Shown piece by piece: positions 1-64,000 of a DNA stretch of 64,000 nt (position 1 is the first letter of the stretch; each line of letters starts with the position of its first letter). Below the pieces are notes generated by a model. The model ran no database searches. It had not been told where the DNA came from and saw only the letters and a program-made list of their open reading frames with translations. This DNA comes from Branchiostoma floridae. Taxonomy: Eukaryota > Chordata > Leptocardii > Amphioxiformes > Branchiostomatidae. Location of the stretch: positions 29,339,110 through 29,403,109 of the forward strand of contig NC_049983.1 in the NCBI RefSeq assembly GCF_000003815.2, given 5' to 3'. A program made the translations under genes and the position numbers.

Positions 1-94
1 TAGAAAACTAGGCCTTTTGGAAACAAATTTAAAGAAAACTTAGATTTTATAGTTATCACCTACATCAAATACTAATGACTGGGTATGAGGTTAC

Positions 95-3000
95 CTTGAC
101 ATAAGCGCAGACCTTCCTTAAGGAGTGCAGGTGACAGGTGAACCAGCGCAGGTAGATCTGCAGGTCGTCAGGTGTGAGCTGGCTGCAGGGCTGGGCGGGG
201 TTACCTGCCAGGAGCGCCTCCCGAACCACCGACAGCCGCTGGGCTCGCTCCAGGGTATCCCGGTACTCCGACATGATCTGGCTACAGGGGGGACACAGGC
301 ACACATTACCTAAAACCTTACACTTAACATCTAACATCTAACCCTGACACCTAACCCTAACCTAATATCTAACCCTAAACCTGACCACCGCAAGCCGCTG
401 GGCTCGCTCCAGGGCGTCACAGTACTCCAACATGATCTGGCTACAGGACAGACACAGGCACACATTACCACCAAACAGCAAATGCCAACATAAGTCCCAT
501 ACCTAACATCTAAGTTGCAAACCCTAACCTAACTCCTACCTTACATCTAACCCTAACCCTAACCTAACACCTAACCTTAACCCTTACACCTAACACTAGC
601 CTAACATCTAACTTTAAACCTCACAGCTGAAAGCTGTTTCGCTCACTCAAAGGCTTCCCGGTACTCTAATATGACACAGGCACACGTTACCTAACATCTA
701 ACCCTAACCTAAGTCCAGAATAGTGCATGTATGTACTGTCTCAGTGGTAGTGTGGGTACATGTCTAATATGGTACATACTCAAGCCTGCTGTGGTAGTGA
801 GGGTACATGGTCTCCATCACGTTGGTGTGTCGACAGAAGCGCTTCCAACGCAGCATGTGCATGTGCTTACACTGGACCAGCTCCTGGATTCGGTCCAGGT
901 AAAACTGAAACAGCAGGAGACATGTGCACATTATTACACTGGACCAGCTCCTGGACTCTGTCCAGGTAAAATTGAAACAACAGGAGACATGTGCACATTA
1001 TTACACTGGTCCAGCTCCTGTATACGGTCCAGGTAAAACTGAAACAACAGGAGACATGTGCACATTATTACACTGGACCAGCTCCTGGATACGGTCCAGG
1101 TAAAACTGAAACAACAGGAGACATGTGCACATTATTACACTGGACCAGCTCCTGGATTCGGTCCAAGTAAAACTGAAACAACAGGAGACATGTGCACATT
1201 ATTACACTGAACCAGCTCATGGATCCGTTCCAGGTAAAACTGAAACAACAGGAGACATGTGCATGTGCTTACACTGGACCAGCTCATGGATCCGTTCCAG
1301 GTAAAACTGAAACAACAGGAGACATGTGCACATTATTACACTGAACCAGCTCCTGGATTCGGTCCAGGTAAAACTGAAACAACAGGAGACATGTGCACAT
1401 TATTACACTGAACCAGCTCATGGATCCGTTCCAGGTAAAACTGAAACAACAGGAGACATGTGCACATTATTACACTGAACCAGCTCATGGATCCGTTCCA
1501 GGTAAAACTGAAACAACAGGAGACATGTGCACATTATTACACTGAACCAGCTCATGGATACGGTCCAGGTAAAACTGAAACAACAGGAGACATGTGCATG
1601 TGCTCACACTGTACCAGGGAATATGCAATTGTGAACACTGAAACATGTGCATGGTATAACACTGAACCAGAAAACATGTGCACCAGTTTTCCTCTCGCGC
1701 ATCTGTTTCTCTCCCGCGCATCTGTTTCTCTCGCGCATCTGTTTCTCTCCCGCGCATCTGTTTCTCTCCCGCGCATCTGTTTCTCTCCCGCGCATCTGTT
1801 TCTCTCCCCTGCATCTGTTTCTCTCAACGGCATTCTGGTGCTTTCTTCTTCAATGGCGCATCTGTTTCTCTCTCGCGCATCTGTTTCTCTCCCGCATCTG
1901 TTTCTCTCTGTACCTGTTTCTCTCCCACGCATCTGTTTCTCTCTTGCGCATCTGTTTCTCTGCCGCGCATCTGTTTCTCTCCCGTCATCTGTTTCTCTCC
2001 TGCGCATCTGTTTCTCTCCCGCGCATCTGTTTCTCTCCCGCGCATCTGTTTCTCTCCGGTGCATCTGTTTCTCTTCCGCATCTGTTTCTCTCCCGCGCAT
2101 CTGTTTCTCTCCCGCGCATCTGTTTCTCTTCCGCATCTGTTTCTCTCCCGCGCATTTGTTTCTCCCCCGCGCATCTGTTTCTCTCCCGCTCATCTGTTTC
2201 TCTTCCACATCTGTTTCTCTCCCGCGCATCTGTTTCTCTCGCGCATCTGTTTCTCTTCCGCATCTGTTTCTCTCCCGCGCATTTGTTTCTCCCCCGCGCA
2301 TCTGTTTCTCTCCCGCTCATCTGTTTCTCTTCCGCATCTGTTTCTATCCCGCGCATCTGTTTCTCTCGCGCATCTGTTTCTCTCCCGCGCATCTGTTTCT
2401 CCTGCGCATCTGTTTCTCCTGCGCATCTGTTTCTCTCCTGCGCATCTGTTTCTCTCGCGCATCTGTTTCTCTCGGGCATCTGTTTCTCTCCCGCACATCT
2501 GTTTCTCTCTCTCACACCTGTTTCTCTCCCGCATCTGTTTGTTTGTTTGTTTAATTGCGATCTCCATTAGTGTACATCATAAAATCATGCCACTACTCTT
2601 CCTGGAGTCATAATAATAAAAATAAATGAAATACATGAAATGCAAAAGAAACAACTTAACATCAAAAGCGGATAATTAGCGTAAAATAATAAGCAAAATA
2701 ATAAGCAGAGGTCAGAGGTCAAAATAAAGAAGTGATCATACATAACGAATAATAAATAGCAGAAGAAGTTAACTTAATTGATTGAAACACAATCCAATCA
2801 AAAGTGTACTAATAACACAACATAAATATATAACTTAGATGTACTGAAATATAAAAATCATTACCACCATGTGCTCAGGGGTTGTCTTTTGTCTCGTGTT
2901 TTCGCAAGCTCTTTTATCCTAGATTTGAACTCAATGTTGTTGTATGATGTCGTTGTGTTTGGCAATGTGTTATAGGTTTTGATGCATCTGTAGCCAAATG

Positions 3001-6000
3001 TCCTTGTTTTAGCGTTTGTTTTGGGTTTTGATTGAGTGAATGCTCCTCTAGTAGACAGCCTAGTGTGGTGCTCATGTGTGGATTGAATTGTTTGTAATTG
3101 CTTGAAGATGCATTGGGGTTGCCTTTCCTTAACAATTTTGTGGAATGTACATACAGTATTTGTGAAGAGTCTTTCTTTAACGGTTTGCCACTTTAACTGC
3201 ATGTGTAGGTCTTCCAGGTTGCTGTCAAAGGGCTTGTTTGTGGCCAGGCGAGCAGCGCGATTCTGGACCACCTGAAGACCATCTATGTGTGTCTGTGGTG
3301 CAGAGGATAGCAGCACTGAGCCGTAGTCCATGTGTGACAAAACCAGAGCCTGAATAACAGATCTCAATGTACTTTTTGTGAAGTATTTCCTGTGTCGTCT
3401 TATTGTGGCTAGTATGCCTGCCATTTTATTCTTCATTTTGTCAATATGCGATCCCCATGTGAGACGTTGGTCTATAGTGAGACCTAACAGTTCAGCCTGT
3501 TCTACATGTGTAATGTCTGTTCCATCTATTCTTAGTTCTAATTTGGGATTACTCTTTAGTTTAGCATCTGTTTCTCTCTCGGGCAACTGTTTCTCTCCCG
3601 CGCATCTGTTTCTCTCCCACGCAATTCTGTTTCTCTCTCGTGCATCTGTTTCTCTCCCACGCAATTCTGTTTCTCTCTCGTGCATCTGTTTCTCTTTCGC
3701 GCATCTGTTTCTCTCGCGCGCATCTGTTTCTCTCGCGCGCATCTGTTTCTCTCCCGCGCATCTGTTTCTCTCGCGCGCATCTGTTTCTCTCCCGCGCATC
3801 TGTTTCTCTCCCGCGCACCTGTTTCTCTCCCGCACACCTGTTTCTCTCCCGCACACCTGTTTCTCTCCCGCACACCTGTTTCTCTCCCGCTTACCTGTAA
3901 TGAAAGTAACCTGGTGCATCAGCAGAGGCAAGCTCTCTGCTGTGTGTATGTACCTGATTGTGTTAACACCTGAAACACCTGAGTGTTTACCTGGTGCAGC
4001 TGCATGACTGTGTTCACACTGAATGAGAGAACACCTCTAAGTGTTTACCTGGTGCATCAGCAGTGGCAGGCTCTCTGCCGTGTACATGTACCTGATTGAG
4101 TTGACACCTGAGAACACCTGAGTGTTTACCTGGTGCAGCAGCAGGGGCAGGCTCTCTGCTGTGTGCTCCTTCTTCAGACATCCTTCCATTTCCTCCTGCA
4201 GCACATCTGCTTGGACCAGGAGTGGGCGTGCACCCGTAACCTAGCAACAAGAGACACATAAGATGCTGGAGGCAGCGTCACAGACATGCATGTAATTTGT
4301 AATAAGGAACGTGCCATGATGAATGTAGGGTGTGGCAATCTTCTGTGAGATTTACAATTAGAATGGCTGGGCCCATAATTACCAAATCTAATGAAATAAT
4401 TCACTGAAATTTGCTAAGACTTCTCAAATACATAAAACCAGACTGTGTGCCCTTTTGCTGTTTTCTGGTGAAAATCTAACCAGAATTTTGCAGTAATGTA
4501 CAAAGATGAGCCTTGTCTAGAAGCCTATGAAATAGTCTGGTTTAAAACATGATGCTGATACATGATTGTACATAAATAAATAAATAAATAAATACGAGAA
4601 TTGTGGAAGTTTCATATAGAACCTACATGTAGGCCTAAAGAACCTACTCTACATGTACTGTAAGCATTAGCAAGACTTGTTACCTGCAGAGCCTTGTCGA
4701 AGTTTAGTGTAAAACCTACATGTAGGAACCTACAGTAACTGTAAACATTAGTGAGTTGTTACCTGCAGAGCCTACAGTAACTGTAAGCATGAATAAGCCG
4801 TTACCTGCAGAACCTACAGTAACTGTGAACATTAGTAAGTTGTTACCTGCAGAGCCTTGTCGAAGGCCAGCTGCCGCTCCCTGCGGAAGTGCTCATGACT
4901 CTTTGGCCACGGGACGGAACTGCAGGGAAACAGTGAGACAGTACACGTGTGTTTACAGTCTGCAGGGAAACAGGGAACAGTGTGAAACAGTACATGTGTG
5001 TTTACAGTCCATGGGTGGGAGGGAACTGCAGGGAAACAGGGAACAGGGCAGGTCTTTAAGTTTAAGTAACACCCTGGGTTTGAAAAGCTTTATCATATTA
5101 TCTCTATAATTAGTTATTACAGCCCAGGAAAGAATAAGAAATGGCCACAGCAAGTTTCAGTGTCATCAAACCCAGATCTGAAAATGCACTCTTCCTGGCA
5201 AATAAATCAGCAGAAATGGCTGTCATGAAACATGATAGAAGCTCACTTGCATGGTACAGTACACAAAATGATGTGATTAGAGTCTATGGGCAGCGTGCAC
5301 GACTTTGTACATGATGCTCTTGCTGGGTTATTTAGAGAGCAGTTATACCTGATACACGTACTTGTGCTTACAGTGTACTGTAAGTCGTACAGTGCACCTC
5401 ATATGTTTGTTTCTTTGTTTATTGTTTACCCTGCCGGGCTGTCCAGAGAGCAGTTCATTCTCCTCATGTCTGATACATGTACACATTTGTTTGTTTGTTT
5501 GTTTGTTGTTTACCTGATGCTCCTGCTGGGCTGCCCTGTCAGTAGTTCGTTTTCCTCGATGTCTGATACACGTACATGTTTGTTTGTTTGTTTGTTTGTT
5601 TATTGTTTACCTGATGGTCCTGCTGGGCTGCCCTGTCAGCAGCTCGTTCTCTATGTCTGATACACATACATGTTTGTTTGTTTGTTTGTTTGTTGTTTAC
5701 CTGATGGTCCTGCTGGGCTGCCCTGTCAGCAGCTCGTTCTCGATGTCTGATACACGAACATGTTTGTTTGTTTGTTTGTTTGTTTGTTGTTTACCTGATG
5801 CTCCTGCTGGGCTGCCCTGTCAGCAGCTCGTTTTCCTCGATGTCTGATACGTTTGTTTGTTTGTTTGTTTATTGTTTACCTGATGCTCCTGCTGGGCTGC
5901 CCTGTCAGCAGCTCGTTTTCCTCGATGTCTGATACGTTTGTTTGTTTGTTTGTTTATTGTTTACCTGATGCTCCTGCTGGGCTGCCCTGACAGCAGCTCG

Positions 6001-6104
6001 TTCTCCTCGATGTCGGCCTTCAGGTCCTCCAGCTCCTGCTGAAGCTCCGCCTCCAGCTCGCGGATCTTCCCGCTCCCGGAAACCGCGTATGAGAAATCCG
6101 CCAT
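95..6104 (-). CDS. CCDC162: CCDC162-like coiled-coil protein, N-terminal part (runs off left edge)
   Basis: Five coding exons on the minus strand join with consistent phases: 6104-5965 (46 codons +2), 4919-4847, 4240-4130 (37 codons), 904-780 and 281-95. All have AG acceptors and GT donors. The protein starts MADFSYAVSGSGK, followed by a charged helical stretch (ELEAELQQELEDLKADIEEN). It then has SSVPWPKSHEHFRRERQL, VTGARPLLVQADVLQEEME, LPLLLHQ, FYLDRIQELVQCKHMHMLRW and IYLRWFTCHLHSLRK. These blocks, in this order, are what I recall of the N-terminus of vertebrate CCDC162 (a pseudogene in human, intact in mouse); the protein has no firmly established biochemical role. The last exon ends in a good donor at 95, so more exons lie to the left. 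Every one of the five exons has at least one edge copied into a tandem array. The gene is head to head with THOC7, and noncoding 5' exons may lie between 6105 and about 10000. Confidence 0.86.
230..720 (-). repeat. Copies of CCDC162 exon-5 acceptor with telomere-like CCCTAA spacers
   Basis: The start of exon 5 and its acceptor (genuine at 281) recur in two further, progressively diverged copies near 385-470 and 625-690. Between them lie degenerate repeats of CTAACCCTAACCTAACATCTAA type at about 320-400, 490-620 and 690-715. The copies carry exon sequence and the polypyrimidine/AG acceptor but are truncated on the exon side. Confidence 0.7.
825..1625 (-). repeat. 67-bp minisatellite containing CCDC162 exon-4 acceptor (11 copies)
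   Basis: The unit repeats every 67 bp. On the minus strand it reads acceptor CTGTTTCAG, then the first residues of exon 4 (FYLDRIQELVQC), then a spacer. I count 11 copies including the genuine exon at 904. Only the copy at 904 continues into the full exon (HMHMLRWKRFCRH to a donor at 779-778). The last copies grade into diverged sequence near 1600-1680. Confidence 0.88.
1684..2555. repeat. 18-bp minisatellite, left block
   Basis: Units of about 18 bp (CGCATCTGTTTCTCTCCC type, some shortened) run through CCDC162 intron 3. All frames stay largely open, giving artificial low-complexity proteins (RETDARERNRCAGEKQ on minus, LFLSRASVSLPRICF on plus). These are not genes. The same array resumes at about 3565 after a LINE insertion. 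Confidence 0.9.
2556..3567 (-). mobile_element. 5'-truncated non-LTR retrotransposon 3' end inserted in the 18-bp minisatellite
   Basis: Minus-strand coding sequence from about 3560 to the stop at 2861 is intact. It shows the C-terminal part of a reverse-transcriptase polyprotein: AELLGLTIDQRLTWGSHID, YGSVLLSSAPQTHIDGLQ, VQNRAARLATNK and FGYRCIKTYNTLP. This resembles CR1/L2-type elements, but the clade is uncertain. About 300 bp of AT-rich 3' UTR follow (2860-2556), ending in an (AAAC)n-like tail. The catalytic RT core is missing, as in a 5'-truncated insertion. Both flanks are the same 18-bp repeat, and the reading frame continues into the repeat without a stop. Confidence 0.85.
3568..3895. 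repeat. 18-bp minisatellite, right block
   Basis: This continues the array at 1684-2555, now separated by the LINE. The last units drift to CACACCTGTTTCTCTCCCG before ending near CCDC162 exon 3 donor copies. Confidence 0.88.
3900..4165 (-). repeat. Tandem copies of CCDC162 exon-3 end plus donor
   Basis: The sequence TTTACCTGGTGCA(T/G)CAGCAG with flanking exon bases (coding ESLPLLLHQ and donor GTAAAC on minus) occurs near 3908, 3988, 4045 and at the genuine edge, 4130. Copies include about 40 bp of exon and about 40 bp of intron. Confidence 0.75.
4650..5050 (-). repeat. Copies of both edges of CCDC162 exon 2
   Basis: Donor-side copies (TTACCTGCAGAGCC) lie near 4681, 4758 and 4801 beside the genuine donor at 4847. 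Acceptor-side copies (CTGCAGGGAAACAG, i.e. CTGTTTCCCTGCAG on minus) lie near 4966 and 5025 beside the genuine acceptor at 4920. Exon 2 is therefore enclosed by repeats of its own edges. Confidence 0.72.
5300..5990 (-). repeat. Tandem copies of CCDC162 exon-1 end plus donor, with (GTTT)n spacers
   Basis: About 85-bp units contain the last part of exon 1 (ENELLSGQPSRSI on minus), the donor CAG/GTAAAC and a GTTT microsatellite. Good copies lie near 5512, 5609, 5700, 5790 and 5879 and at the genuine donor (5965). Two more diverged copies lie near 5300 and 5425. Confidence 0.82.
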
Positions 6105-6765
6105 TACTGTGACATCATCGACCTGGGAACGACACACAGAACAGTCGTTAGCAGCTCCCGGAAACCGCGTACGAGAAATCCGCCATTACTGTGACATCAT
6201 CGACCTGGGAACGACACACAGAACAGTCGTTAGCAGCTACCGGAAACCGCGTACGAGAAATCCGCCATTACTGTGACATCATCGACCTGGGAACGACACA
6301 CAGAACAGTCGTTAGCAGCTACCGGAAACCGCGTACGAGAACTCCGCCATTACTGTGACATCATCGACCTGGGAACGACACATTAGGAACAATCATTAGC
6401 AGCTACCGGAAACCGCGTACAAGAAATCCGCCATTACTGTGACATCATCAACCTGAGAACGACACAAAACAGTCGTTAGGAACAATCCTTAGGAGCTCCC
6501 GGAAATCGCGTACAAGGATTCCGCCATTACTGCGACATCATCGACCTGGGAGGGGCAGAAAACAGTCGTTAGGAACAATCATTAGGAGCTCCCGGAAATC
6601 GCGTACAAGGATTCCGCCATTACTGTGACATCATCGACCTGGGAGGGGCAGAAAACAGTCGTTAGGAACAATCATTAGGAGCTCCCGGAAATCGCGTACA
6701 AGGATTCCGCCATTACTGCGACATCATCGACCTGGGAGGGGCAGAAAACAGTCGTTAGGAGCTCC
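6061..6765 (-). repeat. Tandem copies of the CCDC162 start-codon region (8 copies)
   Basis: Units of about 82-95 bp carry the minus-strand start ATGGCGGA with the preceding bases GATGATGTCACAGTA and a CAG/GTCGATG acceptor-like site. I count eight ATG-bearing copies; only the one at 6104 reads on into exon 1. If upstream copies are transcribed they supply tandem upstream AUGs. Confidence 0.82.
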
Positions 6766-6784
6766 CAGTCATGATCGTCACCTC

Positions 6785-7790
6785 ATGGCCAGCCTGGGAA
6801 GGACTCAAGGAGGGAACAGTCATCATAAATCATTACCAGCCCCAAATCTTACCAACAACACAAATAGCAGGCGGCAGTACTGGTACTTTTCCTCTAGTTG
6901 CTGCTTGAACTTTATAGAATATCCATTGATTTACAGGCCTAATAATCCAAACACTTCTAGTAGTCACACTCATGAAGAGTACATTGCCAGATGATCTGTT
7001 ATAATACACAGCACAGTAGCTAACACCTAAGCTGTAAGCTAACACTGCTAACTTACTAGTAAGTACTGCTGAAAACGTATGACATTGTAGAGTTTAATTG
7101 CAACAACAGGTTCTACTATGCGAGTGGGAAGGGATACAGACATGTTCCAGGCTGGTATGTAAAACTAAGGACAGACAAAAGGGTAGAAAAACAGTCTTTA
7201 CAAAGATTTTATTTATCCATGGCAGACGTCAGGAGATGTCAAAACATTATCCGTAAGAAAACAACACAGCATCAACACAAGTCAGTCAGACTGGGACAAT
7301 ACAGCATCAGGTTAACACAAGTCAGTCAGGGACAATAACTAGATTGTTAAACTTCAATAAAGACTGAACAGTCATTATTATTATTAGCCATGAATGCATT
7401 TATAACTGCAAGTGTGACGTCAATAAGGATGGAACAGTCCTGAGCCATGAATGCATTGAACAACTTGCAAGTGTGACAGTGTTTTAGTGACGTTTTGTGA
7501 AAGTGAAGGATGCGCGTGAGTCAGTGAGACCCGATCAGAAGGACTTCAAGGAGTGCCAGAGGCTACAGGTGTCAGACACCTGTACAAGAAGAACAGAAGG
7601 AATGCCCGAGGTTACAGGTGTCAGACACCTGTACAAGTCAATCAGGTATTGTATGCCCACCTAGGGTCACCAGGTCAGTGGGCTGAACACTGTACTAATT
7701 ACTAATGTAACTTTAATAATTACATTTGTGAAGATTAGTCATCCAGGATAATACCATAATTGGAGTTGAATCAGCCGATACTACTGGATA
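6785..7790. other. Gene-free stretch upstream of CCDC162
   Basis: No convincing exon is seen. A tandem duplication near 7550-7640 contains two copies of a 19-bp palindrome (ACAGGTGTCAGACACCTGT) carrying CAGGTG/CACCTG E-box cores. Repeated CAGTCAGACTGGGACAATA-type sequence occurs near 7285-7340. Confidence 0.5.
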
Positions 7791-7850
7791 TATGTAAGAT
7801 TTTAATCAGACGTTTCAAACAGCGTCCGCTGTTCTTCATCAGTGAATGAA
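7745..7850 (-). mobile_element. Hammerhead-core-like retroelement fragment
   Basis: On the minus strand, 7844-7809 reads CTGATGA, a 6-bp stem AACAGC/GCTGTT with loop GGAC, then GAAACGTC. This matches the conserved core order of hammerhead ribozymes found in Penelope-like and related elements. A second copy with compensatory stem changes is at 30245-30280. A pairing partner for stem III and the cleavage site were not identified, so self-cleavage is not claimed. Confidence 0.4.
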
Positions 7851-8667
7851 AATGGCTGTGACAGTAGTACATGTGTACTACTATTACTAGTGGCTTCTGA
7901 CAGGTCACCCCGAGTCCACCTGAGGGCTGCTTTGACTTTATTCTGAAATAAATTACAATAACCCTTATTGTAATCCGCTGTGCACTGCAGTGTACTGGGA
8001 GGTTACATGGTCCAAAAGGCTTGTGAAACTGTGTATGGACTTCAGCAGTTCTATCAATTATTCATGGTCAAACGATAAAGACAATTTTCAGACACAGAAA
8101 CTGGGACCCAGAGATTTGAACCAGGAAACAAAAAGCATGGCTTGAATTGCTGTTTTCTGCATCTAACGTTACATATAAATTATCCGCAGGAAACAAATCT
8201 TACCAACTCATTCCTCTACGATCGTATGTAATATTATTGGATCATTCTGGGAAGTGTAGAAGAAATTACATTGTTCTTTATTCCGGAAGCTACAGGTGGT
8301 AATCAATGATGACAGGTAGTAAAGGTTGTTTGACAGTTATAGATACCTGTAGTGTACATAACACCACCGTGTGCAGACATTCTCACACTCTGTAGTCTGT
8401 TTACTTGGACTGGGCACTTTTACCTATAACTAGTATTACACCTACATCATGTCATTCTCTCACTCATTTATTCATTCTCTCAATTCTTCAATCAATGAAA
8501 CACTTGTTCATTCACTCACTCATGCAATCAAGATTTAACGTTAACTTATATTATCTATAAAAAAAGCTCAATTGCCAACTCCTCAAGAATGGACAGTAAA
8601 GTGCACTGAACAATTTTTTTTGGCTTGTGAGTTGGAAATAGAATTTTTCTCCAGTATACAATGTATT

Positions 8668-8908
8668 AACCCTTAAACTGCCAAACCCGGATATATCCGG
8701 CACACATATACATGTCCTGTGTGCCGCACCCGGATATATCCGGGATAGCGTATTCCCCCGAAGTAGCAGCTTTGCGCGCTCGTAGCGCACGAACCCCGGA
8801 AGTTAGGGACTTCGGCCTTGTTCGGGGGTTTCTTTTTGGAAGTCAGCGACCAACTTTGGCACTTGAAGCATTTTATAGGACTGAAACTCTGGCAGTTTAA
8901 GGGTTTAA
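8668..8908. mobile_element. piggyBac-type MITE
   Basis: The ends are TTAACCCTTAAACTGCCA and the inverse TGGCAGTTTAAGGGTTTAA, giving near-perfect terminal inverted repeats next to TTAA. This is the hallmark of TTAA-targeting (piggyBac-type) nonautonomous elements. Inside are two CCCGGATATATCCGG palindromes that themselves form a larger hairpin. Confidence 0.65.
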
Positions 8909-9316
8909 GACTAGTGTTTTCATAAGTTACGCCTCAAGTGTGCTTGCTTGAGCTTTTGAAGTCGTCATAACAAGGGTACTAAGACTGCAGAGTGAAAAGA
9001 ACAAGAATGGTGTTTACAAACATGTCACCAGACTATGAGATACGGCCGTGTCACAAATATTTATCAAACTTCAGGATTGTTTCTGCCTGAAGATTGACGA
9101 AGGTTATGTGACCTCCTTGGAAGGAGCTAACTTTAGTGGCAACAAGGACCCCTGGTGGCAGCTTTAGAACAGCTAAGTAAACACAGGCCTGGCTAGGTTC
9201 CCGGGGTGGGGATTGGTGGAGAAATACAGCAGGCGTTTTCACACGTCTGACATGTCTGTGCAGTGTTGTTCACAGGTTCATGAGATAACGTTCTAATGAG
9301 TGAGAAGGGGCGGGCC

Positions 9317-9515
9317 GGGTACATCTGGCCTACCGTGGGTTGGCCGGCTTTCTGCGGGGCAGGGAAGCTCGCAACACCCCGGTAGTGTTTTTATCGAAAC
9401 TCCTACCGCGTAAAACTAGTTCCAGGTGCTAAAGTCAAGATTTCCCCGGCGGCGGAAAGCTTCTCCTGTCCCAAGGGGAGCCCGGCCAACCCCCGGTAGA
9501 CTGGATACCAGGTTT
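9317..9515. repeat. GC-rich imperfect foldback
   Basis: The left arm (GGTACATCTGGCCTACC...GGGTTGGCCGGC) is matched in inverse by GCCCGGCCAACCCCCGGTAG...GGATACC at about 9488-9515. The arms are about 30 bp with mismatches and a GC-rich interior. It could be a small foldback element or a structured transcript; no known RNA family was recognised. Confidence 0.35.
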
Positions 9516-9559
9516 ATAGGCGGGTTCTGTGCTGAACACCGGCACACAAGTCACCGTAC

Positions 9560-10214
9560 AAACTTATACAAACATCAACATATCTGACGCTAACAGGTTT
9601 GCATGCCAGAGAAATGCCTCTTCTCTGTCTTTCTCAAATAAAGCAAACGAAACACCAAAACATACGTTACCGTGGGTAGGAACAGGAGGTGGCCACAGAT
9701 GGTGAACCTGTCGTCTGACTTCCGAGTTCCTCGGAGCCGAGGTCTTCCGAGTTCCTCAGAGCCGAACCGTGTCAAACTCCATGGCGACCCTTCAAACCAA
9801 CCCGACCAAAACTTTCCCGACAAAGCCTCAGAGCGTGAACACAACTGAAACGTGCCCAGGAGAGGCTAGTGTCCGATCGGGAGTTCCACAGTGTCAGCAG
9901 GGCGGGAGGAAAGTTGTTGTCGCTGCTGAGGAATGATTCTCAGGTTTTCATGCTCGGCGCCACAGCAACGGGCCAAGTTACGGCAATTACCACGACCCTA
10001 TACACCCTACCAAAATTAACCGGATGAGACTAAATTTTACTCCTTAATAGGAATATGACTCACTTTAAAACCCTTTAAGAACCTTTTTTTGGTTATTTTC
10101 TTAATATTTGTGACAAATTATCAAGTTAATAGATAAACAGTACCACCTACTCAATAGAAACTGGCCCTAAGACTCATCGCGCATATTTTGTTGCCTGTGT
10201 GTGGTGTTGGCATC
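9560..10214. promoter_or_regulatory. Probable promoter region between CCDC162 and THOC7
   Basis: This GC-richer stretch lies directly upstream of the THOC7 start codon and faces the divergent CCDC162 gene. It contains a GC-box-like GGGCGGGAGG near 9901. No TATA element is obvious. Assignment rests on position and composition only. Confidence 0.35.
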
Positions 10215-13200
10215 ATGGCGGCTTCCATGTCAGACGGTAAGTTCTGACCAAAGTTTTATATCTGCTGAATTTTCAGCTCCGTTCCCTCAGAAGTGAACAC
10301 CAAATGTACCGAAATGTGTGTTAGTCTCATATGTGAAACCGGGACCTTTATTCGGCGCCGACTAATTGCGCAATGTGTACTGTTGTCGCACCTACATTTA
10401 TGGGGGAGGGGGGCGATCGTGGGTCTTAGTCTTTGTTGACAGTTTTCAACTTTTTGTACACGTTATTTGCCCGGCTTGCCAGTAAAAGAGAGGGGGCATT
10501 GGGCCAATCCAAAAATTTTGTTTATTCGACGTCCCTATTATTATAATAGGAACGTCGAATAAACACCAATTCCCATACCTCTTCAGACCTTGCAGTCCTG
10601 AGTCGAACCCTTAATCATTATTTTGATAGATTTATTAGGACTCAATGTAACGTTAATACTGATGTCTTTTGTATAATCTGACCCTTACCTCCCTCGTGAC
10701 CTCAGTAAAAAGCGGACTGCTGGCCGATTTGAGCTTCTCATGAATAAGTAAAGGTTCAAACAAGGTCGCATAACACAGTATTTATGGGCGACCCCCGTGG
10801 ACAAAAGTAGAACGGGAACAAAATAGGGCGTCGCAGTTCTTGAAAAGCCATAGAAATTTTTCTGTGCACGTCAGCGAGTCGGAAACTGTGGTGGATATTA
10901 GAGGAATATGTAGGTCTTGAGGCTTGTATGAGTTGGGTTACGATGTTTGTTTGGCTGGGTAGAATTTCGCGCATGAATCCGGTTCCCGCTACTTCAGTGT
11001 GTCGGCTGCAGTATGGTGACCTCCGCTGGGGGTCATTTCAAAGTGTTCTTTCTGGGAAAACGAGCAGACAAACTTTTCTCATTTTCACATATTTTGTAGA
11101 TTCTACCCTGAACTCCAACATATTGAATTCTTGTTTTAATTACTTTTGCACCCTGTTAATTGGTATATTTTTTGAGTCGTCGAACCACCTCACTTTGGGG
11201 TCCTTAAAGGGGCATTCCACTCCAGAAGGGAGTCTTGTTTTCCAATAGATAATGTGTCAATGAATACATACATGTAATCAGCCGAATTTTGTGGAATTCA
11301 CCTTGAAATGAATTACGTGATGTGTGTTTTATAAAACAATAATGACACTCACTAAACCCATACAGACCCTACCCATGCATTCCCTATACGCATAGACACT
11401 TTGTTTATCGTACATATTTTCGGGATAAATGAGGTACGCTAAGCACACCAAGAAGGCAAATTGCTCATAAGATAGCAAAGAATACAAGAACAAGACGAGA
11501 TTTCTTAGCGAAGCTGAAATTAGTTTTGTAACCTTACCTAAAAGTTTTGCATTGTATTCAGCCATAGGATTCAATTAGAGGGTACTTTGGGAGTTTGTGG
11601 CAGTTGCTCCACATGCCTCAAAAAGCATGCTTTTGATCTGAGGCATGTGGAGCAACTGGGTACTTTATCGTATAATGTCAAGTAGTAATGCAGTTATCGC
11701 TTCCTAGAATTAATATCTATCGAAAAATAACACTCCCGTGTAGACTGGAATGCCCCTTTAACCTGGTATATAAATCCCCATAGGTGAAAAACTGTGTTCT
11801 GCTACCACACATGTACTTCGCACACCCCTCTGACCATCTGTTAAAAGGCTGCCCCCCTGTCCTAGAGTCCTAGACTTGGGCTAGAGTACATCTAGTACAA
11901 CTACATCAGAATACCCCCAAATGGCCCTGCATGGAGCATCGTAAGGGGGGGGGGTGAGGTCCCGGCGGGCAGGCCGCCTGCCAGGCGCGGAAGCACTCAA
12001 CGTTGGGAGCACTTACAACCGTGCCAGGCAGGGCATTCCACCCAGGGATCGTACGTGGAAAAAAAGGGGTCTTGTAGTTGTATATGTCGGTATATGGCAA
12101 AGATGGGCTGGTATTCCTGAGTAATTTATGCATGGGTAGTTATGTAGCCATAAGACCCACTCTCTTTCAACCAATGCTTCCATTTTGTTTTCATCATTTT
12201 TATTTCATTGTTTTCTTTTGTTGACATCGGCATCAAATCATAATAACGCTTAGACCTACATTGAAGTTGCAGCTTGGCACTAACGGTAGAGCTGTATACT
12301 TAATAGTAATAATACAGCAAATTGAAGATATCAAATTATCAGTAAGGATGGCTAAATGAGGCATCTCAGCTGTTTGTTATTTCTGGATTCACTTGCTGTT
12401 TTCACATGGTGGAATTTCAACTATTTTGGTTCGCTGATCCCATTTAGTTTTTGTTGTTGCTGATTTGGAAGTTGTTTGGTCGGACCTTCATGGAGGCGTG
12501 TTTGAGGGAGTAGTGGAAGTTTTTCCACTCGCTCCAGACGACGCCCTGTGCGTACGGACACGAGAAGCCGCAGTCCCGCAGGTAGCGCCCGTTCAGGTAC
12601 GACTGGCCGCAGTTATGGAACCACCAGCCGCCCTGCCCGCCGTACCCGGCAGCGCACGATATCCCGGAGTAACCGTCGTTGTCCCGGTCCAGCGTCGAGA
12701 ACGGCGCTCCGTTGTTGGGGTCGCTCCCGGTCATGGCGTCGCCTGCGGTGCCGGAGTAGCCGTAGATCTCCAGTCTGTACTTGTGCCTCTCGTCAGACAG
12801 CCTAGAACAGGCAGAATGTAGTGCCGTTAAACAACTCAGGCAAAGTTACTTACATGTACTAGTAATGTACACTAATCTCCAACAAGAGCGGCTGTGGTCC
12901 CAAAGAGCACAGTAACTAGATCTGCAGCCTGTAGTTGTTCATTTCGTCTGACAGCCTAGAATGGGGAGACAGTTACAATATGATACCAATACTACTAGAG
13001 ATTTAGAGCTATACTCTGCGTACGCAGTGTTCTCACCTGAAGGTGTTATACGCAGTGTTCTCACCTGAAGGTGTTATACTCTGCATACGCAGTGTTCTCA
13101 CCTGAAGGTGTTATACTCTGGGTACGCAGTGTTGCGTACACCGTGTTCTCACCTGAAGGTGTTGTACTCTGCGTACGCAGTGTTGCGTATGCTGTGTTCT

Positions 13201-16200
13201 CACCTGAAGGTGTTATACTCTGGGTACGCCGTGTTCTCACCTGAAGGTGTTATACTCTGCGTACGCAGTGTTCTCACCTGAAGGTGTTATACTCTGCGTA
13301 CGCAGTGTTCTCACCTGAAGGTGTTATACTCTGCGTACGCAGTGTTCTCACCTGAAGGTGTTATACTCTGGGTACGCAGTGTTCTCACCTGAAGGTGTTA
13401 TACTCTGCGTACGCAGTGTTCTCACCTGAAGGTGTTATACTCTGCGTACGCAGTGTTGCGTATGCCGTGTTCTCACCTGAAGGTGTTATACTCTGCGTAC
13501 GCAGTGTTGCGTATGCCGTGTTCTCACCTGAAGGTGTTATACTCTGGGTACGCCGTGTTCTCACCTGAAGGTGTTATACTCTGCGTACGCAGTGTTGCGT
13601 ATGCCGAGTTCTCACCTGAAGGTGTTATACGCAGTGTTCTCACCTGAAGGTGTTGTACGCAGTGTTCTCACCTGAAGGTGTTATACTCCACATACGCAGT
13701 GTTCTCACCTGAAGGTGTTATACTCCGTGTACGCAGTGTTCTCACCTGAAGGTGTTATACGCAGTGTTCTCACCTGAAGGTGTTATACTCCGTGTACGCA
13801 GTGTTCTCACCTGAAGGTGTTATACGCAGTGTTCTCACCTGAAGGTGTTATACTCCGCGTATGCAGTGTTCCCCTCCCAGTCGGTGAGATCGACCCGTAG
13901 CCGGGCGTCGCCGCGGGCCGTCAGCTGGTGGATTTTGTCGTTCCCCAACCAGAACTCCCCCTCTACGGTCCCGAATCCCCACTTGTACTGGTCCCACGTC
14001 CGGTTAAACAGCACCGAACCGTCCACACGCCTCTGGATAACTGACCAGCCACCGCCTGCACCAGGAACAATCATTAACCAGTGAACTAACCAGGTTAACT
14101 AACCAGCTAACTAACCCCCACTTGTACTGGTCCCATGTCCGGTTAAACAGCACCGAACCGTCCACACGCCTCTGGATAACGGACCAGCCACCGCCTGCGC
14201 CAGATACATCATTAACTAGTTAACTAACCAGTTTAACTAACCAGCTAACTAACCCCCACTTGTACTGGTCCCATGTCCGGTTAAACAGCACCGAACCGTC
14301 CACACGCCTCTGGATAACTAACCAGCCACCGCCTGCACCAGGAACAATCATTAACTAGTTAACTAACCAGGTTAACTAACCAGCTAACTAACCAGGTTAA
14401 CTAACCAGGTTAACTAACCAGCTAACTAACCCACACTTGTACTGGTCCCACATCCGATTAAACAGTACACAACCGTCCACGTGCCTCTGGATAACCGACC
14501 AGCCACCGCCTGCGCCAGATACATCATTAACTAGTTCACTAACCAGGTTACTAACTAACCAGATTAACTAACTAATCAGGTCAACTTTAGCAGGGGAGAT
14601 CCAGAGCACCCAGAGAAAGGGTTCACTCACACTGGGGAGATCCACAAAGTCAACAGTAAAGCTGGCAGGCTGACAGGTGAACATGACGCTTGTGTGGTAA
14701 CCATGGTAATACAGCTGTTACTATGGTAACGCACCTGCAGTCTCCATGTCGCACCAGATGCGGAACTGCACGCCTGTCTGCGGGCTGATGGTGAACACTC
14801 CGCTTGTCCGGTAACCACGGAGATACAGCTGGGAACAGTCCTCCGCAGGTGCTTCTGTCACAGATGGAACATGTCAGAATCAAGTAACCATGGTGACACA
14901 GACATTACTATGGTAACCACGGCGATACAGCTGGGAACAGTCCTCCGCAGGTGCTTCTGTCATGGTCAGATGGAACATGTCAGAATCAAGTAACCATGGT
15001 GACACAGACATTACTATGGTAACCACGGAGATACAGCTGGGAACAGTCCTCGGCAGGTGCTTCTGTCACAGATGGAACATGTCAGAATCAAGTAACCATG
15101 GTGACACAGATGGTAACCACGGAGATACAGCTGGGAACAGTCCTCGGCAGGTGTTTCTGTCACGGTCAGATGGAACATGTCAGAACTAAATACTCTGTAG
15201 TTCTTAACTTAACATATCACACACACACCCCCACACACACACACACCTTCAGTGGGATGTACATTGTAGTGGCTACAGGTAGGAGCAGGACGTTCTGTGG
15301 GTATAATATATACGGTATTATATATGGGAGAACCACGTACGTATGTGAGACTGTCTTACCTGGTGTCTTGTCCCTGTGGGGAGTGTTGGGAAGACGTGTG
15401 GGTGTGTCTTGACTGGTAAGACTGTCTTACCTGGTGTCTTGTCCCTGTGGGGAGTGTTGGGAAGACGTGCGGGCGTGTCTTGGCTGGTAAGACTCTTACC
15501 TGGTGTCTTGTCCCAGTGGGGAGTGTTGGGAAGACGTGTGGGTGTGTCTTGACTGGTAAGACTGTCTTACCTGGTGTCTTGTCCCTGTGGGGAGTGTTGG
15601 GAAGACGTGTGGGCGTGTCTTGGCTGGTAAGACTCTTACCTGGTGTCTTGTCCCAGTGGGGAGTGTTGGGAAGACGTGTGGGCGTGTCTTGGCTGGTAAG
15701 ACTCTTACCTGGTGTCTTGTCCCAGTGGGGAGTGTTGGGAAGACGTGTGGGTGTGTCTTGGCTGGTAAGACTGTCTTACCTGGTGTCTTGTCCCTGTGGG
15801 GAGTGTTGGGAAGACGTGTGGGTGTGTCTTGGCTGGTAAGACTGTCTTACCTGGTGTCTTGTCCCTGTGGGGAGTGTTGGGAAGACGTGTGGGTGTGTCT
15901 TGGCTGGTAAGACTCTTACCTGGTGTCTTGTCCCTGTGGGGGGTGTTGGGAAGACGTGTGGGTGTGTCTTGCACACCTGGCGCCTCCTTAGTCTGGTCCT
16001 GATGCTGCTGGGAGGAGGAGAGCTGGGCATGCAGACTGAGGAGGAGCTGAGCAGGAGGACAGGACAGGTTATTCTCACTGTTACACTTTGTGTGCAGAAA
16101 TGTATGTCAGTGTGTCTATACTGTAGGTCTGTGCCACTACCCCACTCCCCAGGCATCTCACCATGGTTAGGTATTATAGTAAGTAAGAAGTACATGTGTG

Positions 16201-19200
16201 TGTTTATGGTGTGTGTATGTGGTGTGTGTATGTGGTGTGTGTATGTGGTGTGTGTATGTGTGTATGTGGTGCGTGTATGTGGTTAGTGTATGTGGTGTGT
16301 GTATGTGTTAGCGGGACGGTGAGGTGTAACACAGAAAAGTGCAGAAACCTCCTCCATCCTCAGGAGAGAGTCCTGGATCCCGTCCAGCTTCCCGTCAGTT
16401 TTCTCTGACAGCTTCGTCACCTCTCCCATCAGCTGCTGCCTCACCCTCTCCTCACACAGGCAGGGGCTGAGCTGGACGTGCAATAACATGTAAAACATCT
16501 TGCATTCTTGGTTAAGCTTCATTCAAAAGCTATGTTTTGTTTTTTTGTACTTAATCTGACCGCAATGACCGTCCAATGACCCTATGAGTTTGTGATCTTG
16601 AGTTGTTTTTGTTATTAAGTATGAGTTGTTATTCTTTTGAGTTTTCCTAAGTTGCTTGTATGATTTACAAACCCGAATTGGATTATTGCTTTGTTATGTT
16701 CAATCCTATGTTTGTAGTTATCTTTTGTACTTTGAGTTATTATTATTGTTATAGGGCTCCCTTGGAAATCAGTTACTACGTTAACTGAAGGGACTACCCT
16801 AAAGATCAATAAATAAATAAAAACTTGGCATGAAGTGCAGACAATCGCTTGTACACTGCACTGCAGTCCTCAAATTAAATGGGTGAGTGACGCAGCTGCA
16901 ATCAAATACACAGCTAATGGACAAAATGAAGCCTCTCAAAGCCTGTCACAGGGCCAATTCCCATTGTCGCGAAAATCGCGAAAACACTCTTCCATGAGTT
17001 AGAAAGACTGAACCGAGACCTTGAAAAACGGGTTTTTAATGAGATTATCGTATGCTAAAGAGCGCCTACACACTTCGTCAACAATAGCAAAACAAACAGT
17101 GTGTGGCTTTTACGGCCGTTGACGGCGGCCCCAAGCTGCCTGTAGCTTCAACTTGGCTTTTGTGCGTCAAGGTTGACGGATTGGTTTAAAAAATTTTCCG
17201 TCACACGCAGCAAATTTCCGTCAATTGACGGAAAAACGGACGCTGGCTAGAGCCCTGGCCTGTCAAATACACAGCCGATCTACATTTGTAGTTTACGAGG
17301 CAGGGCCTCTACGGTCCTCTACCCATGGAGAAGGCTTCATTCTACATGTAGCTCAGGAGGCTGGTGTAGCATAACATGCGACTGGACCAGATACACACCT
17401 GGGAACTGGCAGGAGTGCCGGTAGCAGGCGGCTCCAGGACCTGACCGGCTGTGCGCGCCAGCTGCGCCGCACACAGGGCGGCCACGAAGGCAGAAACCTG
17501 CAGGAGAAAGGCTGAACCCATCTTTAACCACAGTCAGGAGGGAAAATATCCGGACCGACTGGCAAAGCTCAAGCTGAAGAGAGCTCCTGCACAGTGCAGG
17601 CTGCCTGTGCCAGATAAACGCAGTTGTGCCAGATAACACAGTTTCTGCAGCAGTTGATAAACACACTTTGATGGCTGGATGCCAGCAGCAACTGTTTACA
17701 GTAGGAGTAACAGACCACTAGCTGTTCTGTTTTATATCAGGACTGTCAGGACACTGCATAGCCACAGTATAAGAAACTTAAACCCTTGCTTTTGCAGTGA
17801 TTGTATAATTGTACAGTGTGAGAAGACTTTGATGCAACTGATTGATGCCATGTTTATTATGCAGATGACATCATCCGCAAGCGGCTGATGATGATGTTAT
17901 CTGCATATGTTGTGGATGGACGTCCCTTTAAGTTAACTGATTTGCCATGTGTTTTCTGCAGATGACATCATCCGCAAGCGGCTGCTGATTGACGGGGACG
18001 GCATCGGGGACGACAAGCGCATCAGCACGCTGATGAAAACCTTCATGAAGTGGTGCAACGCGCCGGGGTCAGACGAGGAGAGGTAACCTTAACCTCTGAC
18101 CCTTAACCTTAATCCCTGACCCTTAACCTTAATCCCTGACCCTTAACCTTATCCTTAATGGCAATTTTTACATGATGTAGTTTTATTTCAAGTGTACTCA
18201 CGGTGAAGTAAGTTCATGTAATGAGAGAAACTCAGTAGACAGGCTTTTGACCTGTTCAGTGGGGCCACCTATCAGCGCATGCCGGTACTGCTGTGCTTTC
18301 AAATCACTTCACTTTTTTTTCCTTCTTACATATTAGTGCACCCAGCCCTGCAATGCTTCATTTCACATGAATTTTTACTTTTCTCCTCTCTGTGCAGCGG
18401 CGCCACCTATCAGCGCATACCGGTACTACTGTGCTTTTAAATCATTTCCCTGTTCCCTCCCTGTGCAGCGGCACCACCTACCAGCACATGTCGGTACTGC
18501 AGTAACTGTGCTTTTAAATCATTTCCCCCGTTCCCTCTCTGTGCAGCAGCGCCACCTATCAGCGCATGCTGGCACAGCTGGCCCAGTGTGAACACGCCAT
18601 GGAGAAAACGCAGCTCATTCATGGCATGAACACCCACGAAATCAACAACTACGAACAACTCTACACTGATATAGGTAAGTTACGAGCAACTCTACACCGA
18701 CATAGGTAAGTCTTAACTATATACAACTCTACACTGACATAGGTAAGTCTTAACTATGAACAACTCTACACCGACATAGGTAAGTCTTAAGGTCCGAGAA
18801 AACCCTTGCTGAGGACTTTTGGGGTCTTCAAAAAGTACATGTTGCATTAAAGTATGGACTATAAGTTTTTGTCATAAAGTGTCTTATTGCAAGCTGGTAA
18901 TTTATGCAGATTTTTATGACGTCATGATGACGTCATCAATTATTATAGGGTCATGCCCATTTTCAGAAAAAATGAACCCACAGGCTGGGGATTGGAAAAA
19001 AGTCAATGGAATCTCTGGTATAATGTCCATAATAGTGATGGCAAGCCATACAAATTCGTTTTTTATCATATTTACAAGTACTGATTTTTAACAAATTTTT
19101 TTGTATGAATTTTTATTGCCCCCGATGCCCCCAGCCCTGGGGGACTCAAATAGCACCGTTTCGTTTCGGCCGAATTTGAAGCTTTAGTTTAGGGGGTTAT

Positions 19201-22200
19201 CTCCACAAATTGACCGTTTTCCCCATATTCCATGAGTAATTTTACCATGGGTTCACTCTAAAAATCATATATCTATTGTAGTTGTAACGTATTTGCCCTT
19301 CAGGGGCCGTAAAAGAGCCAAAATCGCCGGGTTTTGGTCTGCATTCCCCGCTTACTTCCGGTAAAATGCGGGGTCATCGACCTTTCAACACGCAGTATTC
19401 AACAGAAATAGCGCGATTTGCAAATCCAAGCCGGGCATGAGTCCGCAAAACCTGCCAGCCTGAAACAAACAACAACACGCGATGACGTCACAGCCACGCC
19501 AGCCCAGCCAAGATGGCGGACTCGGTGACGGGCGAAACGAGCCGTGCGCTTCATGGCGATTTTTGGGCCGGAAAACGGCCGTAAACAGGGATATATCCTA
19601 CTAAGTATTGTAGGAGAAGTCTTTAGGATTATTCTGATGCCTTTCTGGAGACACTCTACCCGCTTTTTCTGGAGTAACGGACTTGTTTCTGATGCCGGAC
19701 CCTCGCGTCCCTATGTTCTGCCATGCCGCGCCTAGCCCAGGACTGGACGCTATTGTCAAATAGCGTCCAGGTTCCACTCGTTCAACGGATCCAACATGTG
19801 TTCACTGGGCCTTTATTCTTGCCCGTAGCGCCGGATTCTTGAACTCCCTAGATTCCCAACGCACTTACCTGCCTTGACGGGCGAAAAAACAACTGCAGAA
19901 GCCCCGAGATAATCCACACCAGGGCTTCAAAGACAAAGCTCCATTCATAAAAGCCACTGGCCAGCCATTTTTGTCATTATTAATGCGAGAATTTGACCCG
20001 ATGTGACCCCCACGTCAACTTTGGAAAAATGATAGCAGCTCATTCGTCCCGTGGTTTCTTCAGTTTAGTGTCCTTGAAACTTTGAATTAAACTGAAGAAA
20101 CCACAGGGGACGAACACTACCAGCTCAGAAATGAGACATTCGGCCAAAATAAGACAATTTTAATCTGACGGATTAAGGATTTGAGACATTTTCAAAATGT
20201 CTCAGTTTTGACTGGCCCCCTGGTCGGAAAAAATGCGACATTTGGAGCAGAAAGTTGCACATGTACGCTGCCGGGAAATTGTCTCACTTTGGATGCCCCC
20301 CTGGCCGGGAGAAACGCGACATTTCGAGCAGAAACTGAAACATGTGCGCTGCCGGGAGAATGTCTCATTTTCAATTGCCCCACCCGTGGCGTTAATTGAC
20401 ACCGCCCGCACTTCTTTCCAACTTGTTTCGGATCACGCCCACCACAGTGCTGTTTCGCCGTGATCTGCTAGCCAGGAGAGCATGTGGAAAAGCGCAAACG
20501 GCCTGCGAGCGCGCGGGAATCGCTGCGGGGCCGGGCCGCGGCCGTTCGAGCGCGGCTGGACGGGACGGGGAGAGGACGGACCGGCAAAGCCCGGCGCAGC
20601 GCGGCCGTGTTGTGAGAAAGCGGTCAAAGCAAGGAGGCTAACCTCCTTGGTCAAAGGTAACCGGATTGCGTTGGAACAGAGTCAGATTCAGCCAAATATG
20701 GTAACCCCTAACACGGCTATATACACGTGCCGTCTCCAATCGACTGTGACTTCCTACTGTGTTTTGTAATTAGCGCTACCACGAAAGTCTTACCAAGGAA
20801 CTCCTTGGCCTTACCGGGAAAGTCTGTAGCTACGGTTCTTGCGAGTATAATAAATACAAATAATGTACCTAGTATTATTTACAGAGGTCGCTGTACTTGC
20901 TTGCGTTCATAAAGATTCTTGTTGTTTAAACAAGCTTAGCGATGATCTGCCTGTGCGTGGTAAACATGCGTGGATCATGGAGTTAATATGTAAGCTATTA
21001 ACTCCTCCGAGTTTATAAACTATAAAAGTATAAACTCTTCCCTCCGAGCATGGCCGTGCAACACGATCGAGGCGGAGATCGACAAGCCTGTACGCTGTGC
21101 GGTACCATGCAAAGATCGATTAGTTCATCCATGTAAACTACAGACTCTTTGCAGTCTTTGCATAGTTCCCAACGTAGCCGTGAAACACGAAGCAGCGCTA
21201 ACCGGCTCTGCAAGCCACCGCCAGCAGCGCGGCTCGCGCGCCGCCGACTCGAGCCATATGCTGATCACACTTGTAAACATCCCGCTGCATCTCGCGGCAA
21301 ACCGAGTCAAAGGTCATTTGATACCAAGAAGGCACCATTCTAGCCGCCGGGGGGGGGGGGTGCTACCTCATAATTTGCAACTGTGATGGAAAATGCTGCC
21401 CAAAAAATTTCGCAAGAGAACATATATATTACACAAGGATTGCGCGAACGTTAGTTATACTGCAGCCCTTTCACTAATGTTGTGCCGATTCCACGGAAGC
21501 CCGTAACACTGTCTTTTCAAACCGCACTTCCCCGCATACATCATGGTATTGCCTGGCGTTTTCAACCACACCTCGTAGCCCCTTTCTACCTCCTGACCAA
21601 AAACACGGACCTAGTATAAGCCCTGAAAATCCCTGAATAGTAGCTATAGGACAAAGTGTGATTTCGAGTACCCTTCATTCAGCGTGAGAACTCCGTGCAA
21701 CAAGTTCGCATCATTCAGACTACATTCAAGTTTCCCACGCAGCGTCCGCGGCGCGCCGCCTTGATCATGTGTCGGACTGGCGGCAAAAAGGACCATAAAT
21801 CAAATTTGACAGGACCGCTTCGCAGACCTGTTTGTCGATCTCTCGTGTTGTGGATATAATAATAATAATATCGGGTGTATTTTGCAGCCAGTAGGTACCC
21901 AAAGTGGGGGGTAATGAGGCTGTCTAACGTGGTCGAGGCACCTACTCGAGCACACATGAACTAGTAAAGTTACTTCTTCTTGTTCTAGTTGAAGAACTAG
22001 AACTTCTTGTACATGCTAAAAATAAAATGAACGTTCATAAGAGAAGTGGTACGACTTAATCTTTGTCAAATTAGAATTAACAACAGTTCATCTACCTTCA
22101 TGAGGGAAACGTAGTCGATTAATAACAATTAAAGGAACTGTTTTACGCAGGACTACGGACCACAGTTGTTGTTGTTTTTCCTTTAGAAGAAAAAAATAAT

Positions 22201-25200
22201 ACAAACATATTCGGGCCTGCGGGCGCTAGCTGCCCCCAAGCAGAGGTTAGGATCTTATAGTGACAGGTCGCTGCAGGGTGTAGAAGAAACTTATCGATTT
22301 TTTTTCTTTGCATAAATCTGAGATTGAATTCATTGCTGTCAGTGTCAAGCTAGACATGTGTTACTATTTGGTTCTGTGTTAGTCCTGAGTACAACAACCA
22401 CGCCCTGATCAGTCAGGAAGACTACAAAATTACCGGTGAAGTTCCGAGCAACAGGGCCCTCAATGGAACCGTATGTAGACAAGTGAGGCACATCAACCTT
22501 GGTCTATCAGACTGACAAAAAGAAAGACAAAGGAGTGATAATAAACAGATTAAAAAAAAAAAAAAGACACCGAAAACAAGCCGTAGCCGAACCGCTGACT
22601 GGAGAGAAATACCTTGCTTACTGAGACGCCAGTTGTAGAGGTAGTGAGAAAATGGGGTACTAGTATATATTATCTTCAATAGTACTTTAATAGTACGTAC
22701 CTCCCTAATGTGGAATGGACGTGAATAGCTGACCCTTCGAGCCCTGGTCTCTAATGGACAAATTTTATGTCATTACCGATTACGGCAGGGCCGTGTAGTC
22801 ATTTTCCGACTTGGGGGGACCTGGGTAAAATCTCTTCGCCATGTGAAGCGAGTCCTGAAAAAATGGGACCCCATGGCCACCCTCGACGCACAGGACCCCG
22901 TCCGCTACAAATTAGCCTGGTATCCAGCAGCTCCCAGGTCTCTTCTGTCCTCTCTGCAAAATATATTTGCTGAGAGTGAGAGGACAGAAGAGACTCGGGC
23001 TGGATCCCAGGCCACTACAAAATCGCACCGTCCCTGATTGCATCGGTGCTAGATCTCGCACATTTTGGCGCGCGTTTTGTCTATAGGACGTTATTAAACA
23101 AGACCTATAATATGAACAAGAAAAAATATGAAGTAACGAAATACACAATAAGCTGCGTAATATATTATACATGTGGATAAGTTTACAAGCAGGGCACAGA
23201 CATGTTATTCCAACGTTCTTGGGGTATACATCCTTGATGGTGTCATACAACTTTGATCCATTTGCCTTGGTTCAAATTATATCTGCCAACGAAATATTTC
23301 AAGATTGTGTACAAAAATTAGCCTGTCGGTATTTCTAATAGCAACAAGCAGAACTTGTATGTATTTCAGCAATGCCGATAGAACACTTATAATTTCAACC
23401 AGATGAATATCAACGCGGCATGTGTTCCCGCCATATATGTACACGAGCTAGCAACTAACTACAGGGGAATTACTACAAGATCCTATAATATATAGAACTC
23501 ACTCTTGGCATATGTGATATGTCATTTCACTCGATGTAATCATACCCACACCCAGGGTAGAAATAAAGTAAGTTTCTTACTGTGAAGATGGAAATGTTTG
23601 GTAGTAAAAAAAAATAACATTATGCCCCCCTCCCCCTCCCTTGTAAAAGCAAAGAAATGAAAACCTCACTTGGTCTGACGGCAGATGACCTTGGGAATTT
23701 TCACATCGTCAGAATTGTTTCATCAGCTGTCCACCGGCCGCTGCAGTAATTCTTCTATACTCCATCATGGTGAAACAGAACGATTTCCCTCGCCATTCGG
23801 TCCAGCGACTTGCACAGAGCTTCATCTCAGAGTAACTGTTTCCCGCCACTTCGGTCACATATGGGCAGGCAAGACCCCCGGGGGGTGGAGAAAAAACAAC
23901 ACACCAGTGTGACAAGACAGGAAGACCGAATTCGAAGAGATCCCTGTCCAATCTGTACAGGACGGTCTCCAAGCAGATGTAACAACGGGACTTATTTTGA
24001 GCACGCAGGTAGTCTGTCTACGCTGGCCGTTATAGGGAGAATAATTTGCCGTGAGAGTTTTGCTACTAGAGGGTTTGTTCGGCCGAGGAAACATGAAAAA
24101 CTGACTCCCCTTGCCTATTTCCCAACTTTTTCCCAAATTCTACGACCCCCCCGCACCCCCGGGTAGGAAGGCCTGGTTGAGGCTACCAAGAAGGGTTTCA
24201 GCGGTGCAGGGAGCGGTGTTGTGCAGTTTTTATTCTCCAAGCAGATATCAAAGTCGACACTCTCAACTGACCATTGTATAAGGCCATGTTGATTTGATTA
24301 TATGGATAACATCCTCCGGGAACTCCAAAACTGATGCGAGCGAGCGAATAAAAAAAAAGTTTGGCCAAAAAAAAAAGTTGCCTTCAGTATGAAATCAAAG
24401 TGGCCAGGAAGGTTGAACATAGGACTGAACACACATAGCATGGTATACCAACAGTTAGGTGTAGGGACCAGTACATCATACGGGTGCAAAACATTTTTTT
24501 CTTCTTGGACCAATCCGATCAAAACAGACATGAAAAAAACAACAACAGAGGAACAGGTTTCACCAATTACAAAATGGACACACTATGTCGGCAGCCATTT
24601 GGGGTCTAACCGGGGGGCCAAGAAGACAACAAGAGCGAAGCCAAGTAGAGTTTATAGTCAATTGCACCAAGTTTCTACAGTCAAAGGTACAGAGACAATT
24701 AGCCTTTATTACATGGAGATGGACTTTTAAAATGCAGTGGGAGTCCAATTATCCACCAAACAGATTCCTTTGTAGCAAAATTGACCAATTACCATTGTTT
24801 TGAGTATTGCCAGTTCTCAAGTTTCCACAGACAATCAGGTCCAGGTTCATGTCCGGACCTAGAAATGATCCTCTGGTCCTGAATTTTCTGTACTGGTACC
24901 TCCCCCAACCAACAATAGATTTTTTTCTTTCTGTCCTTTCATATCTTATTCTTTGACTTTAGATTCATTTTGGCATTCTATGGCATTAGTTATCTGTTTT
25001 CTGATACTTTTTTTTTCAATCTACGGAATATTTGTGCTCATTTTACAGCTACTTTGCACAATTCATTGTGTGGTCGAAAACTTTTTTTTTTTGGAAATGG
25101 CCGAAAATTGGTGCGAGCGCGGATGTCATCCATATAATCAAATCAACGTGGCCTAATCAGTAAACATGTGTATATCAAGCGCTCTCGGAAGGGATTCTGA

Positions 25201-25553
25201 AAAAAACGCGCACACCTTGGCATAGAAGGCCAACCTCGGAGCGGTTTCAAAGTTTTCTTTAACTTAAGCCTGTAGCACAATTCAAGCGAACGCCGGCCGA
25301 ATTTCAAGATCGGCTAGAGCCCGTCGAGAGAAAATTGCCTGAGCGTCGACCGTATTTTTCGCTGAAAATCTGCCTCGTCACAAACTGGATGGGGCTCTGG
25401 CGAAGCCTGTCGAAAACTAATGATTATAAATACCCCACGAGGTGGTAGCATCTCTTTAAAACAATAGAACTTAGAAACCAAACCCCCCAATCTTTGACAT
25501 GGACGAAGTTAGGCTCGATCTGATAAAAAGCCAACATTTGAATCAACTTCATA

Positions 25554-25585
<32 letters not shown>

Positions 25586-28500
25586 CGGACACACTAACAA
25601 TAATGATGTTAACAGGAATTGTGCGATAGAGCAAACTCTCATGCTAAGCGTGGTCTCGCTGAATTTACTCGCAGCTTCCAGACACCGGACAAAGTAGGCC
25701 GAGCTGTTAAAAATTGTCCGAAGCACGCGTTATCGCCAGGACGTCGTTCGTTCTTCGGCTGAAGATGCCCACTGCCATTGGGTGCTCGCCAATACACCGG
25801 CTGAGGTCAATTTAATACTCATTTGTGACGGTGGCTTAAGGACATATTTAAAAGACGACGGTAGTAGTTTTACGGAAATAAAGGCATTCATAAACGTTAG
25901 AGAAAAATGAAATATCCAGGTCTACTACGTATACTGACAACTTGAACTACGCTGCTGGACACAAGGACATCGACAACCAAGTACTGATCGAGATTGGGAG
26001 AATATGTGTTTGCGTGATGGCATCCGGACAGCTAGCCACGATTTCCACAAATCGTGCTTTCCATAAGTTTCTCCTTGTTTCGTCCTGTTCTTCCTGTTTC
26101 TTGCTTGTTTTCGGCTGAGTGTTCTGATACTGTTTAGATGAAATAGGAATAGTCTATTCTTTATTTTGTACAGTACAGATCACAAGGAAACGTTTTGCGG
26201 ATTACCGATTGGAAACAAATCCAAAGAGCTTACAACAAAACGTAACGGTAAATGTTAATCAGAAGTTAGTGAATTTCCGATTAACCCAGCTGTCGTCCCG
26301 CTGTGTTGCAAAACTTAAAACCATTGCTTTCTTTTTCCTTGTGATTCGGCCCAACATGAGAATCAAGACAAACGTACACAGACGTCATTGTAGAATCTGG
26401 ACACAAAAAAAGGCAAAGTGAATAATTTGGAAAGAAAAAAGAGCGGCTTCTACACGTGATGGATTTATTTCGCTGTCTCATTACTACCCTACATCGAGCG
26501 GAAATCATTTTGATTATGACAGAAAGGTAAAAGAGTTAGCCTTTTTGGTAATGATAACCTGGTGACTGTAAATGTGCCACTCACGAGTAACAACAGTCTC
26601 TTTTGATACATTTAAGTGACGACGTTTTGTTTGTATGAACCTGGCATTCCTAATGTGTTTTCAACATTTTCTCGAATTCTATTTTCCTGTAAAATAAAGG
26701 CCATTCACGGGCCGCGATGCGTCCGAATTAGATCGAGCGAAGCATGTGGCTGTCGCCTACTCTGATGTGTGCCAACTCGCATGATGTTTTACACACGTAT
26801 TATCAAGTATTTTAATTGAGTAGGGAATACGATATTAATAATTAGGATCGTGAGGACATTCCAAAGGGATTGGCAATATTTTCTTTTTCGTGACAAGCAG
26901 GTATCAAAAACAGGTTTTGATGGATAATTTTATAGTTTTCTAGTTTGACTTTATATGTACCTTAGTTGCGTTTGGTCCTGGAAAATGTTGTGATTGCCAT
27001 TACGGTCCTGACGAAATTAGGCTTGATCAATAGGGATTCTCTCTTTTTTCTTTTATAAAGATTTTTTTATTTTATAAAGATTTCAGCCGAAGAAATTCAA
27101 CAAGTACTGTTAACAAAGTAAAACTGAAAGGCATCGGGACACTGGTATTGTCAACACCATAGTCAAATTATACAGATATCAATTGTAGATCGATATATCA
27201 ACAATCACAGTTTGCTATTTCAACAGAAGTCAGAAGAACGCGTTGGAAAACAATATTTTCATCGCTCAGATGTTGCCTCACACAGGTTAGGATACCTTAT
27301 AACGGATCTGAGTATTGATGAATTCTTGCGATCAGAAGTTTTAAACTATTACTAGCGTAATGACAATGACTAGTTCCAGAAGGCTGACAGACAACGCTAG
27401 CTATCATTGGAAATGGAAATACATTACGATCCGTAGCAGTTCTGAAATGCAGTGTATCGTCTTTCGTACTAAGGCCACAGAAAGTGAATTTATGGATGAC
27501 ATCCCCTGCAAAATCCAAATTTAATGAGCGCGGGAGGAAAAAAAATAGATGGATAAAACACTCAAGATGCCCAAATTTTCAAAATAGACACCATAAACGG
27601 CAAATGTAGTGACAAAACACGGTGTGACTATACGACTATAGTATTAATCTCCAAGCAGATCCTACGATGGCATAAGATAGCAGAGATAACACATTTGCAT
27701 TTTCAAAACACATTTTGACAGAGATATCTGTTCGTCTTATAAAGTCAATATTTTCCCTTGGACACAAATTGATTTTGCTACGTATCCGTTACAAAAAAAA
27801 GCGCTCATGCTGCTTATAATACTCAAAAGTATCGATACAGGTAAGCTACGACTCTATGAAACTTGTAAAACTATACCCCAGAGAGAAAAGATTACCATTG
27901 TGCGAAAAATATTATACCCAAAGCCGTGATAGACGAGACACATGTTTTATCACGTTGTTCATTTAACCAAGGCAATCCCTCATTCACGGACGAACATAAA
28001 ATGTGAAGTGCAAAATCGCAGAACCCACAAAGTAGGAAAAGACGGGACTGTCCGAGATCAAACTCAACCTGTCCATAAATATCCAACACTGATATTTGAG
28101 TGGTACCTTGTTGCAACAGATACTAATGTGACATGTATACATGGTTCCTAACTCTACGTAATCTCAGTAAGCCTTCGGGTATGAAGTTGCACATGCAGGA
28201 ACTTTCTTCTATGACTGTTGAAATTTCTTGATCACAAGTAATCGGTAAAGTAGGCGCTCGCCCAATAATTACATATTGTATACATAGCTAAAAGTACCTA
28301 TGTTCAAAGTCTGGTTGAAGAAGAAACAGAAAAATATTCCGACTATCATGGTCTCATATACATATACAGAGTTGCATTTACGGCCAAAGTTTGTCTCATG
28401 ATTTCAAAGGCTAGTGTACGCGTAATAAAACATAATACACCCAAGTTGTAGTTCTTCACAAAAGCTTTTAACACTTGTTGTTAGGTTTATAGGATAACAA

Positions 28501-31500
28501 GCGTTCTAAAATGTCAGAAAAATCTCTGAACGATTGTCAACATTTTCACCTTCTGTAACACATACCGGTTTGATGGAAATATATGGACTTGCATGCTATC
28601 GTGTATTGTTGGTTAGCAGGTAGAAAGCTTATATGTATTAAGTTGCATTGAAGATTCAAATGTTGACTTTAGTTTAAGAGAAGAAGAGTTAACGATGCTT
28701 ATATCACACGCAGGTGTTTAAAGCTATAGTGAATGCCAATAAAACCGTTCCGACTCCGAGAACGCAGCGCAGCTCAACTGCAAAACCTGAATGCAGGATC
28801 ACCCGGTCCAGGTACCAGTCCAAAGACTGTGTACCTGGCGGTAGTTGGAATTTATATTTCAGCACAGTGCTCAGGTGACCTTCAGTTTAATAGTTGTTGT
28901 TTTTTGGGTCATAATAATCCCCCGTCACAAATCAAGAAGTGATGTCGGCCGACGTGTCGGCAAGCTCCAAATGGGCATTTTCAGCCAAAGTACAGCCGGT
29001 GTCCTTGTGATTACTGGGCTCTGGGCGATTTTTAGCAGCTTGTTCATTAAGATGGAAGCCTCTGTGTAATGTCAAATGTGCACCAAAAAGGCAGAAAAGA
29101 CAGTAAAGGTGCACTCGCGTCACGCATGCGTCGCTGCGGGGTTCGTCAACGCAGACGTAACCCCACGGAACCGTGACACAAGCGAATCAAATGGTGACAC
29201 AAGCAAGCGAGGCGTTTTTTTGAAAGTTAAAAAATAACGCAAGTGGCAAGATGCCCTAACAGTGACCCAAGAGTGACACAACAGTGACGCCAACATGCCT
29301 TCTACAGTATCAAAGTTATATTTTGCCTACTTTGAAGTATCAAAAGTTAACATACTTTTATAACTGAAAAGCTATTTTGGAAGCATTTTGGATATCATTT
29401 TACAGCGGTTTTTGATTCAGTTATAACATTGAGATTTCCACAAAAATTAACTTGTATCCGTATTTAGACTTACTTAAAAATATCTTTTGTTTTATTTGGT
29501 GGGAAGTAGGCCAGAATTCTATACTTGTATGTTGTATGTATACTACATATGTTGGATGATAACGTTTACTTTTGAGTTTGCGTTACAAGCAATGTAATTG
29601 TCGCTGGTAGCCGGCCGCCGATAGAAGTAACACGGTGACACGGTGAACGAGAGAAAATAGTGTAGCAGGACTTATATCAAGATGACGCACAGCAGCTCAC
29701 ATGCCTTGTCATTGACGCAACAAAACTAAAAATGCGCTGGAAGATTTGTTGGCTTCGACGTCGATTCGCAACATTTCCATCTGCTTTCAATGGTTAAATT
29801 TCCATGAGCAATGGAGCAATGTTGAGTTAGCAGAAGTTTGAAAGTAGAAATGTTGCGAATTGACAATGAATCCGACAAATCCCCCAGTTCATGATTATTT
29901 CCGTTATGTGAATAGTAACGACCGTGAGCCACTGTGTATTATTTTAGAATAAGTCCTGCCAACTTATTTTGCAATTAATTGCGGTGCCACCGGGTAAGTC
30001 AACCTCCGTAAACGCAAGCGTTCATCGGGCTAGATCCCATTCCCGACCTGCGGTTTGCTGTTCCTTAGGTTACAGTGATATTGCCCTGCCACATTCAATC
30101 GCTGACACAGTATCGTTTTACCTGTACCATGAACACAAAGTCATAGATATAATTCGTTTCTACCTTTTGCTGACATGGCACCAATGAGACGACGACTCCG
30201 GATGTGCAATTTTCAAGTGATAATGTGATATGTAGGGAGAGTATCACTGACGAAAGACAGCGGATGTTGTCTGAAACGTCAAATCATATCCAGTTGCTTG
30301 AGTGACTGATATTTGGCGTATGTTGGGAGAGAATCAATTGTTTCTTAAATTGTTAGCTTGCTACTGGGTGTTGGGCACCCTTGTGAATTTGTCACCGAAC
30401 TTTCAAGGGTGTGGTCAGCTTGAGATCAACTCAGTTCAGTCTCAAGAAAAAATGTGTACCGTTGTGTCAAATTTCGTTCAGCTCCTTGTACACAAAGTTG
30501 AACCTGAATGATCTTGCTTAACAAATCTTCTTTGCTACATATACTCAATAACGGCAGGTCTCGATGAAGGATACCCAGTGGACATACTTTACCTTGACTA
30601 TGCGAAGGCCTTTGACAAAATTCCTCATAGAAGGGTACAATTGAAGATAATAAACTGTAGAATAGATTGAATCGTGGTTAAAGGATCGAAATCAAAAGGT
30701 AGTGGTGAATGGAGTAGCTTCAGGTGAGAAAGAAATGCCGCAAGGGTCAATATTGGGACCGGTTGGTGAAACTATAGTGTAGAAAAATCTTGGAGTCCAC
30801 TTCAATATAAACTCACTAAAACCCGTTCACCATGTGGCTTATGGGATGAAAAAAGCAAAGAATTCTTGGAATAATCAAGAGGAACATCATACCCGTTTAA
30901 TATGTAAACATCTCGTTCGTCCCCACCTTGAATACAGTGTAGAGGCGTGGGCGCCAATGCCCCAAAAAGACATAAACATGATCGAAGCAGTACAAAGCAG
31001 AGTAATTAAAATGAGCATTATGGCTACCCTAGCCCTGCCCAGCTGTAAGACCTAGCCATGCCCTAGCAAGATATCTTGTACAGCACAGCACTTTTATTTT
31101 TGTTTGTTAAATGAATTTGTTTTTCACTTTACCATTTCGTCTTACCACCACCTGTCCTGCTAGGGCAACCTCACTCCCCTGGGCACAAAGTCCCGCGAGG
31201 GGCATTGCCCAGTACTATGTAGATGTAGATCTTGCATGCTATCGTGTATTGTTGGTTAAAAGGTAGAAAGGCATTAAGTTGCATTGGAGATTCAATCAAA
31301 TGTTGACTTCAGTTTAAGAGAAGAAGAGTTATCGATGTTTATACCACACACAGGTATTAAAACCTATAGTCAATGCCAATAAAATCGTTCCGACTCCGAG
31401 AACGCAGCGCAACTGCAAAACCTGAATGCTGGATCACACGGTCCAGGTACCCGTACAAAGACGGTGTACCTGGCGGTGGATGGGGTTTGACGATTTTGTA

Positions 31501-34500
31501 TTTCAACAAAGTTTGATAGTTTTTTTTGTGTCATAATAATACCCCGTCACAAATATGGAAGTGAGGTCGGCCGACGTGTCGGCAAGCTCCAAGTGGGTAT
31601 TTTCGGCCAAATTACAGCCGGTGTCTGGCTTCGGGCTATTTTTTTAAAGCTTGTTCATTGAGATTTAAACCTCTATGTCCTGTCAGATGTGCACCAAAAA
31701 GGGAGAAAAGAAAACTTTCCGGAATGAAACACCGAGCCCATTCCAGTTCGTGGCGAGGCTGATTTTCAGTTAAAAATATGGTCGACGCTCGGGCGATTTT
31801 GCAATTCGGCAAGCCGATCTAGATGTTCGGCCTTGCGCCGGCGTTTTCTTGAATTGTGGCGCATGTGATCGCCCGATCAATGCGACAAGGGCGGTTTTTA
31901 GGTGGAACAATACGCAGCTCTCTGTCGATCTTAAAATCGGCCGACCTTCCAGCGAACACGAATCACGGCGGCTGAAGCTCGTCTGCAGTGTGGCAGGGGT
32001 ATAATAGACGAAAGCTTTGGTTGAACTTTTTTTTAGCCCGACTACAAACATATGTGCATGTAGCTACGTATACGTGTTCTAAGTTTGGCACTTTATTTGG
32101 GCAGATTTTCTTTTAAAACCCGACATTTATCCAACCCCACGACATGGTAACTTAATATTGTCCATTTATAGCAGTACAGTATGGTCTGCGTTATGCAACA
32201 CAAATATTGACAATCGTTTTAGGATTGCTTTCTTCGTAAAGCAGGTCAGCCGTCTTCATGGCTTTTATTTAGATATTTTATGTTAGTACAGGATAGCAAA
32301 TCCACATTTAGACCAATGTTTTACAGAAAGGAAATGTTGAGAATTGTTTACAGATTGTTTTGACATTCTATAACATTTGTCATCCTTTTAACTTGACGAC
32401 AATGCATAAAGCCTCTTGTGAATTATACCAACTTGAATGTTTTATGCTTTATTGCGCGTACATGGACCTTTGAAATTAGACTGCTGGAAAGGCAACGCTG
32501 TGTATTTATACCCCTAGGTAACCCATTTTTTCTGTTGTTGTTTGTTTTTCAACCGTACTACAAACACATGTACGGTACATGTTGTAAGTTTTGACCTAGT
32601 ATGTCGTGAGATAAAGCTGTATTCTTTTATGCTCTAAATTTGGTTTGACTAAGTATACAATACTGAACTGAGCGCGCCTAATTGCTGCCCTCCTTCTACG
32701 CGCGTTCGTGGGTATTGTGGGGGAACGGCACAGATTCGCGATTTGCAACTTTATGGGTCAGGCTCTTATGCCACAAAGATCGTTTCTAGCGGATGTAGTT
32801 TCATATCAGTTTTTATGACTACTAGACTCATATAGAAACATTCATCATCATAATAGAAACATTAAATTTACACTAATACGGCGGCAATTTTTTTATGAAG
32901 TTCTCAAACCCCCTGTGGTTCTTATAAATGTTGCTAGGATGAAATAAATTGAGAATTATCTGTAAATATTTTCAATCAAACGCACTTAAAAGGCTTTCGG
33001 AAAACGACAATGTCAAAATGCATTTTTTAACGACTTTCAAGACTTTCTCTGGATAAATATGACATCTTTAAGTCTTGAAAGTCCGCCGATAACGCATATG
33101 GAAGCGACACTTAAGCTCAGCGTGCACCTGCTGCACATCCATTGAATTTGAAGGCAAATGGATCGGATTAAAAGTAATGGCCACAATGGTTTTGGCAGAC
33201 AAGCATTAAATTCCCTGAGATTTGAGTTGTACAAATTATATCTTGGCGAACCCACGAACTTTTGAATGTATGAAGAACCCAGCACATGCGTCAAATCGTC
33301 ATCTGGCCTGACACCAATGTTTGTTACCAATAAGGGTGTCAGGTAGGGGTTCAACCTAAGCCCTACCCTTTTTAATCAATGACCTAGTTCATGAGTTGGA
33401 TAATACCGAATGTTCTCCACCCGTACTCAATAATTTGTTAGTGTCATGTTTACTATATGCCGACGATGTTGTTTTATTCTCTAAAACCGAAAAGGACTAC
33501 AAAACGCTTTAGATAACTAAACGTATTTTGCACTAAATGGAAGCTGCAATGGAATCATAAGAAAACAAGATTAGTATATTCATCAAATCTTGTCGGTTAT
33601 TTTCAAAACAAACTTTTTTTATTCGGACAAGAGACAGTAGATATCGTATCTTCATATTGCTACCTAGGTATTACTCTAACACCATCATGTGCCTTTTCAT
33701 TAGCCCATTAGCCAAAAAACAATTGTCAAAGCACGCAAAGCCATGTACAGCTTCAAATGCCTAACTCGTTCATCAGTTTCACCCGACAGCCTTCTGAAAA
33801 TTTTCGATTCCTGTGTTAAACCCATTCTGTTATAAGATTGTTAAATGCGGGATACTGAGAAATTGAATGATACATCTCCGATCGAAATTACACACAACCA
33901 ATTCTGCAAAAAAACATTCTTGGAGTCTCTAGGAAAAGTAGTAATTTCGCAGGTAGGCCTGAATTAGGCAGACTTCCTCTTGTGGTAGATATTTCCGTTC
34001 GACTTGAAAAATGTTGGTTATGTTGAACACAAATGGATTTTACTAAGCATCCATTAGAAGTAAACGCACTCTTGGAACAGCACAACTCCGTTATAAACGA
34101 CCGGAGAAGATCATTGTTACAGCGTGTTAAAGGAATACTTGATTATAGTGGATAGTGAGAATTCTGACAACTCACTCTGTGACCCTGTATATGTATGTAA
34201 TCTGATAAGGAACAAAATTACAGATATGTATATCCAGACGTTTCTATGTAATATAAGTATAGGTACCGGTAAGCTGAGGTTCTATAAAACTTGTAGATCG
34301 TTATACGCTAGAGAGAAGTACTTAGAACTAGTTGATTTCGAGCTGCGCTCCGCAATAAGCAAAGTCAGAATTAGCGCTCATCCTCTTGAAGTAAAAAGAG
34401 GAAACATAAGAGATAATCAGTGTGTGAAAGAATTTGTAAATACTGTACATATGTACATTTAAAGCAGTGGGAGACGAAATACATTTTATTCCCAAGTGTA

Positions 34501-37500
34501 CATTCAACCAAACCGAAAGAATCACTCTGTTTAGAGAAGCCACAAAGACATATCTCAACTTCCCCGCGGTCACATTCACAACGAGCAAAAAGCCACTTTT
34601 CTCTTGAAATCACACAACTCACAAATTTGAGAAAATAAGGGGCTCCCTCTGGTTCCAAAAAAGAAGTCGAACCCAACCTGTTTAGAAATAGTCCACTGTT
34701 TATTGTCACTTGTATATCTCCTATGTTTATACCATGTACTTGCAATTAGCCCTCGGGCATGAACTTGCAAATAAACTTCTATGGAGGCCACTCGACGGCG
34801 ACAGCGACCAAACTGGAAATGTGTGACCCTAGATCTCATGGATTGCACAGATGTAAAGATGTCTTACTAGATGACAGTGATTGTACTCACTTAGACACTT
34901 TAATTGGAAGATTGTGAGGGGGGCCGATTTTCAACAAGTACACGATAGCAAATCCACATGACTACAGGTGTTTTATAGAATGGCAATGTTGAGAATCGTT
35001 TAGACACTGTTTTGACGTACTATAACGTTTGTCAGTCCTTTTAACTTAACAACGTGGGATAAAACCTTTTGTGAATTATACCAACTTGGATTTTTCCCGT
35101 TTTGTTGCGCGTACATAGAGTTAGGAATAAGTAAGTGGTAACTCTTTTATCGGATTTTATCAGCCCGATTACAAACACGGGTACAAGTAGCTATGTATAC
35201 GTGTTGCAAGTTTGACACTTTATTTGGAAGATTGTGACGGGAGATATGTTTTCACGGCTTTGAAAGTCTTTCCCAATCTGTTATTAGCAGGGTTTTTTTT
35301 TGGTATATAACTACTTCTTAAATCACTGTTAAGACAGGCATAAAGGTCATAGCGGATGAGAGGGATTCTCATAAATTGGACACTTTGGATTGTTTGAAAA
35401 TCACCAGGCAATTATGGTTGTAAATTCCACTGGGCTTACTTTATAATTACCTATTTGAATATATAAATTTATATACATTGCTGGATATATATGTTCCTTT
35501 TTTATGTTGTATTATCGGAAAACCACAATATACTGCCTTTGTGACACATAATCCGCACAGGGCACATGCAAGAGAAACCAGCACTGCAGTATACTTAAAT
35601 AGTCATAGCGTCCAAAAAACAATGTACGAAACAGCGGTGTGTTGTGGTGTGATGTTATGTGATGTGATAAACATTGTTAACTGTTCTTTATAAAACTGAA
35701 GTCAACACTTACGCTCAAAGGCAACTGAACATGTGTTCTACCCGTTGACAAGTACAGGATAGCAAATCCACATTTAGACCAATGTTTTACAGAAAGGAAA
35801 TGTTGAGAATTGTTTACAGATTGTTTTGACATTCTATAACATTTGTCATCCTTTTAACTTAACGACAATGCATAAAGCCTCTTGTGAATTATACCAACTT
35901 GAATGTTTTATGCTTTATTGCGCGTACTTGGGCCGGAAAGTCAACGCTGTGTATTTATACCCCTTGGTAACCCATTTTTTATGTTGTTTTTTTTTTTTTC
36001 AGCCCGACACTACATGTACATGTTGTATGTATTGACCTAGTATCTCGTGAGTGAGATAAAGCTGTATTATCAGCCGGCAGGCCATGCCGAGAGTTCTATG
36101 CAGTTTTCTTTTCCTTCCGCTAAAGAAAGTAGACCGTTCCATGACTCCGGGCGTCAACACCCCTCACAAGAAAGCTTGTCGCTGGAGTATACAACTGCGT
36201 ATCTTATTAACTTCAAGTCATTTACAGTATTTCAGCCTCCTTTTTGGCCAATATAGATATTTGAACCGATTGTTTAACGTGTTCCTGTCGACCCCAAATC
36301 AGGTGACTTTCGCGTAAATTCCCCTGTTGTTTTGAACCTGTTGTAGATTTGAAACCAACAGGAAATCTCCTGCGTAAGAAAAAGCAAACCTTCTAGTTTC
36401 TGAAAGTATAAGATTTATCACAGATTTTTGGGCGTAATGCATTTGCCCCGATATTCCGTGAAGTCATGTCATAGTTTTATTCCAGAATAGAACGTACCGG
36501 GTTCGACGATTTAGTAACAGGGACAACTCCACTCTACATTAATCTTAAGTTTATGACCGGAATTTTGTTTGCGGTGGTCCCAAGTTAATGAATTCCGACC
36601 TTTAAGTCAATATACCAATCCGAAGTGATCTAAATCTAACTTCAAAATTTCTAGCTGACTGCCTTAGCGAACCGCGCTATTTTAAGACAGTTGTACGTCC
36701 CAGGAACCCCGGGCGTCGGGACTACCTACCAAAAAGCTTGTCGCCCGAGTTTACTACTATGTACAATCAATATTTCATCACGTTTACAATTTTTAAGGTT
36801 TCCATTTTACTCCTACGTACTTTTTAAACCGATTTTTACCTGTATCGGTTTGATGATATGATCTGAAATCAGTTGATTTTAGCGCAAGTTCCCCGCAGCG
36901 TTTTACCTTACAGCTGATTTCAGAACGAAAGGAAAGCTAGTGTGTAAAATATACCGAAGTCTCTTCTTTCAGGTGGTAGATGGCATATTATCAATTTCCT
37001 GGGGGGAAAGGCTTAAATTTGAACCGCGCGAGGCCATCTCATCAGAGGCGTCCGAAAAGACACGCTTCAGTGCTGGCCCGTTCCATACAGCGCACGCCAG
37101 ACCCACACCATCGTATTTACGCACTAGTTACCGTAAAACTAAGATGCCAGTTGGTAATTCACTTCGTCTTCATGTGTAGTTTTTCTTTGGGCATCATTTG
37201 AAACCTAGAAAGTCGGATAAGTCCCATTATTTCTGATAGATTCAAGATAGACAAGAATTACAAAACTGTGGCTTTATTTTTATGTTCTGGTTTCACAGAT
37301 AATACTATACATACATTGTACCTTTGAGACAACTAGGTAGTGCCTACAAGTTTATTTATTTATTTAGTTTGTGACTTATGAAACATGATGTAAGTATATG
37401 TACACATTACAACAAAATTTATTATGTACAAGGAAATAAAACAATGAAATCATAACAATGTTATGAAATACAATATATACAAATGTACATAAGAAAGTAT

Positions 37501-40500
37501 TTATACAGATCAACATGTCTAGGCCTTTGGGAGGAAGGGATATTCGGTCAAGACTAGAACCACAATGTTGGATTTTAGACTACAAAGTTAATGTTCTTTA
37601 CAAAAAAGCAAGTGTATAGTTTATTATACATCATAGTTTGTCACTTACAACTGTAGTTACAACAGGGCAAACATAAATGTAAATCCTTAGTTACATTTGT
37701 TTACATTAAAAATGCACAATGGCTTGTACAGTAACTTGCACAGTGATCCAACCTGGTTGCAAACTCAACAGTATAGGAAATGGCCCACCGTAGTAACTTT
37801 CCAATATGCGACACAAACAATACCTACATTTCAAACCTGAAGTCTTAACCGACCGTCACTAAAGCTTTGGCGGGATTTTGGAACATTTTGACGAACTACA
37901 TCCAGAGAATTGAAATGATTTCAAGATTTCAAACACTGACCTAATTGGTCAGTTCAGCCAGTCCTGACAGGTCAAACTCCTGGCAGTCGAGGATATACAG
38001 CATGTCTCCTTCCACAGCATGTGGGAAAGGCTTACTGATGTTAGAGACAGATTCGAAAGGATTCAGAAAGCTTCCATCCTCTGAGGTACTGACTTGCCAG
38101 AGACCTGTTTTCTCATCTTTCTGGCCAATCCCATACCATTTCATGTAGGCAATCTCGCAGTTTTTGATCAAAATGAAAAACTGAATTCTGCCAAAGACCA
38201 CAGCATCTCCATATAGCGTGGCCACCACAGAGGAGATACTTTTGGTGTGTCTCCTAGTCTCACTCTCCTCACACCGATACTCATGTAGTCGGTGTGTATG
38301 GAGGTGTCGTTTGGAAGCTGCGAAGTATTTTGGAACTACTAGGACATCCCCTGGATTGGTCATGGGTTCACATACTATGTCTTCTAAATGACTATACAAG
38401 TCCGTATACATGCGTGACTTTGTGTCAATATGCATCTGAGTTGAGCTTCCCTTTAGGTGTGCTAATGTACTAGTACCTAGTATGAAGGTTGCTGTAAGCT
38501 CTGCATCCTCCTCTTCTTCACTTCCCTCCTCCTCCTCCTCTTCATCTTCCAGGCCACTGTGGCTGTGTGAAGTTTCGACAGGGTCTGTGGTTTCTGGCAT
38601 CAACTCAGCAAATTCCATCATTTTGCAAAAAAGCCTGATCTGTAAGAGAATAACAAAAATGGAGCTTCTTTGACTTAGCCTTTATTCAAATTGCAACGAA
38701 CAATACCATGTGGGTAGCTAACTGTCTGATTAAAATGGAGCTTAATGTAATGGAGCTTCGGAAGCTACATTACGCCATAGCCTGTAATAGTGTTACATCG
38801 CATCTGGATTTCACTTTAGTCAACTATCACCGGAATCACTATTAATTACAAAGGAACAACATCAGCCTTTATGATCTACAGTAAGCTGTAACTCTTTCTT
38901 TGTTTTGTCATTTTCCCAACTACTGTAATTTTATCCTGACAAATTGAGAAATGTTGGATTTTTCAATCCTTTGGGTGAATTAAGTTCATAATGTAAATGT
39001 AAGATGAACATGAGTTATAAGATTCATTACAAATTCTTATGCTGCCTATAGTAACGGTGCGCTATGGATAGCTAAAGCTATCATTTAGTACCTTGTACGC
39101 CTCAGCAGCAGTTCTTGTCGGATATTTTCTGTTTGTCATCATCCTCATGAAAGAGCCCATGAACCTCTCGAATGGCATCATCCAGTATGCAGTCATCGGG
39201 CCGAATTCGGCGATGATCTTAACCATGTGGTGAGGCAGGTGGAACATCAATGTCTGCAAAAGATATCATACAGTTCTTGAAACATTGAAGAAAAATAGAG
39301 ACTGAGGCTAACAATAAAAATACAAAACCCGGGACCGCAACTCTCCCCTCCCCGCATGTTTCCCTTATGGGGCCATTTTGTGGTATACTGATGTAGATGT
39401 AGATCTAGTTGTCGCGTAGAGATTTTTTACTGGAAAAAGGTTTATTTGGTGCCATTTAAGTGCATTCACCTTCATGGCCAGTGGATAGTCCCTCTCCAGA
39501 AGACTGAACGTGATGTGAACTTCCAGGTCCAGCTCTGGAAGCTTGTCCATGTCTTGTACTGGGGCCCCTAAGCGCTGCAGTGTGCTACACAGCCTGAACA
39601 TTGTCTCCCTCTGTTTAGTTGGTAGCATGTCCCTCATGCAAAATTTCATGAGATCACCGGAGAAGAGCTGTAAAACAACATGACAGCACAAATATTAATT
39701 GTATGAAAAGCAGTACCTGTCCACATGTATGATATCAAGCAAAAATAAGCAAGTCGGTCAAAATATGGCATAAGCAGGTATCGTCTTTGCTGGGTAGCAT
39801 TTTGAACAACACATTTTGAACATTTAATGCATAGATAAGCCATAAAGATCAGTTTACCATAGATAAGAGGTATCTAATACAGGCGTGTCTTTTCCAGTCC
39901 GGTACCCAGATGTATTGTAGCTCTCAAGTCTCCGCAGAGTGAAGAAACCTCGGAACAATAATACGTCTGAATACCAGGCTTGGTCTTTTCTACTACCCTT
40001 GGGTGTAGCAAAGGTGTAAACTGATATAGTCTTGAGAGATATCGATAAATACGAATGACAATAACCAAGAAATTTGTCTGGGCAGGCCATTCATAAAACA
40101 ACTCATGATGCATGTTAGTCAACTATGCATGGTGCTCATTCCCAACTATGTGGTCTGATTGCTCATTTAGCATATTGTATTTTGATCTAAGTAGCCGTTC
40201 TTTCAGTGAGGTTGGCCTTGGATTGCAATATTTACAATACAGAAAAGGGCAGTTTACCTTAATACAACGAAAGACGTACTATAAGCTAACATTCTACCTT
40301 AATCCATTCAATCGACTTCATTCCCATCTGCTTGTGGAAGAGAGGGCGGACTTTGAAGTCGTATCCAAGTGGCACTTTGATGGTGACAAGACGTCTGTCA
40401 GCCTCTGTCTTTTGCTGATCGCTGAGCTGGAAGACTTGAATCACTTTCTTCGCTCTCTTTGCAGGCTGACTTGTGCTTGCCACAGTGTTGCTTTCATTGC

Positions 40501-43500
40501 GAAATGAAAAAAAAAGACAAATATGCTTTCAACAGAAACATAAGTATCCTACAAAGAAGTATTAGGTGAATTAGTGTCAACAAGAAGTCATGCAACCATA
40601 CTACAGCCAAACAGTCTTTTATTGCTGTATTCCATGTGCAGAAGTGAGGTAGCCTGGCATCATTACAAGTACATGATCATGAACATGAAAGACCACTGTA
40701 AGAAAGGTGTGGAAGGCTCCCGGCGATTCGAATGCAAGCCCGCCATATCACAACCCAGCGCCATAAACGTTCCGCCAGGTTGGACCGGCCAGTTGGTGGC
40801 GCTTGAACCCCACTGTTACACCTCCATACCGGATACACTTACAATATTAATATTCTTGTCATGTTGACCAATTACTGGAGCCCCCTCCAAAATCAAACAC
40901 AAATCAATGCGTGCATTGATGCCACTCATAATTTTAACCTGCTGTGGCATTGAGCATCAAAATAGCAATTTCAAATTATAAAATATACATTTCCAAGTAA
41001 TACCTGCAATTGAAGCGTCCCAATTCCTCCTCCATCTTCACCATTGAGTCGAAATTGCTCTTTGATCCCGTGACAACCCCAAAAGTGTTCTGACTGATGT
41101 TCTGCAACAGAATATTTTATATTGTGTTAGGAAGATTTCATGACATGATAGTATACTTCACTACATGGATGTACATACATTATTGCAAAATGCTTATCAG
41201 TACTTAACACATTTTTTTTTGTAATCTGCAAAGTTGTGTCATAATTTGAAGTCAGTGTTTCCGTGCACTATGCAACACCTGTATCTAGCCAGTCAACATT
41301 GTCGAAATCACACATACTGTAAATGGAGACTTGTTCGCGGTAGTTTTATGTTCGCGGTTTTCGCGGTGGCCACATTGCCGCAAACTTATAACCACCGCAA
41401 ATATTTATCCCTTATATTACGTGGCTACGGTCTGTGGCACAACCGCGAACTTAAAACCACCGCGAAAACGCCATTTTCCCGCTACCGCGAAAATAAATCT
41501 CTACAATCATAAGACATGTAAATCTGTAAGAGTACCTTGTGGGTATGCATCCAATCAATTTGACATCGGCTGATGTCGTATGTTGGAATGTCTAAAAGGA
41601 TCTCTCTGCCTGTCTTGCCGCTTTCTGACAAAACTGACTTTTGGCCTGCCTTCAGTAACCTGTGAAAAGACAAGGTTACAATGAACAAAATGAAGTGGTT
41701 GATCCAAGACAGCACTTGTTAAGTATTGCATAGAGCTACCGCATTTATTTACAATTACGTCGGAAATATTAACATCACATTTTTAAGCATTCAACCAATC
41801 GAAACAGCCACTAGCCAATTGATGTAATTCAAGATATGACTAACTATAGTAAGAGTACCTTTCGTGCATAAGGCATAACACTAGTTTTATCTTAAAAATG
41901 ACTCAGACTGCCAATGTATGAATATTGTATGTGTATCAGGTGTCACTAATAATAAATATTGACACACCTAAAAAGAAATTGTAGTTCTTTATATACCTTA
42001 GTTCTTCACCACTCCCACCGTCAGTCTCCATCTCATGTATATCCTTGTTGAAGCTGTCCATGGCTTCCCCATATTCCTCCTGGTCAGTGCGTGGAGATGG
42101 TGGCCCTCGTAGCTCTTCACTTTTGCCCGGGAACCCCTGATCATCAGTCCGAAGATTGTCGTCTTTGGGCAGCCAGCGCCTGCTTCCTTCGAAGGACACC
42201 CCTTTCAATACCTTTGAGAACTCGGCTGCAATAAATAATTAAATAGTTGTAGTCAATTAATACTCACACCTTTACTCTGCGTGGACGATTACAGAGCAAA
42301 TTTGAAGTAAGCACCCTATCCAAGTATTGTCAACAGATGGATTTCATTAATGCAAACAAAAATAAGGACTGTTTGAAAAAGAATCTTTTCATTCTTTCCT
42401 CTTGTTTCTTTGAATGATCTGCCCCTGTATTCTCCAAGCAGAGTTTGGGGACGGGGAAAGTAGCAACCGGAAAGTAACTGCTGCCTCCCGGAGCAATTCT
42501 TATTTTGGTTCAATAAAATGTCAGAGTCTGTGGTGGCACTTTGAATACACTCTCACTATATTTAGCTTTGTATAAATACCCTAATCTCCAAGCAGATCCT
42601 ACGGTGCCATAAGATAGTTCCAAAGCTGGCCAGGGAGTATAGCCGGCTAAGGGAGTCAAACGGCCACTTCACCCGAACAAGGAGGAGCATTTCTATTGAA
42701 TAAAGGTTTCTCTGCCCCTCCTTGGCCGGTATTAACAGCTACACGAATATCCGAGGTGCTAATGTTTTTATGAGCGGCTCACGTAATGTTCAAGACAAGC
42801 TCAATGAGCCGCGCCGCCGGTCCTAGTGGGAGGTTCCCTCCAAACGCCGAAATTAAAAAGCTGACAGCATCACAACGTAACAAAAGGAACGCATCGGTAC
42901 ATGAGATTTTCACTCAAGAAATCGAGTAAAAGGCCTACAATCGTTCCAAACTTACTATAAGTCTTTAATCATATATAAAAAAATTAAACGAACGTTAGAG
43001 TTAGAATTCTGGCATTTTGAACATGTAATCTGAAAGTAAGCATCCCTCATTACGTTTGGATGCGCTGAAGGAAAGCACAACACCACGCGCGGTCAGCGAT
43101 TTTTTGTTTCGAATCTAAAGGTTCTTGCAGTTTGTGTCTTTTTGATCCGCTATTTTTTAATTTCTCACAACGGCGAGACGACGACAACAAGTCGAGGTTC
43201 GCGGACGCAAAGTAATGGGATATTACAGTGATAGCACATGGACTTTCCCTGGCCTGGCAATGCCCACAAACACCGGCTTTCAATGGCCGCGACAATGGCC
43301 CGCAACTGAGGTTCTCGCGGCTCAAATTCCAACAAACTTCTCGAAAGATACGACAAACTTTTTCGTCCATGGTTCAAACTGGCCAAACCAACGGTTCCTG
43401 TAACGGTCACCCAGCTGACACGCCTGCCGGGGCGCGAGCCGGCAAGCCGGGCGGAGGGCAATTTAGGTAATTGACACCTTCTCGGCAAGCACAATTTGAT

Positions 43501-46500
43501 TAGGCAACAATTGGATGTTAATAGCCTTTCTTGAGTTTGATACTATACATTACGCACCGTGGATCTGGTTGGAGATTAAAACGGGCATCTCCAAGCAGAT
43601 CCTACGGTGCCATAAGATTGTATCAAAGCTGGCCTGGGAGTTGAGTATAGGAGTTGAGTCAAACGGGCACCGGGGTAAGTTTGATACTATACATTACGCA
43701 CCGTGGATCTGGTTGGAGATTAACCCCTACGGTAAGTTTGATACTATACATTACGCACCGTGGATCTGGTTGGAGATTATAAATACCCGTGGTGTGATGA
43801 TCCAACAGATTTTAACACAGTTACAATCCTCTTTAGGAATACAACTTGCATAGACTTACATTTGTGTTTGCAGAAGGGACAAGCAGCGAACGCTCTGGCA
43901 CCTTGATGGTAAGTGCACTTTGATCGGGCTGGCCAATCAAATATGTAGGCCAGGATGTCGGCGTTGAGGGTGAAATACTCTTTCTTGTGAGCATCCCACA
44001 CAGTGATGCCATCCATTAGGGTTTTCATCTCGTCCACCAGGAGTTCATGGTACGCATTCATCTCCTTAGGTGCTTTGGGACCTGTGAACACATTGAAGCA
44101 GCAGAGCAAATGAATATTAATAGCCAACAATACAGGACATTAAACTGGCTAGATGTTGCAAAATTGTTCAATACATAACACTGTTAGATAGGATCTTTTA
44201 GCAGAGAAATAAACGGCACCTCTGTTGCTGACTCCTAACAATACTGAAGAGCACAAGGTTTTGCATTAACAAATTTCAAGGGACAAGAATATTAGTACTC
44301 CATCATTATTATTTGTCAGTCAAAAATGCAGCCCTTTATTCTCCTACTCAACCGAAGACATCTACTCTATTCTACTCTACAGATAAATGGTTGTGTTCTT
44401 GCACAATGTTTGAATTTAGCCTAGCTACCATCTTCCGCAGTAACTACTGGCTCTCTTCGCTTGCTAACCATAGGATAACCATAGGATGAAAGATGAGTTG
44501 GATGACTTAGGGTAGGTTGAGGGCTTGTTAGGAGTAAATGTTTCTGGTGCGGTTGAGTTAGATTTGACTCTCAGACCATGACGCCCGACTTGACTTGGCT
44601 TGTCAAGGAATATATCCAAAATTGATAACTTTATAAAGTTCTGTGTGTTTTGTTCTCTTTTATATACGTTTTTTGAGGGCTTTCTGTTTTGTACCGTTTT
44701 CTTATGTGCGCTGGCATTACCCGAGTCGGAGCAAACTTATCTATTTCTATTGAAGAGAGGTGACAGTACCATCAACCAGGAACCATTAAAATATCGTTAG
44801 GAGTAACACGTAAACTATTTTAGTGCCGGCCGGATTATCACACGTCTGGCAAGAACACAACATTCCCCTAGCTGCGCCCTGCCGCACCCGTTCCCAGCCC
44901 ACTGACACTCCTATTATGATGTCAATGCGATAGCATCATAACGTAAAGTACCATCGAAAACTTAACGAAACATGAAGAAATACACTCGTAAGTACACAAG
45001 GGATACGAAATAGTGTTACACGTGTATTGTGTGTTATCTTGAAATGTATATGCAATTGATGAGTCATCGGTAAATGCATCACAAACAAGACGATGCTTGA
45101 TGTTTACGTTAGATGCGGTTACCTCATGGCGCATATGATACTGAGGACAACAGTAGTTTTCAACAACAACAGTTTCGCTGGCGGACATGAAGAAACGGTA
45201 CAGAATACGGTATTGCCAATTCTCAAGTTTCCACATGCAATCAGGTTCAGGTCCGGATCTGGCAATGATCCTCTGGACCTGAACAGGACCTATACCTGAA
45301 TTTTCGGTACTGGTACCTACCCTTACCGACAATATTTTTTTTTTAAATTCTGTCCTTTCACATCTTATTCTTTGACTTTAGATTCATTTTGGCATTCTAT
45401 GGCATTAGTTATATGTTTTCTGATACTTTTTTTCAATCTACAGCATATATGTGCTCATTTTACAGCTGCTTTGCACAATTTACCGTGTGGTTAAAAACTT
45501 TTTTTGGGGGGGGGAAAACGGCCGAAAATTGGTGCGAGCGCGGATGTCATCCATATAATCAAATCAACATGGCCTAAGTATAACAAAAACATGAACAACG
45601 CATTCACTTCGATACCCCCCAGGTACAGGCTAGACTTAGGACTACATTTCGTGTAAATAAACTGTCTTATGTAAATAGACTAAAGTTGTACGATGATGAT
45701 GATGATGACACCTTTGATTCATATATACGTACTCACTCGTTTACAGATGACAGCAATGAGTATTACACTCTCATACTAGAGGAAAGGATTTCCTCAGATG
45801 ACTTCGAGATGCCACTAACGTTGAAAGATGGCAAACCAAGATGGGCACAAATCAGGGTGAGAATATAAGATTTAAAAGATGGGTGTGGTTGTTTAAGTTG
45901 GTTACGACGTATTTTGAGCATTTGAACTTGAATATGAGATGATTTCACATAGTGGTTAGATAAATAGATGCAATAGTATGCCAAGTATGTATGTGTGAGT
46001 GCGTGTTTATATGCGAAGAAAACATGTACATGCATGTACAATGCTTACAGCGCATTCTGAGGGGAACAGATACAATTCATATATTCATTGCCTACTAAGT
46101 GCAACTTTGAGAAAATATAAATAGCAACTGCAACTTAAATGATTGTTTTAACTCTTCTTTACAGAAACATACTAAATTCGCCTGGCCAAAATGTGCCGTA
46201 CAAAAAAAGGAGACGTTCAAGGAGATGCCGCACGGCATGGTGACCGAGGAGCCGCAGGACGGCATGGTGACCGAGGAGCCGCAGGACGGCATGGTGACCG
46301 AGGAGCCGCAGGACGGCGAGGTCACCAAGGAGCCGCAGAACGGCAAGGTCACCAAGAAGAAGCAGAACGGCAAGGTCACCAAGAAGAAGCAGAACGCCAA
46401 TGTCACCAAGAAGAAGCAGAACGGCAAGGTCACCAAGAAGAAGCAGAACGCCAATGTCACCAAGGAGCCGCAGGACGGCGAGGTCACCAAGGAGCCGCAG

Positions 46501-49500
46501 GACGGTGAGGAAAGCATGGATCTTGATCTTGATCTTGATCTACACATCGGTGACACTGTCGCCGTCGCCTATGAACCAGACGACGGTTGGTTCATAGGCG
46601 AGGTGAAAACTGTTGACGACACAACAGTCAATATCAGGTTCATGGTGGCCAAAGATGGCTTATTCAGGAAGGATTCGTCAAAGCCAGTCCCAGTGGACAG
46701 GGCATTCATTTTTGCAATCGCCGACGTCGTTCCTATGTCGTTTAATAGTAGACAGCATGTCGTTGTCAACTACGGGGACATTTGCATAATGTACAAAACA
46801 TACTGCCGGAAATACTTCTAAGACTTCATTTGCATAATCAACGCTTGTTATCCCTCTCTCTCTCTCACCCAGTCCTGTTATAACTCATGTTAATGTTTTT
46901 TTATTGTGCTCCAATGATGTATATGTATGTGCTATTGTGTATTATGCTGAAATATTGAATAAAGTTTGAAAAAAAATTAAATAAAATAATCGACGAGGAA
47001 AATGGACGACTACAAATCATTTGCATAATGTACCGACACTATTGATTGAAATTCTATACTTGCTCATTTGCATAACCAATGAGGCAATTGGAAACTATTT
47101 GCATTAAAGATCATTCTCCTTGACATTTTTGCCCGAAATAATTTGGTTGCTATGAAAACTTCATTTGCATAATCGACGAAAATGGAAAACTGTAAAATGC
47201 AAATCATTTGCATAATAAGCCTACATTTTGCCCGAAATACTTTAGTTGCTGTTAATACTTCATTTGCATAATCAACCAGGTAAATGGAAAAACTACAGGC
47301 TATTTGTATAAAAAAAAGTATTTGACGAATCCTTCCTGAATATTCATGTTATGTTTAGGCCACAGTGTTGTTAGGTGTTGATATGTGATACTATGTTTAG
47401 GATAAGACTGTTGGATATTCACATGTGATACTATATTTAGGCTAAAACTGTTAGATTTTGACATGTGATATATTATAAAGTTGTTAGATTTTGACATGTG
47501 ATACTGCTAGTACGTTTAGACCAAGACTGTACGATATTCACATGTGATACTATATTTAGGCTAAAGTTGTTAGATTTTGACATGTGATATAAAATTATTA
47601 GATTTTGACATGTGATACTACTAGTATGTTTAGTCTAGAATTGTAAGATATTCACATGTGATACTATATTTAGGATAAGATTGTTAGGTATTGATGTGTG
47701 ATATAATGTTTAGGCTAAGACTGTTCAATATTGACATGTGATATTAGACTATATAATTGTCATGTCATGTTACAGTTTGCCATGTTATATACGCTATCGT
47801 GATCATATATTTCCGGCTTGTCCCGAAACTGCAGTCAGGCCAGGGTCTTCTATGTTTGATATGATATGTTAACGTACTGTAACAGTGGGGGGTTGAAGTA
47901 GTGCTAACTGACTATGCCAAACGCCTGTCAGGCTTTTGGCTCAGTCATTTAGGCTGCTAGCGTTGTGATCCTGAGGACCCGGGTTCGATTCTCGGGTCGC
48001 TCAGGATATTTGTATATATTGTTTATTTCTGTTCTACTCGCCCCTCTGACTTCGTACAGTGCATCCTTGTCGAACCCGACAATTAGTTACCTTACAATAA
48101 ATGTGATGCGAAAAATGGAATTTGAACACGTCTGGCATTTCACTTTTCCAAAGGTGTAAGTAGGATGCATGACTTCATACAATCTGACAATATATAAAGG
48201 TAAAATGTTACCTGAATCAAAAGCCATCAGCATCTCAGGTTGCGTCACTTCCAACTTTTTACTTTCTTCAAATCAGCAACTTATCATATGTAAAAACAGT
48301 TCATTTCAGTTGAAACAAGAAAGCTTTTAAAAAAAGCTGGCCGGGGCGCATTTGGAAGGACTACCTCAAAATTTCATGTTGTGTTCCAGTAAAATGTGCA
48401 TCATTATTAAACTAGAAGTTTATATCTAAAATCTATGGGAAGTTGGCTGGAAACCTTTGTTCACTGGTATAATTGGATTTTCCGGCGTACTTTTGTGGGC
48501 GGAATTGTATCCCTTGTGTGCGCTGTGTGCCGGATATAAAAATCGTAAAAGAAACTCCGGTGCGAGACCACAGCCAAAGGCGGGAAGAGGTCCCGGATGT
48601 GCATTGTCGTTCTTTCTTCTGCTCACAGGTCTCATTTGCTTTCTTTGCTTTGTATGATGTTCTTTGTTCTGCAAGACTCTCTGTCTTCTGTTGATAGGTT
48701 TGTTTTTCTTGTTTGTCCTTGCATATTGCGCTTTGGATTGCAAGACCTTGCACTTTTTTATCATTTAAATTTGATGCTGCATTTGGTGACATTACTAATT
48801 GATTCAAGAGGCCTTCATTCCTGTTCTCTGGCATAGCACTTGGATGTTTGCTTGTGGTGCATGGCACAATGTTTTTCCCAGTACTTTGGTTACAATGTGG
48901 TGCAAATGGAAATGCTGTGTTTGGTTGTTGTAGGTTCTCTTTCGTAGATACAAACTCTGGTTTAACCAAGGTGTATGTGTGTTGTTGTTGAACTTGAAAG
49001 CAGTTTTCTGACTCAATCATAGAAGAAACATTGCTAGTCAGATTGATAATGTGTATACCAGTAGGTTCAACTGATAAGAAAACATTTTCTGCTTGTACTG
49101 GGACAACCTCAAAATTGCATGTTGTGTTCCAGTTAAGTTGTTGCAAGAATGAAACTAGATTGCTGTTTGAACTGTGCATGCTTAAAGTAGAAGTGCCATG
49201 GCTATCTGGCAATGCTGTTATGGGACTTCTGGCATGTGAGTCATAAACAAAATACTTGTTATCAGCGTGCAACAATGCTACTGTTTGAACAGTTATTCCA
49301 TGTGCTGTTATGAAAAGACAAGTGTTGGATTCAGCAAATGCTGCTNNNNNNNNNNNNNNNNNNNNNNNNNNNNNNNNNNNNNNNNNNNNNNNNNNNNNNN
49401 NNNNNNNNNNNNNNNNNNNNNNNNNNNNNNNNNNNNNNNNNNNNNTTTTTTTTTCACCCAGTCCTGTTATAACCCAGGTTAAGGTTTTTTATGGTGCTCC

Positions 49501-52500
49501 AAATGAGGTATATGTATGTGCTATTGTGTATTATGCTGAAATATTGAATAAGTTTTGAAAAAAAATTATATAAAATAATCGACGAGGAAAATGGACGACT
49601 ACAAATCATTTGCATAATGTACCGACACTATTGATTGAAATTCTATACTTGCTCATTTGCATAACCAATGAGGCAATTGGAAACTATTTGCATTAAAGAT
49701 CATTCTCCTTGACATTTTTGCCCGAAATAATTTGGTTGCTATGAAAACTTCATTTGCATAATCGACGAAAATGGAAAACTGTAAAATGCAAATCATTTGC
49801 ATAATAAGCCTACATTTTGCCCGAAATACTTTAGTTGCTGTTAATACTTCATTTGCATAATCAACCAGGTAAATGGAAAAACTACAGGCTATTTGTATAA
49901 AAAAAAGTATTTGACGAATCCTTCCTGAATATTCATGTTATGTTTAGGCCACAGTGTTGTTAGGTGTTGATATGTGATACTATGTTTAGGATAAGACTGT
50001 TGGATATTCACATGTGATACTATATTTAGGCTAAAACTGTTAGATTTTGACATGTGATATATTATAAAGTTGTTAGATTTTGACATGTGATACTGCTAGT
50101 ACGTTTAGACCAAGACTGTACGATATTCACATGTGATACTATATTTAGGCTAAAGTTGTTAGATTTTGACATGTGATATAAAATTATTAGATTTTGACAT
50201 GTGATACTACTAGTATGTTTAGTCTAGAATTGTAAGATATTCACATGTGATACTATATTTAGGATAAGATTGTTAGGTATTGATGTGTGATATAATGTTT
50301 AGGCTAAGACTGTTCAATATTGACATGTGATATTAGACTATATAATTGTCATGTCATGTTACAGTTTGCCATGTTATATACGCTATCGTGATCATATATT
50401 TCCGGCTTGTCCCGAAACTGCAGTCAGGCCAGGGTCTTCTATGTTTGATATGATATGTTAACGTACTGTAACAGTGGGGGGTTGAAGTAGTGCTAACTGA
50501 CTATGCCAAACGCCTGTCAGGCTTTTGGCTCAGTCATTTANNNNNNNNNNNNNNNNNNNNNNNNNNNNNNNNNNNNNNNNNNNNNNNNNNNNNNNNNNNN
50601 NNNNNNNNNNNNNNNNNNNNNNNNNNNNNNNNNNNNNNNNNNNNNNNNNNNNNNNNNNNNNNNNNNNNNNNNNNNNNNNNNNNNNNNNNNGATTTAGCGA
50701 CAACTCCTCAAATGTTACATGAGCAGAGTTTTACTCGCACAATCAAGAAACATTTTCCTTTCCTAGACTTTGCTAATGAGCGCTGCAATGTTTTCTGTAC
50801 GAGTAGAGGTCATGGATAAACAGCATTCTTACAACGTTTATTTGAAGGGCTAAGAAGGGCTGAGAATTGTCGTAAAAACGCACGGTACATTGCGTTTATT
50901 TGAAGGGCTGAGAAGGGCTGAGAATTGTCGTAAAAACGCACGGTACATTTTGCGACCATAGCAGACCCATCCTAGGACGAACCATTAAACCGGGGACAAA
51001 GCCGGGCGCCTGCGGCGCCCCGGTAAAAATATTGTAAAAAAATTGGAAATATGTTTCAATGTGTCCGAATTCATGATCACTATCTTTTCAAATTGTACGT
51101 TACTCTTACGATCGAAAATGTCCTGCAGGACCTCCTGCAGCTGCATATATAGACGCACGCCCCCCTCCCACCCGCACGTAAACTGTTCCAATCGTTGCAC
51201 AATAAACTTGACTGTATACCCTCCACAAAATCTTTCGTCAAATGTCGTGCTCATTTTACTCACATGACACTACGCCTTAGAATGTAATGTTATATTTTAA
51301 TACATCCGAATTCCAGAAAGATAACTTTACAAACTGTACCAATTTCTGTACGATAAAAATCTCACCTCCTCCGCACCGTCAACGCCCGTGAGGGTATTTA
51401 CCGGAATAACCCGAAATGACCCGGAATAACCCGGAATAACCGTAATATTTCTTGTTCCCATGGCCATATATACATTATTTTATGCCAAAATATTGCATTC
51501 TGCGATCTTAACTTATCAAAGCACACTGTATTTCGGTAGCTTTCATCCTTTATTAAGGTTATTCCGGGTTATTCCGGGTTATTCCGGGTTATTCCGCTAA
51601 ATACCCGGACCCGTCAACGCTATCGCAAAATGAACCGTGCGATTTAACGACAACTCCTCAAATGTTACATGACCAGTGTTTTACTGCAAATCAAGAAACA
51701 TTTTCCTTTCCTAGACTTTGCTAATGAGCGCTGCAATGTTTTCTGTACGAGTAGAGGTCATGGATAAACAGTATTCTTACAACGTTTATTTGAAGGGCTA
51801 AGAAGGGCTGAGAATTGTCGTAAAAACGCACGGTACATTGCGTTTATTTGAAGGGCTGAGAAGGGCTGAGAATTGTCGTAAAAACGCACGGTACATTTTG
51901 CGACCATAGCAGACCCATCCAAGGACGAACCATTAAACCGGGGACAAAGCCGGGCGCCTGCGGCGCCCCGGCAAAAATATTGTAAAAAAATGCGTTTGAA
52001 GGGCAAATTAAGCGCACTTTTCTCAATAAACAACATCCATTTGTCGATCTTTTGAAAAAAAGACTGCAACAAAAGTAATATCTCAAAGAACCGTGAAAAA
52101 ATCACGGGACCATGCTCTTGTATTAGGGGGAAGAATTAGGGGGGGGGGGGGGAGAGTTAACTTATGGTCCCGTGGCCATCTTTCTATTCGGGTGACAAAC
52201 ACATATTACAGCATTTTTTTCATCTTGTAATATGGGCAATATCGGTGTAGCCTGCTATAATACAGTTACAGTCTNNNNNNNNNNNNNNNNNNNNNNNNNN
52301 NNNNNNNNNNNNNNNNNNNNNNNNNNNNNNNNNNNNNNNNNNNNNNNNNNNNNNNNNNNNNNNNNNNNNNNNNNTCATTGTATCTCTGTATTCACCAGGG
52401 AGGGGGGGCACTTCTATTGTCCCTTTCCATTGTGTACAACACGGTCTACAGCAAGGTACAGAATAGCTGAACATTTAAGGAGGACCCACACTGGACCCCA

Positions 52501-55500
52501 TTTCTGTCCTGGCTGTGGAACATTGTACGCGAAGTTACCGGGATTAAAACGACACATGACAAGAAAAGGGCATACTGTCATCCAGGACGCTTTCGTCGTT
52601 CAGATGTGGCGGGAGAAGGCTGTGAAACAATTCCTCTTGTCGACCTGCGATGTTTTCGGAGCTGAAATGTAAACACGCGGTATCCTCGAAGCGAGGTAAA
52701 CGTGACAGATTATTGTAAACTTGAACGAGCAAGACAACTTCCCTTCTACTTGAACAGCAACCGTTCATCCTGGCAAGATTGCCGCTCCGGGAGATTGGTG
52801 GTGGGCATGTTTTTTTGTTTTTAAATCCCGCACGACTGTTTTGTAGATATACCTGTAATGCAAGCCTTTATTTTGCACCTGCAAGTTGCCGGGTCTGGTT
52901 GTAACATGTAGGGATCGTTTTCATTCATTCATTCGAAAAGTTAAAGTTTATCTGTAAGGTGAGTGTGGGTGTGTGCTGGTAGTTTTGTGTAGAACTTTTG
53001 TAACCTGACTGAACATCTGCTACCCATTGACACATCCGGCCAGGCACCTATGTGGTCAGCCATGCTCCGGGCTTCATTTACATATTCAAGCAGATGTAAA
53101 GGGCAAAAAATTACGTTCGTCTCTGTTATAGCGGGCGAGCACACCGGCCTTTGTTCACCACGAGCACTTTTAATGCCAACTTCCACATGATAACTAATGA
53201 CAGTAATTCGTACATGTTATTATATTTGTATTTGCTGACGTAACCTGGAGCGTTTATTAGCCACCTTCGCAGTGTTCTACTTACTTCTAGCGGGACTGGC
53301 TTTATTTCAACGACGGCTAAAAGGTTCTCTAATGCCGGGAAAGGGAGTTTGCTGCGGAAAAAAGATTGCTGTGGAAAAATGTTTTGTCCCACCGGAAGAC
53401 TGCCACCATCGGCGTTTTAAACAGAATTGGATTAGGGCATCATTTCAGGCAGGCTATTACATCTTCGAGGAAGGGTAATTCACATCCACAGGGCGGCCAT
53501 CGCCTCTAGTGACGACCCAGCTTTAAAGTTGACGGTCCTGAATTTTTCCCCAAAGGGCGATCACTTGCGTATCAAGACCACCCCTGGCCTGGACTTAGTC
53601 TCTACCAGACTCCGGATCGCTGGAAAATCGTAGAAATGGAACAAATAGAGAGGAATATAACCGGCCAGGGAACAGCTCGCGACCCTAGGAGATCCGTAGA
53701 TCTTTACTCCTTACTCCTCTATTTGTTCCATTTCTACGATTTTTCCAGCGATCCGGAGTCTGGTAGAGACTAGCCCGGACTGCATGCTACCAAAACTTTG
53801 CCGAAGACAACTTCTCCATATTTAACTGTACGGTTTTGTGCGTTGGGACAACATTCAACGGTACAGAGTGTAAACTTATCCGTCACAGAATCATTTGTAC
53901 GACTTCATGACATATTTATTTTGAAAACAAAAGGTGCCTGTGTTTCTTTTAACAAACTGCCTCAATGCGCCCTGTGAAATAGCCCATCAGCGGTTCATTT
54001 TGACAATGTCAGAAGCATCGGTGACTTGTTACTTGTTTTTCTCCACAAATATCGATCTGCCTTTTTAGCGGCATTGGGACTTTAAAAGCAACAATCACAG
54101 ACCGCGGTGGCCAATTTTACCCCTCTGCCGGCTGAAGTCCTTCCCCAGCTTATGTCACTGTTTTATGCCACCGGAGGAATCTGCTTGGAGATTAGTCAGC
54201 CACCACCCTTCTGAGTTCTCGTGCTGTCGCCTCTCGTCTCCGGACTCCAAGGTAGGTAGCTGTTCGTAGGGTCCACGCCCCGCCGCGCTTGGCACCCGTC
54301 CGCCCCACCGCTCCCAGTTGCACAGCCGCGCAGTCAGGCCGTCCCGCGTTTAATAGTAGCTGGTCGCGAGCGATTGCATGTTTCTCTCGGCCGTTTGCGC
54401 GTTTCAAGCTGTCTCCTGCATATGCAGATGGTCGCAAACAAGTAAACAACGCGTAATGCCTAACAAGTTTAAACGAAGTACAGGCTAGGTTCATTAACGC
54501 CGCGGGTGGGGCAATTCGAACTGCGAATAGGTGGCTAGAAAATAAATAAGTTCTGTAGAAAAATTCATAGTTCTAATGCAAGTAGACAAACCATCGATCA
54601 TAAAATATATCTGTATATGATGATAATAATAATAATAATAGCCTATATTGCACATTCATATATATACTGTAGTCTCATTTTGTATCTGTGAACTGTATCT
54701 TTTCAACATGTCTTGTTGTGATTGTTGTGACCTGTACTAAGCCTGGTGTGGCAAAAATGTACAATAAAGGTCTTCATTCATTCATTCATTCATTCAATAG
54801 ATAAATAAAGGGGCCACGAGGTGTGGTTGAAAACGCCAGGCAATACCATGATGTATGCGGGGAAGTGCAGTTTGCCAACACAACATTACGGCCTTCCGTA
54901 GATTCGGCACAACATTCGTGAAAAGGCTGTAGTATTGACAACGTTCACGTAAGCCTTGCGTAATACATCTTTTCTCTTACAAATGTTTTTGGGTAGCCTT
55001 TTTCATCACGGTTGCAAATTATGGGGTGCCCCCCCCCCCAAGCGTCTAGAATGGTACCTTCTTGGTATCAGTTGACCTTTGACTCGGTTTGCCGCGAGAT
55101 GCAGCGGGATGTTTGGGTGATCAACATATGGAGCGGGCGGCCTGATCGACTTGACGGCGCGCGAGCCGCGCAGCTGGCGGTGACTTGCAGAGCTGATTAC
55201 CCTGTTTCGTGTTTCACGGCTACGTTGGGAACTATGCAAAGAGTCTGTAGTTTACATACATAAACTACTCGATCTGTTCATTCATGGTACCGCGCAGCGT
55301 ACAGGCTTGTCGATCTCCGCCTCGATCGTGTAGCACGGATCCGTGGGAGGAGTTTATAGTTTATAAACTCGGAGGAGTTAATAGTTTATATATTAACTCC
55401 GTGATCCACGCATGTTTACCACGCACAGGCAGATCATCGCTAAGCTTGTTTAAACAACAACAATCTTCATGAACGCAAGCAAGTACAGGGACCTCTATAA

Positions 55501-58500
55501 ATAATTGGTACATAATTTCTTTTTTATTATACGCGCAAGAACCGTAGCTACAGACTTCCAAGGAGCTTCTTGGTAAGACTTTCACGGGTAGAGACCGCCC
55601 GCCCCTTGCTAATTAGAAAACACAGTAGGAAGTCACGGTAGATTGGAGACGGCACGTGCCTATAGCCGTGTTAGGGGTACCATTTCTGGTAGAATCTGAC
55701 ACTGTTCCAACGCAGTCCGGTAACCTTTGACCCATTTTCTCACAACACTGCCGCGCTGCGCTGCGCTTTCGCCGGCCCGTCCTCTCCCCGTCCCCTACAG
55801 CCGCGCTTGCACGGACGCGCTGCGCTTNNNNNNNNNNNNNNNNNNNNNNNNNNNNNNNNNNNNNNNNNNNNNNNNNNNNNNNNNNNNNNNNNNNNNNNNN
55901 NNNNNNNNNNNNNNNNNNNNNNNNNNNCAGGTTCCTTACAGCCGTTAGCGCTTTTAACCATGTTCTCCTGGCTAGCAGATCACGGCGAAACAGCACTGTG
56001 GTGGGCGTGATCCGAAACAAGTGGGAAAGAAGTGCGGGCGGTGTCAATTAACGCCACGGGTGGGGCAATTGAAAATGAGACATTTTCTCGGCAGCGCACA
56101 TGTTTCAGTTTCTGCTCGAAATGTCGCGTTTCTCCCGGCCAGGGGGGCATCCAAAATGAGACAAATTCCCGGCAGCGTACATGTGCAACTTTCTGCTCCA
56201 AATGTCGCATTTTTTCCAGCCAGGGGGCCAGTCAAAACTGAGACATTTTGGAAATGTCTCAAATCCTTAATCCGGCAGATTAAAATTGTCTCATTTTGGC
56301 CGAATGTCTCATTTTTGAGCTGGTAGTGGAATGAGCTGGATGTTGGATCCGTTGAACGGGTGGAACCTGGACTTCAGTCCTGGGCTATGCCGTGCCGTGA
56401 ATTTGATCTGCTTTCTCGGTACGATAAGAGCTTCTACACGGCTTGACGATGAGATTGAAAAGTGTTCGGGATAGATAGCCCAGAGAAAGGAAATGGCCGA
56501 ATGTGGTATGGAAATAACATTATAATGATTTAGCAAATTGTTGAGTAATTTTTTCGCCCGTAGTGAAGGATCGGAGACTAAAGTTTTTTGTATGTTTGCC
56601 CAGACTGACAGTTACATATTTCAAGTTTCTACATTGTATCTACAAAATATCGGCAACCTGCATGTTGTAATGTTTGTCGAAGTTATTCTTCAACTATGTA
56701 AATGTGTCAAGATATTTGCCATGTATACAGTCGGTCCGAAAATTATGTTCTTCATGTCCAACTGCCGAGGACTCTGCAATTACTTTACTCTGTGATGGAC
56801 ATCCAAGAAAGAAAGCCGTTACACTACAGTACTAGTAAAGATTGGAGGTTGAAAACATTGAATTTTTTACAATAAAAATGAACGCTTATGTCACTGTTCT
56901 TTTGTCATACTTGTTCACTAAATTACTTATCAGTGCAGTCAGGCTGTTTACGTTGCTATCCAAGAAAGAAAGCCGTTGCAGTTGACGCTAGATCGGAGTT
57001 TGTAGGCACTGAATTAATTTAAGTTAAAATTGAAATAAATGTTACTGAATAAAACTTTTCATCACAGCAAAATAGTGTTTTATTGTATATACAATTTGCA
57101 AATAAACAGGAAAATCCTCTTAGTCTTCATTCTTGGTACAGCTGGGAGGGTCCTCCATATGTAGGTTTGTCCTCAACCACAAAGCGCAGCCTGATTGGTC
57201 CAGCCGCCTCTTGTTTTCCCGCCATGGTACCAGCTGTGCACTCCCCAAGGGGCGGAGCCGGCTGTTCTCCATAAAGCCCCATTTTCCAGGGGGGTGAAAA
57301 ACAATAATTTCCCCTTCAATTTAGGGGTCAAATTGTGTCATTTGGGTGAAAAATATAAAAGATCTTCAAAATAGGCCTAAAGAAACAACACTTCTGATGG
57401 AATGGAATTATTTTCAAGATATGCCTCAGCATTGGTTTACTCAGACCTTAACTACGAACAACTCCACACTGACATAGGTAAGTCTTAACTATGAGCAACT
57501 CTACACCGACATAGGTAAGTCTTAACTATGGACCACTCTACACCAACATAGGTAAGTCTTAACTACAAACAACTCTACACTGACATAGGTAAGTCTTAAC
57601 TACGAACAACTCTACACCGACATAGGTAAGTCTTAACTACAAACAACTCTACACTGACATAGGTAAGTCTTAACTATGAACAACTCTACACTGACATAGG
57701 TAAGTCTTAACTATGAGCAACTCCACACTGACATAGGTAAGTCTTAACTATGAACAACTCTACACCGACATAGTTAAGTTTTAACAATAAGTAACTCTAC
57801 ACCAAAATAGATTTTTACCGAGAACTACTCTACACCAAAAATATACTAGGTAAGGTTGACTTTAAAAAGTCTACAACAAAATTATGTAATGTGAATGGAA
57901 CAATGCTGAAAGTGAATGTTTTTGCACGTGTACCTGAATTTTTTGCACTAACTGATTCAATACGATAGATGAAATGTCATGCAAATAGATGAGTTTCATT
58001 TCTTGTGTTCTATTTTGGCAGGACAGTGGACTTTTTTCCTGTACCAAATTGTATTGAATGTTGTTTGTTTCACTTTCAGAACAGAGTATAGAAGATGCTC
58101 ACACGAAGATCGGGGACTGTAAACAGGAACTCCAGCATGCAAAGAGAGTCCGCAAGAACAGACAAGGTAAAACCTCATCTCCATAATTAATTATATAGTC
58201 TTCCTGACTCTCAGTCAGATTGTATGGTATGGAAAACTAATTTGACGTACCTGCACCGTGATAACGTTTTCTATGCGTGTTATGGACCAAGTGATAACTT
58301 GCCGGTTCTACTTGTATGACGCGGTCTTAATAAATAGAAAGATCAACTGAACCCCACTCTCACTGCGGCGCGGTCGAAAATCCATTTTTTTCTCCAAGGA
58401 CACTGAAATTAGCAATTTCAGTAATCATTATAAATGTTTGTTTTCTCGGATGGGTATGAAATAGATACAGTACAACATGCTGTATTCCGCATCACCCTCG

Positions 58501-61500
58501 GTCCCAGCCCTCCCGCGGGTTGGATCACCCTCCAGCCTTTGGGCAATCGAGCCACTGTCGGACTGGTACCTCAGGTGATACGGAATACACCTTGTTGTAG
58601 TCTATATATCAAGCAGAAAATTAAGGTGCAGAAATGACCTTGACCCTTTTTCTTCCTGTAGAGTACGACGCTCTTGCCAAGGTCATCCAGCAGCACCCAG
58701 ACAGACAGCAGACGATGAGGTACCTTCTGCTTTCACTTTCACTCCTCCTGCTTTCACTTCCACGTTTCACTTCTTATGTTCAACAACTTTCACTTTTGCT
58801 CCTTGAATCTTACTACTTTAAAATTCACTTTTTACTCCTTAGCTTTGGGCATTTTCATTTTTCACTACAGTATTACGTATCTCTAACCATTTTCACCTTA
58901 CACTACTTACATGTATGTCTAACCACTTTCCCTTCTCACTACTTAAGTCTAACCACTTTCACTTTTCACTCCTCATCTCATTTCACTTTTCACTCCGTTA
59001 GTCCAACTTAAGGCCTTAAGATACTCCCCAAGGAGTTAGGAAGGGCTTCCTTCTATCTCCTTCCCTACATGCAGTTGTACTGTAACAGTTGTAAGAAGTT
59101 ATGTGCAGCGTCCGCAGTAATCTCAGAGAAAGTGTAGTTGTACTGTAACAGTAACAGTTGTAAGAAGTTATGTGCAGCGTCCACAGTAATGTCAGAGAAA
59201 GTGTAGTTCTACTGTAACAGTTGTAAGAAGTTATGTGCAGCGTCCGCAGTAATCTCAGAGAAAGTGTAGTTCTACTGTAACAGTTGTAAGAAGTTATGTG
59301 CAGCGTCCACAGTAATCTCAGAGAAAGTGTAGTTCTACTGTAACAGTTGTAAGAAGTTATGTGCAGCGTCCACAGTAATCTCAGAGAAAGTGTAGTTGTA
59401 CTATAATAACAGTTGTAAGAAGTTATGTGCAGTGTCCACAGTAATCTCAGAGAAAGTGTAGTTGTACTGTAACAGTTGTAAGAAGTTATGTGCAGCGTCC
59501 ACAGTAGTCTCAGAGAAAGTGTAGTTGTACTGTAACGGTTGTAAGAAGTTATGTGCAGCGTCCACAGTAGTCTCAGAGAAAGTGTAGTTGTACTGTAACG
59601 GTTGTAAGAAGTTATGTGCAGCGTCCACAGTAGTCTCAGAGAAAGTGTAGTTGTGCTGTAACAGTTGTAAGAAGTTATGTGCAGCGTCCGCAGTAATCTC
59701 AGAGAAAGTGTAGTTGTACTGTTACAGTTGTAAGAAGTTATGTGCAGCGTCCACAGTAATGTCAGAGAAAGTGTAGTTCTACAGTTACAGTTGTAAGAAG
59801 TTATGTGCAGCGTCCACAGTAATCTCAGAGAAAGTGTAGTTCTACAGTTACAGTTGTAAGAAGTTATGTGCAGCGTCCACAGTAATCTCAGAGAAAGTGT
59901 AGTTGTACTGTAACAGTTGTAAGAAGTTATGTGCAGCGTCCGCAGTAATCTCAGAGAAAGTGTAGTTGTACTGTAACAGTTGTAAGAAGTTATGTGCAGC
60001 GTCCACAGTAATCTCAGAGAAAGTGTAGTTCTACTGTAACAGTTGTAAGAAGTTATGTGCAGCATCCACAGTAATCTTAGAGAAAGTGTAGTTCTACTGT
60101 AACAGTTGTAAGAAGTTATGTGCAGCGTCCACAGTAATCTCAGAGAAAGTGTAGTTGTACTGTAACAGTTGTAAGAAGTTATGTGCAGCGTCCACAGTAA
60201 TCTCAGAGAAAGTGTAGTTGTACTGTTACAGTTGTGAGACGTTATGTGCAAGGTCCACAGTAATCTCAGAGAAAGTGTAGTTGTGCTGTAACAGTTGTAA
60301 GAAGTTATGTGCAGCGTCCACAGTAATCTTAGAGAAAGTGTAGTTCTACAGTTACAGTTGTAAGAAGTTATGTGCAGCGTCCACAGTAATCTCAGAGAAA
60401 GTGTAGTTGTACTGTAACAGTTGTAAGAAGTTATGTGCAGCGTCCACAGTAATGTCAGAGAAAGTGTAGTTGTACTGTAACAGTTGTAAGAAGTTATGTG
60501 CAGCGTCCACAGTAATGTCAGAGAAAGTGTAGTTGTACTGTAACAGTTGTAAGAAGTGTAGACTTTCAAGTTCACTTTGAAGTGTTTTTATTTCTTCTAG
60601 TAAGGAATCCGATGGGGTGTCTGTCTCATCCAATTCCTTAGATAACTCACTAATCTGCTTAGTTAAATCTGCTTCTTTATTTGAATACATTTTATATCTA
60701 TTTGATGCAAATTTGATAGTATGTCCCCTTAAGCAACACTTAAACGTGTCCCACACTGTGAGCGGGTCACTTGTCCCATTATTGTTCTCAAAAAATTCTC
60801 TAATAAATACCTCGGTTTCTTTTACAAATGTAGCATCTTCTAATAAAGTTTGATTAAACTTCCAATAATTTTTACCTTTAGAGAATGTTGTTGTTTGAAC
60901 AGAAATGCAGATGATATTATGGTCAGATTTCAATCGTCCTGCAATTGTTGCACTGACAACATTGGTGAGAAGAGAAAAGGATATCAAAAAATAATCAATA
61001 CGGCTCGCTTGGTGACGCCTACGCCAGGTAAATTTTACGGTATTTTTATGTTTGAAACGCCAAACGTCAACTAAATCTAGCTCTAATACCATGTCTAAGA
61101 TCTTTTGCTGAGCACGCGGATGATATTCTGTTGGATTGCGTCCTGCCCTATCAAGCATAGTATTTTGGACTGTATTAAAATCGCCTGCGATAATTATATT
61201 TTCGCTGCATTCTTCTAAAGTTGCGATCTTATTTACAATGTCTTCAAAAAAGGCAGGGTCGTCACTATTTGGAGCGTACAAGTTAACTAAGCATACTCGT
61301 GTATCGTGAAGAGAGACATCTAGTATTAACAGTCGGCCGTCATTATCTTTAATACAATTATGCACAACAAACTTTGTATTTTTTCTAAATAATATCATGA
61401 CTCCACGCATATTACTAGTACCGTGGTTAAAAATAATCGTGCCATCCCAGTCGTTCACCCAAGTCTTTTCATCTTTCACTGTCGAGTGAGTCTCTTGAAT

Positions 61501-63039
61501 ACAGTTGTAAGAAGTTATGTGCAAGGTCCACTGTAATCTCAGAGAAAGTGTAGTTGTACTGTAACAGTTGTAAGAAGTTATGTGCAGCGTCCACAGTAAT
61601 GTCAGAGAAAGTGTAGTTGTACTGTAACAGTTGTAAGAAGTTATGTGCAGCGTCCGCAGTAATCTCAGAGAAAGTGTAGTTGTACTGTAACAGTTGTAAG
61701 AAGTTATGTGCAGTGTCCACAGTAATCTCAGAGAAAGTGTAGTTGTACTGTAACAGTTGTAAGAAGTTATGTGCAGCGTCCACAGTAATCTCAGAGAAAG
61801 TGTAGTTGTACTGTAACAGTTGTAAGAAGTTATGTGCAGCGTCCACAGTAATGTCAGAGAAAGTGTAGTTGTACTGTAACAGTTGTAAGAAGTTATGTGC
61901 AGCGTCCACAGTAATCTCAGAGAAAGTGTAGTTGTACTGTAACAGTTGTAAGAAGTTACGTGCAGCGTCCACAGTAATCTCAGAGAAAGTGTAGTTATAC
62001 TGTAACAGTTGTAAGAAGTTATGTGCAGCGNNNNNNNNNNNNNNNNNNNNNNNNNNNNNNNNNNNNNNNNNNNNNNNNNNNNNNNNNNNNNNNNNNNNNN
62101 NNNNNNNNNNNNNNNNNNNNNNNNNNNNNNTACAGTTGTAAGAAGTTATGTGCAGCGTCCACAGTATTCTCAGAGAAAGTGTAGGCTCTACTGTAACAGT
62201 TGTAAGACGTTATGTGCAGTAATCTCAGAGAAAGTGTTTTCTGTCCTCAGGAGACTTGAAGAGCTGCAGAAGGAACTTAAGACACTGAAGGACTCCAGGG
62301 AGGGTCTGGAGGCCAAGGTAAGGAACCCAGTAGATTATTGTTACTCTGTATTCATCAACACAAATTTATTGTTGTGTTAAAGTTACAGTAGGCATAGATT
62401 CATCTTCTAATTTCAGCTCCAAAAGGTCAGTGATGCTTCCTAATCCTCACCAAGTGTTACCCACAGTTTCATTGTTGTCATCTTGCTAGATATCTTGTTG
62501 ACATGTTCGAGACCCATGGAAACACTTTGGTGTGGCCTAAATGTCCCAGGCACAGATTTTTCATGCTGATACATTATTAGATCTTGAAAGTTGATTAGAT
62601 GCCGTTGTATTGACATGTTTGGTGAAGAACTCCAACATGAAGCGGTCAGATCAGCTTGCTCATTGCTTTTCATTTAAGGTCAGGATTACACCAGATAAAT
62701 CCATGAACATAATCCAGATCCATAAGACAGTATACAAGTCATGTATATCTTTAAATGCATAACAACTGTGTGATCCTTTCAGATGGAGATGCGCCAGAAA
62801 CAGTTCCATGTGTTGGTCACCTCCATCCATGAGTTGCAGGCCATGCTAGAAGGTAAGTCATGTCCTCTTTGTTCCTGTTGTTGTCATGGTGATGAATTAC
62901 GGTTACCAAACCTCACGTTTGTGTTTACTGCAGTTGTGCTTGTTGGGCACAAAGTAATTTTTTTCTTCTTTTCTTCCTGATAGAAGATGAGAAGGATGAG
63001 GATGAAGAGGAACAGATGGAGACAGGCTCCAGCACCTAG
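10215..63039 (+). CDS. THOC7: THO complex subunit 7 (8 coding exons, 202 aa)
   Basis: The exons are 10215-10236, 17962-18082, 18547-18674, 58080-58166, 58662-58719, 62251-62317, 62783-62852 and 62984-63039. Phases agree at every junction and the total is 609 nt including TAG. The protein runs [21 protein letters not shown], then [29 protein letters not shown], a coiled coil ([18 protein letters not shown]), the diagnostic [17 protein letters not shown] and QHPDRQQT. It ends [18 protein letters not shown] and an acidic tail ([11 protein letters not shown]). This matches THOC7, a coiled-coil subunit of the THO/TREX complex that couples transcription to mRNA export in the nucleus; human THOC7 is about 204 residues. 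Intron 1 hosts an antisense fibrinogen-domain gene. Intron 3 (39,405 bp) hosts a TTAA-flanked giant insertion, and intron 5 a 63-bp minisatellite. Exon 3 has a tandem NAG acceptor. Confidence in identity is very high; noncoding ends are undefined. Confidence 0.96.
10237..11203. other. THOC7 intron 1, first part
   Basis: No exon is recognised. A palindrome at about 10519-10564 has arms TTTATTCGACGTCCCTATTA and its inverse with one mismatch, which would form a hairpin of about 20 bp. Confidence 0.5.
11204..11760. mobile_element. TTAA-flanked MITE with AGGGGCATTCCA termini
   Basis: The left end reads TTAA then AGGGGCATTCCACTCC. The right end reads TGGAATGCCCCT then TTAA. The 12-bp inverted termini and TTAA target duplication point to a piggyBac-type nonautonomous element of about 550 bp. 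It contains a perfect 20-bp-arm hairpin at 11601-11658 (CAGTTGCTCCACATGCCTCA and its inverse) whose loop holds AAAAGCATGCTTTT, itself a palindrome. Confidence 0.7.
11761..12443. other. Gene-free stretch 3' of the fibrinogen-domain gene
   Basis: No exon or clear repeat is recognised. A CTCGAGTAGG-like TE signature is absent. A poly-G run occurs near 11945. It probably includes the 3' UTR of the minus-strand gene ending at 12444. Confidence 0.4.
12444..17521 (-). CDS. Secreted fibrinogen-related protein (ficolin/FREP-like), 6 coding exons
   Basis: Minus-strand exons are 17521-17399 (41 codons), 16471-16349 (41 codons), 16046-15977, 14854-14735, 14055-13839 and 12801-12444. All phases fit, giving about 336 aa if exon 3 joins exon 4 directly. 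Exon 1 begins [20 protein letters not shown], a classical signal peptide. Exon 2 is a coiled coil ([18 protein letters not shown]). Exons 4-6 form a complete fibrinogen C-terminal domain: [42 protein letters not shown], the calcium-site-like [27 protein letters not shown] and SMKVRPNN. Such proteins are extracellular and usually bind sugars or act in innate immunity; the ligand here is unknown. The gene is nested antisense in THOC7 intron 1. Exons 4 and 5 are bordered by repeats of their own edges, and a 9-copy mini-exon array lies between exons 3 and 4. Confidence 0.92.
12914..12957 (-). pseudogene. Diverged partial copy of fibrinogen-gene exon 6 start
   Basis: Minus-strand acceptor TTCTAG is followed by sequence coding [12 protein letters not shown], beside the genuine exon 6 start (acceptor [18 protein letters not shown]). 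It shares the acceptor and about 12 residues, then stops matching. It is either a fossil of a duplicated exon or an alternative acceptor. Confidence 0.6.
13010..13860 (-). repeat. Minisatellite of fibrinogen-gene exon-5 end plus donor (about 22 copies)
   Basis: Units of about 20-55 bp contain TTCTCACCTGAAGGTGTTATA, which on minus is exon end AACACCTTCAG plus donor GTGAGAAC. I count 22 copies including the genuine donor at 13839. Each retains an intact CAG/GTGAGA donor. Unit lengths vary through internal loss of the CTCTGCGTACG segment or gain of TTGCGTATGC. Confidence 0.9.
14056..14560 (-). repeat. Tandem copies of fibrinogen-gene exon-5 acceptor and exon start
   Basis: Three extra copies follow the genuine acceptor at 14056-14057. 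Each carries about 90 bp of exon 5 ([20 protein letters not shown] on minus), the acceptor and a TTAACTAACCAG-rich spacer. They lie near 14115-14205, 14255-14345 and 14430-14520. The last is the most diverged. Confidence 0.85.
14810..15190 (-). repeat. Tandem copies of fibrinogen-gene exon-4 acceptor and exon start
   Basis: Units of about 95-115 bp carry GTAACCACGGAGATACAGCT (exon 4 start on minus, [11 protein letters not shown]) with its acceptor CTGTGACAG and upstream intron. Genuine acceptor 14854; extra copies have acceptors near 14954, 15062 and 15155. Confidence 0.85.
15205..15250. repeat. (CA)n microsatellite
   Basis: A short ACACAC-rich tract in the intron between fibrinogen-gene exons 3 and 4. 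Confidence 0.7.
15350..15970 (-). repeat. 70-bp array, each unit holding a 14-nt mini-exon with both splice sites (9 copies)
   Basis: On the minus strand each unit reads CCAACACTCCCCACAG, then GGACAAGACACCAG, then GTAAGAC. That is an acceptor, a 14-nt exon-like segment and a donor. There are nine units. Six keep the CACAG acceptor and three (near 15512, 15652 and 15722) read CACTG. It lies between fibrinogen-gene exons 3 and 4. Skipping all units keeps frame, and so does including six or nine (84 or 126 nt). Whether any are used is unknown. Confidence 0.75.
16195..16312. repeat. TGTGTATGTGG microsatellite/minisatellite
   Basis: Short repeats of GTGTGTATGTGGT in the intron between fibrinogen-gene exons 2 and 3. 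Confidence 0.75.
16520..16822 (+). mobile_element. 3' end of a non-LTR retrotransposon
   Basis: The sequence ends GGGCTCCCTTGG...GAAGGGACTACCCT...(AATA)n. This terminal signature is common to CR1/L2-type 3' ends in invertebrates. No coding sequence is left. It lies in intron 1 of both THOC7 and the antisense fibrinogen gene. Confidence 0.55.
16823..17340. other. Gene-free intronic stretch
   Basis: No exon is recognised. A palindromic TTTCCGTCAATTGACGGAAA lies at about 17214-17235 with related CGTTGACGG and GTTGACGGA nearby, suggesting a small decayed foldback element. Confidence 0.4.
17858..17886 (+). pseudogene. Extra copy of THOC7 exon-2 acceptor
   Basis: GCAGATGACATCATCCGCAA matches the acceptor and first bases of exon 2 (17958 onward) about 100 bp upstream, then diverges into a stop (CGGCTGATGATG). 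It is part of the pattern of duplicated exon edges. Confidence 0.75.
18083..18155. repeat. Short tandem repeat after THOC7 exon-2 donor
   Basis: Three to four units of about 21 bp of CCCTTAACCTTAATCCCTGA type start a few bases after the donor at 18083. Confidence 0.7.
18240..18546 (+). repeat. Copies of THOC7 exon-3 acceptor and exon start
   Basis: Three extra copies, near 18258, 18396 and 18470, carry CTGTGCAGCGGC plus GCCACCTATCAGCGCAT (coding ATYQRM). Each is followed by a CGGTACTGC...TTTTAAATCATTTCCC spacer. The genuine acceptor is 18546/18547. The first copy has lost the upstream AG context (GTTCAGTGGGG). Confidence 0.83.
18640..18790 (+). repeat. 37-bp minisatellite of THOC7 exon-3 end plus donor, left block
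   Basis: Units carry CAACTCTACACTGACATAG (YEQLYTDI) followed by donor GTAAGTCTTAACTA. Donors after 18674 (genuine), 18705, 18742 and 18779 are all strong GTAAGT. The array is interrupted at TTAA (18787-18790) by the giant insertion and resumes at 57448. Confidence 0.92.
18791..19724. other. Outer left arm of the giant insertion, promoter-like motifs
   Basis: Three full CRE palindromes (TGACGTCA) lie at 18917-18924, 18928-18935 and 19483-19490. A YY1-like AAGATGGCGG start follows at 19511. The ORF from 19513 is only 23 codons ([15 protein letters not shown] to a stop at 19584). GC-rich sequence surrounds it. It looks like a remnant promoter and first exon; no product is recognised. Confidence 0.35.
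19725..21583 (+). repeat. Left inner inverted arm of the giant insertion
   Basis: It is matched in inverse orientation by about 54815-56400. Shared segments include CAACGGATCCAACAT, a 75-bp tandem pair (GCGACATTT(G/C)GAGCAGAAA...), GATCACGCCCACCACAGTGC, AAACAAGCTTAGCGATGATC and CTGGCGTTTTCAACCACACC. The left arm carries about 310 extra bases (about 19797-20110) and a 17-bp hairpin insert (GGACGCTATTGTCAAATAGC) absent from the right arm. Confidence 0.8.
21584..22913. other. Cargo stretch without recognised gene
   Basis: No coding sequence is supported. It contains an (ATA)n tract near 21858, a poly-A run near 22550 and no clear TE ends. Confidence 0.4.
22914..23013. repeat. Foldback hairpin, about 40-bp arms
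   Basis: GCCTGGTATCCAGC...TCTCTTCTGTCCTCTC is followed after a short AT loop by GAGAGGACAGAAGAGACT...GCTGGATCCCAGGC. It would fold as a strong stem-loop, typical of a small foldback element. Confidence 0.6.
23014..24280. other. Cargo stretch without recognised gene
   Basis: No coding sequence is supported. A TTCTCCAAGCAGAT motif at about 24234 also occurs as AATCTCCAAGCAGATCCTAC at 27650, 42588 and 43588 and inverted near 54180. It is probably the terminus of a recurring transposon family. Confidence 0.4.
24281..25154. mobile_element. MITE-like element with about 35-bp terminal inverted repeats
   Basis: The left end AGGCCATGTTGATTTGATTA...GGATAACATCC is matched in inverse by the right end (GGATGTCATCC...AATCAACGTGGCCT). 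The right half (about 24804-25154) recurs at 45210-45575. Open frames inside (e.g. ending [15 protein letters not shown]) are translations of the terminal repeat, not genes. Confidence 0.6.
25155..27830. other. Cargo stretch without recognised gene
   Basis: No gene is supported. Sequence at about 25265-25400 is an inverted, diverged copy of 31735-31870, sharing CCGGCGTTTTCTTGAATTG-like and GTCGACGCTCGGGC-like blocks. A GT/G-rich low-complexity run lies at 25556-25587. Confidence 0.4.
27831..27900 (+). mobile_element. Small LINE fragment
   Basis: GGTAAGCTACGACTCTATGAAACTTGTAAAAC resembles GGTAAGCTGAGGTTCTATAAAACTTGTAG within the degraded LINE at 34267, so it is a short relic of the same family. 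Confidence 0.4.
28589..29095 (+). repeat. About 500-bp direct repeat, copy A
   Basis: It shares GCATGCTATCGTGTATTGTT, CCGTTCCGACTCCGAGAACG, GGTCGGCCGACGTGTCGGCA and the end CCAAAAAGG(C/G)AGAAAAG with copy B at 31232-31716, with scattered substitutions and indels. The pair encloses a degraded LINE. Confidence 0.75.
29096..30540. other. Cargo stretch; hammerhead-like core at 30245-30280
   Basis: No gene is supported. At 30245 the plus strand reads CTGACGA, stem AGACAGC/GTTGTCT with loop GGAT, then GAAACGTC. This is the second copy of the hammerhead-core-like motif. Confidence 0.4.
30541..31220 (+). mobile_element. Internally deleted LINE reverse-transcriptase relic
   Basis: Translations show [19 protein letters not shown] (RT block with catalytic Asp) and [11 protein letters not shown]. 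They then jump to [11 protein letters not shown] and [16 protein letters not shown]...[10 protein letters not shown]. The segment with the catalytic YADD between these blocks is deleted and stops are present. The 3' end (GTAGATGTAGAT) follows at about 31215. It is a dead copy. Confidence 0.75.
31232..31716 (+). repeat. About 500-bp direct repeat, copy B
   Basis: See copy A at 28589-29095. It begins directly after the LINE 3' end, so it may be target or element sequence duplicated around the LINE region. Confidence 0.75.
32285..32470 (+). repeat. Dispersed about 180-bp repeat, copy 1
   Basis: It starts AGTACAGGATAGCAAATCCA and ends TTTATTGCGCGTAC. Nearly identical to 35751-35926, and a more diverged copy is at about 34937-35110. 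All are in the same orientation, around the LINE relic at 33366-34640. Confidence 0.75.
33366..34640 (+). mobile_element. Degraded LINE (RT to C-terminal region)
   Basis: It includes [19 protein letters not shown] (the catalytic YADD block), [30 protein letters not shown] and further downstream [17 protein letters not shown], with stops and frameshifts between blocks. It is a dead non-LTR element; the clade was not determined. Confidence 0.75.
34937..35110 (+). repeat. Dispersed about 180-bp repeat, copy 2 (diverged)
   Basis: Diverged copy of the 32285 and 35751 repeats (AGTACACGATAGCAAATCC...TTGCGCGTACATAG). Confidence 0.6.
35751..35926 (+). repeat. Dispersed about 180-bp repeat, copy 3
   Basis: Near-identical to copy 1 at 32285-32470, in direct orientation about 3.5 kb downstream. 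Confidence 0.75.
35930..37940. other. Cargo stretch downstream of the Tnp2-type gene
   Basis: No coding sequence is supported. It probably contains the 3' UTR of the minus-strand gene ending at 37941. AT-rich simple sequence lies near 37352-37440. Confidence 0.4.
37941..44081 (-). CDS. EnSpm/CACTA-type transposase-like protein (Tnp2 + DUF4218), 8 exons, 5' incomplete
   Basis: Minus-strand exons with GT/AG borders are 44081-43860, 42225-41997, 41659-41536, 41101-41004, 40490-40298, 39667-39470, 39253-39092 and 38639-37941. Exon 1 carries the Tnp2-type block [20 protein letters not shown]...YIFDWPA...[14 protein letters not shown]. Exons 6-7 carry the DUF4218 pattern [19 protein letters not shown], then [20 protein letters not shown] and [16 protein letters not shown]. 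Exon 8 has an acidic run and [11 protein letters not shown]...MKWYGIG, like the C-terminal domain of plant CACTA proteins. These proteins cut and paste DNA elements in the nucleus. The N-terminal part of Tnp2 was not found upstream, so the gene is truncated or its first exon lies farther away. Introns carry a MITE (41315-41508) and helicase debris. No in-frame stop was seen within the listed exons. CACTA termini were not found. Confidence 0.8.
41315..41508. mobile_element. Foldback MITE rich in TTCGCGGT motifs
   Basis: The left arm (TACTGTAAAT...TTCGCGGTAGTTTTATG...TTTTCGCGGT) is matched inversely by ACCGCGAACTTAAAACCACC and CTACCGCGAAAATAAAT. It lies in intron 3 of the Tnp2-type gene. This CGCGGT foldback pattern is widespread among animal MITEs. 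Confidence 0.65.
42585..42670 (+). repeat. Transposon-terminus-like motif, copy 1
   Basis: AATCTCCAAGCAGATCCTAC followed by GGTGCCATAAGAT and AAAGCTGGCC. It recurs in direct orientation at 43588-43672 and in short form at 27646, enclosing the helicase fragment. Confidence 0.55.
43165..43403 (-). pseudogene. RecQ-like DEXH helicase fragment
   Basis: One minus-strand frame reads [18 protein letters not shown], then [11 protein letters not shown] (Walker A, GxGKS) and RLVVVVSPL (motif Ia-like). This is the order at the start of RecQ-type helicases. A start codon at 43370 ([16 protein letters not shown]) is in another frame, so a frameshift separates the start from the helicase motifs. No later motifs follow. 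The upstream sequence is CpG-rich. It sits in intron 1 of the Tnp2-type gene on the same strand. Confidence 0.5.
43536..43780 (+). repeat. 46-bp repeat in three copies
   Basis: GTTTGATACTATACATTACG followed by CACCGTGGATCTGGTTGGAGATTA occurs at about 43537, 43680 and 43736. The first copy adjoins the second copy of the CTCCAAGCAGATCCTACGG motif. Confidence 0.8.
44130..45209. other. Stretch between the divergent TE genes
   Basis: No exon is recognised. It should hold the promoters or missing first exons of the minus-strand Tnp2-type gene and the plus-strand Tudor-like gene. Confidence 0.35.
45210..45575 (+). mobile_element. Half copy of the 24281-25154 MITE
   Basis: It starts TATTGCCAATTCTCAAGTTT and ends in the same terminal repeat (GATGTCATCC...ATCAACATGGCC). 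It corresponds only to the right half of the complete element, so it is truncated at the left. Confidence 0.7.
45686..46821 (+). CDS. Two-exon protein with charge-switching 9-aa repeats and Tudor-like C-terminus
   Basis: Exon 45686-45856 (57 codons from [17 protein letters not shown], ending PRWAQIR before GTGAGA) joins in phase to 46165-46821 (acceptor [23 protein letters not shown]). An alternative start of the first exon after the TTTACAG at 45742-45748 is possible, with more exons upstream. The middle is about a dozen 9-residue repeats in three blocks: acidic MVTEEPQDG-type, basic [18 protein letters not shown], then EVTKEPQDG. The tail [20 protein letters not shown]...VNIRFMVAK and [15 protein letters not shown] looks like a Tudor/SH3-like fold seen in TE-encoded proteins. 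It is divergent from the Tnp2-type gene and may be its partner ORF. The function is unknown. Confidence 0.65.
46775..47290 (+). repeat. Array derived from the gene's stop-codon region, rich in ATTTGCAT octamers
   Basis: Units resemble the end of the preceding coding sequence (CCGGAAATACTTCTAAGACT, then TCATTTGCATAATC). The octamer ATTTGCAT occurs eight times between 46782 and 47265, the first inside the coding sequence ([10 protein letters not shown]). The octamer is the classic POU-domain binding site, but its use here is unproven. Confidence 0.7.
46868..47962 (+). repeat. About 1.1-kb block duplicated at 49446-50540
   Basis: From CACCCAGTCCTGTTATAAC to GGCTCAGTCATTTA the sequence recurs almost base for base as a contig bounded by N on both sides. 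Visible differences cluster at the contig's left edge. Confidence 0.85.
47340..47760 (+). repeat. AT-rich minisatellite (TGACATGTGATACTATATTTAG type)
   Basis: Units of about 35-50 bp with TT(G/C)ACATGTGATA followed by CTATATTTAGGCTAA. About ten imperfect units. The whole block is repeated at 49925-50340. Confidence 0.75.
47935..48005 (+). other. tRNA-like (SINE-type) sequence
   Basis: It contains an A-box-like TGGCTCAGTC and a consensus B box GGTTCGATTC within a good T-arm (CCCGGG TTCGATT CTCGGG). Acceptor and D stems do not pair, so it is not a functional tRNA. Its position at the edge of the duplicated block fits a tRNA-derived SINE head. Confidence 0.4.
48433..49345 (-). CDS. Transposon-type protein fragment, possibly Helitron-associated peptidase-like region
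   Basis: An open minus-strand frame runs into the gap at 49346. Its upstream part reads [13 protein letters not shown], then [23 protein letters not shown] and FEVVPVQ. I associate this pattern with the C76/OTU-like peptidase region found beside Helitron/Helentron proteins. Downstream is a lysine/glutamine-rich stretch ([30 protein letters not shown]) of the type preceding the helicase part of such proteins. The last 60 residues look unrelated, and a second frame opens there, so a frameshift or splice site near 48640 is likely. The catalytic Cys region would lie inside the gap. Identification is tentative. Confidence 0.4.
49346..49445. other. Assembly gap (100 N)
   Basis: A run of N. It truncates the open frame at 48433-49345 and starts the duplicated contig. 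Confidence 0.99.
49446..50540 (+). repeat. Second copy of the 46868-47962 block, gap-bounded
   Basis: Almost identical to 46868-47962 and ends at exactly the point where N begin. Differences concentrate at the first about 100 bases (AACCCAGGTTAAGG versus AACTCATGTTAATG). It most likely is a redundant or allelic contig, though a true duplication is possible. Confidence 0.85.
50541..50690. other. Assembly gap (150 N)
   Basis: A run of N immediately after the duplicated block. Confidence 0.99.
50691..51042 (+). repeat. 350-bp direct repeat, copy A
   Basis: GATTTA(G/A)CGACAACTCCTC through the GC hairpin GGGCGCCTGCGGCGCCCCGG. Inside is a 56-58-bp tandem pair (GTTTATTTGAAGGGCT...AAACGCACGGTACATT). 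Copy B is at 51641-51990. Confidence 0.85.
51392..51606. mobile_element. Foldback element whose arms are 12-bp tandem repeats
   Basis: The left arm GGGTATTTACCGGAATAACC...(CCGGAATAACCC)n is matched in inverse by (GGGTTATTCCGG)n...GCTAAATACCC. The arms are about 50 bp, 51392-51442 and 51556-51606. The decamer CCGTCAACGC lies a few bases outside both ends (51376 and 51611) and may be the target duplication. Confidence 0.65.
51641..51990 (+). repeat. 350-bp direct repeat, copy B
   Basis: Near-identical partner of 50691-51042. The foldback at 51392-51606 lies between the copies. Confidence 0.85.
52275..52374. other. Assembly gap (100 N)
   Basis: A run of N directly upstream of the zinc-finger fragment. 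Confidence 0.99.
52375..52672 (+). CDS. C2H2 zinc-finger protein fragment (3' exon)
   Basis: The frame contains CPFPLC-x12-H-x4-H ([11 protein letters not shown]...EHLRRTH) and CPGC-x12-H-x5-H (FCPGCGTLY...[10 protein letters not shown]), two tandem C2H2-type fingers. It ends [21 protein letters not shown] and a stop. A possible acceptor (TGTATTCACCAG) lies at 52386-52397, so this may be a last exon. The 5' part is lost in or beyond the gap. Such fingers bind DNA and often occur in TE proteins; the family was not identified. Confidence 0.6.
52680..53595. other. Cargo stretch without recognised gene
   Basis: Open frames here are short and without motifs. No clear repeats were found. Confidence 0.35.
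53596..53772. mobile_element. Foldback element, 56-bp arms
   Basis: The left arm (TAGTCTCTACCAGACTCCGG...GGAACAAATAGAG, 53596-53651) is matched almost perfectly in inverse by 53717-53772, with a loop of about 65 bases. It is a young-looking MITE or foldback. Confidence 0.75.
53773..54540. other. Cargo stretch; inverse transposon-terminus motif
   Basis: ATCTGCTTGGAGATTAG near 54179 is the inverse of the CTAATCTCCAAGCAGAT motif seen at 27646, 42585 and 43588. The GC-rich open frame on minus (54192-54494) has no recognisable motif. Confidence 0.35.
54560..54798 (+). mobile_element. LINE 3' end with (CATT)n tail
   Basis: It ends CCTGGTGTGGCAAAAATGTA then AATAAAGGTCTTCATTCATTCATT. A polyadenylation-like signal followed by an ATTC tail is typical of CR1/L2-type 3' termini. 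No coding part is left. It abuts the right inner arm. Confidence 0.55.
54815..56400 (-). repeat. Right inner inverted arm of the giant insertion
   Basis: Inverse partner of about 19725-21583, interrupted by a 100-N gap. It lacks the about 310-bp extra block present in the left arm. Open frames in both arms are shadows of this repeat. Confidence 0.8.
55828..55927. other. Assembly gap (100 N)
   Basis: A run of N inside the GC-rich part of the right inner arm. Confidence 0.99.
57127..57225 (-). CDS. Short ORF in the outer right arm (32 aa), doubtful
   Basis: The minus strand reads ATGGCGGGAAAACAAGAGGC ([20 protein letters not shown]...) to a stop at 57127, with an AATAAA-like signal about 45 bases further on and GC-rich sequence upstream. 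It is not recognised. It could be a remnant first exon or a chance ORF. Confidence 0.2.
   Translation of the reverse strand: MAGKQEAAGPIRLRFVVEDKPTYGGPSQLYQE
57448..57855 (+). repeat. 37-bp minisatellite of THOC7 exon-3 end plus donor, right block
   Basis: Eight units with intact ACATAG/GTAAGTCTTAA donors follow the right TTAA. About three degenerate units then lose the donor (TAGTTAAG, then ATAGATTT). It continues the left block at 18640-18790. Confidence 0.9.
58471..58600. mobile_element. About 130-bp MITE in THOC7 intron 4
   Basis: The ends TACAACATGCTGTATTCCGC and, in inverse, TACAACAAGGTGTATTCCGT form terminal inverted repeats of about 25 bp around a GC-rich core. Confidence 0.6.
59060..60556. 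repeat. 63-bp minisatellite in THOC7 intron 5, left block (about 24 copies)
   Basis: Units of 57-63 bp contain GTAAGAAGTTATGTGCAGCG, TCCACAGTAATCTCAGAGAA and AGTGTAGTTGTACTGTAACA. The unit matches the sequence directly upstream of the exon-6 acceptor (62190-62237). A 63-bp period is divisible by three, so long meaningless minus-strand frames are open ([19 protein letters not shown] and [17 protein letters not shown]). Confidence 0.9.
60557..61501 (-). mobile_element. LINE apurinic-endonuclease fragment inserted in the 63-bp minisatellite
   Basis: The minus strand codes without stops for an exonuclease-endonuclease-phosphatase-type domain of L1/Tx1-like elements. Motifs in order are IQETH (catalytic Glu), [30 protein letters not shown] and [10 protein letters not shown] (catalytic Asp-His). 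A linker follows ([18 protein letters not shown]). The first about 40 residues of the domain and all of the reverse transcriptase are missing. Both sides carry ACAGTTGTAAGAAG, which could be a 14-bp target duplication or simply the repeat unit. Confidence 0.85.
61502..62230. repeat. 63-bp minisatellite, right block, with gap
   Basis: The array continues at strict 63-bp period to the gap at 62031, then two diverged units lead into exon 6 of THOC7. Confidence 0.9.
62031..62130. other. Assembly gap (100 N)
   Basis: A run of N inside the 63-bp minisatellite; the copy number is therefore uncertain. Confidence 0.99.
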
Positions 63040-63352
63040 CGCTAGATCTATGCTAGAGCATTGCTAGATACACGCCCCAGCACATAGTCCCAGAGTTATG
63101 GTTTGAGTACCTACACAGTAGCACAAGGTGTAAGGTCCTGAACCAAGTGTTAGATTCTTGCACTTTTTGTGGGATCAAGCATATAATGCTAGATACATGT
63201 CCTAGCACATCATGGTAGATGCAGACTCCAGCACCTAGCACTAGATGTAGGCCCCAGCACCTAGCACTACATGTAGGCCCCAGCACATAGCACTACATGT
63301 AGGCCCCAGCACATAGCACTAGATGTAGGTTCCAGCACATGGAGTTAGATAC
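63024..63352 (+). repeat. 26-bp repeat derived from the THOC7 stop-codon region
   Basis: The coding end GCTCCAGCACCTAGCGCTAG recurs in the 3' region as (G)CCCCAGCAC(C/A)TAGCACTA(C/G)ATGTAG. Looser copies lie at about 63073 and 63195. Four to five regular 26-bp units lie at 63220-63350. Confidence 0.8.
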
Positions 63353-64000
63353 TTTGCTGGTATCCAAACATTGGTTTAAACAATCAAGAAAAGGGATTGA
63401 AAATGGTTTGAAAGTGGACCAAATACAGATTCTGAATTTAAAAGAATTTAAAAGTCCTGATTGTTTTAGTGCAGTGTTTTATTATCGTATCTATCTGGTC
63501 TGCAGCACATGGTATCTGTTACACTGGTGGACACTGTAGTAGATGTTCGTTGGTTTTGTTATTTAACACAAGGATAAGAAATCATGTTAACATCTGTCAT
63601 CTGAAAAAATGGTCATATTTAAACATGTTCTTGGAAAAAAGTGATGCATTTATGTTGAATAAAGTTAAAATGATGAAAGTCTTGCCTATAAAACCCTGCC
63701 TAGAACTTCTGTATGTTTCAACAATTTGTGTGTTGGTGAGATGTTACACGTTATGTCATACCTCGACTGTGATACGAGGGGCGTGCAATTAGTAATGGTC
63801 CTGACCCATTTCCCATAGCAGGAGATTAATGAAACTTGGCACAGTTATTAGTCTTTCTCTTCATAGGAATCACCCAGAGTTATGCATTTCTCCCATCGTT
63901 TGATGCAGCTCTGGACACCGATTTTGTAGGACACCCCAGGTTGGTCCTCCCACTGATGCCCTCATCATGGCACAAGAGGGACGACCAGGTCTGGGAGCTG
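63353..64000. other. Region 3' of THOC7
   Basis: It probably holds the THOC7 3' UTR (AATAAA at about 63658). From 63780 the sequence may be the start of another repeat or gene; nothing firm is recognised. Confidence 0.35.

Follow-up and report, generated by a model that had tools for sequence, protein, structure and literature searches.

Unusually dense amphioxus mirages on the exon edges of three adjacent genes near a contig end

Do exon edges seed tandem duplications, or do they only survive them? A locus near a contig end of Branchiostoma floridae offers a single place to ask. Within the 64,000 nucleotides analysed here (the window), a first-pass annotation had listed tandem arrays on the splice and coding boundaries of three genes, in both orientations. 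It had attributed them to a mechanism that amplifies boundaries, and had pointed to a precedent at an amphioxus Adh locus. The precedent is real: tandem copies of exon edges, termed mirages, are described in amphioxus Adh3, troponin C, globins and PGBD5 (PMC3087553; PMC3902484). PMC3087553 credits the Adh3 case to Canestro et al. 2002 (its reference 68).

Three adjacent genes were rebuilt by reading their exons by hand: a DUF4549 gene (labelled CCDC162 in the first-pass annotation), a fibrinogen-C-like gene (FIB) and THOC7. Pfam and PDB matches confirm all three genes (DUF4549, 2.5e-58; Fibrinogen_C, 1.6e-73; THOC7, 4e-44), with THOC7 matching PDB chain 7apk_G at 4e-68. CCDC162 was traced 10 kb further leftward and may extend past exon 19. 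When the exon-joined copy of each edge is used, the spliced frames are open across 19 CCDC162 exons, FIB exons 2–6 and THOC7 exons 2–8. By reading, shifting the exon-2 acceptor by 5 nt lets FIB exon 1 join in frame; the reading by hand found no location for THOC7 exon 1.

Across the three genes, 26 of 60 splice edges, divided equally between donors and acceptors (13 each), lie within a local tandem array whose repeated stretch takes in 12–89 exonic nt (Table 1). TRF recovered most of the arrays, and together with the rebuilt genes these counts confirm edge arrays in each of the three genes, with both orientations represented. Edge-bearing units measure about 37–176 bp in a list of arrays split by hand. 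At 23 edges we found 97 extra copies, all of them intron-ward and none exon-ward, and 93 retain the GT or AG. The GT is intact in all 21 extra copies of the FIB exon-5 donor and all five of the CCDC162 exon-1 donor, and the AG in 9 of 10 extra copies of the CCDC162 exon-4 acceptor. Every copy in the start-codon array carries cccag/gtcgatg...ATG. Judged by its letters, this unit opens with a convincing acceptor (cccag/gtcgatg), which may be that of a 5'UTR-bearing exon.

Table 1. Tandem arrays at the locus, in window coordinates
Feature	Position	Strand	Unit and copies	Exon or remark
CCDC162 exon-5 acceptor array	220..715	-	159-bp unit, diverged, three pieces	exon 95-281
CCDC162 exon-4 acceptor array	847..1622	-	67 bp, 11 copies	exon 780-904
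19-bp GAAACAGATGCGCGGGA intronic array	1640..3900	-	19 bp	without exon edge; interrupted by retroelement-like ORF (about 2864-3560)
CCDC162 exon-3 donor array	3901..4168	-	diverged	exon 4130-4240; left border set by hand split
CCDC162 exon-2 donor array	4671..4872	-	42 bp, 3.1 TRF copies	
CCDC162 exon-2 acceptor array	4908..5045	-	about 49 bp, 2.4 TRF copies	exon 4847-4919
CCDC162 exon-1 donor array	5397..6019	-	about 85-97 bp, 6 clear copies	
CCDC162 start-codon array	6066..6769	-	units 82 and 93 bp, 8 copies	exon 1 CDS 5965-6104
FIB exon-5 donor array	13003..13876	-	28- and 37-bp units, 22 copies	exon 13839-14055
FIB exon-5 acceptor array	13967..14555	-	139 bp, 4 copies	
FIB exon-4 acceptor array	14790..15195	-	about 102-106 bp, 4 copies	exon 14735-14854
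FIB exon-3 donor array	15340..15976	-	71-bp unit, about 9 copies	exon 15920-16046
THOC7 exon-2 acceptor	17844..17993	+	2 copies, spacing 97 bp	exon 17962-18082
Array adjoining THOC7 exon-2 donor	18081..18157	+	20 bp	
THOC7 exon-3 acceptor array	18250..18583	+	about 71-78 bp, 4 copies	exon 18547-18674
THOC7 exon-3 donor array, left part	18645..18795	+	37 bp	
THOC7 exon-3 donor array, right part	57442..57810	+	9.6 TRF copies	
THOC7 intron 5 array	59065..62244	+	63 bp	holds retroelement-like insert and one assembly gap; ends 6 nt before exon-6 acceptor (exon 62251-62317)
THOC7 stop-codon region and 26-bp array	63020..63343	+	26 bp	stop 63037-63039

The copy numbers first reported were reproduced in part by TRF or scanning. 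Those for the THOC7 exon-2 acceptor, exon-3 acceptor and exon-3 donor (12 or more overall) stand, as do those for the FIB exon-5 donor, exon-5 acceptor and exon-4 acceptor and for the CCDC162 exon-1 donor, exon-4 acceptor and start-codon arrays. Four others in CCDC162 do not: for the exon-2 acceptor, exon-2 donor, exon-3 donor and exon-5 acceptor, an ungapped scan yielded 0, 2, 2 and 1 extra copies, against 3, 4, 4 and 3 copies claimed. Both exon-2 arrays are diverged, and a third extra copy of the exon-3 donor is visible by eye. The FIB exon-6 acceptor had been given two copies; the second is weak (11 mismatches in 40) and falls below our array-calling rule. The FIB exon-3 donor array was absent from the earlier list.

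The window ends 147 kb short of the end of its contig, C5 (29,550,017 bp). In five pieces lying 72–221 kb from that end, TRF arrays cover 29–49% of the sequence: 41% in L029, 44% and 29% in window positions 1–16 kb, 36% in 56–64 kb and 48.5% in L039. Coverage is 12% at 292–300 kb from the C5 end (L038), and 3.2% when pooled over 20 interior loci, including one that is entirely N. Among the contig-end loci, L030 reaches 65% and the remaining seven 0–13%, which leaves C5 and a single other locus as the main basis for the contig-end effect. Eight 2-kb end loci, 120–125 kb from the ends, gave a pooled 11.3% against the interior 3.2%. A general contig-end gradient was nevertheless rejected: P was 0.11 against whole interior loci, with L030 carrying most of the signal, and reached 0.003 only against 2-kb interior pieces, which lack independence.

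Edge arrays also occur outside the window. At L039, a second locus near the C5 end, 3 of 8 arrays have similar structures, the tally of eight reflecting overlapping TRF rows and one inverted-unit pair merged by hand. Similar arrays were found on other contigs (L009, L027 and L041). The interior sample (L009–L028) gave 31 TRF rows with a period of 10 or more and a score of 60 or more. Eight rows of period 13–18 were dropped and two L026 rows merged, leaving 22 for inspection: 21 with a period of at least 20, plus an 11-bp row that forms part of an L027 array. By reading, at least three are clear splice-edge arrays (a donor in L009, an acceptor and a donor in L027), one is uncertain (L028) and one lies at a stop codon (L022). 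In the remaining inspected arrays, reading of ORFs alone revealed no exon at an array end.

Whether edges are caught in arrays more often than by chance depends on the null: per base they are not, per array they are. Circular shifting of edges in the window gave no enrichment (11 of 32 observed, 14.5 expected, P = 0.90), and 49–50% of positions in the FIB span and the window part of CCDC162 have a local copy. Both figures favour a reading in which arrays are so dense that edges are caught by accident and then listed. We rejected the circular shift as sole null because it ignores the protection of exon interiors and because arrays seeded at edges add to intron coverage in their own right. When one unit was placed per array in collapsed genes (automatic families, three unit rules), 25 of 33 automatic arrays held a splice edge against 10.6–14.9 expected (P at most 3.5e-4), the start-codon array being scored as without one. 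Accident combined with listing bias is already disfavoured by this result, and we consider it improbable. In the hand-split list, where some units were assigned by hand, 27 of 34 arrays held an edge against 12.3 expected, a count reached in none of 200,000 simulations. All 21 hand-split arrays with units of at least 64 bp held one, counting the start-codon array and again with some units hand-assigned. Overall, the edge content of arrays in these three compact genes is about 1.5–2.4 times that of random seed placement.

The excess per array is what would be expected if R-loops, co-transcriptional nicking or exon nucleosome edges started duplications at splice junctions. The positions of array ends agree with such boundary-specific amplification: within 80 nt of edges, 24 ends lie on the exon side and 8 on the intron side, and 5 of the 7 hand-split arrays without an edge stop within 33 nt of one. 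Against it stands the lack of a per-base excess, in the window as well as in five myosin loci, where 2 of 52 exon-match ends fell in arrays that occupy 3.9% of bases. The myosin loci were compact groups hand-picked, blind to repeats, from 142 matches, and their match ends only approximate exon edges. THOC7 on its own is not significant (3 of 6 arrays with an edge, P 0.15), and unspliced coding ends are also affected, at the THOC7 stop region and, by reading, in L022. Moreover, base composition can account for part of the excess. A GC preference fitted either to non-edge or to edge arrays lifts the expectation to 15–17 (P 0.0004–0.003), and only weights beyond the fitted values remove the excess (P 0.01 at beta 8, 0.03 at 10 and 0.21 at 15). 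Since 25 of 33 still exceeds the GC-weighted expectation, a boundary-related remainder is possible.

Taken together, a boundary bias is supported at this locus, not genome-wide. The splicing- or boundary-specific mechanism proposed in the first-pass annotation is unsupported, given the absence of a per-base excess, the general minisatellite richness of the zone and the partial explanation by GC; we think it unlikely. It is likewise doubtful that exon boundaries are themselves preferred starts of duplication beyond GC and tolerance, with the longer-unit arrays (64 bp or more) arising there and flooding genes with spare splice sites.

Spare splice sites might instead be kept by selection, because splicing uses them or is buffered by them. 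Divergence among extra copies averaged 0.042 in the splice core, 0.077 in exonic and 0.075 in intronic positions. In 14 arrays the test on mean splice-core divergence gave P 0.018, and nine of these arrays had zero core divergence against 4.4 in controls (P 0.0026), although the strongest P values of this test need the post-hoc removal of one outlier, the exon-10 acceptor. An initial signal relative to the exon-joined copy (19 arrays) includes an about two-fold drop expected from the constraint on that copy. Exclusion of CpG columns weakened the mean test to P 0.066 and left the zero-divergence count at P 0.011. In other arrays (L039, L027 and L028), of which five of seven tried were scorable, the values were 0.067 versus 0.036 (P 0.91). 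Unit lengths divisible by three are near chance (14 of 34 versus 11). Selection on spare sites was dropped after the signal failed to replicate in the five further arrays, and selected redundancy appears very unlikely.

Collapsed or over-expanded repeats could also mimic arrays. The window comes from a single assembly with five N gaps, one of them in the 63-bp THOC7 array, and PGBD5 copy number varies between two amphioxus sequences (PMC3902484). According to the same source, however, the PGBD5 repeats hold up in new Illumina data, and copies at our locus differ by point changes as well as in number. In addition, a 38.7-kb insertion splits the THOC7 exon-3 donor array and is flanked on either side by copies of the donor unit, so the array predates it. 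An assembly artefact is therefore scarcely credible.

We conclude that the arrays are further amphioxus mirages, a known kind that is here unusually dense, and probably ordinary minisatellites whose unit happens to span an exon–intron or coding boundary, with no need for splice-specific machinery. Three elements of this explanation are seen directly: a stretch across the edge is tandemly repeated, with the extra copies on the intron side of the exon-joined copy; the zone near the C5 end is rich in minisatellites, so that many edges are caught in arrays; and, at this locus, arrays hold an edge about 1.5–2.4 times more often than random seeds would. The extra copies would persist because the exon-joined copy still gives the right splice site and frame. 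The modest excess at edges may arise because GC-rich exon flanks duplicate more readily. Selection may also preserve the seed copy at an edge, so that arrays could grow back or stay similar; seeds lying wholly in introns would instead decay.

In the intron-gain model, a new intron takes its donor from one duplicate and its acceptor from the other. The locus shares with this model a short tandem duplication bearing splice signals; it differs in that, save in one family, an array repeats a single edge of an intron already present. Of the 25 edge-bearing families, 24 hold a single edge, and no unit supplying both donor and acceptor of an intron was found. The remaining family holds both edges of one intron, the exon-3 donor and the exon-4 acceptor, which are joined only via the adjacent 19-bp array. 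The idea that introns arise when a proto-splice segment is duplicated in tandem is credited to Rogers in PMC3087553, which calls the mechanism of mirages unclear and proposes a tie to intron gain. Our locus is suited to asking whether spare sites get used and whether arrays yield new introns.

Human subtelomeres are enriched in VNTRs (PMC7608644), and there too minisatellites crowd near chromosome ends; the part of that report available describes VNTRs and VNTR-rich genes, not copied exon edges.

The closest comparison is with the published mirages in globin genes BflGb6 and BflGb9 (PMC3087553) and in troponin C and PGBD5 (PMC3902484), as far as the available parts of these papers describe them. 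They too are minisatellite-like tandem copies of exon–intron boundaries, at donors and acceptors, with AG or GT retained in many copies, and their units of 10–160 bp resemble ours in length. Adh3 data and globin RT-PCR suggest that normal splicing is undisturbed by mirages (PMC3087553). Published mirages were examined for splicing and for instability, both as length polymorphism and in somatic tissue, whereas the arrays here are known from the sequence of one assembly. Earlier reports of mirages treat single genes, describing one boundary apiece in two globin genes and a pair of arrays in PGBD5; at our locus a single gene has 19 of its 37 splice edges in arrays. Unlike the published cases, the arrays extend over three adjacent genes, include start- and stop-codon regions and lie close to a contig end, in a zone where minisatellites abound.

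The window occupies 29,339,110-29,403,109 of contig C5 in a 513-Mb assembly of 431 contigs, its right border lying 147 kb from the end of that contig (29,550,017 bp). Three gene models, all rebuilt by reading the sequence, have open spliced frames (from exon 2 onward in the fibrinogen-C-domain gene, FIB), and the domains of all three products were recognised.

TRF returned 66 rows in the window. A local array encloses 26 of the 60 splice edges of these genes (13 donors and 13 acceptors) when a 28-mer must recur within 1.5 kb with at most five mismatches, the exonic part inside such arrays being 12-89 nucleotides. The list of edge arrays in the first-pass annotation was mostly accurate, with copy numbers for diverged arrays somewhat above those of the scan and the FIB exon-3 donor array missed. 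Under an ungapped 40-nt rule, the extra copies around 23 edges lie exclusively on the intron side (97 versus 0), and 93 of the 97 preserve GT or AG. Array ends within 80 nt of an edge number 24 on the exon side versus 8 on the intron side. Divergence among extra copies was lower at the splice core; this effect weakened once CpG columns were dropped and was not reproduced in the five other scorable arrays, and we make no claim of constraint on spare splice sites.

Whether arrays and boundaries coincide beyond chance depends on the unit of counting. Per base, no excess was seen for the edges inside the window: copies exist for 11 of 32 edges versus 14.5 expected from circular shifts (P 0.90), since tandem arrays make up roughly half the length of CCDC162 and FIB. 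This null takes no account of protected exon interiors. At the level of arrays, 25 of the 33 automatic families include a splice edge. When each array is collapsed to one unit and seeds are scattered randomly over the shortened genes, the expectation is 10.6 with units as measured (0 of 200,000), 12.7 with units of at least 60 (P 1e-5) and 14.9 with units of at least 100 (P 3.5e-4). With arrays split by hand and the start-codon array counted as well, the result was 27 of 34 versus 12.3 expected, distributed as 20/23 in CCDC162, 4/5 in FIB (P 0.02) and 3/6 in THOC7 (P 0.15). Exons have 59% GC versus 39% in non-array intron, and GC-preferring seeds, weighted as fitted to the arrays, raise the expectation to 15-17 families (P 0.0004-0.003); weights above the fitted strength would abolish the excess (P 0.01 to 0.21). 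These array-level tests, GC weighting included, thus show that boundaries at this locus are hit about 1.5-2.4 times as often as expected.

TRF cover is 41% in the 10 kb left of the window. Among the 8-kb pieces of the window itself, the first two have 44% and 29% and the last has 36%; the five middle pieces (0-9%) fall wholly or largely within a 38.7-kb insertion. At 72-80 kb from the end of C5, in L039, cover is 48.5%, and at 292-300 kb it is 12%. L039 contains another gene, in which three of eight arrays lie on edges, one of them a donor array of ~36 copies of a 33-bp unit, and a fourth adjoins a donor. Pooled cover is 3.2% over 20 interior 10-kb loci (one all N) and 11.3% over eight 2-kb samples close to the ends of other contigs, dominated by a single sample. 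By reading, two interior loci, L009 and L027, carry clear mirages, that is, tandem copies of exon-intron boundaries. Five myosin loci picked irrespective of repeats total 27.6 kb and hold 26 exon matches. Duplication affects 2 of the 52 ends of these matches (a clear two-copy donor in L041, a weaker case in L044) versus 3.9% of bases, and these loci therefore have no excess per base.

Coordinates of genes and repeat features (window positions unless a locus is named)
Feature	Position	Strand	Remarks
DUF4549 protein gene (CCDC162 in the first-pass annotation)	runs leftward out of window into L029	minus	19 exons read
FIB		minus	6 exons
THOC7		plus	exons 2-8 read; exon 1 not located
Telomere-like AACCCT repeats	520-612		CCDC162 intron; ~210 kb from contig end
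Retroelement-like piece (look of ORFs)	2864-3560		in 19-bp array
38.7-kb insertion	18791-57447		within THOC7 exon-3 donor array
Near-identical segment pair	47067-47743 and 49656-50332		in 38.7-kb insertion, ~2.6 kb apart
Retroelement-like piece (look of ORFs)	60560-61500		in 63-bp array
N gap (one of five in window)	62031-62130		in 63-bp THOC7 array, making its length uncertain
173-bp array	L022:5021-5720		first copy seems to carry C-terminus and stop codon of open frame (reading only)
165-bp (55-codon) tandem repeat	L024:253-836		in long open frame; probably exonic
Calmodulin-like EF-hand gene	L027:1895-2935		acceptor and donor mirages (reading only)

All three insertions noticed in these genes, two retroelement-like pieces and the 38.7-kb element, are situated in arrays. 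The 38.7-kb element is bordered on both sides by TTAA, with imperfect inverted termini, as is typical of piggyBac-type elements. Inverted 81-bp arrays lie close to both its ends, and Pfam searches of eight of its ORFs gave weak sub-cut-off matches only (C2H2-like zinc fingers, FNIP_N). The array read in L022 seems to be like that of THOC7 in lying at a stop-codon region.

The statistics support a preference for boundaries at this locus, not yet genome-wide. We found no direct evidence for the splice-coupled mechanism initially suggested. The most economical account combines tolerance with a modest bias: edge duplications would be tolerated in a minisatellite-rich zone, and GC richness and selection preserving edges may favour exon edges modestly.

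A literature search, with subscription papers mostly outside its reach, returned no genome-wide test. PMC3087553 reports tandemly repeated intron-exon boundaries in a pair of globin genes, traces both the Adh3 case and the term mirages to Canestro et al. 2002, and cites two further loci. There, splicing is seemingly undisturbed, array length is variable, the copying mechanism is termed unclear, and intron gain from boundary copies is proposed. PGBD5 and troponin C are added as cases in PMC3902484. The edge arrays of the present genes are a true, extreme example of this known phenomenon.
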